From: Nereocystis luetkeana
Taxonomy: Eukaryota > Sar > Phaeophyceae > Laminariales > Laminariaceae
Length of the DNA stretch: 64,000 nucleotides
NCBI GenBank assembly: GCA_031213475.1
Contig: JARUPZ010000005.1
Coordinates: forward strand, 5,886,988 to 5,950,987
Reading direction: 5' to 3'
Shown here: piece after piece, positions 1-64,000 of the stretch
How the letters are laid out: the number at the start of each line of letters is the position of its first letter
How positions within the stretch are numbered: position 1 is the stretch's first letter
Notes under the pieces: model-generated
What the model saw: only the letters and a program-made list of their open reading frames with translations
The model's database searches: none
What the model was told of the DNA's origin: nothing
Translations under genes and position numbers: made by a program

Positions 1-112
1 GCACAAATACTAATCAATCATGGACCTCTGTCCGCTTCGCATAATTTGATGTATTTTTTTCCTGAGCGAACGTAGCGGGCGGCGTAGGCCGCCCGCAAAG
101 CGAAGCGCCTTG
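1..112 (-). repeat. Truncated end of dispersed repeat family AF
   Basis: This stretch matches the ends of two other copies, at 28868-28985 (inverted) and about 3195-3275. The shared order is a 'caatcatggacc' segment, a 'ctgagcga' segment and an 'agcgaagc-cctt' segment. It contains a perfect 9-bp stem (GCGGGCGGC at 75-83, partner at 88-96, loop GTAG) that is also present near 28890-28910 but missing in the 3.2-kb copy. The window edge cuts the element, so only its terminal part is visible. Confidence 0.6.
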
Positions 113-2389
113 TTACACATACCCCTGATAGAACAAATTATCCAAACTGTTTTGTTCGGCACCTGGGAGAGTGCGAATGCCGACCGATGCTTCTATGATT
201 AGGGCTGGGCACTGGCAGAGGACGTACTTCACGTAGTAATCTACTGGCGGTAGTAATCTACTTATTGACCCGCCTAGTATATTCGCCAGTAGATGTTTAT
301 CTTGCGTACGTCCCAGAAACACGCCAACATTATTGTAAACCCACCAAATGAATCCCGGAAGAAAGAGGAGAACGAAGAGGGACGAGAGAAGAAATGAAAG
401 AGGGAGCTCATACCTTTCTTCCTTACTTCATAAGATCGCCACATCATCGCCGCACGTGTGCATGCATTTTTTCTCGACTTTCTTCGTGAGATTTCCCGCG
501 TTGATGAAGGCGACCACCCCCGGCAAGTATGCTGCAACGCAGTATACTGACTGATTTTGACGATAGCACTACCGCTGCTGACTGAGCCAGCAAGTGCCCA
601 GCCCGATCGATGATAGGATATACATCTCTGTCGAGGTTTTCCACAGAGTGCATTTATCGTATCTTTTGCTCGCCTTGTTACCGAGGCACTCGGTTCGAAA
701 TACATTCGAGGAAGTTTTTTTTGCGTCGTACACGGGTACAACAATACGTCGTATTTGTCATATTTCGGTACTGCTGTTACACGGTAGAGTCTACACCTTT
801 GTTTTATACCAAACACGGCTGTAGTCTAGTCGTGCTCGTACTGCTGTTTGTAGACTAGTCGTAGAGCAGGAATACGGAGGGGAGCAAATAAGACCTACAG
901 CATACACAAAAACCTATATATTTCCTTGACAATATTTGATCCTGTTCACTATGGTCCCCGTAATAGTAGCCTACGGACTATACTGGTATAGTATACATAC
1001 ATATATTATTATGGTATGTTGTACATGGTATATATGCATATTTATAGCTGGTACAGCTGGTATATACGTATACTGTACCAGGTACATACTACAGCAGTAG
1101 TAGAAGAAGCAGTAGCAACATGCTGATCTACAGCAGCAGTGCTGTTACTACTCGTGTCATACTGCTGGGGTATCACATAACTTTTCACTGGGGCCTTATC
1201 ATACGTACATAAAACAAGTCATCAAGTCTTGTTTTATGTTCAGTATAACCCTGCACCAACCACCCTGTCCGGATATAATGATCGTTTGGACATAAAAATG
1301 GATATTTCAGCGGTCTTTATATATATGGACAGAGAAGTACCAGGCATCATGTACCAGGTACGTGCCTGTTGCAATTATACTGGTAATACTCACGAACAAC
1401 ATACAGCAGTCAGCACTTTCCGACAGCGTCACCTGCATCCTGCGTGTCGATTCCGGCGACGATTGCTGCCTGGGGCTTCCCGCGAGAGATAGATGATTGC
1501 CGCTCCGCCTCTCCAGTGTGGCATTGTGCTCGAAGTCACGCTCTACTGCCAGGCTTTGGGTCATGTTCCTTCCAGTCTCTAGACCCATTCACTAAATCCA
1601 ATTGTCCGGTTTGAGCTCGTTTCTCGTTCCGACCGGTCGTGCCAGCCATACTCCAGTGAAGTTCTGGCCTAGAATTCAGCCAGCTTGCGATTTTCCCCAC
1701 TACGTCGTTCGTACCAGCAGAGCAGACCAGATGGGAGAGAGCAGAGCTGGGCCACCTGTGTAGCATTGCTCACAAAAAAAAACTCATTTTGGCTAATCGT
1801 ACAATAAAATGAAGGCCTGGAAGCACCTCTACTTCCGTTTTTTTTGTCATCGATGTCATGTTTTTCTGCTCTAGCTCAAAACGTTTTCGTTGATCCAATA
1901 TGTGGCAAGGTAGATATGGACCCCTTCGTGCACTCCCGTGACGGTGGCAAAGCCGCAGCAGTTTCCGTGCCCTGCTTCCAGTCGGACCTCGTCGCTGAAA
2001 TTTAAAAATTGGTAAAAAATATGGTTCCAGGCGTTTGAATTTGATTTTCTCGTACTGGAGCCAAGTATATTTTTTGGCTGCTGTAGACATATACCTGGTA
2101 CACATACTTACAGTTATCCTTTTCCTAAAATCACTTGATTATAAGGATCTGCCTCACGCTCAGCGAGTCTCCCACGATTTTTTGTCGCTTCTACGATCTT
2201 TGCTTTCTTCGCGTTCTTTGCTTTTTTTGCGTGCTTGCTTCTCGTGCAACACTTTTTCCCTCGGGCAACAGAAAAAAAATACTCGGAAAAAGAAAAAGTC
2301 GATTTTGTGTTTTCAGCGGTTTGGGAGGCTCTCTTTCGCTTTTTTACACCGGCTGGTTGGATTTTTTTTTTGCACTTTCAGTTTTTTTT
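113..2389. other. No recognisable gene
   Basis: The open frames here are short, overlap on both strands and show no recognisable domain. About 945-1200 is rich in TA-flanked words (TACGTA, TACCAGGTA at 1076-1084 and 1352-1360, ATACGTATA) and CAG/CTG triplets. A fragment related to the end of the 110-bp MITE described at 55521 lies near 950-975 (tatggtccccgtaata). Confidence 0.5.
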
Positions 2390-3275
2390 TTCCTCTTTCC
2401 TTCTTCCGTTTCGTGTGCGTGGGTGTAGTCGGAGCACGGCGACGCTGGCGAGTCCGGCGCCGTCGCGGGTGTCGGCGGATGGTGGCGGGTAGAGGGGGGG
2501 TTGCAAGGAGCGCGGTCGCGGTTTTCGTGGCTAGGCGTCGTGTGTGCCTCGAGACACAAGGGCAGCATGAATGGGCTCTGTTCTGCCTCCATACGAAAAA
2601 TCAGACTTAGTATGTACGAGTCCATATGTGTCGTTCGGGATCGCAAGCTAACATTCAAGCGGTGCTTATTTTTTCGACCACCCTGAACTATACAAAGAGA
2701 CGAACGCCCGTCTGACCATGGACATCGTCGAGCTGACGAACGAGGGTTACGGTGAGCACCGGGCTTCACGCGGGGCGGGCGACGGGGACCACTGTGACAG
2801 AGAGGGATGAAAGCTTTACGCGGACCGAATCGGTGGCGAGGTGGTCGAGAGAGGGGCGGGCGGCATACGAGGCTGAGAGACAAGCTCTGGTGTTCATTTC
2901 TTTTAGTTTTTCTTCTTTGACTGGTGCAAGGTGTTCCAGGGGCAGACGATTATTACATGAGAGGGGGCGGGGATTTTTTTCCCTTTTCGAATTTTTAATT
3001 TTTCGGTTTCATTTTCATTGTTTTTGCGGTGCTGCTGCTGTGCCATGCTGTGTGCTTTCTCGTTCGTACATACCAGTACCAGCATAGCCAGGTCATACAA
3101 CATATCAAAATAAGAAAATAAGTACCCTACCTGGGGTGTGTACGTACGCACGGCATGTGACTCTTGACATTATCAAGTCGCCAATTTGCAACTACAACAT
3201 TCATAAAATATATATTCAATCATCGACCTTGTGTCCGCTTCGCGTAATTTTCCTTCCTGAGCGAAGCGCCTTGGA
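2390..3275 (-). repeat. Dispersed repeat family AF, copy 1
   Basis: On the minus strand this copy matches 28868-29560 along its length, and 24034-24620 in its inner part. The same frame is open in all three inner parts on the element strand, giving a Pro/Ser-rich peptide with shared segments such as SPF-x-LP-x-CLEAH and RAPC. The complementary strand is also fairly open, so coding is not proven. The high-coordinate end is the same end seen at 1-112. No terminal inverted repeat or target duplication could be defined. Confidence 0.6.
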
Positions 3276-4206
3276 TGCTAGTAAATACTCGTACCAGTTT
3301 CCTTGGGTTTTTTTAGTAACTTGAAAAAAAAAAAGATACCGTGGTATTATGTTTAGCCCGGCCGGCAGCAGCAACGTAGAACACATGCTCCGTCGCTCTG
3401 CCGCTGCTCTTCCCAAGGATACAGGAGCTGCTGCAGTAGCAAGGCCAGCACGTACCACGTGTCTGCGTATGCATCGGGAGAGAAAACAGAGTTATTCGTA
3501 GCGTGTTTCGAACTGTCGGCACAAGCGAGAGCAGGATAGCCGTTTTGTGCATATTTTTGGTGATGTTTAGGCACCATTCTCAGGTCGACCGTGGCAACTG
3601 GAGGTTCGATCCCTAATCTCGCAAGGCGGAAATGACATGACTGGCTGTATGCGAGCACACACACGGAAATCAGGTCAATTTCGTCAAGTATCTTCGAGTC
3701 GGACCTCGGCCGTGAAAATGGCCTAATCGGGCGGCGCAATTGCCTCGACTGAAGCTGCCGTTTGCTTGCAGCTGCGACGAACCCAATTGATCCAAGCTTA
3801 GGACGGCCAAGCGCCAAGCAGCCACATGACAGGCTCTATCTCATGACTTGATTGAGTTCCTCTGATCGTCCTGTGTCATTTGGGGGCTTCAGTGCGCAGC
3901 ACGGTGACCGCGAAGAGTGCCTCAAAAGGCCCTCTGTGGGGCTGATCTCTGCCAAACCCTTGTTTCAATAGTATTCGCGTTTTTTTATTGCACCTAAAAA
4001 CCCATTTTGTGGGCAATGCAACACAGGTGGGGCCGGGACGACGGCCAAGCTTTATAGAGCAACATTCTGTCCCCAATGGCGAACGTCTCCAAGGGTTCGC
4101 GAAACGTAACATAAATCCTCCAATACGACATTGAATTCCGAAATTTCATTATTTGGTTGTAACGCAGCAGGCGCGGCCCCTTAAGATATACCTGGTACCG
4201 CAGTTA
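3276..4206. other. No recognisable gene
   Basis: The open frames are short and conflicting. A 'gagtcggacctcg' segment near 3690 also occurs near 1978 and, as 'agtcggacctcc', near 5785, which suggests small dispersed repeats. TACCTGGTA lies at 4189-4197, just outside the TIR element that follows. Confidence 0.45.
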
Positions 4207-5035
4207 GACCTATGCCAATGGAAACGCGAAGTTCGAAAGTTTTTTTTCAAATATATCGCTTTAAAAAAACAGCCGAAAATTTTCTCGTACCGCCGCTGTG
4301 GGGAAAAAAGAGAAAAATGTTTAATTTTTTCTTTTTTTTTCCCCAACGGCTGCAGGCGGCGCAATTTGTGTTTTTCTGGTCGCAAATTGTCAACACGGTG
4401 ATCGAAACCAGCTCGTGCGACGATCGACGCTCAATCTCGACATAGACTCAGTCCACGGCGAACCCACTCGGTATCTGGCAAGCCCAACGAGTATAGATGA
4501 CGGCCTCGAAGATACCAGGCGGATCCATGGTCTAGGGGGCGAGAGCTTGCCGGCGGCGTCCTACGGTATTCTCCCAAACCTGAAAAAAAGTCTATTTTTT
4601 GCCATTCGAGACGGATGGAGAAGTTTTGTCTTCTGTTTTGTGCAAACCAGCGGCCAAATGTTTTTTTATCACACGCCTGGTCAGCTCCCGCCACATGACA
4701 CCGGCCATGGTGTGAAGACGGTGACCCTAGGGTGGGTCGGAGCCCCTATAACGAGCGCACTCCGTTCAGAATTCATGACGCAATCGTTGGTTTTGTTGAT
4801 CGATGTCTGTCGAGGACTCGGAATCTCGCCGCTTCGAACCAAAGATCGGCCTGAGTTTTTCTCAAGCCGATGTTGGCCCAACATCGGCCCCAGATTTGCT
4901 TTTTTCGGGCTTTTCCAAAAGTTAGGACCTTTTTTTTTTACGTGGCCCATAGGAAGCGCGTTCTGATTTTTTTTGGCGGGGATCTTTGAAATTCAAACTT
5001 TTTATTGCAACTTCGCTGTACCATTGGCATAGGTC
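4207..5035 (+). mobile_element. 829-bp TIR element (family B copy 1), TTA target duplication
   Basis: The element starts GACCTATGCCAATGG and ends with the inverse, CCATTGGCATAGGTC. It is flanked by TTA at 4204-4206 and 5036-5038. Subterminal 'gcgaagtt' follows on both ends. A second, inverted copy with TTA on both sides lies at 55685-56877, and a partial copy near 49960-50200. A frame of about 180 codons (4415-4966) is mostly conserved with the 56-kb copy, which is interrupted, so the element may derive from a coding transposon or a captured sequence. No transposase motif is recognised. TTA duplications suggest the PIF/Harbinger superfamily, although the terminal bases are not the GGG type seen at 32044 and 48028. 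Confidence 0.75.
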
Positions 5036-5271
5036 TTACGAGCAATCTTTGGTTCGGGAGGTATGCCGTTTGCCGTAAGGCGTTTTTCACAGGTCACTTT
5101 TACACTGGGAGCAGTGTACACAGCTGCGGAAAAGACAAATTTTGCGAAAAAAATATATGAAAAGACATGAAGGAGTACAATATTGGCGGCGCGGTCCCTT
5201 CACAATGAAAAGTGGGTGATGTTGATGGTGGTCGGACCATCCAGCCCACCCACCAACCGATCGATGCCTCC

Positions 5272-5325
5272 AGCAATCTACATACCCACCAACCCACACC
5301 CACCCACCCATACCCACCCAGGTAC
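5272..5325 (+). repeat. (CCCA)n-like simple repeat
   Basis: The run consists of degenerate ACCCACC units. It lies in a gene-free stretch (5036-5729) where I see nothing else to annotate. Confidence 0.7.
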
Positions 5326-5729
5326 GATGCAAGGTTTCTGCGATGACGCGCATCGCTTAACGGTGAAAGCGATCTCAAGCCTGTTGCTCCAACACACTAC
5401 GACTATCAAAAATGTAAAGATAGAAGAACCACCAACGCAATACTGCTGTACGCTTAACCCAGTCATTAATAGGAGTTCGGCCACTTCAAGGCGACTGTCA
5501 CGCTCCCCACTCCGGCCGTTCTTGTGATAAACAGCAAGGTTGGCCCAGGCTGGATTTCTTATTCGAGGGAGGGTATTTTCCACACTAATTTCAAGATAAA
5601 CGAACTTCTAATTATCCTCTAAATATCAGCCTTGCTTCCTTCTTGGCGTTTTTTTTTAGGTATCCTGTACTTTTGTGTGTTTGCCGACCCCCCCTCGTGA
5701 AAAAAAAAAAAAAGACGGCACATATATAC

Positions 5730-5900
5730 CATTTAGTATATCGGACGGACCTAGTCAGGGCCTGAGAATTGATCCCTCACCACTTCAAGTCGGACCTCCG
5801 CAACACGGCACCCTAGTGCAATGTGCTATGATAAACGCGCTGCTTCGATGAACCGCAAAACACTGGCCAATTTATCCCTTCTAAAGTGAAACTTGAAAAA
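5730..5900 (+). repeat. Short dispersed repeat family C, copy 1
   Basis: This matches the reverse complement of about 55235-55400. Shared blocks include 'gaattgatcc', 'tagtgcaatgtg', 'gctgcttcgatg' and 'atttatcccttctaaa'. Both copies are followed by an A-rich tract at the same end, which suggests a retroposed short element. No internal promoter boxes were identified with confidence. Confidence 0.6.
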
Positions 5901-7680
5901 AAAATTACCTGATACCTGGTATTATTAATAGGTACAAACAGTAGGTACCCGGTTGTTTTGTTGTTGTGTTGTCTAACATTAACTTACAGCAGTACAATGC
6001 AGTCCGTGGTCGCAGCATGATATGACGACTTCCAATTTTTTTTTTCCGACTTAGAGAATCTTGATATTACAGCCTACAGCTCTACAGACGTCGCGTGCTG
6101 CTGTACCGTACCATTGAGAACAAGTTCACGACAGAGTGGTCCGGCTGGCACGGGTACGCAAACACATGAGACGCCCGATAAATTTCCGTGCATATAGGTT
6201 CCGTTCCTGTATCGATGTCACCACACCAATACATGAGACGGAAGAAGACCAGACATCCAAAAGTTCGTTCTGAGTTTCATTGCGCTTGCCTTTGCCTTCG
6301 CCCGTGACGACTGAAACCCTCCAGATAATGATTGCCTCTAGCTGAACACACAGGGCACGGCGATGAGAAGAACGAACGGAAGATCGGGGCAGCCAAGCGC
6401 AGACATCCCATAGAAGAACGGGATCTCATTGAACGGATGCCCCCCTCGCACGATTCAGGGAGTTCCAGGCGAGATGACTGCATTGTAGACACCCGGCGAG
6501 ACTGTCAGGTTTTCCCGAAACGTCTATTATTATTAATAAACCACGTTGCCACATATCATACGAGTACGAGTACCGGGACTGCGTACGAGTATGTCTGCCA
6601 GCTGGTCGATCTGTCTACCCATGCGTATACGTACGCCAAAGCTGTTCTGTGGCCATCGTCAGCACGTTACCGCCGTGAGACGCCTGCATCGGGATTGTTT
6701 CCGCGTGCCTATCTTTCCAGGGCCCACCGAAACATCGATATAAAAACAACAGTCTACTCGTCGTTACTCGCACTCGTATCGTCAATGAACTACTAATACT
6801 GTTGTATAACACTGCTGTAGTAAATACTGCTGTCGTATCTCTGCAGTACACCGGGGGGGAGAAGGGTAGACACCTGTGACCACGGCTTGCCCAGAAGGTC
6901 GTTGAGAATAAAACCTCCTACGAGTTTAGGCTGGAAAGTAAAAGTGACGATTAAAAAAAAAGGTATGGTACCAGGTATTAATACTATCTGCATCAATCAA
7001 GAGGGTATCCGCGGTAAAAATCGGGACGGGAAAATGTGGTCGGGGCGGAAGCGGTACGGTACGGCACGGGAACGGGAACCCCGATCCATTCGTGTTCAAT
7101 GGGGTGCTTCGTTACCGCGCCCGCGATTCCCGGCCCGTCTTCGACTCATCGATGGTTTGTGTTCCCGCCGTCTACCATCCCGCCGTACTGCGCCGCGGGG
7201 TGTCGATCTGTTTCCCTTCCCGACTGTCCCTTTACGTACTATCTGCCCAGTTGTTCCCGCCCCATCCCGACGTCCGCGCACAGCTTCTACCATCCCGCAC
7301 CTCTCTCGTACCTCGTACGCGGGTACTCGTATTGCGGTTGTTATTATCATTGAATATACCACACTTTCTTGTTTTCCCATTATATGAAGACGACCAGGGG
7401 GGGTATGGAGTTTTGTCACCTTGGATCCAACAAACAGCAGAGAGGAAATACAGTAGTTTTAACACACAAGTTAGTTGGATATTTTCCAGATATATGCCTG
7501 CTGACCCTGGGGAGTTTCTTTTTATACCAGGATTAGTGGTAGTTGTGTTTTTATTGCCGGTGTGACGGGGTCCATACGTATCTCGTAGATAATATATATA
7601 GGAACGTATGCGTGCGGAGTTCGCAATCGAGCCAGATGACGTCGCTCGTTGTTTCCTCTTGTTTTTTTCTGTGTCTAGCC
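5901..7680. other. No recognisable gene
   Basis: Frames between 6277 and 7711 overlap on both strands without domains. Around 7040-7300 the sequence is CGGTACGG/CCCG-rich and low in complexity. TACC(A/T)GGTA words sit at 5913-5921 and 6969-6977, and TATTAATA occurs near 5922-5930. Confidence 0.45.
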
Positions 7681-8352
7681 TTGTACGACTACGGGCTGAG
7701 AGTACGAACAACGTGTTAAATCCCTATGCTCCGCCACCTTTCGATTCGTTATAACTATCTTCGCCACCGCAGCCTTGCGGGCCGGGCGCACGACTCTTGG
7801 TGCCAAAAAACCCACCGGCGGCACTTCCGATCCAAAAACAACTAGCCCCCCCCGGTACATCGTCAGAGTTGATCGCGTTCGACATTCTGCCACCGGCTCC
7901 TGCAGCTGCTTCGCTGAGAAGCCGACCCTTCTCTTGCCGCTACTAAACGGCCGCGGCGTCGCCGTCAGCGCCCGCCACTTTGGCCAGTCTGTACTGGCCG
8001 TTGCAGCCGCCACGGACTACATCTGCTAAGGACTGCGGGGGCGGTTCTACGTCTTCCAGGAAACCATTCGGCATGCCCAGTCTCAACTCCCCTTTATTCT
8101 CCACAGCAGGTGCTCCGACCATCAAGGCCACTGCGTCCTCCGTCGTCCATGACGTACGACTCAGGATACTCCCAGGCGTCGTCGATCACTCGTACGCTGC
8201 CGCAAGCAGCGCGTCTGCGGCTCCTTTATCGATCCTTAGCCGGTGCACAGTAGGTTCACCCTCCAGGCGTTAGCTCTGACCCCGGGCCCGGCCCCGTACT
8301 GTTGGAGGGAGCCGTCCCCAGCTGCTGAGCTCGTGTGCTGGCTTGCCCGACA

Positions 8353-10093
8353 CTATCGCGGGGGGGGGCGTGCAAAACCCCGCGTCACGTCGAGGCCGTT
8401 CAAGTGAGACAGACCGTCGTTCAGCTCATCCACCACCCCCCCACCACCTCGATCCGACGTGCTGACGTCGTCCACCTCGGACCCCCCCTTTTCCGTAGAC
8501 AGGGGGTCTTTCGCCTGGGAAGGTACAGGTAGTGCAGACGACACGCGTTGCCAGGTGACATTTCGCGTGAATAGCACAGTGCGTTGCCTCGTCACTACTC
8601 GTACTGAGTCTCGGGGGAAGTTGGGTGCAGGGCCAAGGTAAAAAAAAAAAGCACTGTGGTGCTTTTGCCTTGGCCTTGTTTTCCCTCTTCGCCTTGCAGT
8701 AGCCAGGCTTGAGGAAAGGTAGCAATACTACCGGGGGGGACGCGTTCTACGATAAAGGTAGCACATTTCCGCAATTTATTTTTCTGCATGACGGGGCTCC
8801 TTAACCCATAATTGTCAGAATGCCAATCTTGCATACAAAAATGGCGTTTTTGTATACTTGGGTCAGGAATTATTCACCGGGACGCAAATTGTTTTTTTGC
8901 TCAAGTCAGTTTTTGGGTGACTTACTAATAGTATTGAGCTCCTCAGGCGAGGAGCCTCAGAAAAATGAGGGCGAGCCTCCATCGTAAAACGCCTCGGGGG
9001 AGCTACCATGCCACATATCATGCGGCGACTTGCTCTCAGGGTTAGCTGTCGTTGCTGTGCAGTTCAAGGCGTCACACGCCCAGTGGGACGCTTCCGCCCA
9101 CAACGACGCAGTGGCCTGGATTCGTCCCGCCATTGCGGCCGCCTCGACCAAACTCAGCGCGCGCTCTGCTACTCCATTGAATTGGGGACTGTCGGCCGTC
9201 GTGAGTTCCTGCTTGATTCCTCGTGATCTACACAGCTCGCCAAACTTGCCCCCGCGGAATTCGCCACCTCCATCTGATCCGACGATTACCACAGTAGAAG
9301 GGACACCGTCTGCACGAGAATCCGCAAGGAACTGCTCGAACAATTCCGCGGCGTCCGACTTGTGGCGCATAAAGTACATACATCCACGTATACCGATAAA
9401 AATCGTCGTGCACTATGAGAGTATACCGCTTCCTTCCGAGAGACTCTACCACCTTAGGTCCACTAAAAAAAAATCAAAAGCCCTCCCAAGCTTGTTATCT
9501 TCTCGTGTGTGTGTGGACTGTTTGATACCTTTGCGGAGACCCTTCGCCATGGAGCACCCTCCGCACTCCAGCAGCTCTCGCTCGAGGACAACCCCTTGCT
9601 GCTCCACGGTCTTGCGGAGTAGTATCTCATGGGAGTGTCCAGCCGCGCAGTGGAAGCCATTGATGTTAATCGCAGACTTGAGGGGCAGTTGCCCCCGGGC
9701 GAGTACAGCACAGACACTTTCCCCACAACTGCGGTCGACCCGGTAGCCGTACAGGCTGTAAAGGGTCCCACTCAGCGGAAACACGATCGATCGCTCTGAC
9801 TTGAGCCTGACTACAATCCCTGTGGGGCGCCGTGTGAAAGTGTGGTCGCTTTTCACGAGAGTGGGCAGGGAAAATAGGTGGCGGCGGAGATCCGGCACGT
9901 GTGTAACTTTCGTAAGCAGCAGTTGCACGAGGCCGTTTCCGGACCGAAAGACAACGCTTATATCACCGTAACCTTCGATCGATTGAGTGGATCCATCGGC
10001 GATTCGCAGTTTCAGGTTGCATTCTCTATAGTTGATCATGTAATCCGCTGAGGGCGTCATGTGAGTAGACGCACCACTATCACATATCCATAC
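8353..10093 (-). pseudogene. Copia pol remnant: protease, integrase, integrase-RT linker
   Basis: The protease active site reads DSGA at 10070-10081, followed by STHM. Next come a zinc-binding region (H and CxxC residues near 9600-9570), then the integrase core. The core reads on through a frameshift near 9450 (a run of eight A on the plus strand at 9466-9473) and another near 9380. The catalytic Asp is in SDGGGEF (9272-9274) and the catalytic Glu in GVAERAL (9164-9166). After the MITE-like insertion the typical LPFLKPGY segment resumes at about 8722. A second A-run (8641-8650) marks another frameshift before the GPAPNFPRD...VTRQRT...TRNVTWQ segment. Left of 8353 the linker is barely recognisable. 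Protein identity is certain at superfamily level, and the copy cannot make a full Pol. Confidence 0.85.
8741..8995. mobile_element. 255-bp MITE-like insertion inside the Copia integrase
   Basis: Imperfect terminal inverted repeats read GCGTTCTACGAT on the left and, inverted, GCGTTTTACGAT on the right. The direct repeat GGGGGA lies at 8735-8740 and 8996-9001. Conceptually removing one repeat plus the element brings the interrupted integrase reading frame back into register, so this is an insertion and not background divergence. It has no coding capacity. The superfamily is unclear. Confidence 0.7.
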
Positions 10094-11734
10094 CTAGGTC
10101 ATCGTCTTCTGCCTGCCAAGCAGGCTCCCCTTCCCCCGAACCATCACCGTACTTGCCTGTCTCTTCGGCCTTGAAAGCTGAGGTCAGGACCATACCCTTC
10201 TCTTGGTCGTCGTCCCTCGCCCCAACCGCTCTCGCCACCGCCATGACAGCTTCTTCTTTCGATGAGGGGCAGACATCAGCAGCGTGCCCCGACCCGTTGC
10301 ATCGACTGCATCGGTCCATGGACGTGGGACAGGCATCGGCAGAGTGCCACCGTCCTCGGCACCGGCTGCATAGCTTCGCCGTGCAGTCGCTTATCCAATG
10401 GCCCTTCTTGCCACACCTATGACGCTTGCCCACTGGAGTACTCCCGCTGGTGGCTTTGGCGCTGCCGCCATCGCCCCCAGCAGCCGCGGCCGAGCCACCA
10501 CCGACCTCGTTGGTGCCTTTTCCACCTCGTCCAGGCTGTCGTCGCCGTCCGCCTTTTTCTCTGCCATTGCCTCCCCCTTGTCCGCGACCACCACCACCAC
10601 CGCCGCCGCCGGCGTACATAGCATGGCCTGCTTGGACAGCGTTGGACCCCTTCTTCCCGTTTCCAGAAAGTCGGCGATGCCGTTCTCGAACAGCCTTGAT
10701 GATGTCATCACGGCCGATGCTGTCACGTGACACTAGGTTTCGAGTCTCCATCTCGTATTCGGCAGGCAGAGCGTCAATTAAGATGGTGTACAGCATGTCG
10801 TCGTCTACTGACGTTCCTGCTGCGCGCATTTCCGCGTCAAGATCCTCGATCCTGCCCGTCTCCTCGAGCGGGTTGCTCCCCGGCTCTATTTTGAAGCTCT
10901 TCAGGCGTCTCGAGAGGTCCGACTTGGCCCCCGTCGTTTGAGAGCCGTACCACGCAAGGAGAGCGTCCCACGCTTGCCTCGGCGAAGTACACATGTGCCA
11001 AATACTCTTGTCGCTCTTGCTTTTGAGCGCAGTCGACAGGGAATTCCACGCCAGAGTATGCATGTGCACACTTTCGCGGCTAAACCCCCTAGCGACAAGC
11101 TTTGAGTTTCCTGTGTCCAGTTCCCCTACGGGAATGTACTGCGGTAGATCCGACACGAAGGCGGAGAAAAAACCAACTCCTTTGGCGTAACACCGAGCGC
11201 CTCTTGTCCAGGGGTTGAACTCAGGCTTCAACCCACTAAACGACGGCACGGGAGTATGTTTAAATGCCAAATGGCGCGAGAGAGGTAGAACAAATCCACC
11301 ACCCAACTCACCGCCAGGGTATGACCCCCATTCTCCAGTCCTTCCAGGCTTGTCTGGCTGACCCCTTGGTGGGCCAACCTCGACAGGCAACGCAGTTCCC
11401 CGCGTCCGGTTGCTCCCAGATCTGGCGAGGCGCCCTCACGCAAATTGGTTTCTTGTTCTGCTGCAATATGCCGGGCCATGCCTACAGCAGCAGCAGGGGT
11501 CTCTCTTACAGCAGCGGGCGCTATCCCACGCGGGATCTGCCCAACAGCAGCGCTGCCCTCAGCACTGCCGGACTCCGATCGCCCGTTGTTTCTCGTGAAC
11601 TCGGCCATCATGTCTCTCATGACGTTCATCGTCGACGCCTGACTGTGCTCAATCGCCAGCTTTACCTTGTGCCTCATATCTTGAACTTCACCCGGAGAGT
11701 TGTGCTCCTCGTGAGCCGACCTCTCCGAAGGCAT
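10080..11734 (-). pseudogene. Copia Gag with CCHC zinc knuckles, one frameshift
   Basis: The N-terminal part starts with ATG at 11734 and is open to 11228. The main part lies in another frame from about 11390 to the stop at 10080, so one indel near 11.35 kb splits the gene. The main part carries the Copia Gag (UBN2-type) region, with the DLSRRLKSFKI and MLYTILIDALPAEYE segments. It then has a Gly-rich basic stretch and zinc knuckles near its C terminus. Two knuckles are intact CX2CX4HX4C (beginning CSRCRG and CSRCNG). The first has lost its leading Cys (HRCGKKGHW). The last codons overlap the protease frame, which is shifted by +1. Confidence 0.85.
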
Positions 11735-11740
11735 CTTGAC

Positions 11741-11751
11741 TTCTGGTACCA
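11741..11751 (-). other. Primer-binding-site-like sequence
   Basis: On the minus strand this reads TGGTACCAGAA, close to the TGGTATCAGA site complementary to initiator Met-tRNA that many Copia elements use. It lies between the LTR-like unit (edge 11776) and the Gag ATG (11734). The 24-base gap from the LTR edge is longer than usual, and TACCAG words are common in this genome, so the call is tentative. Confidence 0.35.
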
Positions 11752-11775
11752 GACCTCAAACGTTCAAGTCACAAG

Positions 11776-12470
11776 TGTGTTCGTAGAGTCTAAACCTGGA
11801 TGCCTTGACCACAACGTGGTCTGATGATAATATTTATAGTCGTTGTATTAGAGGACAGCGGAGGAGAGAGAGAGCGAAGCCTAGCTCGCAGCTGGGATCG
11901 GATAATGGAGTGCTCGAACTCTGCTCATGAACACACGGCAAAATTCACAATAACGCCTGCGAAGGTATACGCAACCCTCTACAACTAGTAACCGTCGCTG
12001 CTGGAACGATCCCAACGAACATGGCCGATTAAGCAGGTGACAATAGGAGTGTTTGTTCAATGGCACTACGGCGCGCTTTGCGAGTAAGGTATTTTTGTTC
12101 TATGATACGAGTGTACGGATCTCCTCGATTTGCTTACAAATGCAAGTGGCGTCTACGGTTGTACATTCATTTTCAAGTTGTAGTCTACTACAACGACCCA
12201 TCGACATCGAGCATACCCAGATACCCATTGTAAGCATTAACTCCCCTCGACATCAAACATCTTCATTCAGAAAAACTCCCAGACGGTCAGGGTTCGGGTT
12301 ACTGCTGTATACAGTTCACACTACTACAGGGTATACTTGTATCGACAAAAAACACAAAACAACTCCTAGGAAGCAGACAGGGGTCCCCCTCTCCCCCCGC
12401 TGGTCATATATTCCATAAACCCCGTGTCGCTACCACCGGGGTCAAACCCACATATCTTAGGATTCCTGTA
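11776..12470 (-). repeat. Unit L, probable part of the Copia 5' LTR, copy 1
   Basis: This unit matches 30661-31440 closely from a sharp edge at TGTGTTCGTAGAG. On the minus strand the edge would be the CA end of an LTR, about 40 bp before the Gag ATG. It is joined directly to unit E (12475-13310). In the 30-kb copy, L and E are separated by repeat D. L plus E together would make a 1.5-kb LTR, which is long but possible. The other end of the LTR is not certain. Confidence 0.55.
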
Positions 12471-12587
12471 CTAAATTTATATCATTAATATCCTTGCCGC
12501 CCAACAATGTGTAGCATAATTTTTTCAAAGTGGATCACTCACAAGCATTACGACTTTATGTTTAAATGCTCTCAATACCTACTAATA

Positions 12588-12596
12588 TACCTGGTA
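12588..12596. repeat. TA-CCTGG-TA word, empty in paralogous copy
   Basis: Here the sequence reads ata-TACCTGGTA-caaaac in outline. The matching site in the other copy of unit E (34561-34562) has only TA before caaaac. The difference is exactly CCTGG plus one TA. Confidence 0.85.
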
Positions 12597-12813
12597 CAAA
12601 ACAGCTGACGGCTTTGAGCGTTTTGGATTTATTCGCGTGGTCTACCATTTGTTTTGTGTTGTCGTTTACCGGTGTCGTTAGACCCATATTGTACCTCCAG
12701 TGTTATTATGCACAGATGCCTGTATGCCGGATTATGAAGCGTTCGGCGTTCTGAAGGCATCATAATTTTGAGTTCGAGAATAGGACATGTCCCTTTGAGT
12801 ATAAGCTTTGTGC

Positions 12814-12821
12814 TATTAATA
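12814..12821. repeat. TA-TTAA-TA word, empty in paralogous copy
   Basis: This copy reads gtgc-TATTAATA-gggttg. The copy at 34780-34781 reads gtgc-TA-gggttg. The difference is exactly TTAA plus one TA. Confidence 0.8.
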
Positions 12822-13281
12822 GGGTTGTCAACGTCGTTTACTCTCATTTGATACCGAGGCAAAGCTGACCGCCTTGGACAGGAAGGGTGGCACCCGATTT
12901 TGTCAGGATAAACAAGAGGAGCCAGGTGTGTTGCTTAGCTTCTTCTGGGAAAACAGTAGAAGGGAATGCCTAATGATACCAAGTAGTACTGGTATATGAG
13001 AGCAACATGATCGAAACAGCAACGCAATGGCGCATGTATCACAGGGACCTACACACACGCGCCTTAGAAAACCAGCTGCTTCATCGTGGCCCCGCCGCTA
13101 TGGGGGTAGGGGGGGGCACATCTTCCCCAGTACACCATTTATTTATTTCGTCCTTTTTCGCGATGAGGGAGGAAAACACGCAATCATACCACTCACTGCT
13201 GTGGCGGCCAATTGTCAGGGTCTTGAGTTCGCTTGATTTGATTGAGCGGGAAGCGTTAGCCGCAAAACCCTTTATTTCATA

Positions 13282-13290
13282 TACCAGGTA
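13282..13290. repeat. TA-CCAGG-TA word, empty in paralogous copy
   Basis: This copy reads ttcata-TACCAGGTA-cat. The paralogue at 35220-35221 reads ttcata-TA-cat. The bases on both sides match. Confidence 0.85.
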
Positions 13291-13310
13291 CATCATACGT
13301 AATGCACGTG

Positions 13311-15475
13311 CGTATATACTAGTCGTGCTATATTGTGTGTACTACTGCTGTTTAATACCAGGTAAAAAACAAAAAATCCCGTCAGCTGTGAGTTCAACCT
13401 TTGTAGCGCAACGTAATCATTCTAAGTACAGAGTACGTGGTAGTCAATACAGCCGTGGTGCACGAAGTAAAAACCTGGCAACCGGCGAAGATGTGGACAC
13501 GTTTTTACCAGGTACGTGTTTTTACTTGGTTGTACTGCATTTTTTTCGAAAACAAATGTTGGCGAGGGTCGCGGGACGTGAAACGGCAAAAAAACGGTTT
13601 TTAGGAACGAAACATGAACAGCCCGAATGCGGTGGAATCACTATATATCGACATACCAGTACAACTGCTGCTGTAGCAGTTCATGCACCAAACCCAGGGC
13701 TGCTGGTGTTGCCTACCCGTTTTAAGATTGTTGGAATAGACTTACACTTCGGGCTCCGGGCATCTACCATCACACAGCTACGAAGTCGACCCACCACTGC
13801 AACGACGAGACATACTATGCAGGAACCTGCTCGGGAGCCACCCGAAAACGACCAGCGGCTAGAGTGAGACAAACCCACGCCTTTCTCTTTCCCTTCGGTC
13901 TACGCGTCGCGCGTACTGCGTACCTGTGTTACAAGTGGTCGTCTCATCGCAAAGCACGCAGAGTTTCTTTTGTCATAATACGATGCCTACGGTGTCTCGC
14001 CATTGACATGCAAGGCGTGCATCTATTGTATATGCAACGCGTGTTCTCTGTTATCTGCCCCTCGCTCCTTCGCCGCGTGGGTGCAACAGTCTACAGCATG
14101 CGCATCAGTAGTATTGCAGTTATTCTCACACAACCTAACCATACTCGTACGCGAAGTATCTATCCGGGCGCTCTCAGTTTTTCTTTCCGGTCTGTCCATC
14201 CTTCCGACAATGCCCCACCCGATGCTCTGCCCCGCCCCTACTTGCCCTCCCTCTGCTTATTTACTCCAACGTTCTTGGTTCGCCACTGGTCCGGGCTATT
14301 CCCCATATTGTACAGTCATCAAGTCCTAGAGGTGAGTGGGTTACACGCCGAGTATAGAGTCCGCAGGCTGCAGCTTCCCTTCATCAAGAGTCTGTGCTCG
14401 GCGCGGTGCGACGGACTACAGCTGCAGTACTGATGTACTCGTGTCCCGATTTGTTTCGAAATTGAAAACCCCCAAGTCTGTACGTATGTTGGTATCATAT
14501 TATCACGTATCATACTGCTTGCTGTAATATCATACCAGATACATACTCGTACAACGCGTACGCGCTGCTGTGACTACAAGGACAATATCAGTTCTTGGCG
14601 TTTTCGGTGTTTAGGGTATTCCGGGGTAGTTGGTACCAGGTATTTTCTACTTTCTCCCAATCAAATCGGAAAGCAGCGCACTGCGAGAGCATACTCTTGG
14701 CTTCCAAGTTTTCATTGAGTAAGAAAAACAGCTGTGACTTGGCTGTGATGAGATCGAGGATTTCGGGGAAGCTGTGTGTGATACTTTGATCGCGCGTACT
14801 AAGGCATCGTGTAGGAAACCCAGTCCGTATCTGAGCAAGCCAAAATCTGAAGCTACATAATTCAAGGAGTGGGAGTTGATGTAATGATTGCACTGGGCTT
14901 GGTAATCGATCGGTCTTTTACCTCCATAGCTCAGTAGGCAATACCATCTCATTTGACGTCTCGTCAAGGACACGGGTTCGAATCTCACTTCGAACGCTTC
15001 TTTTATCGAAAGGCTTGCGTGTGCTCTCCCTAAAGACATATCTCCCTGGTTCTCCACGTATTGAAACGAAGCGGGTAGGTCAGCGTACGGCCGTATACGG
15101 TACCGATGCCCCGAAGATCCCGCGGCCCAGAGGGGAGGGGAGAGTGTTACCCTGGGATGGGGGATCAATCGATCTTTCGTACGAGGGTCGCCAGAATGTT
15201 TGGAAGGTTTCTTTCTTGACTTTTTTGTGGCTCTCATCACATACTGATTGCGGTGCTACAGTAGCTGTTGTGTTTGCTGGCAAGTGGCTGTAAGATCAGA
15301 TATAGCTGTACGGATACGTTCCCGCTCCATTATCACGAGATCGTTCTGGGTGTTTTTCCTCATGGCCTTCAACGTTTTCGGCAGTTTTGCTGCTTGCTTG
15401 CTGCTGTGGTCTGTGCCTGTAACCATAGCATAACTAAGTGTGCTGTCCTGCTCTGCTTGGTGCTGTTCGTTTATG
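13311..15475. other. No recognisable gene
   Basis: Frames are short or overlap on both strands. TACC(A/T)GGTA occurs at 13356-13364, 13506-13514 and 14634-14642. A tRNA-like fragment lies at 14926-14998. Confidence 0.45.
14926..14998 (+). pseudogene. tRNA-like fragment (possible tRNA-Arg-TCT relic)
   Basis: An A-box-like TAGCTCAGTAGG and a B-box-like GGGTTCGAATC are spaced as in a tRNA. A five-pair stem around a seven-base loop places TCT in the anticodon position. The acceptor stem does not pair and the T stem pairs poorly, so this is more likely a tRNA-derived relic or SINE head than a working gene. Confidence 0.35.
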
Positions 15476-15833
15476 AAGGATATACCACTGAGCTGCTTAG
15501 TCAGCTGACTCTGACTGAGTAGCTCAGTGGTCTATCCTTTGTGAAACGGTTCGAGTCCCGCCAGACGTCGTATTTCCGCTTTTTCTGCCGTGGTGGGTAG
15601 AAAAAGGGAATTCAGGTGGAGAGAACCACGATAAAAGCACACTCGATCAGATAGTCAAAAATGGAGTGAACCACTTGAGTAAAAGAACTCACGCCTAGGA
15701 AGGGGAAAAACCAGGCGCTGATTAGGGACTTGATCAACCCCGGAGGGTGTTATCGGCGGGAGGCCGTATCGAGCCCAAAGGTACTTATTTTGTTTGTTTT
15801 TAAAGGGTAGACCACTGAGCTGCTCAGTCAGCG
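15476..15833. repeat. tRNA-derived element with three related inverted arms
   Basis: About 29 bases containing CTGAGTAGCTCAGTGGT occur forward at 15512-15541. They occur in reverse complement at 15476-15505 and again at 15804-15833. The first two arms form a near-perfect hairpin. The second and third arms bracket about 260 bp. The forward arm contains an A-box-like TAGCTCAGTGG and is followed by the B-box sequence GGTTCGAGTCCCGCC near 15549. This looks like a tRNA-derived SINE head that was inverted or duplicated. The anticodon arm is missing, so it is not a tRNA gene. Confidence 0.5.
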
Positions 15834-16154
15834 CTGATTGCTATCGCCAGCTCTTGTACAGGTTTTGTTCTATGTGCGAGCACCAACATATACACAAGCC
15901 CTCAGAGCTAAAACGTAAACCGTGTCTTACACGAACCAAATACAATATACATACCGTGGCATGCAGTTAGTTGCTTGCGTCAACCTTCGTATTGTTCTAG
16001 CACATCTCCGAAAGGAAATATGTTATTCTAGATATATGTAGCTCTGTGCTCGCAAATTGTTTTTTTTTGTGCTACGTATTTAAACGCGATATTACAAATC
16101 ATTCCTATTCCCCCGGCGCAGGAGGCAGCGAGATGCCGCGATTTACCTAACCGT
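15834..16154. other. No recognisable gene
   Basis: AT-rich spacer without coding or structural features that I can support. Confidence 0.4.
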
Positions 16155-16323
16155 TTGCACCAAGGCTTGCGGCAAGGCCAAAAGCCTTTTCGCCCTGCGA
16201 TCGGGGCAGCTCCTCCTCCGCCGCCGCCGCCGCCGCCGCGGCGGTCGGCCTTCTCTCGTGCTGCTACTGTGGTTGGAGGCCAACCCCGCCCGACGAGAAG
16301 GATGACTGCTGCACCAGGCGAAG
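16155..16323 (+). pseudogene. Exon-like fragment resembling exon 2 of the downstream gene
   Basis: This frame encodes a Pro run, then RAATVVGGQPRP and a TAAPGEG end. It stops at a donor-like GCGAAG/GTAATA after one base of a codon. Exon 2 of the gene at 17892-19525 ends very similarly (Ala/Pro-rich, a RAAPVVGSPP segment, then CGGAAG/GTAACA) in the same phase. No matching start exon or phase-compatible third exon was found nearby, so this is probably a partial tandem duplicate. The 16324-17891 stretch holds only short conflicting frames. Confidence 0.35.
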
Positions 16324-17891
16324 GTAATAACTACCTGGGACACGGCGAGAAGTTGTCAACTACCAATCGTTGGTAGCACCGCGGAGCGAATTCAATCGCT
16401 CATCGGTGTTCTTTGTGGTCATTTTTCTTGGCACCATGCAATGTTTTTTGCATGCCGGTGGGATTCAGAGTACGAACATCGATGGTGACATGTGGAGCTC
16501 CTGTTGACACCGCCGATAGCAAGTCCTGGAGGCATAAAACCGCGGGGAACGTTTATGGTACTACCCCCCCCCCTCCCCCGATGCCCTTATCTCCGCACAA
16601 GGAGGAATGATCGTATCACGTAGTGTGTACCAGGTACGAAGTATATGGCAAGGCACCGACGAGGCAGTTCCATAGTAGATATATTGCTGTTTCTGGAAGT
16701 GACTACACCAGAAAATAAATCAATTCATTGACGTTATCATCTATGTGCAAGGCCGCCTCACAAGCGGTTCTTAGTAGGATTCACCTCACCCTTTGTACGA
16801 CTCGCTCAACACCTCGCGGCGCTTCACGCTTGGTGCAAGCAATGTCTGCCTGGCCGGTGAAGACCTGTTGTCCTCCGTCCCGGTATTGTAGAGATGCGAG
16901 GGTCTATGCTCGTACGACTACGGCCATGCATGACAATAGTACACCCCCCCGCGCCCCGGCTTCGGCTCCTGCAGCTTCACGAAACCGGATGGGAGGCCTC
17001 GCCTCCGGTTTTGGCCAGCATCTACCCAAAGCGCGAAAATGAACCCAATAGTGTTGTCGGAAAATGTCGAAGCTTTGTTGAAACATGAATTTCGACCTTT
17101 CGCATGGCAATGATTGTTGCGCAGCATCGCGTGCAGGAAATCAGGGGCTTTCGTGCCGCTCACCGTGCGACCGCGCACTCTCCTCGTCGGCACTGCCGGA
17201 GTCGACATCGCAGTTGCAACTCAGGTGAATTCACTCGCCACGCATGTCGCTATATCTAAAATGCGGGGAACGTTTTAGGTATTATTTGAATGTAAGGATC
17301 GTTTTGGGCATTCATGTGAGTAAGCACACGGCCCTTGCATTCTCAAGAGGGGGGGTATACTTCTCTAATAACAGGTGCACTAAAGAACCCTACTCTCCGC
17401 CTGTGAGGCCGGCGGTTGCCACAATGTCACTGCTGAGGTGTGTGTTCACTTCGAAACTGACGGCATGTATTAATGGCAGCCTGGCATCTCCGTGCAGTAG
17501 TACGTATTCGCCGCTGCAAGCGTTGCCAATCAAAACTGACGAGAACGGCTACATTACACCGATTTTTCTTGGAACTACCCCTTCAAAATGAGACAACCTA
17601 TATGGCCTAGGTGAAGAAACACAAATCAAACAAAAACCTGGGGCGGGCAGTTTTTTGAAGGCAGGCAAACTTAACAGCGCGGTTCAGGAGGCGAATAAGT
17701 TTGAAAAAATATCGCACCCTCGAAATTCTGGAATTCTTGGGAAGCAGACCGTTTACGGTTAAGGTGGATCCGACCAGTTGTTGTTGTTTACCATAGTGTA
17801 ATTGTTTCACCTTAGGTTAGCGTTCGCCGCACGTTTGCTCTCCTACTTACGGTAACGTCGCAAAACGGCCGTGGTACCGACAGTGTCGCCA

Positions 17892-19525
17892 ATGAGCGTT
17901 GCCGCGGACAGCGACTCAAATGAGACGCCCGACGCGGCAGACCCCCACGCCCAACCACAGGGGATCAGGTAAGAAGAAGCCTGTGGCAGAAATTGTTCCG
18001 GTGATCGTTCCGTCGTTGCTCTATCCTCCGTCTGTGGCGATACCCCCGTTTGCTGACCGACAACCCTGCAACGTTAGCTGATACCAGTATACGTATGGTG
18101 GCCTAACCACAGAGGTATTTTACGATGAAAGAAGCGCATTTCGACCACGGCTAGAGATTCATGTCCGGCTTTCTTACATCGAACATTCGAGGTACTCTTG
18201 AAGCGTCCTTCACTGGCTTATGGCGCATCCCACGGACCGACGAAAAAACGCCTTCGCTCCGAAACCAGGGGTTGCGCCGGCCGAGACGTACACCATCTTT
18301 GTCGCCTGGCAATATTCTCCCGTCGCGACCTTTGCAGGATGCCCCCGGCGCAGGAGGGAGACATAAGCGCCGAAGCACGATTGTGCCCGCCGACCAGACT
18401 GAGTGCGGCCCAAGTCCCAGCCGTTGCCAACGCCGCGTACCCCGCGCGCCGTCTGACGCCGTCGTCCTCACCGACACCGCGCCCGGCTGCCGCCAGGGCT
18501 GCTCCCGTGGTTGGCAGCCCGCCTAGCTCAACGATAAGGACCCGCCCTTTGCCAGCGGAAGGTAACACCTATCTCTTGTTTTGACGGGAAACGTGGGAGT
18601 CCCGGGAAGCGGGGGGGGAATGCGTACTGCTGTACAAATACTTACTGTACGGTCTCGACCTTAACGTTGTGCTCGACGCTGCCGCCCACTTCTGACAACA
18701 GCGTGTATGGCGGTATAACCGGTCGGCCGTGACGATTCTCGAGTGTGAGGAACGCCTGCGCAAAAGGAACACACATCGATCGAAATTTTCTCTTGTAGCA
18801 GTGAATAATGGTCTTTTCCTCGACCCGGCCCACACCCAACCTAGCCTAGTTTAGCCCAGCCTCGAAGTTTTGGAAGGGGGAGCGCTATTGCGAAGAAAGC
18901 CGAGGACTCGGTTGCCGTATTTGGTCAGTGATTCGCACTACAGTTTTTTTGTCGAGCTCGAGAAATTCGATGTCGAAGGATAGCTCCTGCCCCAAGCGGC
19001 TTTCGTCTCCAGAGGTATGAAGCCATTGATAAGCTGTGAACATGCCGGGTGATTTCACGCCCTGTTGGGCCGGTTGTTGTATACCAGATACCAGGTACAG
19101 CTCTACGAGCGCTTTCCAGCAACATATTTCGGTTCCCAGTGTCTCGCCTGTTTGTACGTTTTGCTTTCCTCTTGTTTTGCGATGTTTCAGACGAGATCCC
19201 GGGCACAGGATGCGACCAACCGGGGTGCGGGCGAAATATGTGCATGAACCCTGAAGGTGATATGGTGGCGGCGTCTATTTTCGAGGGGAAAAATAGCAAC
19301 GCGTCGGTGCCGTCGCGCTGGTTAGTAAAAGGGCGCGAAATGAATGCCAGGTATTTAGCGCAGAGACAGAAAATTGTCGCGCGATTCGTTCCAGGCTTGT
19401 ACATAAGCGGCCAGCGGCCAACACCCAGCGCAGTGGCTGTTGTCGCAAACACTATACAGGCTGGTTCAGGCCTACCGCCCAAAACTGAGCTCACCTCCAA
19501 TGTCATCGCGTCTTTTTTTAGATAG
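17892..19525 (+). CDS. Three-exon gene, unknown function (272 aa)
   Basis: I infer exons at 17892-17968, 18155-18561 and 19191-19525. The ATG at 17892 begins MSVAADSDSNETPD. Intron 1 starts GTAAGA and ends CTAG; intron 2 starts GTAACA and ends TTTCAG. The codons split by both introns complete correctly (AG+A, then G+AC), and the total of 819 bases is a whole number of codons without internal stops. That triple agreement is the main evidence for the model. The first two exons encode a low-complexity Ser/Pro/Ala-rich and basic region. The third encodes a more structured part with a Cys cluster (CDQPGCGRNMC), a basic helix-like stretch around REMNARYLAQRQKIVARF, and ends in ASFFR. I do not recognise the family. 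A zinc-binding or nucleic-acid role is possible but not shown. Further exons downstream cannot be excluded. Confidence 0.6.
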
Positions 19526-22500
19526 ACCCTGAAATTTGGCACACGTGTTCTATGACCCCCTTCCAGGCGGTTACCGAACGTATGTGTGCGTGTTTTTTCT
19601 CGCCAGATACTTTCGTGTTCGCACTTTTTTAGATGTTTTGGTCTTAAAGAGAAAAAAATACCGCCGGACTAAAACACCAGATAAAAATTTGCCAGCGGCT
19701 GGCATGGGTTCATAGAACACGCGGGCGAAATTTCAGGGTCTATCCCTGAACAATGGCGTTGACAATCGGACATTTGCGCGGTAAAAGTACAAAACTATAT
19801 TGCGTTGCCTCTTCATTACTTATTAATAGTGTAAATTTAGGATACACTTTTGTCTGTAAAATTAGATAAATATTTATCCCACGGAGTCAGTTCTTTGACC
19901 AATTGCACGAAACATTTTTTCAGGCATGCTATGGAGCTTTGGAATACCTGGTACCGGTTCGTCGAACACATTTGAAGAATGTTTGTTCCTACGGAAACGT
20001 CTACAGCTTATGACCATTGTTTAAGGCCCGTGGTTGGTCAAGACACACAATCTTTTGCGCTAGCGCCAACTCTAGGACCTCAATAAAGTATCTGACTGTA
20101 TCGCCCTCTCCCGCTGTTCAAGACGGTCAGTATCATCCCACCTACTATGTGAAATTCGAGTGGATATTGTGATCGGTATTAGTTATGGGCAAAAATTGGG
20201 GTGATGGACTTAAACAAGTTCGTAGCTAAACGAACTGCAGCACATCGCGGTTACTATCAGATGCCTACAAGACGAACGACTTAGTGCATAATTGTGATCG
20301 CTCGAGGTCCGATCCAGCCATGCAAAAACAGAAATAAAAAACGAGGTTCGACGCCAATACCTTTGCGGTTTGCGGACCATGGGACGCAACCTGCAAGGCC
20401 CACAGTTGACGGAAAAAATCGCGACGTGGTTAGGGGAGGGTAGGAGAGCGGGATGGGGGGCGGGAGCGTGATTCCAATTTCGCATGAATACAAGTGAAGG
20501 GACGACGAATCGCAGTTAGAAGTGCCTCTTACGGTCGAAACAGCGTGCTTTGACGATGTTGTCTGCGGGAAGTCTAAAACAGCTTACCAGGTATTATGCA
20601 GGAGGGGTTTATATGTTTCACAATATCCTTTAGAAAACGGGAAACTGCCAGGTGACCTCGCCCCCTGCCCCCCGGAGGCCTGAGACCGGGTGTGTACACA
20701 ATATAATATCGACTTCATATATATCTTCTCCACTTCCTCAATAAATCAAAACAGATTATGGTGAAAAGCTAAAAATGCAACGCGGCTGGGGCTAATCTGA
20801 AGAAGTTATAATTGTAGAGCAGGGCAAGGGTTGCCCTGCTGTCCCCTAGGTATTACCATTTAATACAAGGTTGGACGAAGGTGATGAAATTTCAGGGATT
20901 GTTTGGGCTTAGAAAAGCGCCCAAAAAGCAGGAACGATACGTTTGCAAAGACGTCGACCAGAAACAAAAATAACATGTATGTATGTACAGGGTATGTGTA
21001 TTTGGGGTAGGAGGGAAAAAAAAAGCAGCAGCGGTACAACAACACTATATATACTGCTGAGGTCAGGTGCATTAAATGGATTTGGGGTAGGAGTGAAAAT
21101 GCAGCAGCAGCGAGAACTGCATACTGCGAACAAAAAGACCAGCAGAGTACCATTGCCCAGTCATCGGGGCTCAGCCATTGACTCGCGAATACATGTCTAT
21201 TTGAAGTAGCGAGTCCAAATGTACGTAAAAGTACTGAAACGATTTTGTCTCCGAGGTTTTCTTCTTTCAGGAAAGTGATGAGTGATCAATGTTGAAGATC
21301 ATGCTACACATTGTCGGAAGGCAAGGGAAATAAGAATAGAGTCCTTGTGAGTCTCAAGGGTTCGAGGGGCTGAAATGACTGAGTCCTCGCGAGTCTCATG
21401 GGTACTTACAGTAGTTTCGAAATATTAAACTGCAACATAATATTACAGTCGAATCAGATTGCGATGGCCTCGACGTGCCGTGAACACACCCACATTCCAA
21501 TAAGACGCCCCAGAATAGTTCAAGATGACAAAAAAACATGCCAGGAGATGTTTCGCCGATGATCGTTACGTTCATACATGCACCTCGTGAACAAAAAAAG
21601 TATGTGGACAAAGAAGATTATATAAATACAGCTGCCCGGAACAATAAGGCCTCGACTTGCCGTGCAACGACCTGAACCAAAGAAACCAACGCAGGCACGA
21701 CCCCAACGGTGACGGATGGCAGGGTAGGTTGATCGTCGTCTTTCGTGAGCCGTTATCATCGTAGTAATATAGGTATGTATCGACAAAGCACGTACGGTCC
21801 AGACAGACCAATCTTCCCTAAGGGGGTACCGTTTGTTTTCCGTCATTTTTGAGAATTGATACGTGAAACAAAGTGCTCCAGGATCGCGCGGCTGAGAGGA
21901 ATCCAAAACCGGTGTTTAAAAGACAGCCATGAATAATGGCCTTTTTTTGGAAAACAGATGGGAAAATTTACCCCGAAATTTAGGGGGAAAAAAGGTTCGA
22001 ATCAAAATAAAAAGTAGAGACGGCGCCCAACGCATATCCGATTGGTCGACAAAACACATGTATGTAGACAGGAGTGGGTAAAATAATGTATTTTATATAT
22101 CTGTGGAACCCAGGGTCGGAGATATCGTAGATCTCGTAACACGCACGCGCGAAGGGCACGTCACCGGTCAAGCAATATCAAATCTCGGGTCACGAGCGGT
22201 CTCACGTCATTGACGGTGTCGACCCGTCCCCGGGAGATAGATATCCGGAGAATATCCGCCGCAGACTCTGGGGTGACAAAGAGTCCTCCTCACCGAGTCA
22301 GACTAGCTCTAGCATCTATCTCGTTGCTCAATATCAACGAAGAACTCTGCTCGGCTTAGGTCGGCCGTAACGACGGCTACAAGTGACCCTCGCCTCGCGA
22401 CCTCATCACGACGACTTTCCCGCGACTTCTACACTGCGACGCGTCCGCGACTACATCGGTGCGAACGGCGAGCACAGGTGCTACAATATATCCACAATGA

Positions 22501-23136
22501 ATGATGCACCTATCCAAACACGATAATATATATGCCATATACACCATGAAGATTCATGAAACTTATTTTATCGGCCCACATTTTTTTTCGAAAAATAAAC
22601 AAAATGGTACTGAGTCCAGGACCAATTCAGCTGAATCCGGGCGCGGGTTTTATACATCAATTCTGCCAGGTTTGCGCTAAAACCTCCACAGCCTGAGCCG
22701 GGGAAAAATGGGATTTTCGCCTATATCTCGCTTCAAAACATATAAAAATGAAGTCTGCACAAAAACAAACTGCCCCTGGACGAGATACTTTCGAAACCTG
22801 TGAAAAACGAAAAGGACAGCTGTGTCGGTCTCCATAATAATCCCAAAGTTTTGTCGCAAAAAACGAATTGCTCCGACGCAACGACGAAAACAAAAAAAAA
22901 CTGATACGATGGTTCGATCCGTCCGAAACAGAGCTTTCCGGCAAGACATTTTATGTGTTCTGAAAATAAGTGGCCGCCGCAAAACAATTCAATATTTGAA
23001 TGTCGAATTTCTGGAAAAAATATCATGCCTGGACGTATACAAAGTACGTACTCGTATACCGTAGTCTAACGCGGTAGTCTATAACAGTACAGCAGTCAGT
23101 CTTCTTGGTCAGTAGTCTTACTACTAATAATAGTAG
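19526..23136. other. No recognisable gene
   Basis: I see no supportable coding region. A unit of about 75 bp containing 'tttggggtaggag' and a GCAGCAGC segment occurs twice near 20998-21110. TACC(A/T)GGTA words lie at 19945-19953 and 20585-20593. Short matching 'gagtcctcgcgagtctca' type segments occur near 21340-21400. Confidence 0.45.
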
Positions 23137-24010
23137 TAGTCACGATGTTTACCCCCAATGTTGCCATATTTTCATCGTTTTTATTCGTTTTTGCGATTAT
23201 TATGTCGCTGAGTTTGAGTTTTTTTCCCCCCGTTTGTTTGGAGTTATGGTCGATCGTTTTGTTTCAATGTTTCGCCTGTTTTTTTCGTTCTCGTATATTT
23301 TTCGCATTTTTGTTGATTCTCAATGTTTTTCCGTAGAGTCTCGCCCTTCTTTTTTTTGTGATTGCTCGTATGCGAGCTGGCAGTACGCACGTATGGTCCG
23401 GAGTTATAGAAGGGAACGCACGTAAAGCACCGCTTGCATGTTTGTTTTCGAAGAGTTCACGACGTTTACCCCATTTTTGCGCATCGCTTTTATCCGCTTT
23501 GCGCGATTACCTCGCACAGTTTTGATATTTTCCCCAATTCTTCAGGGAGGTTTGGTCGATCGGTTGTTTCGAGTTCGTTTGGCTTTTTTTTCGTTTTCGT
23601 TTTTCTACCGATTTTGAACGCTTTTCCTCGGTTTCGTCCGTTTCTGGTATTTATGTTATTCGTGAGGCCTTTGTTCAGAAATATGAGCTGCGCTTGACTC
23701 TTGGTATGATTTGTCAAAGGGGACATACGTAACGTATCGCTTGCATGCTTGTTTTCGAAGGGGTTACGTGTTTTATCCCCTTTTTGCGATTTTTTTATCG
23801 TTTTGATCCGCTTGTCGCTTATGTCCGCTCAGTTTTCATTGTTTCCCATTATTCTAAGGAGTTTTGGTAGATCACTTTTCTCATTTTTGTTTGCTTATTT
23901 CGCTTTCTGTTTTTGCTTATTCATATTGTTGTTCCTCGGTTTCGTCCTTTTTTGGTATTTTTCTCAATCGTGAGGTACTTGTTCAAAAATAGAAACTACG
24001 CTTGACTATT
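23137..24010 (+). repeat. Degenerate tandem array, about three 300-bp units
   Basis: Units begin near 23137 ('cacgatgtttacccc'), 23459 ('cacgacgtttacccc') and 23763 ('tacgtgttttatcccc'). Each continues with a T-rich stretch, 'ttggtcgatcg'-like and 'cctcggtttcgtcc'-like blocks, then 'cgcttgcatg-ttgttttcgaag' before the next unit. The array runs straight into AF copy 2. It is T-rich on the plus strand and non-coding as far as I can tell. Confidence 0.65.
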
Positions 24011-24033
24011 CGTAGGAATACGAACAAGCGCCC

Positions 24034-24620
24034 GAAGAAAAAAAATCCCCGTCCCCTCTCATGTACCAGGAAATAATTTTCTGCCTGATTGGAACCCCTT
24101 GCACTGGTCAAAAAATAAAAAAATCGAACAGCAGAGCTTTTCTCTTAGCCTCGTACGCCGCCCGCCCGTCTCGCTACCACCTCACCACCGATTCGGTCCG
24201 AGCAAAGCCTTCGTCCCTTTCTGTCACAGTGAGCCCCGTCGCACGCCTCGCGTAAAGCCCGAGGCTCACCGTGGCCCTCGTTCGCCAGCTCGACAAAGTT
24301 GGTGCTCAGACTGCGTAGCTCTCTCTGTGAACTTCGGCTTGGTCGCAAAAATAAGCACCTCTTGAAATGCTGCTTGGCAATCCCGAACGAGCCTTCTAGA
24401 CCTTACAATTATATCCACAAATTCACCGATGGAGGGCAGACAGAGCCCATTCTTGCTTCCCTCGTGTCTCGAGGCACACCCGACGCCTAGCCACGAAAAC
24501 GTCGACCGCGCTCCTTGCAACCCCCTGCCTACCCCCCAGCACCCGCTGTCCTCCGCGACCGCGCCGGGCTCGCCCGCGGTGCCGTGCTCTGAGTACACGT
24601 ACACAAACGAAACGGAATAA
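24034..24620 (+). repeat. Dispersed repeat family AF, copy 2 (inner part)
   Basis: This matches the inner parts of 2390-2980 (inverted) and 29000-29560. It has 'TACCAGGAA' at about 24063-24071, where the inverted first copy has no insertion, which may be a mutated TA-CCAGG-TA word. The frame encoding the SPF-x-LP-x-CLEAH segment is kept. Confidence 0.6.
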
Positions 24621-24756
24621 TTTGTTTTTAGAAATATAAGCTACGATTGACTATTCGTCTGGCTACGAGTACGAGAAAGCGCTTCTATTCGTGAACGCGG
24701 TTTTTATTCGTAATTATTAGCTACACCTGACATTGTTTTTTTACCAGAAAAAGTTA

Positions 24757-25045
24757 TACCATGAAAGAAAACGTCACCTAACTTGGGTTTGGTGCGCCCT
24801 GATTGCCTCGTTTTTTATTTTAGTGTACCGTAAACTGGCAAAAACACACTTGTGTACCGTTTTTTTCTTATTTTGGCGATTTGGACGGACGGACATGGAT
24901 ATTTTGCCAGAAAACGGTTTACCTTGACAGAAAACGATATTTACCTTGGGTTTGGGGTACCCAGATTTCCTGGTTTCAATTTTTCGTACCGAAAACTGGC
25001 AAAAAAACACTGGTGTACCGTTTTCTTTACTTTTATCCAGTATAA
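24757..25045 (+). repeat. Two-unit tandem duplication, about 170 bp
   Basis: Both units contain 'gaaaac', 'ttgggtttgg', 'accg(t/a)aaactggcaaaa' and 'tgtaccgtttt' in the same order, starting near 24757 and 24926. Between this and the bromodomain gene (25046-25624) I see no supportable feature. Confidence 0.6.
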
Positions 25046-25624
25046 TAAGTTTTGGATTTTGCTCCTTAAAAACCCTAGATAAACTAAGGGAACTGCAGCA
25101 GGAGTCACCGACGACTCGCGCTTGCTGGGCGGGATAAAGAAGCTCTAGGCCCGCGTACTCCCCCGTCAGCAACGCATCTGAGACACTTCCCTTCGTCGCG
25201 CTTTCTCGGTTCCGTTGTCGACACGTGTTTGCAGGAATCCTGGTTTGCGGGCGACACCCTGACGTCGTCAACGTGGGCCCGCAATTATCCCAAAGGTAGG
25301 CATGTTTTCCCATATTCTACCAGGCTGCCGAAACGGTGGAACAGGCGTGGTTTGTTAACGGTGTTTCCTGCATCGGCCATTTTGACGCGGCTCGATACAA
25401 AACGCTTTCGCAGCGTTCCTTTCTTTTTGGCTAAAGCTGTTAATCGCCGCGCCGAGCTCTTTGCTTGATCGTCCGCGACAACGAGAACGAAACAACTCGC
25501 GCGCTTTCCGAAGCGAGCGTTCCGACGCGAGCTTTCGGAGGCGAGCATACCCAAACGTCCACTCTATATTGCGGTCCAAGGTATTGATTGATGGAAGATC
25601 GGTCGCGCGCTCTGCTTACCGTCT

Positions 25625-26680
25625 GTGATCTCCGCGGCGTCTGTCGCTCCCAGTAGGGAGCCGAAACGTAAAGGAACAGCGGATCCGAGTCAAAACGAAA
25701 AGAAGCCCACTCCTCGGACGAAGAGATCCCGTTCTAAAGGCGCCACGCGTACGCCCAACCGGCGCGCCCAGTCCCCAAGAGACAGCGGCCTACGGTCGCG
25801 TATTGGGCACATGACCGTGTGTGCAGAGTGCGACCGCCCCCCGCTTTTGTCGGATAATGTTGGGCTTTGTTTGATTTGCCCCAGAATCGTGTGCCCCGTG
25901 TGCCTCGCGGGAATGAGTTCTGCGGATATAGCTGCCGCGACGCTGAGCGACGCCGAACTTGCGAGCGTCGGCGCCCCCGACGGCCGCATCGAGGGAGCGG
26001 ACACCGTGCTCCGTCGGTGCCCGTGTTGCGTCCGGAAAACCGATCTGGCACTGCCGCCGCCGCCGATTGGGGCAAATGACAATGCCAAAAGAGACCATTT
26101 ACTTGAGCATCTCATGAAGCACAAGTTGTCGCTCTTGTTTCGGGCCCCCGTGGACCTCAGTGTGTATACGCAGTACCTGGATGCTGTGACCCGCGAAAAA
26201 TTAATGGATCTGGGAACGATGGTTGGCAAGCGTAGCGAAATTCAATCCACCAGGGGGCGGTGTGTCAAGCTCTTTTATGCAGAACTGCACCAGATATTCG
26301 ACAACTGCCGGGCATTTGCTTCGTGCGACCACGCGGGTAAACCCCTCAAAGGCGGCAACGAGGCCCCCGTGCCGGGAATTGTCAGGTGCGCCTATATTCT
26401 GGAAAAAATGGCGAAAGATTACGTAACGGTGCACATTGGCGACGACGTGCCGGCATTCCCGAAACAGTGGTTGACTGAATCGTGGAACCCGACTTGGCGC
26501 TGGGCTGGCGCTGGCTCTGCAGTCGGTGGGGGTGGCAGCGGTGGCGTCCACGGCAGAGTGGGAGGAGGCGGAGAGAGCGAGGGAGGCGCAGGGAGCGGAG
26601 GAGGAGGAGGAGGAGGAGGAGGGGGGGGAGGGGGGGGGGGAGAAGGAGGAGGAGGAGGAAGTGGAGGAGGAGGAGGATGA
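25625..26680 (+). CDS. Cys-rich zinc-finger plus bromodomain protein
   Basis: This frame runs to a stop at 26678-26680. First comes a Lys/Arg-rich stretch, a likely nuclear localisation signal (25655-25780). Then a Cys-rich zinc-binding region starts CAEC (about 25820) and continues with LCLIC, CPVC and RRCPCC (to about 26030), resembling a PHD or RING-type finger. Then follows a bromodomain (about 26083-26450) with a FRAPVD segment, MDLGTM (26204-26221), and the conserved Asn in DNCRAF that contacts acetyl-lysine in this family. The order matches chromatin readers that bind histone tails. The C terminus is a Gly tract inside a GGA microsatellite. There is no in-frame ATG upstream of a TGA at 25589. 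Either translation starts at the ATG at 25811, or an upstream exon is spliced on (an acceptor-like CCCAG occurs near 25653). Confidence 0.75.
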   Translation: MISAASVAPSREPKRKGTADPSQNEKKPTPRTKRSRSKGATRTPNRRAQSPRDSGLRSRIGHMTVCAECDRPPLLSDNVGLCLICPRIVCPVCLAGMSSADIAAATLSDAELASVGAPDGRIEGADTVLRRCPCCVRKTDLALPPPPIGANDNAKRDHLLEHLMKHKLSLLFRAPVDLSVYTQYLDAVTREKLMDLGTMVGKRSEIQSTRGRCVKLFYAELHQIFDNCRAFASCDHAGKPLKGGNEAPVPGIVRCAYILEKMAKDYVTVHIGDDVPAFPKQWLTESWNPTWRWAGAGSAVGGGGSGGVHGRVGGGGESEGGAGSGGGGGGGGGGGGGGGEGGGGGSGGGGG

Positions 26681-26835
26681 GGAGGAGGCGGAGGAGAAGG
26701 AGGCGGAGGAAGAGGAGGAGGAGGGGGAGGAGGAAGCGGAGGAAGCGGCGGTGGAGGAGGAAGAAGTGGAGGAGGATGAGGAGGAGGAGGGAGCGGAGGA
26801 GGAGGAGGAGGAGGAGGAGAAGGAGGAGCGCGGGT
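26590..26835 (+). repeat. (GGA)n microsatellite
   Basis: Degenerate GGA/GAG triplets cover about 245 bp, with two G-runs near 26620-26640. They code for poly-Gly in the bromodomain frame. In the next frame they give an acidic Glu-rich stretch that stays open to 26861, so small indels would swap C termini. Confidence 0.85.
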
Positions 26836-26861
26836 TGCCGTGGTTAACTAGAGCATGCTGA

Positions 26862-27566
26862 TGTCTGGTCCGACGAGTCGCTGTAGTAGTGAGGCAAACG
26901 CCCGCGGTATGATGAAATAAATGTATGTATTGATGTACGGGTAAAAGTAGAGGGATGCCGAGGCTGGTGTCAACTTCGAGAGGCGTCGAGCGGACGCGGG
27001 AGGGGTCATGGCGACGTGCGATTTGCGTAGAAAGTGGCATGCCCTGCGCAGTCTCTTCGAGGATAGTGCCCTGACCAGAAGGGTCCATAGCGTGTAGGCG
27101 GATGTTGTCTGCTATCATTGCTACGTGTAAGCCGTCGCGCGAGTTCCGCGTTTGCGGCGCCTCAACCGGAGCGAGCGCACGCACGCGGGCTCCTCGAACG
27201 TTGGCTATATGTGTCGGCCGGCGTTCGTCCACGACTGCGCGACATTTTCCCCCATGGTTTGAGGTCTGGTTTCGCGTCAAATAACAGATAAATGTGGCCG
27301 CATCAGCGGGTCAACGAGAAATGGTCGCGCGAGCGCGCAGCAGCAGCAGCAGTACGAGCATAACCAGTATGTGCTGGTATTGTGTCTTACAACTCCTTGC
27401 CTCCCTCAATCCAGCAACTCGGGCTACTTCACGTGGCCGGTGATGAACGTGCACGCACGTAGTCTTAATTAATGTAATAATAATGACCCAGTTTATATCA
27501 TACCTACCTGACACCGTGGTAAGCATGATATATATACGTTATACGTACGTGTCTGGTGTTGTTGTT
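26862..27566. other. No recognisable gene; possible 3' flank of the bromodomain gene
   Basis: AATAAA occurs near 26917 and could serve as a polyadenylation signal for the preceding gene. The 359-codon minus-strand frame through here is the shadow of the GGA repeat. Confidence 0.35.
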
Positions 27567-28000
27567 GCCCTCAATGAAATGCATTCGAGCGCTGTTCTTA
27601 GTTTACTTGTCTTTTTTTTAAGTCGCAGTTGAAGTCGGTGGGAGTGTGGAGAGAGACGAGTCGGCCCCGCACAGACGGCACCCCAGCAGACGGGGTTTGG
27701 CTCTCAGACTGCACGTCTGCTTTGTTTCCTTGGAAAACCAAGAACAAATGCTCGCGATTCGCGCTCGCGCGCATCATTGTTAAATACGGTTGTTGCTATA
27801 TTACGGGACAGAGTGGTATGCCAGTACACAGCAGCACGATAGCAAGCCGGGAGCAGGACGCCCCACCCCCCAACAACCATCAAAAGGTTGTGGTTTGCCT
27901 GGTCCATACGGCGGTCATGTATACGGGAAAGAACGTCTGCCGGTATCTGTATATCGCAGAATGTCTCCCCTCGACTCTACGAAAAGCCCACGGCTCACGG
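27567..28000 (+). repeat. Repeat family G, copy 1 (empty site)
   Basis: This matches 47980-48027 joined to 48827-49200, including 'gagtgtggagagaga', 'gacggcaccccagcag' and 'tatatcgcagaatgtctcccctcg'. It has GTTTACTTG at 27601-27609, exactly where the other copy holds a 799-bp element. The rest, 28001-28867, has no supportable gene. Confidence 0.75.
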
Positions 28001-28867
28001 CTCCGGTTCCGAGCGACGATGGAAGCCGGAAGCCGGAAGCCTGCCCATGCACTCGCACGGAAAGACGCAGTCCTTATCCGAAGCATGCTATCATAACGTC
28101 ATGTACAGTCCAGGCGGTGGTGGATCAGTGGGTATAGCTTGGAAGAAATTAATATTGAGCAGCTATATATTTTCTGAAATCGGGGAGACGAAATATGCTC
28201 ACAGCCTTCGCGAAGGAAGAACCCCTCTCATTTTTTTGATCGCGTCTCGCAGCGGGTACGCGTTCTCGATGGCAATGAGACCAGTGCCTTATAGCACGTT
28301 CAAGGCAACGACAGGGGATGATCAGACGGACATCCAAGCGCCCAACAAGAACCGCAGGTGTCTCGCGAGGAGCTGGAAAGATGGCCTTGGTGGTGGATGA
28401 GTGGGAGTGATTGTAGTGGGGGTGCAACGAGGGGGGGTCGGGGCGCTCCTCTCCCGGGACGACTTTGTATGTAGCCTCTTGAAGACTGTATCTTCCCCAT
28501 TCACCAAAACTCCCCGACACAGGCTGGAGGAACCCTCAGCACCGCTCGATTTTTCTGGCAAGCTCTCGCGCAATCCTCGACCGTCAAAACACCCAGCAGA
28601 AGCCACCATTTCATGTTTCCAACTATATACAGTACATCTTGTGTCTTGGTCGTGTTCGACAACGGGTCGACGACCTACTTCCCGCTTTATTGATGTGAGA
28701 ATCAGAGAACATAGTCGGCTTTCGGTTGTGCCGAAGCACAGCAGTCTATACCTGGTGTTATTTCGTATGGACTCGTTCGCACGTCTACTAAAAAGCTTGT
28801 ATCTTGGTACAAATTTCAACAACGAACGAGTCGGCCGCCAGGTACTTCCTGCCCGCTCGTCTTTGTA

Positions 28868-29560
28868 TGACACACAAGGTGCTTCGCTCCGTGGGCGGCC
28901 TACGCCGCCCGTTACGCTCGCTCAGGAAGTAACAGTACATCAAATGATAATGCGGAGCGGACAGAGGTCCATGATTGAGTATAGTGTTTTATTATGATCG
29001 TAGTTGCAAACTAACTGGCGACTTGATAATGCCAAGAGTCCCGCCGCCATGCTTCAGGAGAAAACAGCTCGGACGCCACATACGCTTCGCATCGCGGGTG
29101 GTTGCCGCATGTCCGCGTAAAGCTTTCCTCACTATCTGCCACAGTCAGCCCCGACGACCGCCTCGCGCGAAGCCCGGTGCTCACCGCGGCCGTCGTTCGC
29201 CAGCTCGACAGTATTGGTACTCAGACTGGGAGCTCCTTCTTTCAACTTCAGCGTGGTTGCAAAATTATGCACCGCTTAAATATTATCTTGCGATTTCGAA
29301 CGACCCTAATATCTCGTACATACTCTATCCAAAATCGCAAATGGAGGCCAGACAGAGCCCGTTCATGCACCTCCCGTGTCTCGAGGCACACGCGACGCCC
29401 AGGCACGAAAGCGACAACCGTGCTCCTTGCCCCCCCCCCTCTATCCGCCAGCACCCGCTGACACCCACGACGGCGCCGGGCTCTCCCGCGGTACCGTGCT
29501 CGGAGTACACGCACGCACACGAAACGAAAAAAGAAAAAAGGAAAAAAGGACCGAGAGTGC
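28868..29560 (+). repeat. Dispersed repeat family AF, copy 3
   Basis: The left part (28868-28985) is the inverted match of 1-112, including the GGGCGGC hairpin. The inner part matches copies 1 and 2, with the same open frame (SPF...CLEAH...RAPC...PCSEYTHAHET). Confidence 0.65.
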
Positions 29561-30660
29561 CAAGAGAAATGGAGAAAACAAATACCCGCTGGAAAGGTCC
29601 TGCAAGTGATGAAAGGAGGCGGTTTCGAAGTGGGAGCTATGAGATGCCAGGGATGTACCAACCGAGCACGCTCAGAGAGTGATATCTAAGTAAGTGGTTC
29701 TATGACAATCAGAATAGAAACCGAAATCGATTCGCTGTGGTACCGAACGACAGCAGCAGTCTATACCTGGTATCATATTGTTTTGACTATTTTGTACGTG
29801 TAATAAAAAGTTTGGAACTTTGTACAAATACAGTAGCAGTACATATTACCTGGTATTATTCTAGAATGACTCTTTGACATACGTTAAATAAAAATCTTGA
29901 ACATTGGTACTATCTTCAAAGAACGGCTTGATTGACCGCCACAAACCTTCTTCCCGCTTATTTTGAAACTTTTGGAAGCTGTAGTAGCCATTTTCAACAG
30001 TTGGATTCGCCCGCGAACCGTGGTTTGACCCCGTTAAAGTCAACATATGTGGGTGTTTGCGAGCCGGGTTTTGCATGCTGTTCGTGTTTTGACGGATGGA
30101 CCAGCATGAGGCGCAGAGTATTCTCGGAAGAATGAGAGAAAGTGAGTTTTGTACACACGTAAGAAATTTAGGCAATCAGATGAATGCTGTGTTTCACGGT
30201 AGCATGACTCGTAGCCCTTGGTGCACACACCTTGTCTGGTACGTAGCCGCAACCTACACGTAACAGCGCAGTGAAGCATAGTCAAAGTTACAGGCCCAAG
30301 GTGTGATACAGACTAGTTTGGCAAAGTGCAAACCTCGTTTCAAATATCAAAATATTCGAGGACACTATTAATAAGTACTTGCTGTAATTATTTATTTTTC
30401 GTTTCGGAAATGCTATCTGACCAAAACAATTAAATAGATTGACCTGGATTTCATTTGAATTAATTCGTACTGGAAATTGAGGTAATTAGTTATTTTCCGT
30501 CTTCGGACACACGAAAATATACGACGGCAATAAAGTGATCGACAGACGATTAACCACAGAACATACATGTCTGTACCACACAGAGGATTGGAAAGTGAAA
30601 GCGAACTACTTTTCGTCTTGAAGTTGATGCGATTTTTACTTTTTCGCGCTGCTATTAATA
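29561..30660. other. No recognisable gene
   Basis: Nothing beyond TACCTGGTA at 29764-29772 and 29847-29855. TATTAATAG lies at the right edge, next to unit L. Confidence 0.45.
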
Positions 30661-30777
30661 GTGTGTTCGTAGAGTCCCAACCTGGATGTCTTGACCACCA
30701 CGTGATCTGATGAGATTATTATATGTCGTTGTATCAGAGGACACAGGAGGAGAGAGAGAGAGAGAGGGAGAGAGAGA

Positions 30778-30824
<47 letters not shown>

Positions 30825-31440
30825 GAGAGAGAGAGAGAGAGCGGAGCCTAGCTCGCAGCTCGGGGCGGAAAACGGAGGGCTCGAACTCTCCTCATGAACA
30901 CACGGCAACATTCACAATAACGCTTGCAAAGATATACGCAACCCTCGACAACCTGTAAGCATCGCTGCTGGAACGATGCAAATGAACACGGCCGCACACC
31001 ATAGGTGTGTTTGTTCAATGACACTACGGTGCGCTTTGCGAGTGAGGTATTTTTGTTCTATGATACGAGTGTACGCATCTCCTCGACTTGCTTACACAAC
31101 AAAAGTGGTGTCTACAGTTGTACACTCATTTTCAAGTTGTAGTCTACTACAATGACCCATCGACATCGAGCATACCCAGATACCCAGTGCAAACTTTAAC
31201 TCCCCTTGACATCAACCATCTTCGTTCAGAACAACTCCCAGACGGTTGGGGTTGGGGTTACTGCTGTATACAGTTCGCCCTACTGCAGGGTACTTGTATC
31301 GACAAAAAGCACGCAACAACTCCTAGGAAGCAGCCAGGGGCCCCCATCCCCCCCCGCTCATCATAGCTTCCGTAAACCCCGTGTCGCTACCACCGGAGTC
31401 AAGCCCACATATCATAGGCTTCCTGTACTCTAAATTTATA
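30661..31440 (-). repeat. Unit L, copy 2 (LTR-like)
   Basis: This matches 11776-12470 but contains an expanded GA tract. Its left edge is abrupt: the match begins immediately after TATTAATAG. Together with unit E at 34450-35240 it could be a solo LTR interrupted by repeat D. Confidence 0.6.
30751..30842 (+). repeat. (GA)n microsatellite
   Basis: Nearly pure AG dinucleotides. The first LTR-like copy has only a short GA run at the same place, so the expansion came after duplication. Confidence 0.9.
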
Positions 31441-32043
31441 TATTTTTCTTCTCCGCCTTCTCGGCCGCTGTGAGCGAACCCTAAAATTCCGATTTTGTTT
31501 TCAACTTTGTCTGGGACTCCGGACGCCTTCGCTTCCCTGCCTTCGCGCTTGCTTTTTCGACCGCTTTCCTCGAGGGTCGAGCGAGCCGGCCTCCGGCGGG
31601 TGTTCTCCCGTGCGCGCGTTTCGGGGTTTTGCGCCACCGACGAGCGCGGCGACCCCGAACTTGAGGGATAGTTGCTGGGGAAAGGAGACACGGACGTTAT
31701 ATTTTCTGTGGTCTTGGAAATTTGTTTAGGTGTTTTTGCTCCACGAAGAGCTTCTTGTGACAGGCTTCATCTTACAGTAGTAGATTTTTGCTCTTCGAGG
31801 TTAGATCTCTCAGTCTCGCTGATGCTACCGCTTTCTACCGCTGCCTTGCTTTGCGGGCCACCGCCATCGGCCTGTTCGAACCCCTCGGTCCTGCCTTTCT
31901 CGGTGGCTGCCTTCCCTTGCCCCTCTCTCTTCGCCGGACGACTACATGCGCCTCTCGGGGTATCGCGCCGCTCTTGGTACCAGATCGTTGCATACCCCGG
32001 TGATTTTGCTTTGTTGGTGTTTTTTATATAACTATTGTGATAA

Positions 32044-32768
32044 GGGCCACTCCTAACGAACAAAGCAAATCACGATTCGTGATATTTTTGTCGTGAATCG
32101 TGATTAATTTGTCGCTTCATGACGCCAATATTTTGAGTTTCCTTAAAAAAACAAAATCACGATTCGTGACATTTGTCGTGTCTCCAATCACGCTTGCTCG
32201 AGGCACTACGCAACCGCCGCGCACCAACGGTATCGGAAGGTCGCTTTAGGGGTATGGTCGACTCTGCTTCGTACGGCGCTGGTGGACAACGGTCGGCTAC
32301 CCAAAGACACCTCTGAGCGCGGGCTAACGAGCAGGTTGTGGCCTCCAAATTTCGAGGAGGAGGAGGAGCCACAGCTTGAAGAGAAACGCGAAAATGACCT
32401 GAGGATCTCACAGGCCAGGCCGGACAGAGACGCCCTGCGAGATGGAACGTCGCTCCCCGGCCTTGGCCGACGGTCGGTGATTTAGGAATTTTGCAGGCTG
32501 GGTCAGGCTTCGGCCCGTGATTCGAATATACCACGGACCGGGCCAGGCGCGGTCGGCCCGGCTCGGCCTGGCCGTGCTCCACTCGCGAGAGTTGGCCCCA
32601 CCCGCAAAAGCCGTTGGGTTTAAATATCGGATTTTTTTACAGTTTGAAAATATCACGAAACGGGAAGTTTTTCGGCCTTTTTCGTTAGAACTGAAATGTC
32701 ACGGATCGTGATATTTTGGCATGCCAAAAAGTCACGAATCGTGATTTTTTTTCGGTTCGTAACGGCCC
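32044..32768. mobile_element. 725-bp Harbinger-like non-autonomous element
   Basis: The ends are GGGCC...GGCCC, flanked by TAA at 32041-32043 and 32769-32771. The other copy of repeat D lacks it (empty site near 51040-51046). TAA/TTA duplications and GGG-type ends fit the PIF/Harbinger superfamily. Near-palindromic TCACGATTCGTGA words cluster just inside both ends (32069-32110, 32155-32170, 32697-32745) and may be transposase-binding sites. No transposase is encoded. Confidence 0.8.
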
Positions 32769-33204
32769 TAACTCGGCACGTCTTCTGTTTTCGCCGGTAG
32801 AAAGGAATGAAGGTTGTTGGGGAGTATTGATTCGGCCGGGTGTTGATAATTCGATAAGAAAAAACAACCAATCACATCGGAGGGTATCTTACAGGTATAG
32901 CCGTATAAACATGCTCGGACTTTCCACTCCTACTGCTGAGTGAGGCGCATTGGAATACCAGTACTAACAACTACAGCAGCAGCAGCAGTACATATAGTAG
33001 TTCAGAGGTGTTCTACTTCGAACAAGTACGTACGTACAAAGCTTTGTTTTCGCCGGTCGAGTTGAATGAAGGTTGTTGGCAAGTCGGCCGGGTGCTGTGA
33101 GTTCGATAAGAAAAAATCGACCAATCGCATCGGAGAATATCATACACAGCAGACGTTTTTCACTTTGAGAAAATAATCATATCCAGTCCAGATGCGAGGT
33201 CTTT

Positions 33205-33239
33205 ATTTACTACCTGGTGCGTCGTACCAGGTAGTAAAT
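33205..33239. repeat. Perfect 14-bp inverted repeat containing TACCTGG/CCAGGTA
   Basis: ATTTACTACCTGGT (33205-33218) and its exact inverse (33226-33239) flank a seven-base loop. The outer part reads TA-CCTGG...CCAGG-TA, as would a minimal element ending in the footprint word. Confidence 0.85.
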
Positions 33240-33507
33240 GGGAGATACAGGTATAAGATATGATGTTCGGCTGCGTACCATTGCCTGTTGAAAAACGCGT
33301 CCAGCTGTTTCGGCGAGCACTACCGGAGGTAATCGAGGGTTGGAGACTGCTTGCTCAGACTGCAAGTACTCGCAGTATGTTGGAGTTTTGCGCTGCTGTA
33401 CGTATACTGCTGCGTGTGCTACACGTAATTCTATATCAAACATGAATATTTCGGTATTCACGCCATGAGAATACTGCCCATGTCGGCAGTACTTTACGGT
33501 TGTTCTG

Positions 33508-33516
33508 TACCTGGTA
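33508..33516. repeat. TA-CCTGG-TA word, empty in paralogous copy
   Basis: This copy reads gttctg-TACCTGGTA-ttgccg. The paralogue at 52002-52003 reads gttctc-TA-ttgccg. Confidence 0.8.
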
Positions 33517-33534
33517 TTGCCGATCGATATCAGA

Positions 33535-33550
33535 TACCAGGTACCAGGTA
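33535..33550. repeat. Two fused TA-CCAGG-TA words, empty in paralogous copy
   Basis: This copy has TACCAGGTACCAGGTA between 'atatcaga' and 'tcag'. The paralogue has a single TA at 52022-52023 between 'atatcagg' and 'tcac'. Two successive insertions at TA explain this. Confidence 0.75.
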
Positions 33551-33961
33551 TCAGTTATCAGGTGTTTAATACTGCTCATACTCGCAGTATCTCGAATACT
33601 GCCTGTTCTCAGGATTGAGTGCGATAATGCGCGTACAGTACGTGCCCTGTTCTCCCAGTAATTTGGGCGTATACAGCAAGTTGTTGTTGTCTTCTGTGAT
33701 GACGTACGTACCGCTGCTGCTGTTGTGGTGCTGCTGGTTTTGAGGCTGGGTCTGCAAAGCAGCAGCTGCAGCAGCCGACCGCAGCAGCAGCGATGCCTGC
33801 TACTACTCCTGCTGCTGCTGTTGCTGCCATTTATTTTGCGTATTGTGCTGCTGCTGCTATCGCTTTCACTTGCGGGAGAGACCCTCTCTTCTGCACAAGC
33901 GTCGTTGGAAGTAGGTACAGCTCGCCGTAGATAGGGGTGTGATATCGGCGTGGGTATTGGG

Positions 33962-33970
33962 TACCAGGTA
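33962..33970. repeat. TA-CCAGG-TA word, empty in paralogous copy
   Basis: This copy reads ttggg-TACCAGGTA-cttg. The paralogue at 52432-52433 reads ttggg-TA-cttg. Confidence 0.85.
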
Positions 33971-34449
33971 CTTGGCAACTGGGCAGAAAAAGGGCAGCAA
34001 TACTACTATCGTAAACAAAATCATCAAAGAAATCTCAGTTATATAATATGAGAGTATAAGAGAGACCTCTCAGAACTGAGCTGATTTCTGCCCCCACCAG
34101 CAGCAACTTGGCTCCAAATTGTCGACCATTTCCTGGCCCATAATTATAGACGGTTCTGATTTTCGGGCTTCAGAGTAAATGGCTGAAAAAGACAGCAATA
34201 TTAACGTCCCAAAAAAAGGCTATAAAAATTGGTCTGTAATTCGAGTGAGACAGACACAAAAACTGAGAACTGACACTCGGTATTGCCTTTTCCCTGCACC
34301 ACTTGGCATCGCCCTCGTCCCGTTCGCAATAAGATCGAATAGTGTACTGATGTCAACATGCTTAAACATAAGCACACGACTTCTGGCACTGAGGTTTATT
34401 TTCCTATCCGGAGCATGGGTACAGGCACCCATGCGGAGCCCTTGTATTC

Positions 34450-35240
34450 ATATAACTTTTATCCTTGCTGTCCAACATTGACAATGTGATACATTTTTCG
34501 AAGTGGATCACTCACAAGCATTACGGCTTTATGTTTAAATGCTATCGATTCCTCCATCTATACAAAACAACTGGCGGCCTTCAACGTTTTGGATATATTC
34601 GCGAGGTCTACCATTTGTGTTGTGTTGTCGTATGCCGGTGTCGTTTGACCCGTGTTGGACCTCCAGTTTTATTATGCACGGATGCCTGTATGCCGGATTA
34701 TGAAGCGTTCGGCTTTCAGAAGTCACCATAGTTTTGAGTTCGAGAATAGAACTTGTCCCTTTGAGTATAAGCTTTGTGCTAGGGTTGTGAACGTCGTTTA
34801 CCCTCATTTGATACGGGGACAAAGCTGACCGCCTTCCACAGGAGGGTGGCACCCGATTTAGTCAGGATGAATTAGAGGAGCCAGGTGTGTTGCTTAGCTT
34901 CTTCTGGGAAAGCAGCAGAAGGGAAAGCTTCATAATACCAAGTAGTACTGGCATATGAGAGCAACATGATCGAAACAGCACCGAAATGGCGCAGGTATCA
35001 CAGGGACCTACACACACGTGCCTTCGTAAACTAGCCGCTTCATCGTGGCCCCGCCGCTATGGGGGGGGGGGGGCATCTTCTCTAGTACACCGTTTTATCC
35101 TCTTTCGCGATGAGGGAGAAAAACACGCAATCACAACACTGCTGTGGCGGTTAATTGTCAGGGTCTTGAATTCGCTTCGTTGAGCGGGAAACGTTAGCCG
35201 CAAAAACCTTTATTTCATATACATATGTCATGCGTAGTAT
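34450..35240 (-). repeat. Unit E, copy 2
   Basis: This matches 12475-13310 and lacks the three TA-flanked words present there. The DIRS-type element starts a few hundred bases further right. Confidence 0.7.
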
Positions 35241-35569
35241 CTCTAAGTTCTCGTGAGATGCCTGTTTGCTACAGCTCAAGAATTCTGGAATATTAGTTGT
35301 TTTCGCAATGCCGGCAAGACTGCTGTATGCACAAATTGCGAGTATTGGGGCAAGTCGCCCCAGCGCCTTATCATACATCACACAAAGAAAGAAACCCTCC
35401 AAAACAACAAAAAACTCCCCACGAAGATTTAATCAAGTATAGGGCTAACCCGAAAAAACTTATGCCCCGCTCCTTCCCTGACCGGGCTAAGTACTTATCA
35501 CACCATAAGGCCAGCCCTGTACGTACTACTCGGTCTTCGCGAGGGCGGCCGATACCGACTCTGCGCCTT

Positions 35570-36350
35570 CTCCTGCTGCCCGCATACATATACGTCATGA
35601 ACGGTCGCTACTTCCATCGGCCCGTGCGTTGGATCCGTTACTCCGAGATCCCTTGCGCCACCAACTGAGTCGCCCCCGCGATTCTGCCCGAGTGCAACGC
35701 GTACTACGCTGGGTCTCTCCCGCTACTTCCAACCGTCAGCCTCAACGCCTCTACCGCTTGCGTTCGTGTGACCATTCTCCACCCCTGCGGTGTGAGCATT
35801 ATGGCTAAAGGGGCCTCCCCTGGAACTGGGGGTGCATACTTAACAGTTCCAGCAGTGCTTCGAAAGCTCCCGCCGACGCTCCCCCGACTTCCGCCCCGTC
35901 CGCCACCCTCATCCGAGTGATCGTGCACCCCGCTCTTTTCTGGTCGCTTTTCGACGCCAAAAAAACGGACCTGCCTGCGCTCGCGCTCGATCCATTCTTA
36001 AACGCTACCTGCACTTCTCCCCGGGAAAAGGATGGGCACTTTCGCGTCAGACAGAAATCTGGGTGCACTTTTCCGTTTGGGTACGCCCAAAGCTCTGACG
36101 CTCTGCACAACAAACAAAATACAACAAAGCGAGGCCCAGCCACATGACACGTCCCATCTTACCATGGTGTTCACTACTCGCTTCCCTTGCGACAGAATGG
36201 ACCAGGTCAACGGCAGCCGGACGTGCGCCTTCTTCAGTACCATCCCGTGCGCGCGATCGCTCCCTTTTCTTACGGCTGTTATCATACAATGGGACGTGGG
36301 CAACTCCCAGCCAGCGTACATCTTGTGGAAGTACTTGCTCGCGGCCAAGA
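35570..36350 (-). pseudogene. DIRS-type tyrosine recombinase remnant
   Basis: The segment begins with KYFHKM...ELPTSH (about 36340), a core-binding region. It continues through CRASELWAY (the candidate catalytic Arg codon is at 36102-36104) and a long conserved stretch ending in SKSDQKRAGCTITR. After a frame change it has HSGRIAGAT at 35668-35694, which carries the HxxR box, followed by an in-frame stop and GRWK. FMTYM near 35580-35595 offers a Tyr in the expected place for the nucleophile. At least one frameshift and two stops make it inactive. Confidence 0.75.
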
Positions 36351-36610
36351 ACCCCTTCCCGGTGGACTGCTGGTGTTATGTACGAAACACCGACACGGCA
36401 TGAACTTCAACACCTCTCCTAGGACCTGGTCCGGGTCAGCCAAAGTGTGCAGCCACGGCCCCTTTCCCTGCACCTTTATTTCCTCTTGCATTCACCCAGA
36501 CGGTCCACGTGCCCGCATAGTTCCTCTGAGTGCTTTCCCCGACCGACCTCAAGGCCAGCGTCTCCACCAAACGTGCTACCTCCTCCTTGTTTCCTGATCC
36601 TGGGTGGGCA

Positions 36611-39055
36611 TCACGGTACAGTACGGACAGGCAGTTTTGGCAGGCCGGGTCGTCCCGATGACGCGCGGCCGCGCGAGCGGCTCACGCGTCGTTCGTTCCG
36701 GTTTCCATGAGGTTCCATAATATATTGTCGTGACGGTGGGCAAGACATTTCGTTCCGAGCACAACATCGAAAATATTCACCCCTTGGTCTCCGATAGCCT
36801 GTTCTGACATTCGTTCGAGTTGGCCATCTCCCTAACCTTCCTACCCAACTCGACCCGCGGCCACCGCGATATTCCCGACCGCGAGGGTGTTCTCGACACC
36901 GGCGACCTTTGATTTCAAGTTGGCCGAGCGTTCTCATAAGTGAACAGGCTCGTTTGTCTGTGCCCCCCCCGCACCGATTGACCCATGATACTGCCGCCAT
37001 GTTATCGCTGCGTATTTAGGCCGGGTCACCGTCGGACGTGGGCGTGTCGCCTACTAACTCCAGCTTCACCCAGGCCGTTACGAACATCTCGAGCAGCTCG
37101 AGCAGGTTGATCGTGATGGTGCAGGTTTCGCGTCGTTCGGCCTTGCGCTCTAACTCGGTCGTCAATTCTGTCGAAGGTCGTATCGCCAATACACTTTTCT
37201 TTCTACACAGTAACCGCCCACCGCTTCGAAGCTGGCGTCCGATAAGTAGTGTCTCTTGGCCGGGCGCTTCATGATCGCGAAGCAGGGGGCGCTGAGGGCC
37301 TCCCCTTCGGGCAGGAGCTCACGCTCTATGGTCCACTTCCAAAATATGAGGTCTGCGTGGAACTCGTGGCCCAGGCGTACAGTATGATTCTGATGTTTCC
37401 TGGCGGCCGCTTCGTGCAGACCGGTGAGGCGCAGGAGCCTCCACACAAAATATCTACCGGCTCTAACTACGTACGTCAGGTTCCACAGCCTGCCCGCGAT
37501 GCTGAGCACCTCCTTCGCTTGTGCTTGGCGTCGGCTCGAGGGCCAGTGATCGAACCGCAGCTTGTTAATCGCTTCGGATTGTTTTTCGCGCGTAGTCAAA
37601 ATTCTCAAGGTGTGCGAGTTGACGGTGAAACCGAGCGCGTCGATCGTGGTGTCCCAGTCTGTGCTCTTCTTGGGCGCGAGGATCGGGGTCGCGCCCTCCT
37701 CCCCGCGTCCGAACAATCACACGTGAAGAGACGCGAGGGAGGTCGATGCGGTTAGGGCCGTCCTGTCGTCGTCGGTATGCTGCACCCTATCCAGCAGGTA
37801 ATCATCCACGTACATGGCCGCGCAGGAGGCGTCTAACCTCCCCCCCCCCCGTCGTGTGCTCAGATGTTTGCGGCGGCGGGTACCGGGGTGGGTAACCCTT
37901 CTTCCCAACGGTCGACGACCTTCACGTGTGCAATCATGGATTCCCCTTTGCTAAGTACTTGGGTTGATTGTAACGATGTGTGGCAATGTGAGTCCCCGAC
38001 CACCCAAATGTCAGTCGAAAACCGATTACGACCGGGTCCCCGACTGTGAAACAGCAATTGTGGGCTTGCTCTGGGTCTACCCTGACGTTTTGAGCCGCGT
38101 CTGTTACGTCTGCCTTGCTCATCAGTATGCGCTTTGCGGGGTATTTTTGTCTCAGACGCACGGTCTCCGAGAGGAACTTGGGGAGGGCTTCGGCACACAA
38201 ACAGGGGGGAACGGCGTCTGGACCTGCGTCTCCGTTCAGCCCTCCCTTCTTCACTCGGTGTTGCGGGTCGAACGATGAGTCAGTGATGATCCGTACCTTG
38301 TGGGTGACGACAGCCCCTACCGGCGACACCTTCAGGCTCGGGATTTCGTGTGCAAACGACTTGGGTACTACTAGGCATTTTTCGCGCCTAACGTCCTCGC
38401 CGAGCTTCGTCCAGATTTCTGGTAGATGCTCGTAGGCGTTGCGGTGATTGCCATCTTGTAACGCCTGGCCTAGCTCTGCTCTGGTTGCTTCTGCGTTCAC
38501 CGGTACTCCTTTGGTGACTATCGTGATACGTTCGTCGATGGCGTCGTATCTTTTTAGATCGCCGAAATATCTCCGTACCTGTACGGGGTCTATCGGGGGT
38601 GCCACCAGGGAACCCCCCAACGATCGGGCCGCGTCCGCCATGGCTCCTCGATGCTGTCTCATCAGAGTCGTGCGAATATCGGCTAACTGGTAGAGCAGGT
38701 CTTCTCTGCTCTGTGTGTCAAGGTTGTTTCTGCCCAGGCTAGCTCTAGCTGCGTGCCACTTCTGTACTGTATCTGCGTTCTGAGGTCGACTGCGCCACTC
38801 TCCATCAGAAAGCCGCGCGCGTGCTGACCCGCTATCCATCCGCGCATCGACCCGATCGGCCGTGTTTTTGCCTAAGTGCTGCCCCGGGGTGACGACTCGG
38901 CACTGCTCTGCCGGCCGGGCATTCGGTCCTGCATTGTGCGAGTACTCCAACGCGCGCCGTGGGGATACTGGGCTCCAGTGAGAACTGGCGGCATGCACCC
39001 AACGACTGCTTGGCGTGGGTTTATGTTTTTTGTTGGTCTGCCTGTTGTAACCCAA
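36611..39055 (-). pseudogene. DIRS-type reverse transcriptase and RNase H remnant
   Basis: The longest piece (39055-37934, 373 codons) has KVRIITDSSF and then KADVTDAAQNV, whose Asp fits RT motif A, and FGWSG. A shifted frame follows to the YVDD active site at 37801-37812. After another shift, DALGFTVNS and the RNase H-like SDASFEAVGGY segment lie at 37716-37162. One more shift leads to TITINLLELLEMFVTAWV (about 37140-37050). A single in-frame TAA near 37020 follows, then DNMAAVSWVNRC (about 37006-36975), the end of the RNase H region. The order and motifs are diagnostic for an RT with a tethered RNase H. At least four frame breaks are visible. Confidence 0.8.
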
Positions 39056-39124
39056 AAGGGGGGTGGATGGCCCCTCCGAAAAATCGAGCCTTCTGCGCGC
39101 TCGCTACCAACGACGCGCGCGTGG

Positions 39125-39390
39125 AAAGTGGGGTATCTGGCCCTCTGCTCCTGCTGCTGGGCGAGCCTTCCGCGGAAAACGCAACTGACGAGTCGCGCGG
39201 AAGGGGGGAGGGGCTAACTGACCCTCTCCTCTCGCTACTGGGTGCGAGTGGTACGAACGTTCGGCGTAAGCGGTACTGCCGCGGTGCATACGGCCAAAGG
39301 GGGGTTAACTGGCCCTCTGCTCGTACCCCGCCTGCTGCGACCTCGGCTCTGTCCCGAGTTTGCTAGAAGTGGGTATCTGGCCCGCTGTTC
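39125..39390 (+). repeat. Degenerate minisatellite, four units
   Basis: Units begin with variants of 'gtggggtatctggccctctgctc' near 39129, 39212, 39301 and 39369, spaced roughly 70-90 bases apart. Confidence 0.55.
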
Positions 39391-39464
39391 AGCCTGAAAG
39401 GTCGAGCTGCCCCGACGGCGGTAGGTCGAGCTCTTCCACTGGTCCCCTTCTTCGATAGCACTGG

Positions 39465-39790
<326 letters not shown>

Positions 39791-41379
39791 CGGTGTTAAC
39801 TGACTCACAGTAGCAACAGGGCCGGCGAAACCGATCTCGGGGTGCCCTGTGAGATCCCACGGACCTCGCGGCGTCGGCAAAGACGGTGCTCGATCAAATT
39901 CAAGTTGGCGCGCTGTCCCGTAAAGCACAGCGCTGCTGTAACGCTAAACTCCGTCCCCAGCCAAGCGCCCACCGAGGGGTCGGCTCTGCCTTCTCCCCGC
40001 ACTTCTGCTCCGACACTCTCGTGAGTGCCCTCGCTCTCGTATGCCACGTGGACGAGCCAGGTGCGACACGAGGTGTTTGGTTGGTAGAATGTTTGTACAC
40101 TGATTTCCGCTACCCTTTGTCAACCAATAATTCGGATGCCATTCACGCCTCCACAAAGTCCGCATTCCTACGTAAAACTACAGTTTTGTTCACAATCGAC
40201 GGAATTAATTATTTATAGTCATGGTCTCTACCGACGGAAACGAATAGTTTATGTTGCCCAGAGGCAGAGAGAAGAGAAGAACGGCCACACCCGTCCCGTG
40301 CCCCCTCCTAGCTTCTCGTGATGGGTGCCCAAGCAGAACACGGCACTGTTCGCTGCCTATTGATAGGCCTATTAAATAGAGGCTAGGTCTACTGTTATGG
40401 TTTCTCCAGCGACAGCAAGAACAGCGGTCGGCGGGCTGCAGCATGCAAAGGGATAAGGACGAGCAGGAGCGACGCGCGTTTTCCCGGTACGTGTGCGAGA
40501 AGCGTGCGAATGAAGCGAGGGTCCGGGACAGTCGGGGCTTGTAGACCTTGAAAGCGTTCACAATTGGCCGTGGGGCTGTCGACTCTGCCGCAAACTGACT
40601 CACAAGCCTGCCTCATGCGTCCGCAAGCATCGTACCTCGATCGCTTGGGGCCGCAAGCCATGATTTTCCCTCGAGGTCCTTCTCGTGGCCGGTTCGCTCC
40701 AAGGAACGGGGGCGAAGGGTCGCTTGTACATCTATGTGAAGGTAGTACGGGCAGAAGGAACCACTTGTACTGTTGTACAAACTTGGGTGCACGCTGTTCG
40801 TACTAGTGTATATGTGCCCGCGAATTCGCGAACCGACCCGCGAGTTCGCGAATCGACCGTTTACAGGAGGGGACACCGATGATATTCGCAGCGTTTACAG
40901 GACTCGTACCTCAGTAGAGATATTCGATTGAGACGAGTGAACCACCTGAGAGAGGCCACATCGGCAATACCAGATATACCTGTACCCGCGGAAGGCCGTG
41001 CCCAGGAACGGAGAGGCATACCCGCACACGGAGTATTTGATAACACTGACGATACCCGAACGAAGGGCGTATATGCTGTACGAGCACACACCAGATTGGG
41101 TTCCCTCCCAGACTTGCCGTTTCCAGGAACGGGGACACATAATCGCACGTACCAGAATATACTTGGTCTGTATATACCCGGTAGCCCGATATCACAGCTG
41201 ACGTTTCCTTATTGCCGATACATATAGGAAAAGCGCTTCTGCTGCGACAATGCCGTCGGCCTTTGGGCCCGGTCTGCGACTAACGAGACAAATCATACAC
41301 GTCGCGAGACGCGACGCGCTGCGGTACGTAGGTGCCGGTGAGAGAAAGGAACAAAAAGTTGAAAAAGGATGTCGATAGT
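39791..41379. other. No recognisable gene
   Basis: Frames overlap on both strands. A 20-base palindromic unit (CGCGAATTCGCGAACCGACC type) is duplicated in tandem at about 40819-40858. Confidence 0.4.
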
Positions 41380-42700
41380 AGGGGGCCTCGGGCCAGCGTC
41401 GGTCTCGCGGCCGGCGCCAACGCATCGGCTCGGGGCCCGTCCCTCACTACGCATACCGATATTGATAACACATGCAGTGATAAATCACGCACCACTGTAC
41501 GTACCAACAACACTGTGCCGGTGCACTTAAAAAAAAAAAAAACAATCGATGGTGAGGAATAGATGCCGGTGCCGGCCTTGTGGCCGGCACCAACGCGTAC
41601 TATTACGGGGGATCATAGTTAATAGGACCAAATATGGTGAGTAAAAATGGGTAAAGATATAGGGTTTTATGTATACCATAGGTCCGATTAACTATGTCCC
41701 CCCCCCGTAATAACAATATTGTCCCTAATCACCATGGTTCCCCGTAATAGGGCCGGCGGACGGCCCGTGGTCGGCGTCGGTGCGCCGACCTCTGGCCTCG
41801 CCCCTCTAACGATAACGAGCATACCCATCGTGACGCACAGCAAGTCACTACGTACAACACTAGGTAGCATACTCGTCGGGAGACACAACGTACTGCTGTA
41901 CGAACTAACAACGCCGTGCCGGTGCACTACAAGGCGGTGGGGGGTGAGAGACTACGTGCCGGTGCAGGTCTCGCGGCCGGCGCCAACGCGTCGGCCTGCG
42001 GCCCGTCCCTCACTACCGATACAGACAATACACGTTGCGAGACACCATATACTGCTATATGTCCCAACGACGTACAACAATAGGTATCATACTCGTCGGG
42101 AGACACAACGTACTGCAGTACGAACTAACAACGCCGTGACGGTGCACTACAAGGCGGTCGGTGCTGAGAGACTACGTGCCGGTGCAGGTCTCGCGGCCGG
42201 CGCCAACGCGTCGGCCGCCGGTTCGTCCCTACTACCGATACAGACAATACACGCTGCGAGACACCATATACTGCTGAATGTCCCAACGACGCTGTGCCGG
42301 TGCGCAAAAAGGCAGTCGACGGTGAGGGACTATGTACCGGCGTAGGCCTCATGGCCGGCGCCAACGCGTCGGCCCTTGGCCGTATCTAACTAACGACACA
42401 TACCGTAGACGCCGCTGTACACAATGAAGGACGTATGTAACAACATCGCTGTGCCGGCGCACAATAAGGCGGTCGACGATGAGGCGCTACGCACCGGTGC
42501 ACGGCCGGTGGCCGGCGCTGATGCGTGGTCTGCCTCTCACTAACGATACTTATCATACGCGTCGCGACGCACAACAACGACGCCGTGCCGGCGCACTATA
42601 AGGCGGTCGATAGTGGTGGAGTATGCGCCATTCCACGTCCCGGGACCGGCGCTCCGGCGTACAGTGGAGATTGAGCGGAACGCATGCCAGTGCATGCCTC
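41380..42700 (+). repeat. GC-rich tandem array with units of about 150-200 bp
   Basis: Repeated blocks include 'gtgccggtgca', 'ctcgcggccggcgccaacgcgtcgg', 'ccgtccctcactaccgata', 'cacgttgcgagacac' and 'caaggcggtcg'. At least six degenerate units are present, and a 110-bp MITE sits inside one of them. The array ends a few hundred bases before the second DIRS-like Gag and could be part of its upstream region. 42701-43150 shows no further feature. Confidence 0.7.
41602..41711. mobile_element. 110-bp foldback MITE (family M), copy 1
   Basis: TATTACGGGGG on the left and the inverse CCCCGTAATA on the right are the ends of nearly the whole sequence folded on itself ('catagttaa-aggacc' inverted with 'ggtcc-ttaactatg'). 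The second copy is at 55521-55632. TA lies at both edges, consistent with a TA target duplication. Confidence 0.75.
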
Positions 42701-43150
42701 ACCCCCCCCCCCCACTAGCGATACATCGTACCAAAGACACAGGCGCGTGTCACCACAAGGGAAGCCTTCGGCCGGTGCACAAGGCGCGCGGTGCGGAGCA
42801 CCAGATGGCAAACCCGTTGATAAAATGCCGGTGCATGTCAACCGCCGCTTTAAACAACGCCGGCGCGTACTAGTGGTGTGCCGGCGCACACCATTACGGG
42901 GACAAGCAGGCCCCACCCTCGTCCAGGCCAGTGCTTGGATAGTGTTCACCGTTGATTATATCTGATTTCGCTCCCGTCCCGCTCCCCTGCCGTTCCGCCA
43001 CGTCCGCCGTTGCCGTCGTCGTGTTCCGTTCAGCGTCCGCGTTGTCCTTTGTTGTCACACATGTGCTCTGTCTCGCGTTTGCGCCGTCTTGCCGCGTCCA
43101 AATTTCGCAGAGGCCCGGCCAGAACGACGGCGAAGGGGGGACGCGGGACA

Positions 43151-45069
43151 ATGCCCGGTAGCGACAGCGACGAGGAGGCTTCCGCGTCGCTCTCAGACTT
43201 GGCAACATTCAAGCAGGAGATGGCAAACAAGATCGCCCAGCTCCAGGCCGCGCTCCAGAGATCGATGAACGACATCATCGAAGCCTCTCGCCGTCCCGCC
43301 CACGGGGGGGGGGGGGGGGGGGGCGCCAGCAGGGTCGGAACGCAGCCCAGCAGCCCTGCTGCCGGGGCCTCTCCACTGGGCCACTCCCACAACGCCGCCC
43401 TACTCGGACAGCCGGTCGGGAGCCCCCTCGCCGGGGCCCTCCCGCCTAGTTCCAGCTTCGCCGGTCAACCCGTCGAGGGGGCCATGGGCGCCCACACGAG
43501 TCTGCTGGAGCTCCCAACCCCGCGCAGGGCAGGCTCGTCGTCGGCCCTGGGGGGGCAATCGGCTACATCGGGACTCCGGCCTCTCGGACAACCAGGCTCG
43601 CTCGCCGGGGGCCCGAGAGGGCGGGACTACGGTAGCGGCTTGGGAGGTGCCGGGGTCGCGGTGCGCCCAGAGGGAGGGGTCGCCTACGGCGGCGCTTTGG
43701 CCGGTACCGGAACCGCCCGCGCCCACCTCGCTCAGGCGGGCGGGCTTGTAGCGGGTCCGACGGGGGGATCGGCATCCGGGGATACGTGGGCGGCGTCGGT
43801 GGCGCCTTTCCCGGACAAGCGGGCGGGCACGCCGCCGGCTTATCACGGGTCCCCGACTACGCCCCGGGCGGGGCAGGAGCCCACGGCGCGCCTTCGAATG
43901 CATTCGGCCACGGGGCCCACGACGGGCTGGGCTGGCCCGAGGTCGGCTTGGAAACTTGCAGGGACGGCAGCGCCGCCAACCCGTTTACCGCGGTGGGCCG
44001 AGAGGTCAACAAAATCATGACCAACCGCGCGGTGGCATCGTGGGCCCACCCCACGACTCGGCAATGGCAGATCATCTGCGGCGGGCGCCCGGCGTCGATG
44101 CAGAGGGCGGCCGTGCAGGGGTACGTGAGGGCCACGGTTAACATTTCGGCCGGCGTCCGTGGCATGTTGGAGGCACTGAACGACCTCGACGTTTCATCGT
44201 TCACACCGCGCGGCGGGGCCGGCATCACCCTTCCACTCGCGCAACACCTCAGCATCCTGGGGCACGCGCTCGTAACGATCGGGTCACGCGGGCTCCCGCA
44301 GGAAGGCGTGAACCTCCAGGTGGCGCGCGATCGCTTGGAGGCGCTCGGCCGAGCCTTCAGCGTGGGGGCCACGATCCTCAACGACCACGTTATGGAACAC
44401 TTCGCGGTTGCTGATCGCCCGGTGAACCGGGCCAGGCTGGCGGCTCTGGTCACCAAAGACCTCGAGACCTTCACGCTTGACCTGCGCGGAGTCTCCGACT
44501 CCTGCGGCCACGCTTGGGCCTACCCCCAGCCGGTGGAGTCCTTCCCCGCTATCCCGGGGCCGCACTGGCTTTGCCTTACCGGCTACGTCGCCCTCGGCGG
44601 CCAGATCAACGCCGAAGACCAACAACCTCGCTGTACCTCCACTATGGCAGCATGGACCGTGGGCGGCGAATGCGAGCAGTGGGCAAAGACCGGCAGGTGC
44701 CACTTCAGGGCCGCCTGCGTGGTCATCCACGTCGGTCCCGCTCGCAAGAACGGCCGTGGCAATAAGCGCAAGGCGGGTGCCGGCGGGGAGTCGACCGATA
44801 GCGGCGTCGCAGTCAGTGGCGTCGTATCCGGGGAACCCCCGGCCAAGAGGACCGAGGGCAAGGGCAAGGCGAGGGGGGGGGGTGGCGGCGCAAGTAACGG
44901 AAGCAGCCGCAGTGGCAGTGGCAGCGGCAGCGGGAGCGGCAGCGGCAACGGCAGCGGCAGCGGAAGTGGCAGCGGTTCCGGTAGCGGCGGCAGCGGCAGC
45001 GGCAGCGGTAGCGGGGCATCGGGCGGGGGGGCCTTCACCCGCTCGGCGGCGGCCAAGGCTGACGAATAG
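43151..45069 (+). pseudogene. DIRS-like Gag with CCCH zinc finger and Ser/Gly tail
   Basis: The ATG at 43151 begins MPGSDSDEEAS, followed by a coiled-coil-like stretch (LATFKQEMANKIAQLQAALQ). A Gly/Ala/Pro-rich linker follows and includes a run of 18 G (43305-43322). The protein then continues, in a frame shifted near 43.8-43.9 kb, through a folded-looking core (VNKIMTNRAVASWAHP to HAWAYPQP). It contains an exact CX8CX5CX3H zinc finger (CEQWAKTGRC...CVVIH, about 44673-44732), a basic patch and a long Ser-Gly repeat to the stop at 45069. This is the position and size of Gag before pol in such elements. One indel is needed to join the two frames, so the copy is probably dead. Confidence 0.65.
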
Positions 45070-45076
45070 GGGGACG

Positions 45077-45104
45077 GGCCTCGCCCCTCAGTGGGGGCGA
45101 GGCC
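45077..45104 (+). promoter_or_regulatory. Hairpin between gag and pol
   Basis: A perfect 11-bp stem (GGCCTCGCCCC and its inverse) with a six-base loop begins eight bases after the Gag stop and ends 12 bases before the pol ATG. It could affect pol translation or RNA processing, but this is inference from position only. Confidence 0.5.
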
Positions 45105-45116
45105 GATCGTAGGCGT

Positions 45117-45728
45117 ATGGAAGCAGCAGCGCGAGAGGCACAGCTCGTACGTCCGGGGTCGGCGTCCGTTGGGGGCCCAGGTGTGATGAGTATTTTAGAC
45201 CACTGTGTGAGGTTGTTGCGCGACATGCAGCATGTCGCATCGACTGAGTGTGCGTCTCGATCAGAGATTATGGACCACGTGGCTTAGCAGTATGTACAGT
45301 ATTTTCGGGCGAGTGGTAGCCGCTTTGGGTGTATGCGGGGTATCGCGACAACCCTGGACGTGTCGCGTGTGAAAACAGCTAGGATTCGTTTTCGGTTCGG
45401 ACGACAGAAAGGGTTCCCTGGGGTAGAGCAGTTAGCGGATATCACCGAACACGGCGAGCCCGTCCACGTGGAGGGGGGTACAGACATCGGCGCGGCATAC
45501 TCAAGCCATAGCAGCGTAACCATACACTCGGACACTATAACCGCGAAGATTTTGACGACGTACGGTTTGGGCGGGCAGTCATTTTTCCGCGCAGCGAAGC
45601 GCACACCATCCTCGGCCTGCGGCTGTCGCCGCTGGCCGAGGTTGTTTCCCCGTCAAAACCTCGGATCATTCACGATCTAACGTTTTCGTCGTCGCAGGAC
45701 GTACACAGCGTCAACGCGGAAACGTGTT
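45117..45728 (+). pseudogene. Truncated DIRS-like reverse transcriptase
   Basis: The frame starts at an ATG at 45117 and has one stop (TAG at 45285-45287). It continues with FPGVEQLADITEHGEPVHVEGGTD-type sequence to about 45550, then shifts frame. After the shift it encodes GRAVIFP, LRLSPLAEVV and RIIHDLTF, the start of the RT domain, and then SVNAET. It ends abruptly at 45727, where TGTTATTAATAG and a CAG-rich array begin. The catalytic Asp motifs and everything downstream are missing. Confidence 0.7.
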
Positions 45729-45759
45729 ATTAATAGTGTACTCAACGCCTGTCTGTTAT

Positions 45760-46970
45760 CGTGTCGGAACAACAGCAGCAGCGGCGGTAGACAACTGTCT
45801 CGGACTGGAAAGAAACGCAGGCTGTAAACAACAACGGCAACTGGTCGGAAACAAAAGTTGGTTATAGTGTGCAAAACAAAAACAATGGCAGCAGCAGCGC
45901 ATATACAAATGGCAGTACGCGTACTATACCCCTGTCTCGGTGTGAGCTTGTATCAAGAAAAAAAAATGGCCAATTTGTTTTTGTTACACGTACTGCTGTA
46001 GTGTGCAAGACAAATCTCGAAATTACTGTAGTACCTGGTATGCATTTGTGTCTTGTATTTATTGCTGAAGGTCGACAACATGCGGGAACAGCAACAACCT
46101 AGACAACAGCTGCAGCAGCGGCGGCAGACACCGACTCAAAGCTGCGTACAATAGCAACAGCGCGAACGACGCCTGCGTACACAGTAAAATCAGCATCAGG
46201 GACGATAGGCGCGCGGGGTTACAGCAGCAGGATAATAAGCAGCAGCATCAACAACAACAGCAGCAGCGGCGGTAGACGCTGTTGGGGAAACGAACGCAGG
46301 CTGTAAACAACAACGGCAGTAGCAGCGGCAGCAGCAGCAGCACAAAAGCAAATGGCAGTAGGCGCAGTAGCGCATGAACAAATTGTTATTAATAGTACGT
46401 TTTTTGTGTTGGACTTAGTGCTAAAGGTCGACTACGTGCGGGAACAGCAACAGCACCACCACCGACCGCATACCAGGTACACAACAGCAGCAACAGCGAA
46501 GGTAGACACCTGCCTCGGTGTGGAAAGGAACGCAGGCTGTACAGAACAACGGCAGCAGCAGCGGCAACAGCAGCGCATACGCGTACTATAAAAAACACAA
46601 AGGCAAAAACATCTTGGTTGTAGATTCAGTCCTGGAGGTCGACAACATGCGGGAACAGCAACGTCAACAACAACACTAACAGTAGCAGCAGCAGCAGCGG
46701 CAGTAGATACTGACTCAAAGGTCCCTACAACAGCAACAACGCGAACGACGACTACATAAACCAACCTGAAACGAGAAAAGCAGCATCAGGGGCGGTAGGC
46801 GCGCAGGGTAACAACATCAGGCAAAGGTGCAGCAGCAGTAGCAGCAGCAATGGGCTGCGCCACCAAGTCGTGTTCTCGTATTAATACAACCAAAAATTGC
46901 AGGTAGCGTGGGAAAAACTCAACAACAGCAGCCGCGGCGGTAGACGTAGGCGACAAACAACAACAACAAC

Positions 46971-47005
<35 letters not shown>

Positions 47006-47085
47006 GCAGCAGCCGCGGCGGCGGTATAAATAGGTAGCAAACAAAAACACCAACAACAACAGCAACAGAGAAGCACAGAACACAA
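45760..47085 (+). repeat. CAG/CAA-rich tandem array, about four degenerate units
   Basis: 'ggtcgac-ac-tgcgggaacagcaac' recurs near 46069, 46427 and 46638. 'aaa-gaacgcaggctgta' recurs near 45809, 46292 and 46524, always with CAG-rich spacers. A pure AAC/CAA run lies at 46955-47000. The Cys/Val-rich minus-strand frames are by-products of the array. The 47086-47450 stretch has no supportable gene. Confidence 0.65.
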
Positions 47086-47449
47086 CTCACCGCCACCTCC
47101 TGTCTCGAGCGTGAAGGACACGGTGCGGACGTCGATAGGCCTGGCGCACAATTCACAGTATTTGGGCCACTTCAAGATTATTCCGCTGCCGGGGCAGGTG
47201 TCGTGGTCGCAGGTCGCAAAATCGACCTTTACTCCAAAGTTCTGTCTCCATCACATAGCTGGGAGATGCAGCGGTTGCGATTTACAGTGGGATTGAGCAC
47301 TGACTTGGACAGGGGGGTTCTGTTGGGAAATGGGCTTCCAAGATCCGTCAGAAGAGGACGAGGCAGAGGTGTATTGAAGGCAGCACCTTTAATATCGGCA
47401 GCAGGAAGAGTGCAGTCCACTCTGTAGAAGCAGCACCACCAGGAGCAGG

Positions 47450-47640
47450 CGATGCCATCTACCAGGCAGGAGCAGCACTAGCGGGAGGAGCACCCGGTAC
47501 CAACAGAAGCAGAGAAAGCAAAAGCAGTGCCAGCAGGAGCGGCACCAGAAGGAGCGGCACGAGCACGAGCGGCACGAGCAGGAGCGGCACGAGCAGGAGC
47601 AACGCCAGCAGAAGGCCAACTGGCCAAGCGGTATACGAAG
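47450..47640 (+). repeat. 15-bp minisatellite (GGCACGAGCAGGAGC type)
   Basis: About eight to ten variants of the 15-base unit lie at 47520-47620, with degenerate units before. Confidence 0.75.
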
Positions 47641-48027
47641 AGGCAGCACCAGCGTGACGCGCGTCGTATGCTGTCCACGCTACATGTGTCCACGCACGCA
47701 AATAATCCAATGACCCGCGTCGTAGTCCTGTTGAAACTATTCCGTAACAAAATAGAAAAATAATCGGGCTACTATCGTAAGTATGCCGTCTTATAGCCGG
47801 TCTCTTCGGGCCAAAGCAGCTGAGATCAACGGCAGTCCTGTTGAATCTGTTCCCGAAAAGTCCCTCCACTCGCGAATAGTATAAAGCTCTCGCGACTCGC
47901 GGTTGACAATCTTGCGAAAGGCTACCGAAACGCCCCCACGGCGACCGACCTGAGCAAACGAATTTATAGTTTTGTTTATATCGTTATTGCCCCCGATGAA
48001 ATGCAATCGAGCGCTGTTGACAGTTTA

Positions 48028-48826
48028 GGGCCGGTCTTATCGAGGGCAAAATAAACGAAAAAGAAAACGAACTGAAAAAACGAAAAACAGAACTAAAGAG
48101 TACGTGAGTTTTATTGGTCAAATTGTAAAAAACAGAAGTAGAGATCCCGATACCTCCGTTTTCACATTTCGTATTTTTTAAGTCCCAGAGGACTTGAAAA
48201 AAAACGAAATGGGTGCCAAATAAACGAAATATGGGATACCCAGGGTCGAAGAGGAACATAGGAGGAGCTCGACGCGTTGGGATGAACTTCCGATAAAGTT
48301 TCTACGACCGGTTGGCAAGCCCACGATGGCCGAGGTAGTGCATGTGGCTGCCACCCGGCTTGTCTGCTGGCGGCGTGAGCACATATGGGTAGGGAATCAC
48401 CATGGGGTGCCCTCGTAAGAAACCGGGGGATCAGGAAATGGCTGTGGCGGTATATTTTTGGACATGAGTCCCACACAACATTCAAACGTCTGCCATCGAA
48501 CTGCGATGGCCGATACACAAGTTCTAGAGCACTCCGTGGGGAGCGGGTTGGACCACGAGAACCGCCTGCTGTGGAGGGTGCCTTACGTGTGCGAGTTGTG
48601 TCTATCCACCCTCGCTGTCAAGCGCTATCGCTGGGAACCACGTGCTGTGGCGGTTGAGTCATTCCGAAAAATTGCACCGCGTAAAAATTCGACTCGGCTT
48701 CTTATTTTTGTTTCGTTTTTTTTGCCCTCGTTAGAACTCAACCTGCTGTTTTTTGCGAAAAACGAAAGTCTGTTCGTTTTATTTCGTTTTTTTTTTGTTT
48801 TTTTTTGCCCTCGATAAGACCGGCCC
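48028..48826. mobile_element. 799-bp Harbinger-like element with 24-bp perfect TIRs
   Basis: The left end GGGCCGGTCTTATCGAGGGC, extending to 24 bases, is repeated exactly in inverse at the right end. TTA flanks both sides (48025-48027, 48827-48829). The paralogous sequence at 27601-27609 has a single TTA, a clean empty site. Inside, a frame near 48480-48680 encodes a coding-like stretch with WRVPYVCELC and KRYRWEP segments, possibly a captured host fragment. No transposase is visible. Confidence 0.88.
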
Positions 48827-49200
48827 TTACTTGTCTTTTTTGTGATGTCGCAGTTGGAGTTGGTGCGAGTGTGGAGAGAGACCAGTCGGCACCGGCACAG
48901 ACGGCACCCCAGCAGGCGAGGTATGGCTCTCAGACTGGACGTCTGCTTTTCTTCCTTATAAACCAAGAACAAAAGGCTCGCGCTTCCCGCTCGCGCGCCT
49001 TATTGTTAAAAACAGTCAATATATCACGGGACAGAGTTGTATGCCAGGACAGCAGTACGATAGCACGGCGGGAATAAGGCGCCCCACCCCCAACAGCCAT
49101 CAATAATAGGTTGTGTGGTTTGCCTGGTCCATACGGCGCTGATGAAAACGGGAAAGCGTGTCTGTCGATATCTGTATATCGCAGAATGTCTCCCCTCGCT
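48827..49200 (+). repeat. Repeat family G, copy 2 (right part)
   Basis: This continues the match to 27606-28000 after the inserted element; the left part is 47980-48027. Beyond 49200, up to 49960, I see only a short TACG tandem run at 49304-49325. Confidence 0.7.
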
Positions 49201-49959
49201 TTTGGCTCAACAGTTTAAACGTGACAGGCACACCAAGACACTGAAAAATGTTTGAAATACTCCCTGTAAATGTTGCAGCAGATCTTGATGTACCAGCACA
49301 TGAGTACGTACGTACGTACGTACGTGCGTGTTTGTTGGTGAGTCTCACTGCTGTATGATAATCGTACATGTTATTGGCCTCTTCTGCTCTTGATATATGA
49401 AAAAGGCAGAGTTTATTTCATTGCTTTGGTCAGATTGCAACAGTTACCATCAATCGAAAAATTGAACATTAAAGCAAGATCCTCGAATATTATTATTTTT
49501 GCTTGAAACGAGGGTTTCATGCGCGTCAATCCGTCAAAAACACAAAAACACGAACAACATGCAAAAACACGCTCGAAAACACACAAATAATAATGTGTCG
49601 ACTGTATCGAGGTCAAGCCACTGTTCGTGGGCGAATATACCTACTACCTGTTGAAAAGGGCTACAGCTAGCAAAATGGTCGAACGTGCGGGCTTTAGGAG
49701 AGCAGAAATAAATGTCGCGGGAAGAACCAAGTTCACAAATGTGTAGAACGAGATAATTTTCCAGGGTTGGTTTTGCCCATGAGCGTGCCCAAATCACACG
49801 GACGGAGGACACAACCCGCAAGAGAACTTATGTGGTACGCGTATCATTCTGTGGTTTGTTGTCTAAGCGAGCAAATCTGTACCGGGGTCTAAATGGGCAG
49901 TCGGCCCCGTGTGCCAGGCACGAAGAGTCTAATCGACCGAGAACACCAGCATCCCCACC

Positions 49960-50205
49960 CCCCCACACGGCCAACCCGCTTTGTGGCGGGCAAGATCAAC
50001 TAGTCTAGATGACGGGTTTGAAGAAATCTGGTCGGCCCATGTTCTAGGGGGCAAGAGCTTGCCGGCGGTGTCCTACGGTATCCTCCCAAACCTGAAATAC
50101 AAGAAAAAAAAAGCCATTCGAGACGGATATAGCAGTTGTACTATTAGTACTCGTAGATATATTTTTTCATCTATTTCGTGCACACCAGCAGCCAATGCGC
50201 TGCAC
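49960..50205 (+). repeat. Partial copy of TIR family B
   Basis: Blocks such as 'ctagggggcaagagcttgcc', 'tcctacggtatcctcccaaacc' and 'gccattcgagacggata' match 4500-4640 and the inverse of 56450-56590. Neither terminal inverted repeat is present. Confidence 0.65.
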
Positions 50206-50504
50206 TGAGCGTAGGACCCAAGCGTCCGAGCCAACTCTGACGGCCTTTCTTTGGTCTGGCCGCGGAGAGACGTGCCGAGTATATTACACTTTACAATGCG
50301 ACTGCTGCTGCGGGTGATGTTGCTGCTGTGCCGCTGCTGCTGTAGTCTATACGAGTACGTATCCACCCAGAGGTGCGCACCGAGTACGCTTGCTTCTCTT
50401 CGCCTCCAGGCCCCAACCCGCACGGTGGTATGGGAGATGAAGTAATATATATTAATATATAAATATGCAATGAACAGCGACGCCTGAGATCGAAGCATTC
50501 GCTT

Positions 50505-52865
50505 CCGAATCCGTCTTGAATTAAGGCTGGGACTCCAGACGCCTTCGCTTTCCTGCCTTCGTGCTTGGATTTTCTACCGTTTTCCTCGAGGGTCGCGCTC
50601 GCCGGGCTCCGACGGGTGTTCTCCCGTGCGCACATCTCGGAGTCTCGCGCCACCGACGAGCTCGGCGACCCCGCACTCGAAGGATGTTTGCCGGGGCGAG
50701 GAGACACAGAGGTTCTATTATCTTCGGTCCTGGATATTTGTTTCGTTTCTGTTGCTCCGCTAAGGGCGTATTGTGACACACTCGATCTTAGTTTTTTTTC
50801 TCCGAGGTTCGATCTCTCGGCCTTGCTGATGCTACCGATGTTTTTCTACCGCTTTCTCCCGACTTCCTTGCTTTGCGGGCCGCCATCGGCCTGATCGACC
50901 TCTCGGTCTTGCTTTACTCGGTGGCTGCCTTCCCTTGCCCCTCTCGCTTCGCGGGACGACTAAACGCGCCTTCTCGGGGAATCGCGCCGTTCTTGGTACC
51001 AGATCGTTGCATATCCCGGTGATTAATTTGCATGGTGTTTTATTATTCGGCACGTCTTCTGTTTTCGCCGGTACAATGGAATGAAGGGGGAGTATAAATT
51101 CGGCCGAGTGTTGTGAATTCGATAAAAAAAATCAATCACATCGGAGGGTATCAACAGGTGGTCGCACGTGCTCGGACTGTCTACTGCTGCTGGAAGGTCT
51201 AATCTTCGGAGGCGCATTGGAATACGAGCACTAACACCTAATACAGCAGCAGCAGTACAGTAGTTCAGAGGCGTTCTACTTTGAGCATGTACGTACAAAG
51301 CTTTGATTTCGCCGGTCGAATTGAATAATGGTGGTTGGAAAGTCGGCCGAGTGCTGTGAGTTCGGAAAGAAAAACCGTCCAATCGCATCGGAGGATATCA
51401 TACGTGGTCGTACATTCTCGGGCTGTCTACTGCTGCAAGGTCTGATACATGGAGGCTTTTTGAGGTATGAGTCCTACTACAGCAGCATCAGTACAGTTGT
51501 TCAGAGGCGTTCTACTTCAAATATGTGCAAAGCAAAATCAAATATCCATAACAAGCGCGCCCATTGAACTTGTCTGCCATATGAAAATCACGGAGCTTCC
51601 AGAGTTTAGTTTCAATCACTCCATCAATCGGTCGTACTCACAACAGACGCTCTTCAATTTGAAAAGCAATTATACAGTATCCAGATGCGAGGTATTTACT
51701 AAATATATGAGATATACGGACCCGATGAAAGATACGATCCTTTGTACCAGGTACAATATACGATGTTCGTCAGTACCATTTTCTGGTGAAAAACGCCTCA
51801 AGTTGTTTCGGCGAGCACTACTGGAGGTAATCGAGGGTTGGAGGCTGCTTACTCCGACTGCAAGGACTCGCAGTATGTCGGGGTTTTGTGCTGCTGTAGA
51901 TACTGCTGCGTGTGCTACACGTATATCCAACCTGAATATTTCGGGAACCACACTGACAATACCGCCCATGTCAACAGTAAGTGTACTTTGCGGTTGTTCT
52001 CTATTGCCGATCGATATCAGGTATCACTCATCAGGTGTTCGATACTGCTCATACTTGCAGTAACTCGATTACTGCCTGTTCTCAGGATTGATTGCGATAA
52101 TGTGCGTACAGTACGCGTCCTGTTCTCGCAGTAATTTGGACGAATACTGCAAGTTGTTGCCTGCTGTGATGCCGTACGTACCGCTGCTGCTGCTGTTGTG
52201 CTGCTGCTGGTGTTGCGGCTGGGTCTGCACAGCAACAGCTGTGCAGCAACCAACCGCAGCAGCAGCGATGCCTGCTACTACTCCTGCTGCTGCGGCTGTT
52301 GCTGCTATTTTTGCCGTCGCGCCGCTGCTGCTTTCGCTTTCATGTGCGGGAGGCCATCTCTTCAGCACAAGCGCCGTTGGAAATAGGCACAGCTCGCCGT
52401 AGTTAGGTGTGATATCGGCGTGGGTTTTGGGTACTTGTCAACTGGGCAGATGAAGGGCAGCAATACTATCATCGTAAACAAAAACAAAGCAATCTCAATT
52501 CTGAGAAATATGAGAAACTTCTCAGAACTGAGCTGGTTTCTGCCCCCTCCAGCAGCAACAAATTTCCAAAATATCGACGATTTCCTGACCCAAAATGATA
52601 GACGAATATGATTTTTGGGCTTCAGAGTCGATCGCTGAGAAAGACAGCAATATTAACGTCGCAAAAAAATGCTCTTAATGTTGGTCTATAATGCGAGTGA
52701 GACAGATGGATAGATACAAAAACTGAGAATTGACACTCGTCATGGCCTTCTTCCTGCGGCACAACTTGTTGGTCTATAATGCGAGTGAGACAGATTGATA
52801 GATACAAAAACTGAGAATTGACACTCGTCCTTGCCTTCTTCCTGCGGCAACACTTGGCATTGTCC
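50505..52865 (+). repeat. Repeat D, copy 2
   Basis: This matches 31480-34310 without the Harbinger-like element and without the TA-flanked words at 33508, 33535 and 33962. It is therefore the empty-site reference for those events. Its last part is duplicated in tandem. Confidence 0.7.
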
Positions 52866-52867
52866 TT
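52683..52867 (+). repeat. Two-unit tandem duplication, about 90 bp
   Basis: 'ttggtctataatgcgagtgagacaga' to 'cttcttcctgcggc' occurs twice in a row with few differences. The first D copy has the segment once. Confidence 0.85.
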
Positions 52868-53269
52868 CCACAGGGGCCGTCCAACAAATGGTTCTCCTTC
52901 GAGTTATTACCTGCCCGTCTTCCACGGCCTTCCATCCGTGTTTCTTGCACGGGGGTCGGTGTGGCACACCCTGTGAGGTGAAGTACAGATGGTTGACGTG
53001 TGTGTAGATGATCGGATAGATATACCCTTCCAGGCGTGTGTTCGACGAGGACTTCAGCGGGTCGATAGGTCGGACGGCAGGTGACTGCATCTTCGCCAAC
53101 CCTCCATTTCGGCAAGCGAGTGTAACCTGCACAGAGTAATAGAGAGGATATAAGCTCACCATGCTGCAATCGAGTTGAAAGCGCGTGCAGACAACAGCAG
53201 CAGAAGTAGATCTGCTGTACCAGGCATATAGGTGTTCGTGAGCCTGACAGGGCAATACGTTTCACCTGC

Positions 53270-53660
53270 TGGGACCGTGCTTTCACCGCCGGCGACATGT
53301 TGAAGTAGAACGCTCCCCCGGCCTCCTTGTCCGCCTTCGCCTCGCCTCCTCCACCCACGTCCCACTCGTCCTCCTCCCCCGCCTCCTCCTGATCCCAGCG
53401 TGAATCGTACCCCCCCTCAGAATCTCTGGCTCCAGCTCCTCCTCCACCATTGCCGTGCCCATCACGCAAACGGTCAGTCAGTTTGTCAACCCCCCTCGAA
53501 GCGCGTTGCGTTGGTTGTGCCTGCCCACCACCGAGGCCCACCGGCTGTATACTCGTAGGGGCAGCCAAATGGTGAGAGAACACACTGGCTCCAAGGCTTC
53601 GCAATTCATCCGCTGTCGGTTGTGGTAGATGTGCCCGCTCTCGCCAGGAAGGATACCGTT
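53270..53660 (-). CDS. Exon-like frame, unknown protein
   Basis: On the minus strand this open frame encodes a hydrophilic sequence with a Gly/Asp/Glu-rich middle (RWDQEEAGEEDEWDVGGGGE) and ends near a donor-like CAG/GTGAAA at about 53265. It has the look of a disordered coding exon, and no domain is recognised. The frame upstream is open only to a TGA about 30 bases further. I could not join it in phase with the exon-like frame at 54288-54560. Confidence 0.3.
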
Positions 53661-54287
53661 CTGCAGGTCTTTCAGCTCGTCCTTCGCCTCATCTCTGGTG
53701 GCCTGTATTCATATCGCCTTCCTTCGCTCACAATAGAACCGCAACGAGTTCGAACGGGAAAGAGGATGCGAGCGATTTCGTACGTTCAGCCTGGAGTTTG
53801 GACGTTACTCTTTGGACACCATAAAAAATACTGGGTTGGAGAGACGCAATTGACGCCGAGCAAAGCGAAAGAGTTATACGTCTACTGCTGTGTGAGGTCT
53901 ACTGTGAGTGGAGCTACCGTATTAATATACTACTCTACACGACTACGACTACTGTACATACGTGCACGACTACATACGTGTACGTACCAGGTAATGCTGC
54001 TGTGGGCACTGCTGTAGCTCTGGAGTTTACTGCTGTTAATAGTTAATACCAGGTATGTACTACGCTAAAAAGACGCACAGTGGACGGGAATACAATCACC
54101 GTTTGATGTCTTATCGACATCTCAAACGGGTATTATATTGAGATTTCCATATTTCCGGCTATAGTTGAATGCACAATCGAAAATAACTTACCCTCGTACC
54201 TGGTAACAATGCAACGAACCTGCTAAGCGCGTCGTAAACTCAATCCCGGCAACGCGACAGAACGATACACACTCTTCTTCTACTCAC

Positions 54288-54560
54288 TTGTGGCGTCCTT
54301 GCTAGCCAGTTTTGGTGTCCTTCAGCACCTTCTCGCACCTCGCCATCTCCCTGTCGATACCTTGCCGCTCGTTCGCTGTCTTTTTTTTCTCTTGCAGCCA
54401 CCTCCAAGCCTGCTACCGCAGCTTCCACCGCAGCTCCTTCCTCGATTGCCCAGTCACAGAATTCATCAACTCCATTAGTGTCCCCGGCCGGATTGGCCCC
54501 GGGGTCGCCAGATGCTTCCTCCATCAAGCTTTCTAACCTCCGTGAGGCGCTTCTGCTGCA
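54288..54560 (-). CDS. Exon-like frame, unknown acidic protein
   Basis: The minus-strand frame encodes an Ala/Glu-rich, probably helical sequence (LMEEASGDPGANPAGDTNG, then EEGAAVEAAVAGLEVAAREKK). It ends at the consensus-like donor CAA/GTGAGT at 54288/54287. Acceptor-like CTGCAG sites lie near 54560-54585. No ATG precedes it in frame before a stop, so it would be an internal exon. Function unknown. Confidence 0.35.
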
Positions 54561-54617
54561 GCGTTCAGCGGCAGAATCTGCTGCATTCGGCGGCAGAATC
54601 AGCTTTGTATCATCCAA

Positions 54618-55234
54618 TCAGCGTACGAAAAGTGTCACAATGATGGAACACTGCGAAATTGCTGTGTCTCTCTCCTGACAGTCTCGTAGCAAAATGCCGC
54701 AATTTTATCCGACTCCATAAAATCGTGGGCGAGTTGATCTTGATTTTTGCTTCGCTAGGCTACCCCCATCCTTCAACTCGTTCTTCTTATTTCCGCATCC
54801 TGTCTATCCAGCCTGGCAGAGGCAATCCTTATGTGGACGGCTTCCGTGGTCACGGGCGCCAGCAAAGGAAAGCGAGAACGAGACGAATGAAACTACAGAA
54901 CGACAAAGTGTTTTATCCTTCTCTTCGTATCTCATGTGTGTCGTACGGGTTCTGCTGCTGTGTCGATATCATTTCAGCAACAGCTCTACGCAGGTAGTTG
55001 GCGTATCGGGTGCTGTGTCAGTGTATGTGTGCCAGCCAGGCCGCTCTGTTGTGAGTTTGTTCTCAGTGGCACGGTACACCACGCGGGTTTTGTGGAGTTG
55101 CGGGCTGTTGTTTCAAGACACTCTCTATCAATGATTTTTTTCGTCTGATGGAACTCGTATGTATCAAACTGCTGTATCGTCGTACCTACCTGCTACTGTG
55201 TACCAGTATGTATTTTAGAATCAAATTGCATTTT
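54618..55234. other. No recognisable gene
   Basis: Short frames only. Nothing supportable apart from CTGCTG words. Confidence 0.4.
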
Positions 55235-55400
55235 TTTTCAGGTTTAGAAGGGATAAATTGGCAATGGTCCGCGGCGCATCGAAGCAGTCGTACAGGCACA
55301 TTGCACTAACGTGTGAGGCTGTGGTGGTTCGATCTAAAGCGACGCAGGATCAATTCCCAGGTCCTCTGACTTGATCCGGCCGACTATATTCCACTTGAAA
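55235..55400 (-). repeat. Short dispersed repeat family C, copy 2
   Basis: Inverted match of 5730-5900. On the minus strand both copies end with 'atttatcccttctaaa' and then an A-rich tract. A long T run (55421-55439) lies beyond the other end. Confidence 0.6.
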
Positions 55401-55520
55401 GACTGGGTAAAATTTGCGCTTCTTTTTTTTTTTTTTTTTGATGATCACATACATATCCTGCGACAGTTTACATTTTGCATTTTACAAGTACAGTAGTACC
55501 TGGTATGTATACACTTTTGG

Positions 55521-55632
55521 TATTACGGGGGGCCATAGTTAACAGGACCTAATATTGTTAGTAAAAATGGTTAAACATATAGGTTTTTATGTGTACCATA
55601 GGTCCTGTTATAACTATGGTCCCCCGTAATAC
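55521..55632. mobile_element. 112-bp foldback MITE (family M), copy 2
   Basis: TATTACGGGG and the inverse CCCCGTAATA are the ends, and the arms pair over most of the length. Unlike copy 1 it sits between TACCTGGTA (55497-55505) and TACCAGGTA (55630-55638), in mirror orientation. Confidence 0.8.
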
Positions 55633-55684
55633 CAGGTATATAAGTACCAATACTTACAGCAGTACTTGAGGCTTTAATTTCTTA

Positions 55685-56877
55685 GATGTATGCCAATGGG
55701 AAAGCGAAGTATCACTAAAAGGTTTGAATTTCAAAGATATCCTCCATACTTTTTTAGAACACGCTTCCTATTTTTTTTATATTTTTTTTTCCATCCCATT
55801 CATTATCTTCGCACATCTTCTTCTCTCTCTCCTTCCAACTCGTAACTCAGATCCGGGGTCACATAGCAGGCTCTTCTCCCCCCTTCCCGCTACGGTACGT
55901 GCCTTCATTTTTTATCGCGAGAAGATTTCAGCCTTTTCTTCCCTCGTCGACTCGCATCGAATTGTGCCTACCCACGCTGCAAGGCGCTCTCAACAATTGA
56001 ATCCCTTTTTTTTATTTTTGCAAATAAAGTCAAAGTCCGACCCTCCTAGGGCTCGAACCCAGGACTCAAACAAGTAGAATTCGAGGTTAACCACTTGAAC
56101 CACCGGGGCGACCGGCTACCTATCTATGGGCACGTTTAGTAAAAAAAAAAAAATCTCAACTTTTGGAAAAGCCCGAAAAAGGAGAAAAACAAATCTGGGG
56201 CCGATGTTGGGCCCACATCGGCTTGAGAAAAACTCAGGGCGATCTTTGGTTCGAAGCGGCGAGATTCCGAGTCCTTGACAGACATCGATCGACAAAATCA
56301 ACGACTGCGTCATGAATTCTGAACGGAGTGCGCCCGTTAGGGGCTCCGACCCACCCTAGGGTCACCGTCTTCACACCATGGCCGGTGTCATGTGGCGGGA
56401 GCTGACCAGGCGTATGATAAAAAAACAATTAACCGCTGGTGTGCATAAAACAGAAGACAAAACTTCTCCATTCGTCTCGAATGGCAAAAAGAAGACTTTT
56501 TTTTAGGTTTGGGAGGATACCGTAGGACGCCGCCGGCAAGCTCTCGCCCCCTAGGCCATGGATCCAACTGATATCTTCGAGGCTGTCTTCTACACTCGTT
56601 GGCCTTGCCGGACACCGTGCGGGTTGGCCGTGGGCTGAGTCTATGTTGAGATCGAGCGTCGATCGTCGCACGAGCAGGTTTTTATCAGCGTGTTGCCAAT
56701 TTGCAACCAGAAGAAACAAATTGCGCCGCCTGCAGCCATTGGGAAAAAAAAGAAGACAAAAACAAAAGTTTTTTCTTTTTCTTTTCCACAGCGGCGGTAC
56801 GAGGAAATTTTCGGCTGTTCTTTTAAAGCAATATGTTTGAAAAAAACTTTTGAACTTCGCGTTTCAATTGGCATATG
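55685..56877 (-). mobile_element. TIR element family B, copy 2, carrying a nested SINE
   Basis: Inverted relative to copy 1 at 4207-5035. Ends read GATGTATGCCAATGG and the inverse CAATTGGCATATG. TTA flanks both sides (55682-55684 and 56878-56880). The internal frame is interrupted. It is longer than copy 1 mainly because of the insertion at 55772-56123. Confidence 0.75.
55772..56123 (-). mobile_element. 352-bp tRNA-derived SINE-like insertion
   Basis: The first TIR copy lacks this segment: its 'cttcctatggg' is continuous in this orientation, whereas here the flanks end and restart at CTAT (55768-55771 and 56124-56127). On the minus strand it begins with a tRNA-like head: an A-box-like TGGTTCAAGTGG and the B box GGTTCGAGCCC, about 56112-56045. 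It ends in an A-rich tail (T-rich at 55772-55790 on the plus strand). Head, body, A-tail and short target duplication fit a SINE. Confidence 0.75.
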
Positions 56878-57058
56878 TTACGCTCCATTTTTTGTTCCTA
56901 TTGCTCAGCCCGTTGAATGCCGTATTTTACACTAATACGGTGGCCCCTATTAATAACTACCAGTAGGGAATAAAAGGCCCTCCCGCCCCCACGGCTGTCG
57001 GGCCAGATTCCTGTAGATACTATAGGAGCTATAATAGGTGAGCCATTACGTACATAGG

Positions 57059-57307
57059 ATGGACGTGGGAAACCAGGCTGAAATCTCAGAAAACTTGAGA
57101 GATGAAAGCACAGCAGATGCCGCACCCCTTGCAAATCTCGAGAGCACTACACCTAGGGGAGACACCACAGGGACGACCCTGACCTTATGGGAATCCGCGA
57201 TCGGTCTTGATCGAGCGGGTGGACAGTTCCCCTCACGAGCCAGCCTCTCACCGCCCTCTAGACCGAGGCGTACAAGTACATATCACGAGGACCTCGATAT
57301 TCACTGA
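57059..57307 (+). CDS. Small ORF, hypothetical protein (82 aa)
   Basis: The ATG at 57059 opens a hydrophilic frame (MDVGNQAEISENLRDE at the start, EDLDIH at the end) of balanced composition, unlike the repeat-derived frames around it. No domain is recognised. It could be a short gene, a first exon or the remnant of a mobile-element protein. No splice sites or promoter elements are evident. Confidence 0.3.
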   Translation: MDVGNQAEISENLRDESTADAAPLANLESTTPRGDTTGTTLTLWESAIGLDRAGGQFPSRASLSPPSRPRRTSTYHEDLDIH

Positions 57308-58369
57308 TATAACGCGCTTCAGAGAATCTAAAACACGCAAGTAGCACCAACAGGTGGTGTGCTCCTCGTCATACCTGCTAGGGAGTCCATGGCTCCGCCG
57401 CTGTCTTCTTCTCGTACACGATGATAGCACCAAGCTGAGCCCGTGCTTGCCCTTTTGAGACCTTGGCATGGTTTCCAGCGCATATTAAAAGCAATACAAA
57501 GTTTCTTACGCCGCATGAAACGGCAATTTCTGACAGACGTCATTTTTTGGGAGTGGCCCCTTAATTGTGGCCCCGTGCTTTAAATTAATTATAACCACTT
57601 TGTAAGTCACTTTATGTAGGACTTCAACAAGCGTTAAAACTATGAATTGTGCAATATTTATTTGATGTGCTTGCTCCCTCTCTGGAATCTCGCACTGCAA
57701 CTTCAATGGTCGTTGGTTGCAGCAGTACGATGCAATACAATCTGCGGGTAGTACGATAAACACACAGCAGAGGGACCACACTCGGAGTATCGATTGTTTC
57801 CGTATCGAGCAAAAATCGTACTCTGAATGCTGAGACTATTAGGGTGCTTGCGGCCTCAACATCGAGTGACTGGGAGTGTGAGCAGTACTCAACTTCAAAC
57901 CTCGAAATACTGCCTGAATGCTGCGAGTAAGTGCGAGTGTGAGTAGTACGAAATATCCAAAATCCACGGGTGCAAAGATTGCCCGCAGGATCGGACGCCG
58001 AAATATCCGAATGAACGGTCTACATTTTTTTCACATTAATCGAGAGGATGAGGTGTATTAAATCGAGGTGTCAGAGCAGAGATCAGACGGCCGTGCTGGT
58101 AGGATAATGAAATGAAAACGATGTCGAACTTACTTCATCACAAACACGAGGATGATGGAGACGGCAGCAGCAATGGTAACGGAAAATAAATGTAAATGCC
58201 GTACGAGACGTATCTGCACGAAGAACGGCTGTAATTATGGTGGTCATCGACAGAAGAATGTGCCGGAATGGGTCGTCCTGAGCAAAGGCCAGACGATGCT
58301 TGTAAGATATCAAGTGCAGATAGATGCTTCGAGTACCTTGGAGTAAAGTAACGAGTATCGGAGATAAAT
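57308..58369. other. No recognisable gene
   Basis: Frames are short and conflicting. Words such as 'gagtgtgagcagtact' begin to appear near 57870, ahead of the array that follows. Confidence 0.4.
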
Positions 58370-59010
58370 TACTTCAGGTACTTCGTGCACTGGGAGTATT
58401 TCAGGGCTCGATACTCCGGGATACTGCTCGTACTCGGAGTATTTCGGGTATGATCACTCTCAATACTGCTTGTACTCGGAGTATTTCGGGGTTCGATACT
58501 CTGAAATACTGCGGTGCTCCGAGTATTTTGGGGTTCATTTCTCTGGAATACTCCTTGTACTTGAAGTATTTGGGGATCTTGTACTGCTCCTACTTTAAGT
58601 TCTCGGAGTACTTGTGCATTTCGCACTGCAAAAACTTCAATATTCGGAGTATTTCAGGGTTTCATATCCCGAGGTACGAGTAATACTCGGAGTATTTCAG
58701 GGTTTTATACTCCAAGGTACTCCGGGTTAGAGTATTACTCGGAGTATTTTACTCGGATGATGAAGTATTCCTGGGTTCAATACTCGCGATACTCGGAGTA
58801 CTCCGAGTAATTTAGATGTTTGTACTCCGGGTACTGCTTGTACTCGAATATAAGTACTGCTCATACTCCCAGTACTCGGAGGTTTGGGCCCTTCAGTACT
58901 GCTCATACTGCAAGTACTCCGAGTGTTTAGGCCACCAGTACTGTAATACTCGGAGTACTCGGAGTACGAAAATTACTCGATACTCCTACTCGGAGTATCG
59001 AGTATAATAC
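58370..59010 (+). repeat. Degenerate array of TACTCGGAGTA words
   Basis: Some 20 or more near-palindromes of the TACTC(C/G)GAGTA type occur in 640 bp, often in a 40-50-base unit with 'tatttcggggt' and 'tactgctcgtact'. The word has the same TA-near-palindrome-TA form as TACCAGGTA. Short frames within it have no meaning. Confidence 0.75.
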
Positions 59011-61844
59011 CTCGAAATCGAACGCTTTCGAGCCGCGAGCAATGTCGGTACAACCACCAAAAACCGTCAAACCGGGTGCTGCACATGTGATATAGGGCGA
59101 GTTTTGACGTCGTGAAAAGCTGTTTTGGATCATCGTGATTCTTACTGATATCAAAGTAGTAGTGGAGCTCGAGCAGGGTCCAACAACAGCATCATACGAT
59201 GGTGAAACAACAGAAGGAGGAGCAGCAGCAGCAGCAACGTCAAGCCGAGTGGTAAAAATCGACGGGGATCTAACGAAGACGGCACGAGCAAACGTGAACC
59301 GACGGAGGATGACAAACGAACCGCGCATACGCGTCATACACCCGCTCCTGCTAGGAGAGCCAACGTCTTTCGCACCGTGTAGGCGGTTTGTGTTGTCTGT
59401 CCACAGGTGCTGCAGGCAGGCTTCTTCTTTCCGCTGCTGTATGCAGTTGAGTTGTCTCTACTCGGGGCAAGGTCTTCGTGCCGAAACTCATCATCATCGC
59501 CACGGACAACCAACAACGCGGTGTAGCGAGCGTCGCTCCTCATCCTTCTATACGGGAGGTGTCGGTTGGTTAAATAATAAAATTGCGGCGGGTTTTCGAT
59601 ACGTAACGGCAAAGTACGATATCGACCAACAACGCGGCGGGACAAAGATATACCTTATCGTGTCAAGCGTACACGATTGTGTGTGTACAGCAGTGTGCTG
59701 CGGTAGAAGGAGATGGGAGGATGATTTGGAAATTGGGTGTTGTTGCAGAGCTTATAGAGGGAGGTACTGCTTTGTTTGTCTGCAGTAGTCCACAGCGCGG
59801 CCAATGTAGTGTACAAAAGACGACAGAGAGGATTGCGTGAACCCCTCGGTAGCTCGGAAGACTTTTATTTCGACGGACTTCGGGTGAAGCGGCGGTAGAT
59901 GACGAGGACGGGATGTTCAAAGTGCAGGAGGGCAGGAACACATGCGTGTTTCGAAGATGACGTCGCAAAGGACAAGATCTTGGAACGTTGCACGAAGACA
60001 GCGTGCAAAAGATGATTTCGGAGTATGTGAGAGATACTTTTTTTTTTACGGTGTTGCACGAAGGGAGCTTTAAAAAGTTGTGAGTACGTGAGGTATATAT
60101 ATTGTTTAACAAGTTGGTATTAGAGGCAATACTATGATGAAGTCATAACTTGGGCATCACGCTGTCTATATATAGTTAATAGATAAATAAACCCGCAAAA
60201 GGGACTTTTTTCGCATCGATTTTTTTTGTGTTTTTTTTTGTCCTTTTTTTTGGTGATGGAAGTAACTTTCATTTGAAGGATTAGCACCTACTACACAACA
60301 GGCGCACAGGGAAGCTCTCAGAGCGTGGTTAGACTCTGCTAAACTCCAGGGGCTTCCGCTTTCCAACGATGCTACATATAATTGACATTGTAGGCCTAAC
60401 GATGAGGCAGGGGTGGATTAAAATGAGTACTTCAAACAAACCTTTTTTTACGGGGGGAGTTTTTTCAACCCCAATTCCCTTCGGAATGATGTTTATGTCT
60501 ACGTATGTTTGTCAAATTTCGCACTTTTGCCAACTTTTCTCTTTGTACGAGCACTTTTCGGCAAAACACTAAGTACTCGGACTCATGAAGCCCGGCCGGA
60601 CACATTGGTCGAGGTCTCGCCGCCATCTGTGTACTCTGGAGCGCGTGGCGGGCGCTCAAAGTTTTTTTCGGCGGGAGTGGATAAGATGATTTCCCTGGTT
60701 TCAGTACGAGAGCCCTTATTTTGTACGTACGTATCGATAAATGTTAATGCTGTCTGTTTTTTTCCCTAGGCTCTCATGAGCTGTGAACACACAGCTCAGA
60801 CATATATATACCAGATACATAACAGACACCATGCACAGATCCCACCGTTCCAACGCTGCCGCCCACATGCCGTGCGTGTGCGACACACCCATGTGCGCAG
60901 TGTTGCTGTGGCTGGTTGTGTTTGTCGGAGTATTTGACCGACTGCCAGTTTTTTTTCTCGTACATGTGTACCCAGGCTGACGTACATCCCTGTACATGTT
61001 TTGTGTTGTTGCACGGAGCACGGACTGTCTGCGTATGGACGTTGACATCCATATATATATTGTTATGTGCAGTCACTTCACACGAGCTTACTAAGAGTAT
61101 CTTATGATAGATGCGGAGAGATACGATATGCGGCGAGACTTGAGTTTGTTCTTTCTTGCCGGCGCACTGTATTCAACTTACCTCTATCATACTGATCGTA
61201 ACGCAGGGTAGCTAGCTTACCACCACAGGTATCAAGTAACGTTCCAGAACGGTACGAGTACGCTACATAGAACGTTGCAGGGACATTGCTAGGAACGGTT
61301 CAGGGAACCTTGACGGGCTGCTGTGGAATAAACCTGCCCGTAGCATGGGCATTGTCTCGTGATCAGGTGATGGCGTCGCCCATCTCAATCATTCCTTTCC
61401 TTTCCTCTCCTTTCCCATTCCTTTCCTCCTCTCTCCTCTCTCATCTTCCCTCTTCTCCTCTTGATCTCTGAGATCAAGATTCCTTCTATAATGGCCAATT
61501 AAGCGCCAATTTCAAACCATCTTCTTTCTTCGTCACAAGTGATCTTCACAGACACTTCGGTGCCACCTCTGCCATCTCTCTTCACAGAGACAGAGCCTCG
61601 ACACATGCATTATTCCTTCAGGTCATGAGCCTCGAGTTGCACGTCGACTGGCACCACGGAACGACATCTCCATCGGTTCGTCAAGTTCTACAGGAATTAC
61701 GAAGGACGTCCATCCGGTTTTTAAGTGCGGAGGAAAAGGTATTTTTTGTTCTCCAACAACCACAGGACCAGCACCGACCTGGCGACATCTACATCGAATT
61801 TCGTCAAGTGTGTTTTACAGGGGTTCCTCATGGAGGACTGCTTT
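59011..61844. other. No recognisable gene
   Basis: The longest frame (59135-59788) has Ala and Cys runs from triplet repeats and no domain. 61380-61470 is CTTTCC/TCTC-rich low complexity. Nothing else is supportable. Confidence 0.4.
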
Positions 61845-62410
61845 CACGCTCCCATGCGCGAAGCAGGTAAGGGGACTACTGGTGCGCATTCACGCGCGTA
61901 GCACGTACGAGTAAGGAGTCCGGTTTCACGCTTCCACGCGCGAAACTCGTACCCGTACGTACAACGTTGTTTTCACGCTGTAAGCGCAAAATAAGTCACG
62001 CAATCTTTTTTGTGCTATCACACGCAAAACTTTGTTGTCAACACTGCTTTGAAGCTGTAAGCGCGGAACATGTCACACAAATATTTCTACTCATCACACG
62101 CGAAGCTAGTTTTCACACTGCTTCCACGCTGTAAAGTACGAAGAACGTTACAAGACTATTTTTTACGCCATCACAAGCAAAGTTAGTTTCAAGCCAGTTT
62201 TCACGCCATCGAGCGCGAAGTACGGTAAAGCCACTTCTTCGAGTGCATTGTTCAAGACCTACACGCGCTGTAGTACGCGCAGCCAGGTCTTTGACGAATC
62301 AGCTACTCAGCGTAGTATCGGGGGAACCACCTCCTGCCTATACGGGGCTTTCACGCCTGTACGGGGCATCCATTTCCAGCAACGGCTTTCACGCTTCAAG
62401 CGGGGGGCAC
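61845..62410 (+). repeat. Degenerate 'TTTCACGC...GCGAA' tandem array
   Basis: Inverted-repeat-like units of 40-60 bases (TTTTCACGC followed by GCGCGAAG or variants) recur about ten times. From 62411 to 63534 I see only short frames and TACCAGGTA at 62921-62929. Confidence 0.55.
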
Positions 62411-63530
62411 GAATTTTGACTCTTAAATAATACTCGAACAATACTCCTGCGTAACGGGTTTTCGTTCATAGCGAAAGGGCGTCTATGCATGCGTGTACGA
62501 GTAGCAGTAGTGATCTGCTCACTCTTCACAAAGCCAGGTTATCGATTTCAAAACTGCTCTGCGCGCATGAACTTGACCAGGAAATTACTTTTCCTTGCAC
62601 ACAAGCACTCTTTGTGTAACCTGCACCGGACAAATCCACACGACAATAGTGCGTACATCGTTCAACAGCTGGGGAGCAAACATGGCACTAGCCATCACTT
62701 CAGCGACGGTCAACTAAACGGCCGATTCAACGTCGCAGACTACACGTCATCCACAGCGATGGAGGTACACCGCCCAGCTGCATCTACTCCATCAGCTTCT
62801 TCGACTACTGCTGTGACTACCACGACTACTTTGCGATATAGGTCTACTACTCGTACGACCACTACCGCTTCATCAACGCGTCCTGTTCATCGCAGCGACT
62901 TGGAGTTCAACATCATTACATACCAGGTACGTATCTGCAGCATTGGCCCCTGGTATTTCTACTTCTACGACAGCCAGGTCCTGCGGCTCCTACAGCAGTA
63001 GTACCTACAGCGTTTCTTCCTGTACTACAACATCGACACTACCATGAGCAAACATCTGGCAGCATCAACGTGGTCTACGCAACGCACGAGGGAACGTCTC
63101 CATGATCGAACCAACGCCCGCTTATCAATCAACGGGCGTACGGGGGGATCAGAGATCGAGACTTTCCGACGGCAACTTCTTCACAGCAATTAGTTCAACT
63201 CTTGTTTTTCAAAACGCACCACCACAGGACCTGACACCACATCCAGCCGAGCCAACTCATCATTATCATCGGAGCTGCATGGGCTATCATCGTCACCAGC
63301 AGCATAACTTCGCAACCAACTCTCCAAGCGACTTCGTTCTGCTCTCTTCTACTTCCTGAACATGAAGATCATCACGAGCAGCAACACCAACTACGACGCA
63401 GCACTGCGCCATGAAGCAGACGAGCCTCCAACAATACGCGCCAGGTTATTTCTTACTGTTTTTCTTATTGCTTTTGTGGGGAAGGCCTACGTTTGCAAAG
63501 ATTTATTTCGAGTACGTATCATACATACAC

Positions 63531-63609
63531 GCTCAAAGCATGCTGAATGTACTAAACAATTCAGTCACGCTTAAAGCATGCTGAATGTACTAAACTATTC
63601 AGTACGTTT
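63531..63609 (+). repeat. Two-unit 42-bp tandem repeat
   Basis: 'cgct-aaagcatgctgaatgtactaaac-attcag' occurs twice in succession, with TACCTGGTA at 63615-63623 just after. The remaining 63624-64000 shows nothing supportable. Confidence 0.75.
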
Positions 63610-64000
63610 AAGTCTACCTGGTACAGTTTTTGACTTTTCTGATTTAGGCATCCATTCAGGGGGCGCGTTGGACACAGCAGACGGGTTAGCGCTATATTTC
63701 CTAGGGTATCCATCTCTGGTAATCACACCACGATTTGTTTTATCCCTTGATTTTCATCTATACTAGGTACTACTCTGTAGTAATACGAGTTAGTACGAGT
63801 AGTACGTACACACGTATATACTGGACAACACGTCCCAGTTTTCTCAAATGTCACTTCAACTATCCACTGTTGATTGCTGCACAAATGAGTGCTATTACGT
63901 ACTGGTGTGTAGAGGTGCGACGTTATTTTTTGTCTGGGTATACACCCACCGACTTTTGAGTGTTCTGCAAGTATAATGCACTATTTTCGTAGCTCTAGAT

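Follow-up and report, generated by a model that had tools for sequence, protein, structure and literature searches.

The genome of Nereocystis luetkeana carries short words between two TA dinucleotides that we interpret, with a probability of roughly 0.7, as footprints left by transposons of the cut-and-paste type, which target TA and duplicate it on insertion. At the level of sequence comparison, the word TTAA can be identified as the excision footprint of a 105-bp MITE. The word CCWGG probably has a like origin, as the footprint of another TA-targeting transposon.

Abundance of the TA-flanked words

The window, a 64,000-nt stretch of contig JARUPZ010000005.1 (positions 5,886,988 to 5,950,987), contains 32 copies of TACCWGGTA against a mean of 0.30 and a largest count of 2 in 100 dinucleotide shuffles. 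TATTAATA occurs 13 times (dinucleotide-shuffle mean 0.52, largest 2). Across the 465-Mb genome, 182,395 exact TACCWGGTA words, one per 2.5 kb, compare with 1,744 for the reversed control. TACCWGG with no TA after it was counted 113 times on both strands of a 315-kb sample, against an average of 37 per shuffled 7-mer (n = 60), a modest excess in which decayed words are included.

Doubled words in nine stretches of viral contigs, one with a third word, were put down to chance. Rfam gave no match in the window nor in 15 of 20 random stretches, and no tRNA was found in the window with bacterial settings. Among titles and abstract openings, none was found that describes such words, and TACCAGGTA as a query matched unrelated titles.

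Insertion with duplication of TA

The preliminary description had reported paired copies carrying TA and TA-CCWGG-TA at the same base, and these comparisons were borne out at 12588, 33508, 33535, 33542 and 33962. The sites in the window are as follows.

12588 to 12596, unstranded: inserted word TACCTGGTA, with bare TA in the partner at 34552-34574 and a family alignment
12814 to 12821, unstranded: inserted word TATTAATA, footprint of the TTAC MITE by sequence, partner at 34770-34791
24064 to 24072, unstranded: altered word TACCAGGAA, scored as a 7-nt insertion, absent at three paralogous places with one dissenting
33508 to 33516, unstranded: TACCTGGTA, with bare TA in the partner at 51992-52013, one copy pair
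33535 to 33550, unstranded: two TACCAGGTA words (33535 and 33542) with a common TA, neither present in the partner at 52012-52033, one copy pair
33962 to 33970, unstranded: TACCAGGTA, with bare TA in the partner at 52422-52443, one copy pair

In the joined-flank test, a paralogue with a precise bare TA was recovered for 15 of the 32 covered CCWGG sites, the TA being kept once, and for none of the other 17; TA is thus duplicated around the insert, as in Tc1/mariner-type footprints. Six of 14 covered TTAA sites likewise had a bare TA partner. Controls of the same word length yielded none in 106 across five classes (0/17, 0/7, 0/29, 0/21 and 0/32), and a shorter class yielded 1/29. In a scan of 14,455 TA-N(2-12)-TA sites for paralogues with a bare TA (CCWGG 15 of 39 covered, TTAA 6 of 17), only ATA microsatellite units ranked higher, and all other words reached at most 3.

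The same test narrows the set of words previously listed as insertions: CCWGG and TTAA have bare TA partners, whereas CTCGGAG/CTCCGAG (0/2 covered, all nine window copies lying in one tandem array at 58431-58997) and CAGCAG/CTGCTG (0/11) have none in the sample. As insertions, CGAG (0/7), CSG (0/34) and TSA (1/25) were also rejected. CAG/CTG, with a bare TA in 3 of 27 cases (one L031 copy serving as partner in two of them), and CTCG, with 1 of 2, may be further insertions. The pair TACGAGTA/TACTCGTA is over-abundant (62 against 9.3 expected).

The TTAC MITE and the TTAA word

The parent of the TTAA word is a 105-bp MITE of the form TA-TTACGGGGG...CCCCCGTAA-TA, two copies of which lie in the window.

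41601 to 41712, unstranded: TTAC MITE and the TAs on either side of it, of the type that gives rise to the TTAA footprint
55521 to 55631, unstranded: TTAC MITE with flanking TAs, its right TA common with a TACCAGGTA word at 55630-55638

The MITE has the terminal inverted repeats of Tc1/mariner elements (TTACGGGGGACC...GGTCCCCCGTAA in most of 28 aligned rows, some being cut or altered). Outside its GC-rich ends lie TTA on the left and TAA on the right, with no direct repeat. TA stands on both sides of 36 of 38 strand-counted copies, and comparison of the bare AGCTAGCTG with the filled AGCTA-TTAC...GTAA-TAGCTG gives the TA target-site duplication of the same superfamily. PIF/Harbinger, with its 3-bp duplication (TNA or ANT), was rejected because this comparison gives 2-bp TA.

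A repeat site in L041 exists in three states. Among the 17 places matching the search expression, 13 have a bare TA, one holds the full MITE and three carry TATTAATA, which is the footprint pattern of Tc1/mariner excision. The flank fingerprints of element and word also match. More specifically, their flank preferences correlate at r = 0.97, and T[AG]C ends were found in 11 of 36 for the MITE and 24 of 124 for the TTAA word, compared with 1,219 of 33,258 for all TA. TTAA words and MITEs stand at 62 : 18.

In four of the 28 aligned MITE rows, four different inserts occupy the same TA (AAATATA-N(4-34)-TAGGTTTT). At TA we also found CC...GG variants of 6, 10 and 12 nt, and the variable inserts include CCCTGG, CCAAGG, CCCTGCCTGG and CCTGCGTCTAGG. 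Varied inserts at one TA and CC...GG variants are expected of imperfectly repaired breaks. The earlier statement that the inserts are palindromic apart from, at most, a mismatch in the centre applies to CCWGG and TTAA and fails for longer TA inserts such as CCAAGG and CCTGCGTCTAGG.

Proposed mechanism and the search for a CCWGG parent

Under the transposon reading, an element would insert at TA and duplicate it; on leaving, a few terminal bases on both broken ends would be joined between the two TAs. For TTAA, either a 3-nt TTA overhang pairing with itself through TA or the joining of filled-in TT/AA ends could give TA-TTAA-TA. For CCWGG, a second TA-targeting family would have its own flank preference (a purine before TA) and ends probably starting CCA or CCT. 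Its excision would leave CCAGG or CCTGG together with the rarer CC...GG variants, and would have been frequent enough to account for the 182,395 exact words that remain in the genome. Tc1/mariner footprints are usually 2-4 nt, and the longer 5-nt CCWGG counts against this assignment. In Sleeping Beauty-type chemistry, 3-nt 3' overhangs form the footprint and TA is duplicated (PMC7827188).

In the 315 kb, a search for elements whose CCWGG or CCA/CCT ends adjoin TA found none. Five terminal-inverted-repeat candidates starting CCA/CCT with a TA boundary were all made of CCWGG words, and no CCWGG-parent candidate appeared among the larger insertions. TACCWGG ends showed no convergent excess (convergent/divergent 4/4 within 0.3 kb, 12/9 within 1 kb and 23/27 within 3 kb). 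By the TTAA ratio, about 39 parents would be expected alongside 133 CCWGG words. The Tc1/mariner-type footprint idea has direct support for TTAA through the MITE recovered as its parent, and for CCWGG, with no parent found in 315 kb, is a probable extension.

Three individual candidates were rejected as parents: L044:5457-6447 is hAT-like, with ends CAGGGATGCGTATTTCC and an 8-bp duplication CCTGGTAC, and is located in a CCWGG word; L050:3040-4247 is a short repeat adjoining a SINE-like stretch; and the inverted repeat of L032:6412-9152 extends beyond TA. A further possible candidate, a 29-bp stretch in L007, reads TACCTGG-15 nt-CCAGGTA. The central A:T balance is uninformative as evidence for mismatch repair, because such a balance is expected of any palindromic word whose orientation is random.

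The strongest competing account is a process without any larger element that writes a fixed 7-bp CCWGGTA at TA, at some 180,000 places, by means of a templated polymerase, or of a nuclease or transposase-like enzyme that carries a short DNA of its own. It would fit the 133-136 CCWGG words of the 315-kb sample, which nevertheless contains no parent, as well as the dominance of a single word (109 TACC-N-GGTA words, against 15 words with two central bases and 12 with three) and the retention of exactly one TA at bare sites. However, the CCCTGG, CCAAGG and longer inserts at TA resemble repaired breaks, and the TTAA word is made by excision in the same genome. We know of no parentless process of such kind and consider this account unlikely.

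Direction of change

Alignments of repeat families indicate that the words are gained. Unpolarised, 30 raw 7-nt indels were scored, 14 of them TA-duplicating (24 and 10 with stricter merging). Once polarised, the 7-nt class comprised 11 insertions, seven of them exact CCWGG words and one TACCAGGAA, and no deletions. Together with the bare TA partners, this supports the insertion with TA duplication that had been proposed.

The extreme abundance of one short palindrome would also fit a word that is under selection or linked to methylation and is maintained by point mutation or selection instead of insertion, as has been proposed for HIP1 (PMC4390886). This seems very improbable as the source of the words, as copies acquire CCWGG as a 7-nt insertion with TA duplication, and flanks were mostly unrelated by eye (70 of 105 places inspected). 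Selection may nevertheless act after the words are inserted.

From two copies alone gain and loss are indistinguishable, and with one copy pair compared the direction at 33508, 33535 and 33962 is not settled site by site; but the reading that the preliminary description had set against its own, ancestral words lost by ordinary deletions, is scarcely credible given the 11 : 0 ratio at 7 nt, the minority state of the words in two family alignments, the single word-bearing row among 12 aligned at 12588 (where row L068 barely reaches the place) and again at 12814 (where TA is kept in 9 of the other 11), and the absence of the word at L036:3427 from 25 binned paralogous places, dissenters none.

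Implications

Excision footprints are usually too short for recognition. Here, as words of 8 or 9 bp, they would be long enough to count and to set against bare sites, and past excisions per genome could therefore be measured. The words also account for a large share of the sample's short insertions (8 of the 11 polarised 7-nt insertions), a point of relevance to indel models. Should there be no parent element, a new mutational process would be at work.

Comparison with known systems

The Tc1/mariner footprints of Sleeping Beauty and Mos1 share with these words the TA duplication, the terminal bases between two TAs and a near-palindromic form (PMC7827188), the last because both element ends are alike. 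They differ in having 3 bases, compared with 4 (TTAA) or 5 (CCWGG) here, where about 180,000 CCWGG words occupy one genome and no CCWGG parent was found in 315 kb. Mos1 ends start CCA.

Grass Stowaway-type MITEs are likewise short and non-autonomous, duplicate TA and can excise with footprints (PMC1925063, PMC4423477). The present MITE belongs to another lineage, and its footprint class outnumbers the element. The ends also differ, being CTCCCTCC in Stowaway and TTACGGGGG here. Among eukaryotic algae, Ectocarpus has 17 Mariner-Tc1 families whose copies are mostly non-autonomous, and the words 'footprint' and 'excision' are absent from the main text of that Mariner-Tc1/MITE account (PMC12477816). 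Cyanobacterial HIP1 offers a parallel in density, as one short palindrome at an extreme level (PMC4390886), whereas the CCWGG word of Nereocystis is gained by insertion with duplication of TA.

Abundance of the CCWGG and TTAA words

The window corresponds to C5:5886988-5950987. The whole genome comprises 465,085,209 bases in 1,987 contigs, in which TACCWGGTA (W = A or T) occurs 182,395 times, compared with 1,744 for a reversed control word. Within the window, 32 copies were counted against a shuffle mean of 0.30, and TATTAATA, that is TTAA between two TAs, was found 13 times where 0.52 were expected. TACCWGGTA is real and extreme in its abundance.

Outside the window, we sampled twenty 10-kb stretches, located on contigs C1-C7 at positions fixed beforehand, and 30 loci of 3,009 bases each, picked within the first 95 kb of C1 for containing TACCWGGTA. 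Merged with the window, these amount to 315,559 bases; several abundance counts are based on a 264-kb subset without the 30 word-selected loci. In this subset, TACCWGGTA occurs 105 times; of 109 TACC-N-GGTA words, 105 have A or T at the centre and 4 read TACCSGGTA. Visual inspection of 70 of the 105 places showed largely unrelated flanks, except in the sampled stretch L041, where they are related. Over the 315 kb, which hold 136 exact words, one-mismatch words numbered 127, compared with 40 for a control word, which suggests that CCWGG words span a range of ages.

Insertion and duplication of TA

The preliminary description held that such words are insertions that duplicate TA. To assess this, a script deleted the word and one TA, joined the flanks and searched for paralogues. 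For CCWGG, 32 of 135 sites had a covering paralogue, 15 of these with a precise bare TA, and TTAA gave a bare TA in 6 of 14 covered sites. Among controls, five length-matched classes yielded 0 of 106, and the shorter class CGNN 1 of 29. The claim is thereby upheld for these two words and not for the others it had included, CTCGGAG/CTCCGAG (0 of 2 covered sites) and CAGCAG (0 of 11). Among further words, bare TA was found for CCNNGG (2/3), CWG (3/27) and TSA (1/25), and none for CCN3GG (0/5) or CSG (0/34). TACGAGTA/TACTCGTA are over-abundant in the window and stretches L031-L050 (62 versus 9.3 expected), with bare partners almost absent (CTCG 1/2, CGAG 0/7).

A scan with no preselected words covered 14,455 TA-N(2-12)-TA sites. 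ATA microsatellite units ranked highest (ATAA 30/64, ATAATAA 25/51, ATAATAATAA 22/47), followed by CCAGG/CCTGG (15/39 covered) and TTAA (6/17). The remaining words never exceeded 3 sites (TA 3/58, CAG 3/28, CG 3/40), and some single matches, such as a 12-nt insert at window 919, are not of the CC...GG type.

Direction of change

Alternatively, the words could be ancestral and lost by deletion. Indels of at least 4 nt were polarised where at least two paralogous places agreed and dissent was at most half, giving 48 insertions and 11 deletions. Shorter lengths included deletions (insertions to deletions 11:5 at 4 nt and 7:2 at 5 nt); at 7 nt all 11 polarised indels were insertions, namely seven exact CCWGG words, one TACCAGGAA and three other sequences. 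The word at L036:3427 is missing from 25 binned paralogous places with zero dissent. An alignment of 12 rows, comprising two copies from the window and ten retrieved from 42 matches, spans window 12588 and 12814, and each word is present in 1 of the 12. TA is kept in 9 of the 11 rows lacking the 12814 word; at 12588, TA has been lost from several rows, and row L068 scarcely covers the place. These results argue against the deletion model, which the preliminary description had given as its refutation.

TTAA words and the TTAC MITE

The TTAC MITE is a non-autonomous element of ~105 bp with ends TTACGGGGGACC...GGTCCCCCGTAA; 36 of 38 strand-counted copies are flanked by TA at either end. One TA site in a repeat of L041 exhibits three states among 17 places: 13 are bare, one contains the full MITE and three contain TATTAATA. 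This count covers plus-strand places, under a search expression that allowed only bare, TTAATA, MITE or CCWGG content, and some bare places are mutual duplicates.

Independent evidence comes from the flanks. The MITE prefers T, A and C at -3, -2 and -1 (0.69, 0.61, 0.58), and TATTAATA words, with AT-repeat neighbours removed, show 0.56, 0.52 and 0.51, compared with 0.30, 0.29 and 0.19 at all TA. Correlation between the two log-odds profiles is 0.97, and T[AG]C is found at 24 of 124 TATTAATA ends versus 1,219 of 33,258 at all TA, the two ends per site being non-independent. The three states and the shared preference directly support the reading that most TATTAATA words are footprints left by excision of the TTAC MITE and its relatives.

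Origin of the CCWGG word

The CCWGG flank profile correlates with that of the MITE at -0.27, and A or G directly precedes the word at 219 of 266 ends versus 20,428 of 33,258 at all TA. Other CC...GG inserts at TA are CCCTGG (L031), CCAAGG (L037), CCCTGCCTGG (L049) and CCTGCGTCTAGG (L041), with CCTCG in L041 as an exception. The central TA of the MITE carries inserts in 4 of 28 aligned rows, all different on that strand (CCTGG, CCTTGG, TCCCTGG, CCCTGCCTGG), as is well explained by independent repair of excision breaks; in one of these rows, a second CCTGG lies at a different TA. By analogy, CCWGG is likely the footprint of a second TA-targeting family with its own target preference.

A search of 315 kb yielded neither an element whose inverted ends read TA-CC[AT] nor an excess of convergent TACCWGG ends, and the list of larger insertions contained no recognisable CCWGG parent. 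The sample holds 62 TTAA words and 18 MITEs; at that ratio, ~39 parents would be expected beside 133 CCWGG words, so the parent may have almost disappeared, may be scarce and highly active, or may not exist. The number of words and the missing parent remain strange. Five inverted-repeat candidates bounded at TA were rejected, being built from CCWGG words, as was L044:5457-6447, a hAT-like element of ~1 kb that has inserted into a CCWGG word, has CAGGGATGCGTATTTCC as its ends and carries an 8-bp duplication, CCTGGTAC. Separately, L007 on C1 (from 26150) holds, near base 2208-2236, a 29-bp TACCTGG-15 nt-CCAGGTA, possibly a miniature parent or chance.

Other features

L050:4428-4996: 569-bp element, ends CCGTAATCATGCGAAGG adjoining TA and starting CCG (TACCSGGTA words are scarce); bare partner in L044.
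Window 9446-11390, minus strand: Copia-type retrotransposon remains matching gag PF14223 and Pol beta-barrel PF22936.
Window 25625-26680, plus strand: ORF with a bromodomain match (PF00439), running into a GGA repeat.
Window 48027-48836: ~0.8-kb element, ends GGGCCGGTCTTATCGAGGGCAA, TTA on either side; absent from a copy near 27605; the 3-bp duplication makes it Harbinger-like.
Window 58389-58997: tandem array of ~42-bp units with TACTCGGAGTA, which accounts for all 9 TACTCSGAGTA copies in the window.

Comparison with known transposon footprints

The usual Tc1/mariner footprint measures 2-4 nt. Joining 3-nt overhangs, CCA or CCT, with a one-base overlap would yield CCAGG or CCTGG, and a 5-nt overhang CCAGG would give the same word. 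The proposal that the words are Tc1/mariner-type footprints is directly supported for TTAA, with its parent MITE, three-state site and shared flanks, and is likely for CCWGG. As a whole, the short TA insertions form a real, strong and mostly explained signal, as scars of cut-and-paste transposition.

Titles and abstract openings of the literature searched gave no description of a genome-wide CCWGG footprint, and the main text on Ectocarpus transposon families lacks the words 'footprint', 'excision' and 'mite' (PMC12477816). The HIP1 palindrome (PMC4390886) has been described, as has the footprint chemistry of TA-duplicating transposons (PMC7827188), and the term 'excision footprints' is used in PMC1925063 and PMC4423477.
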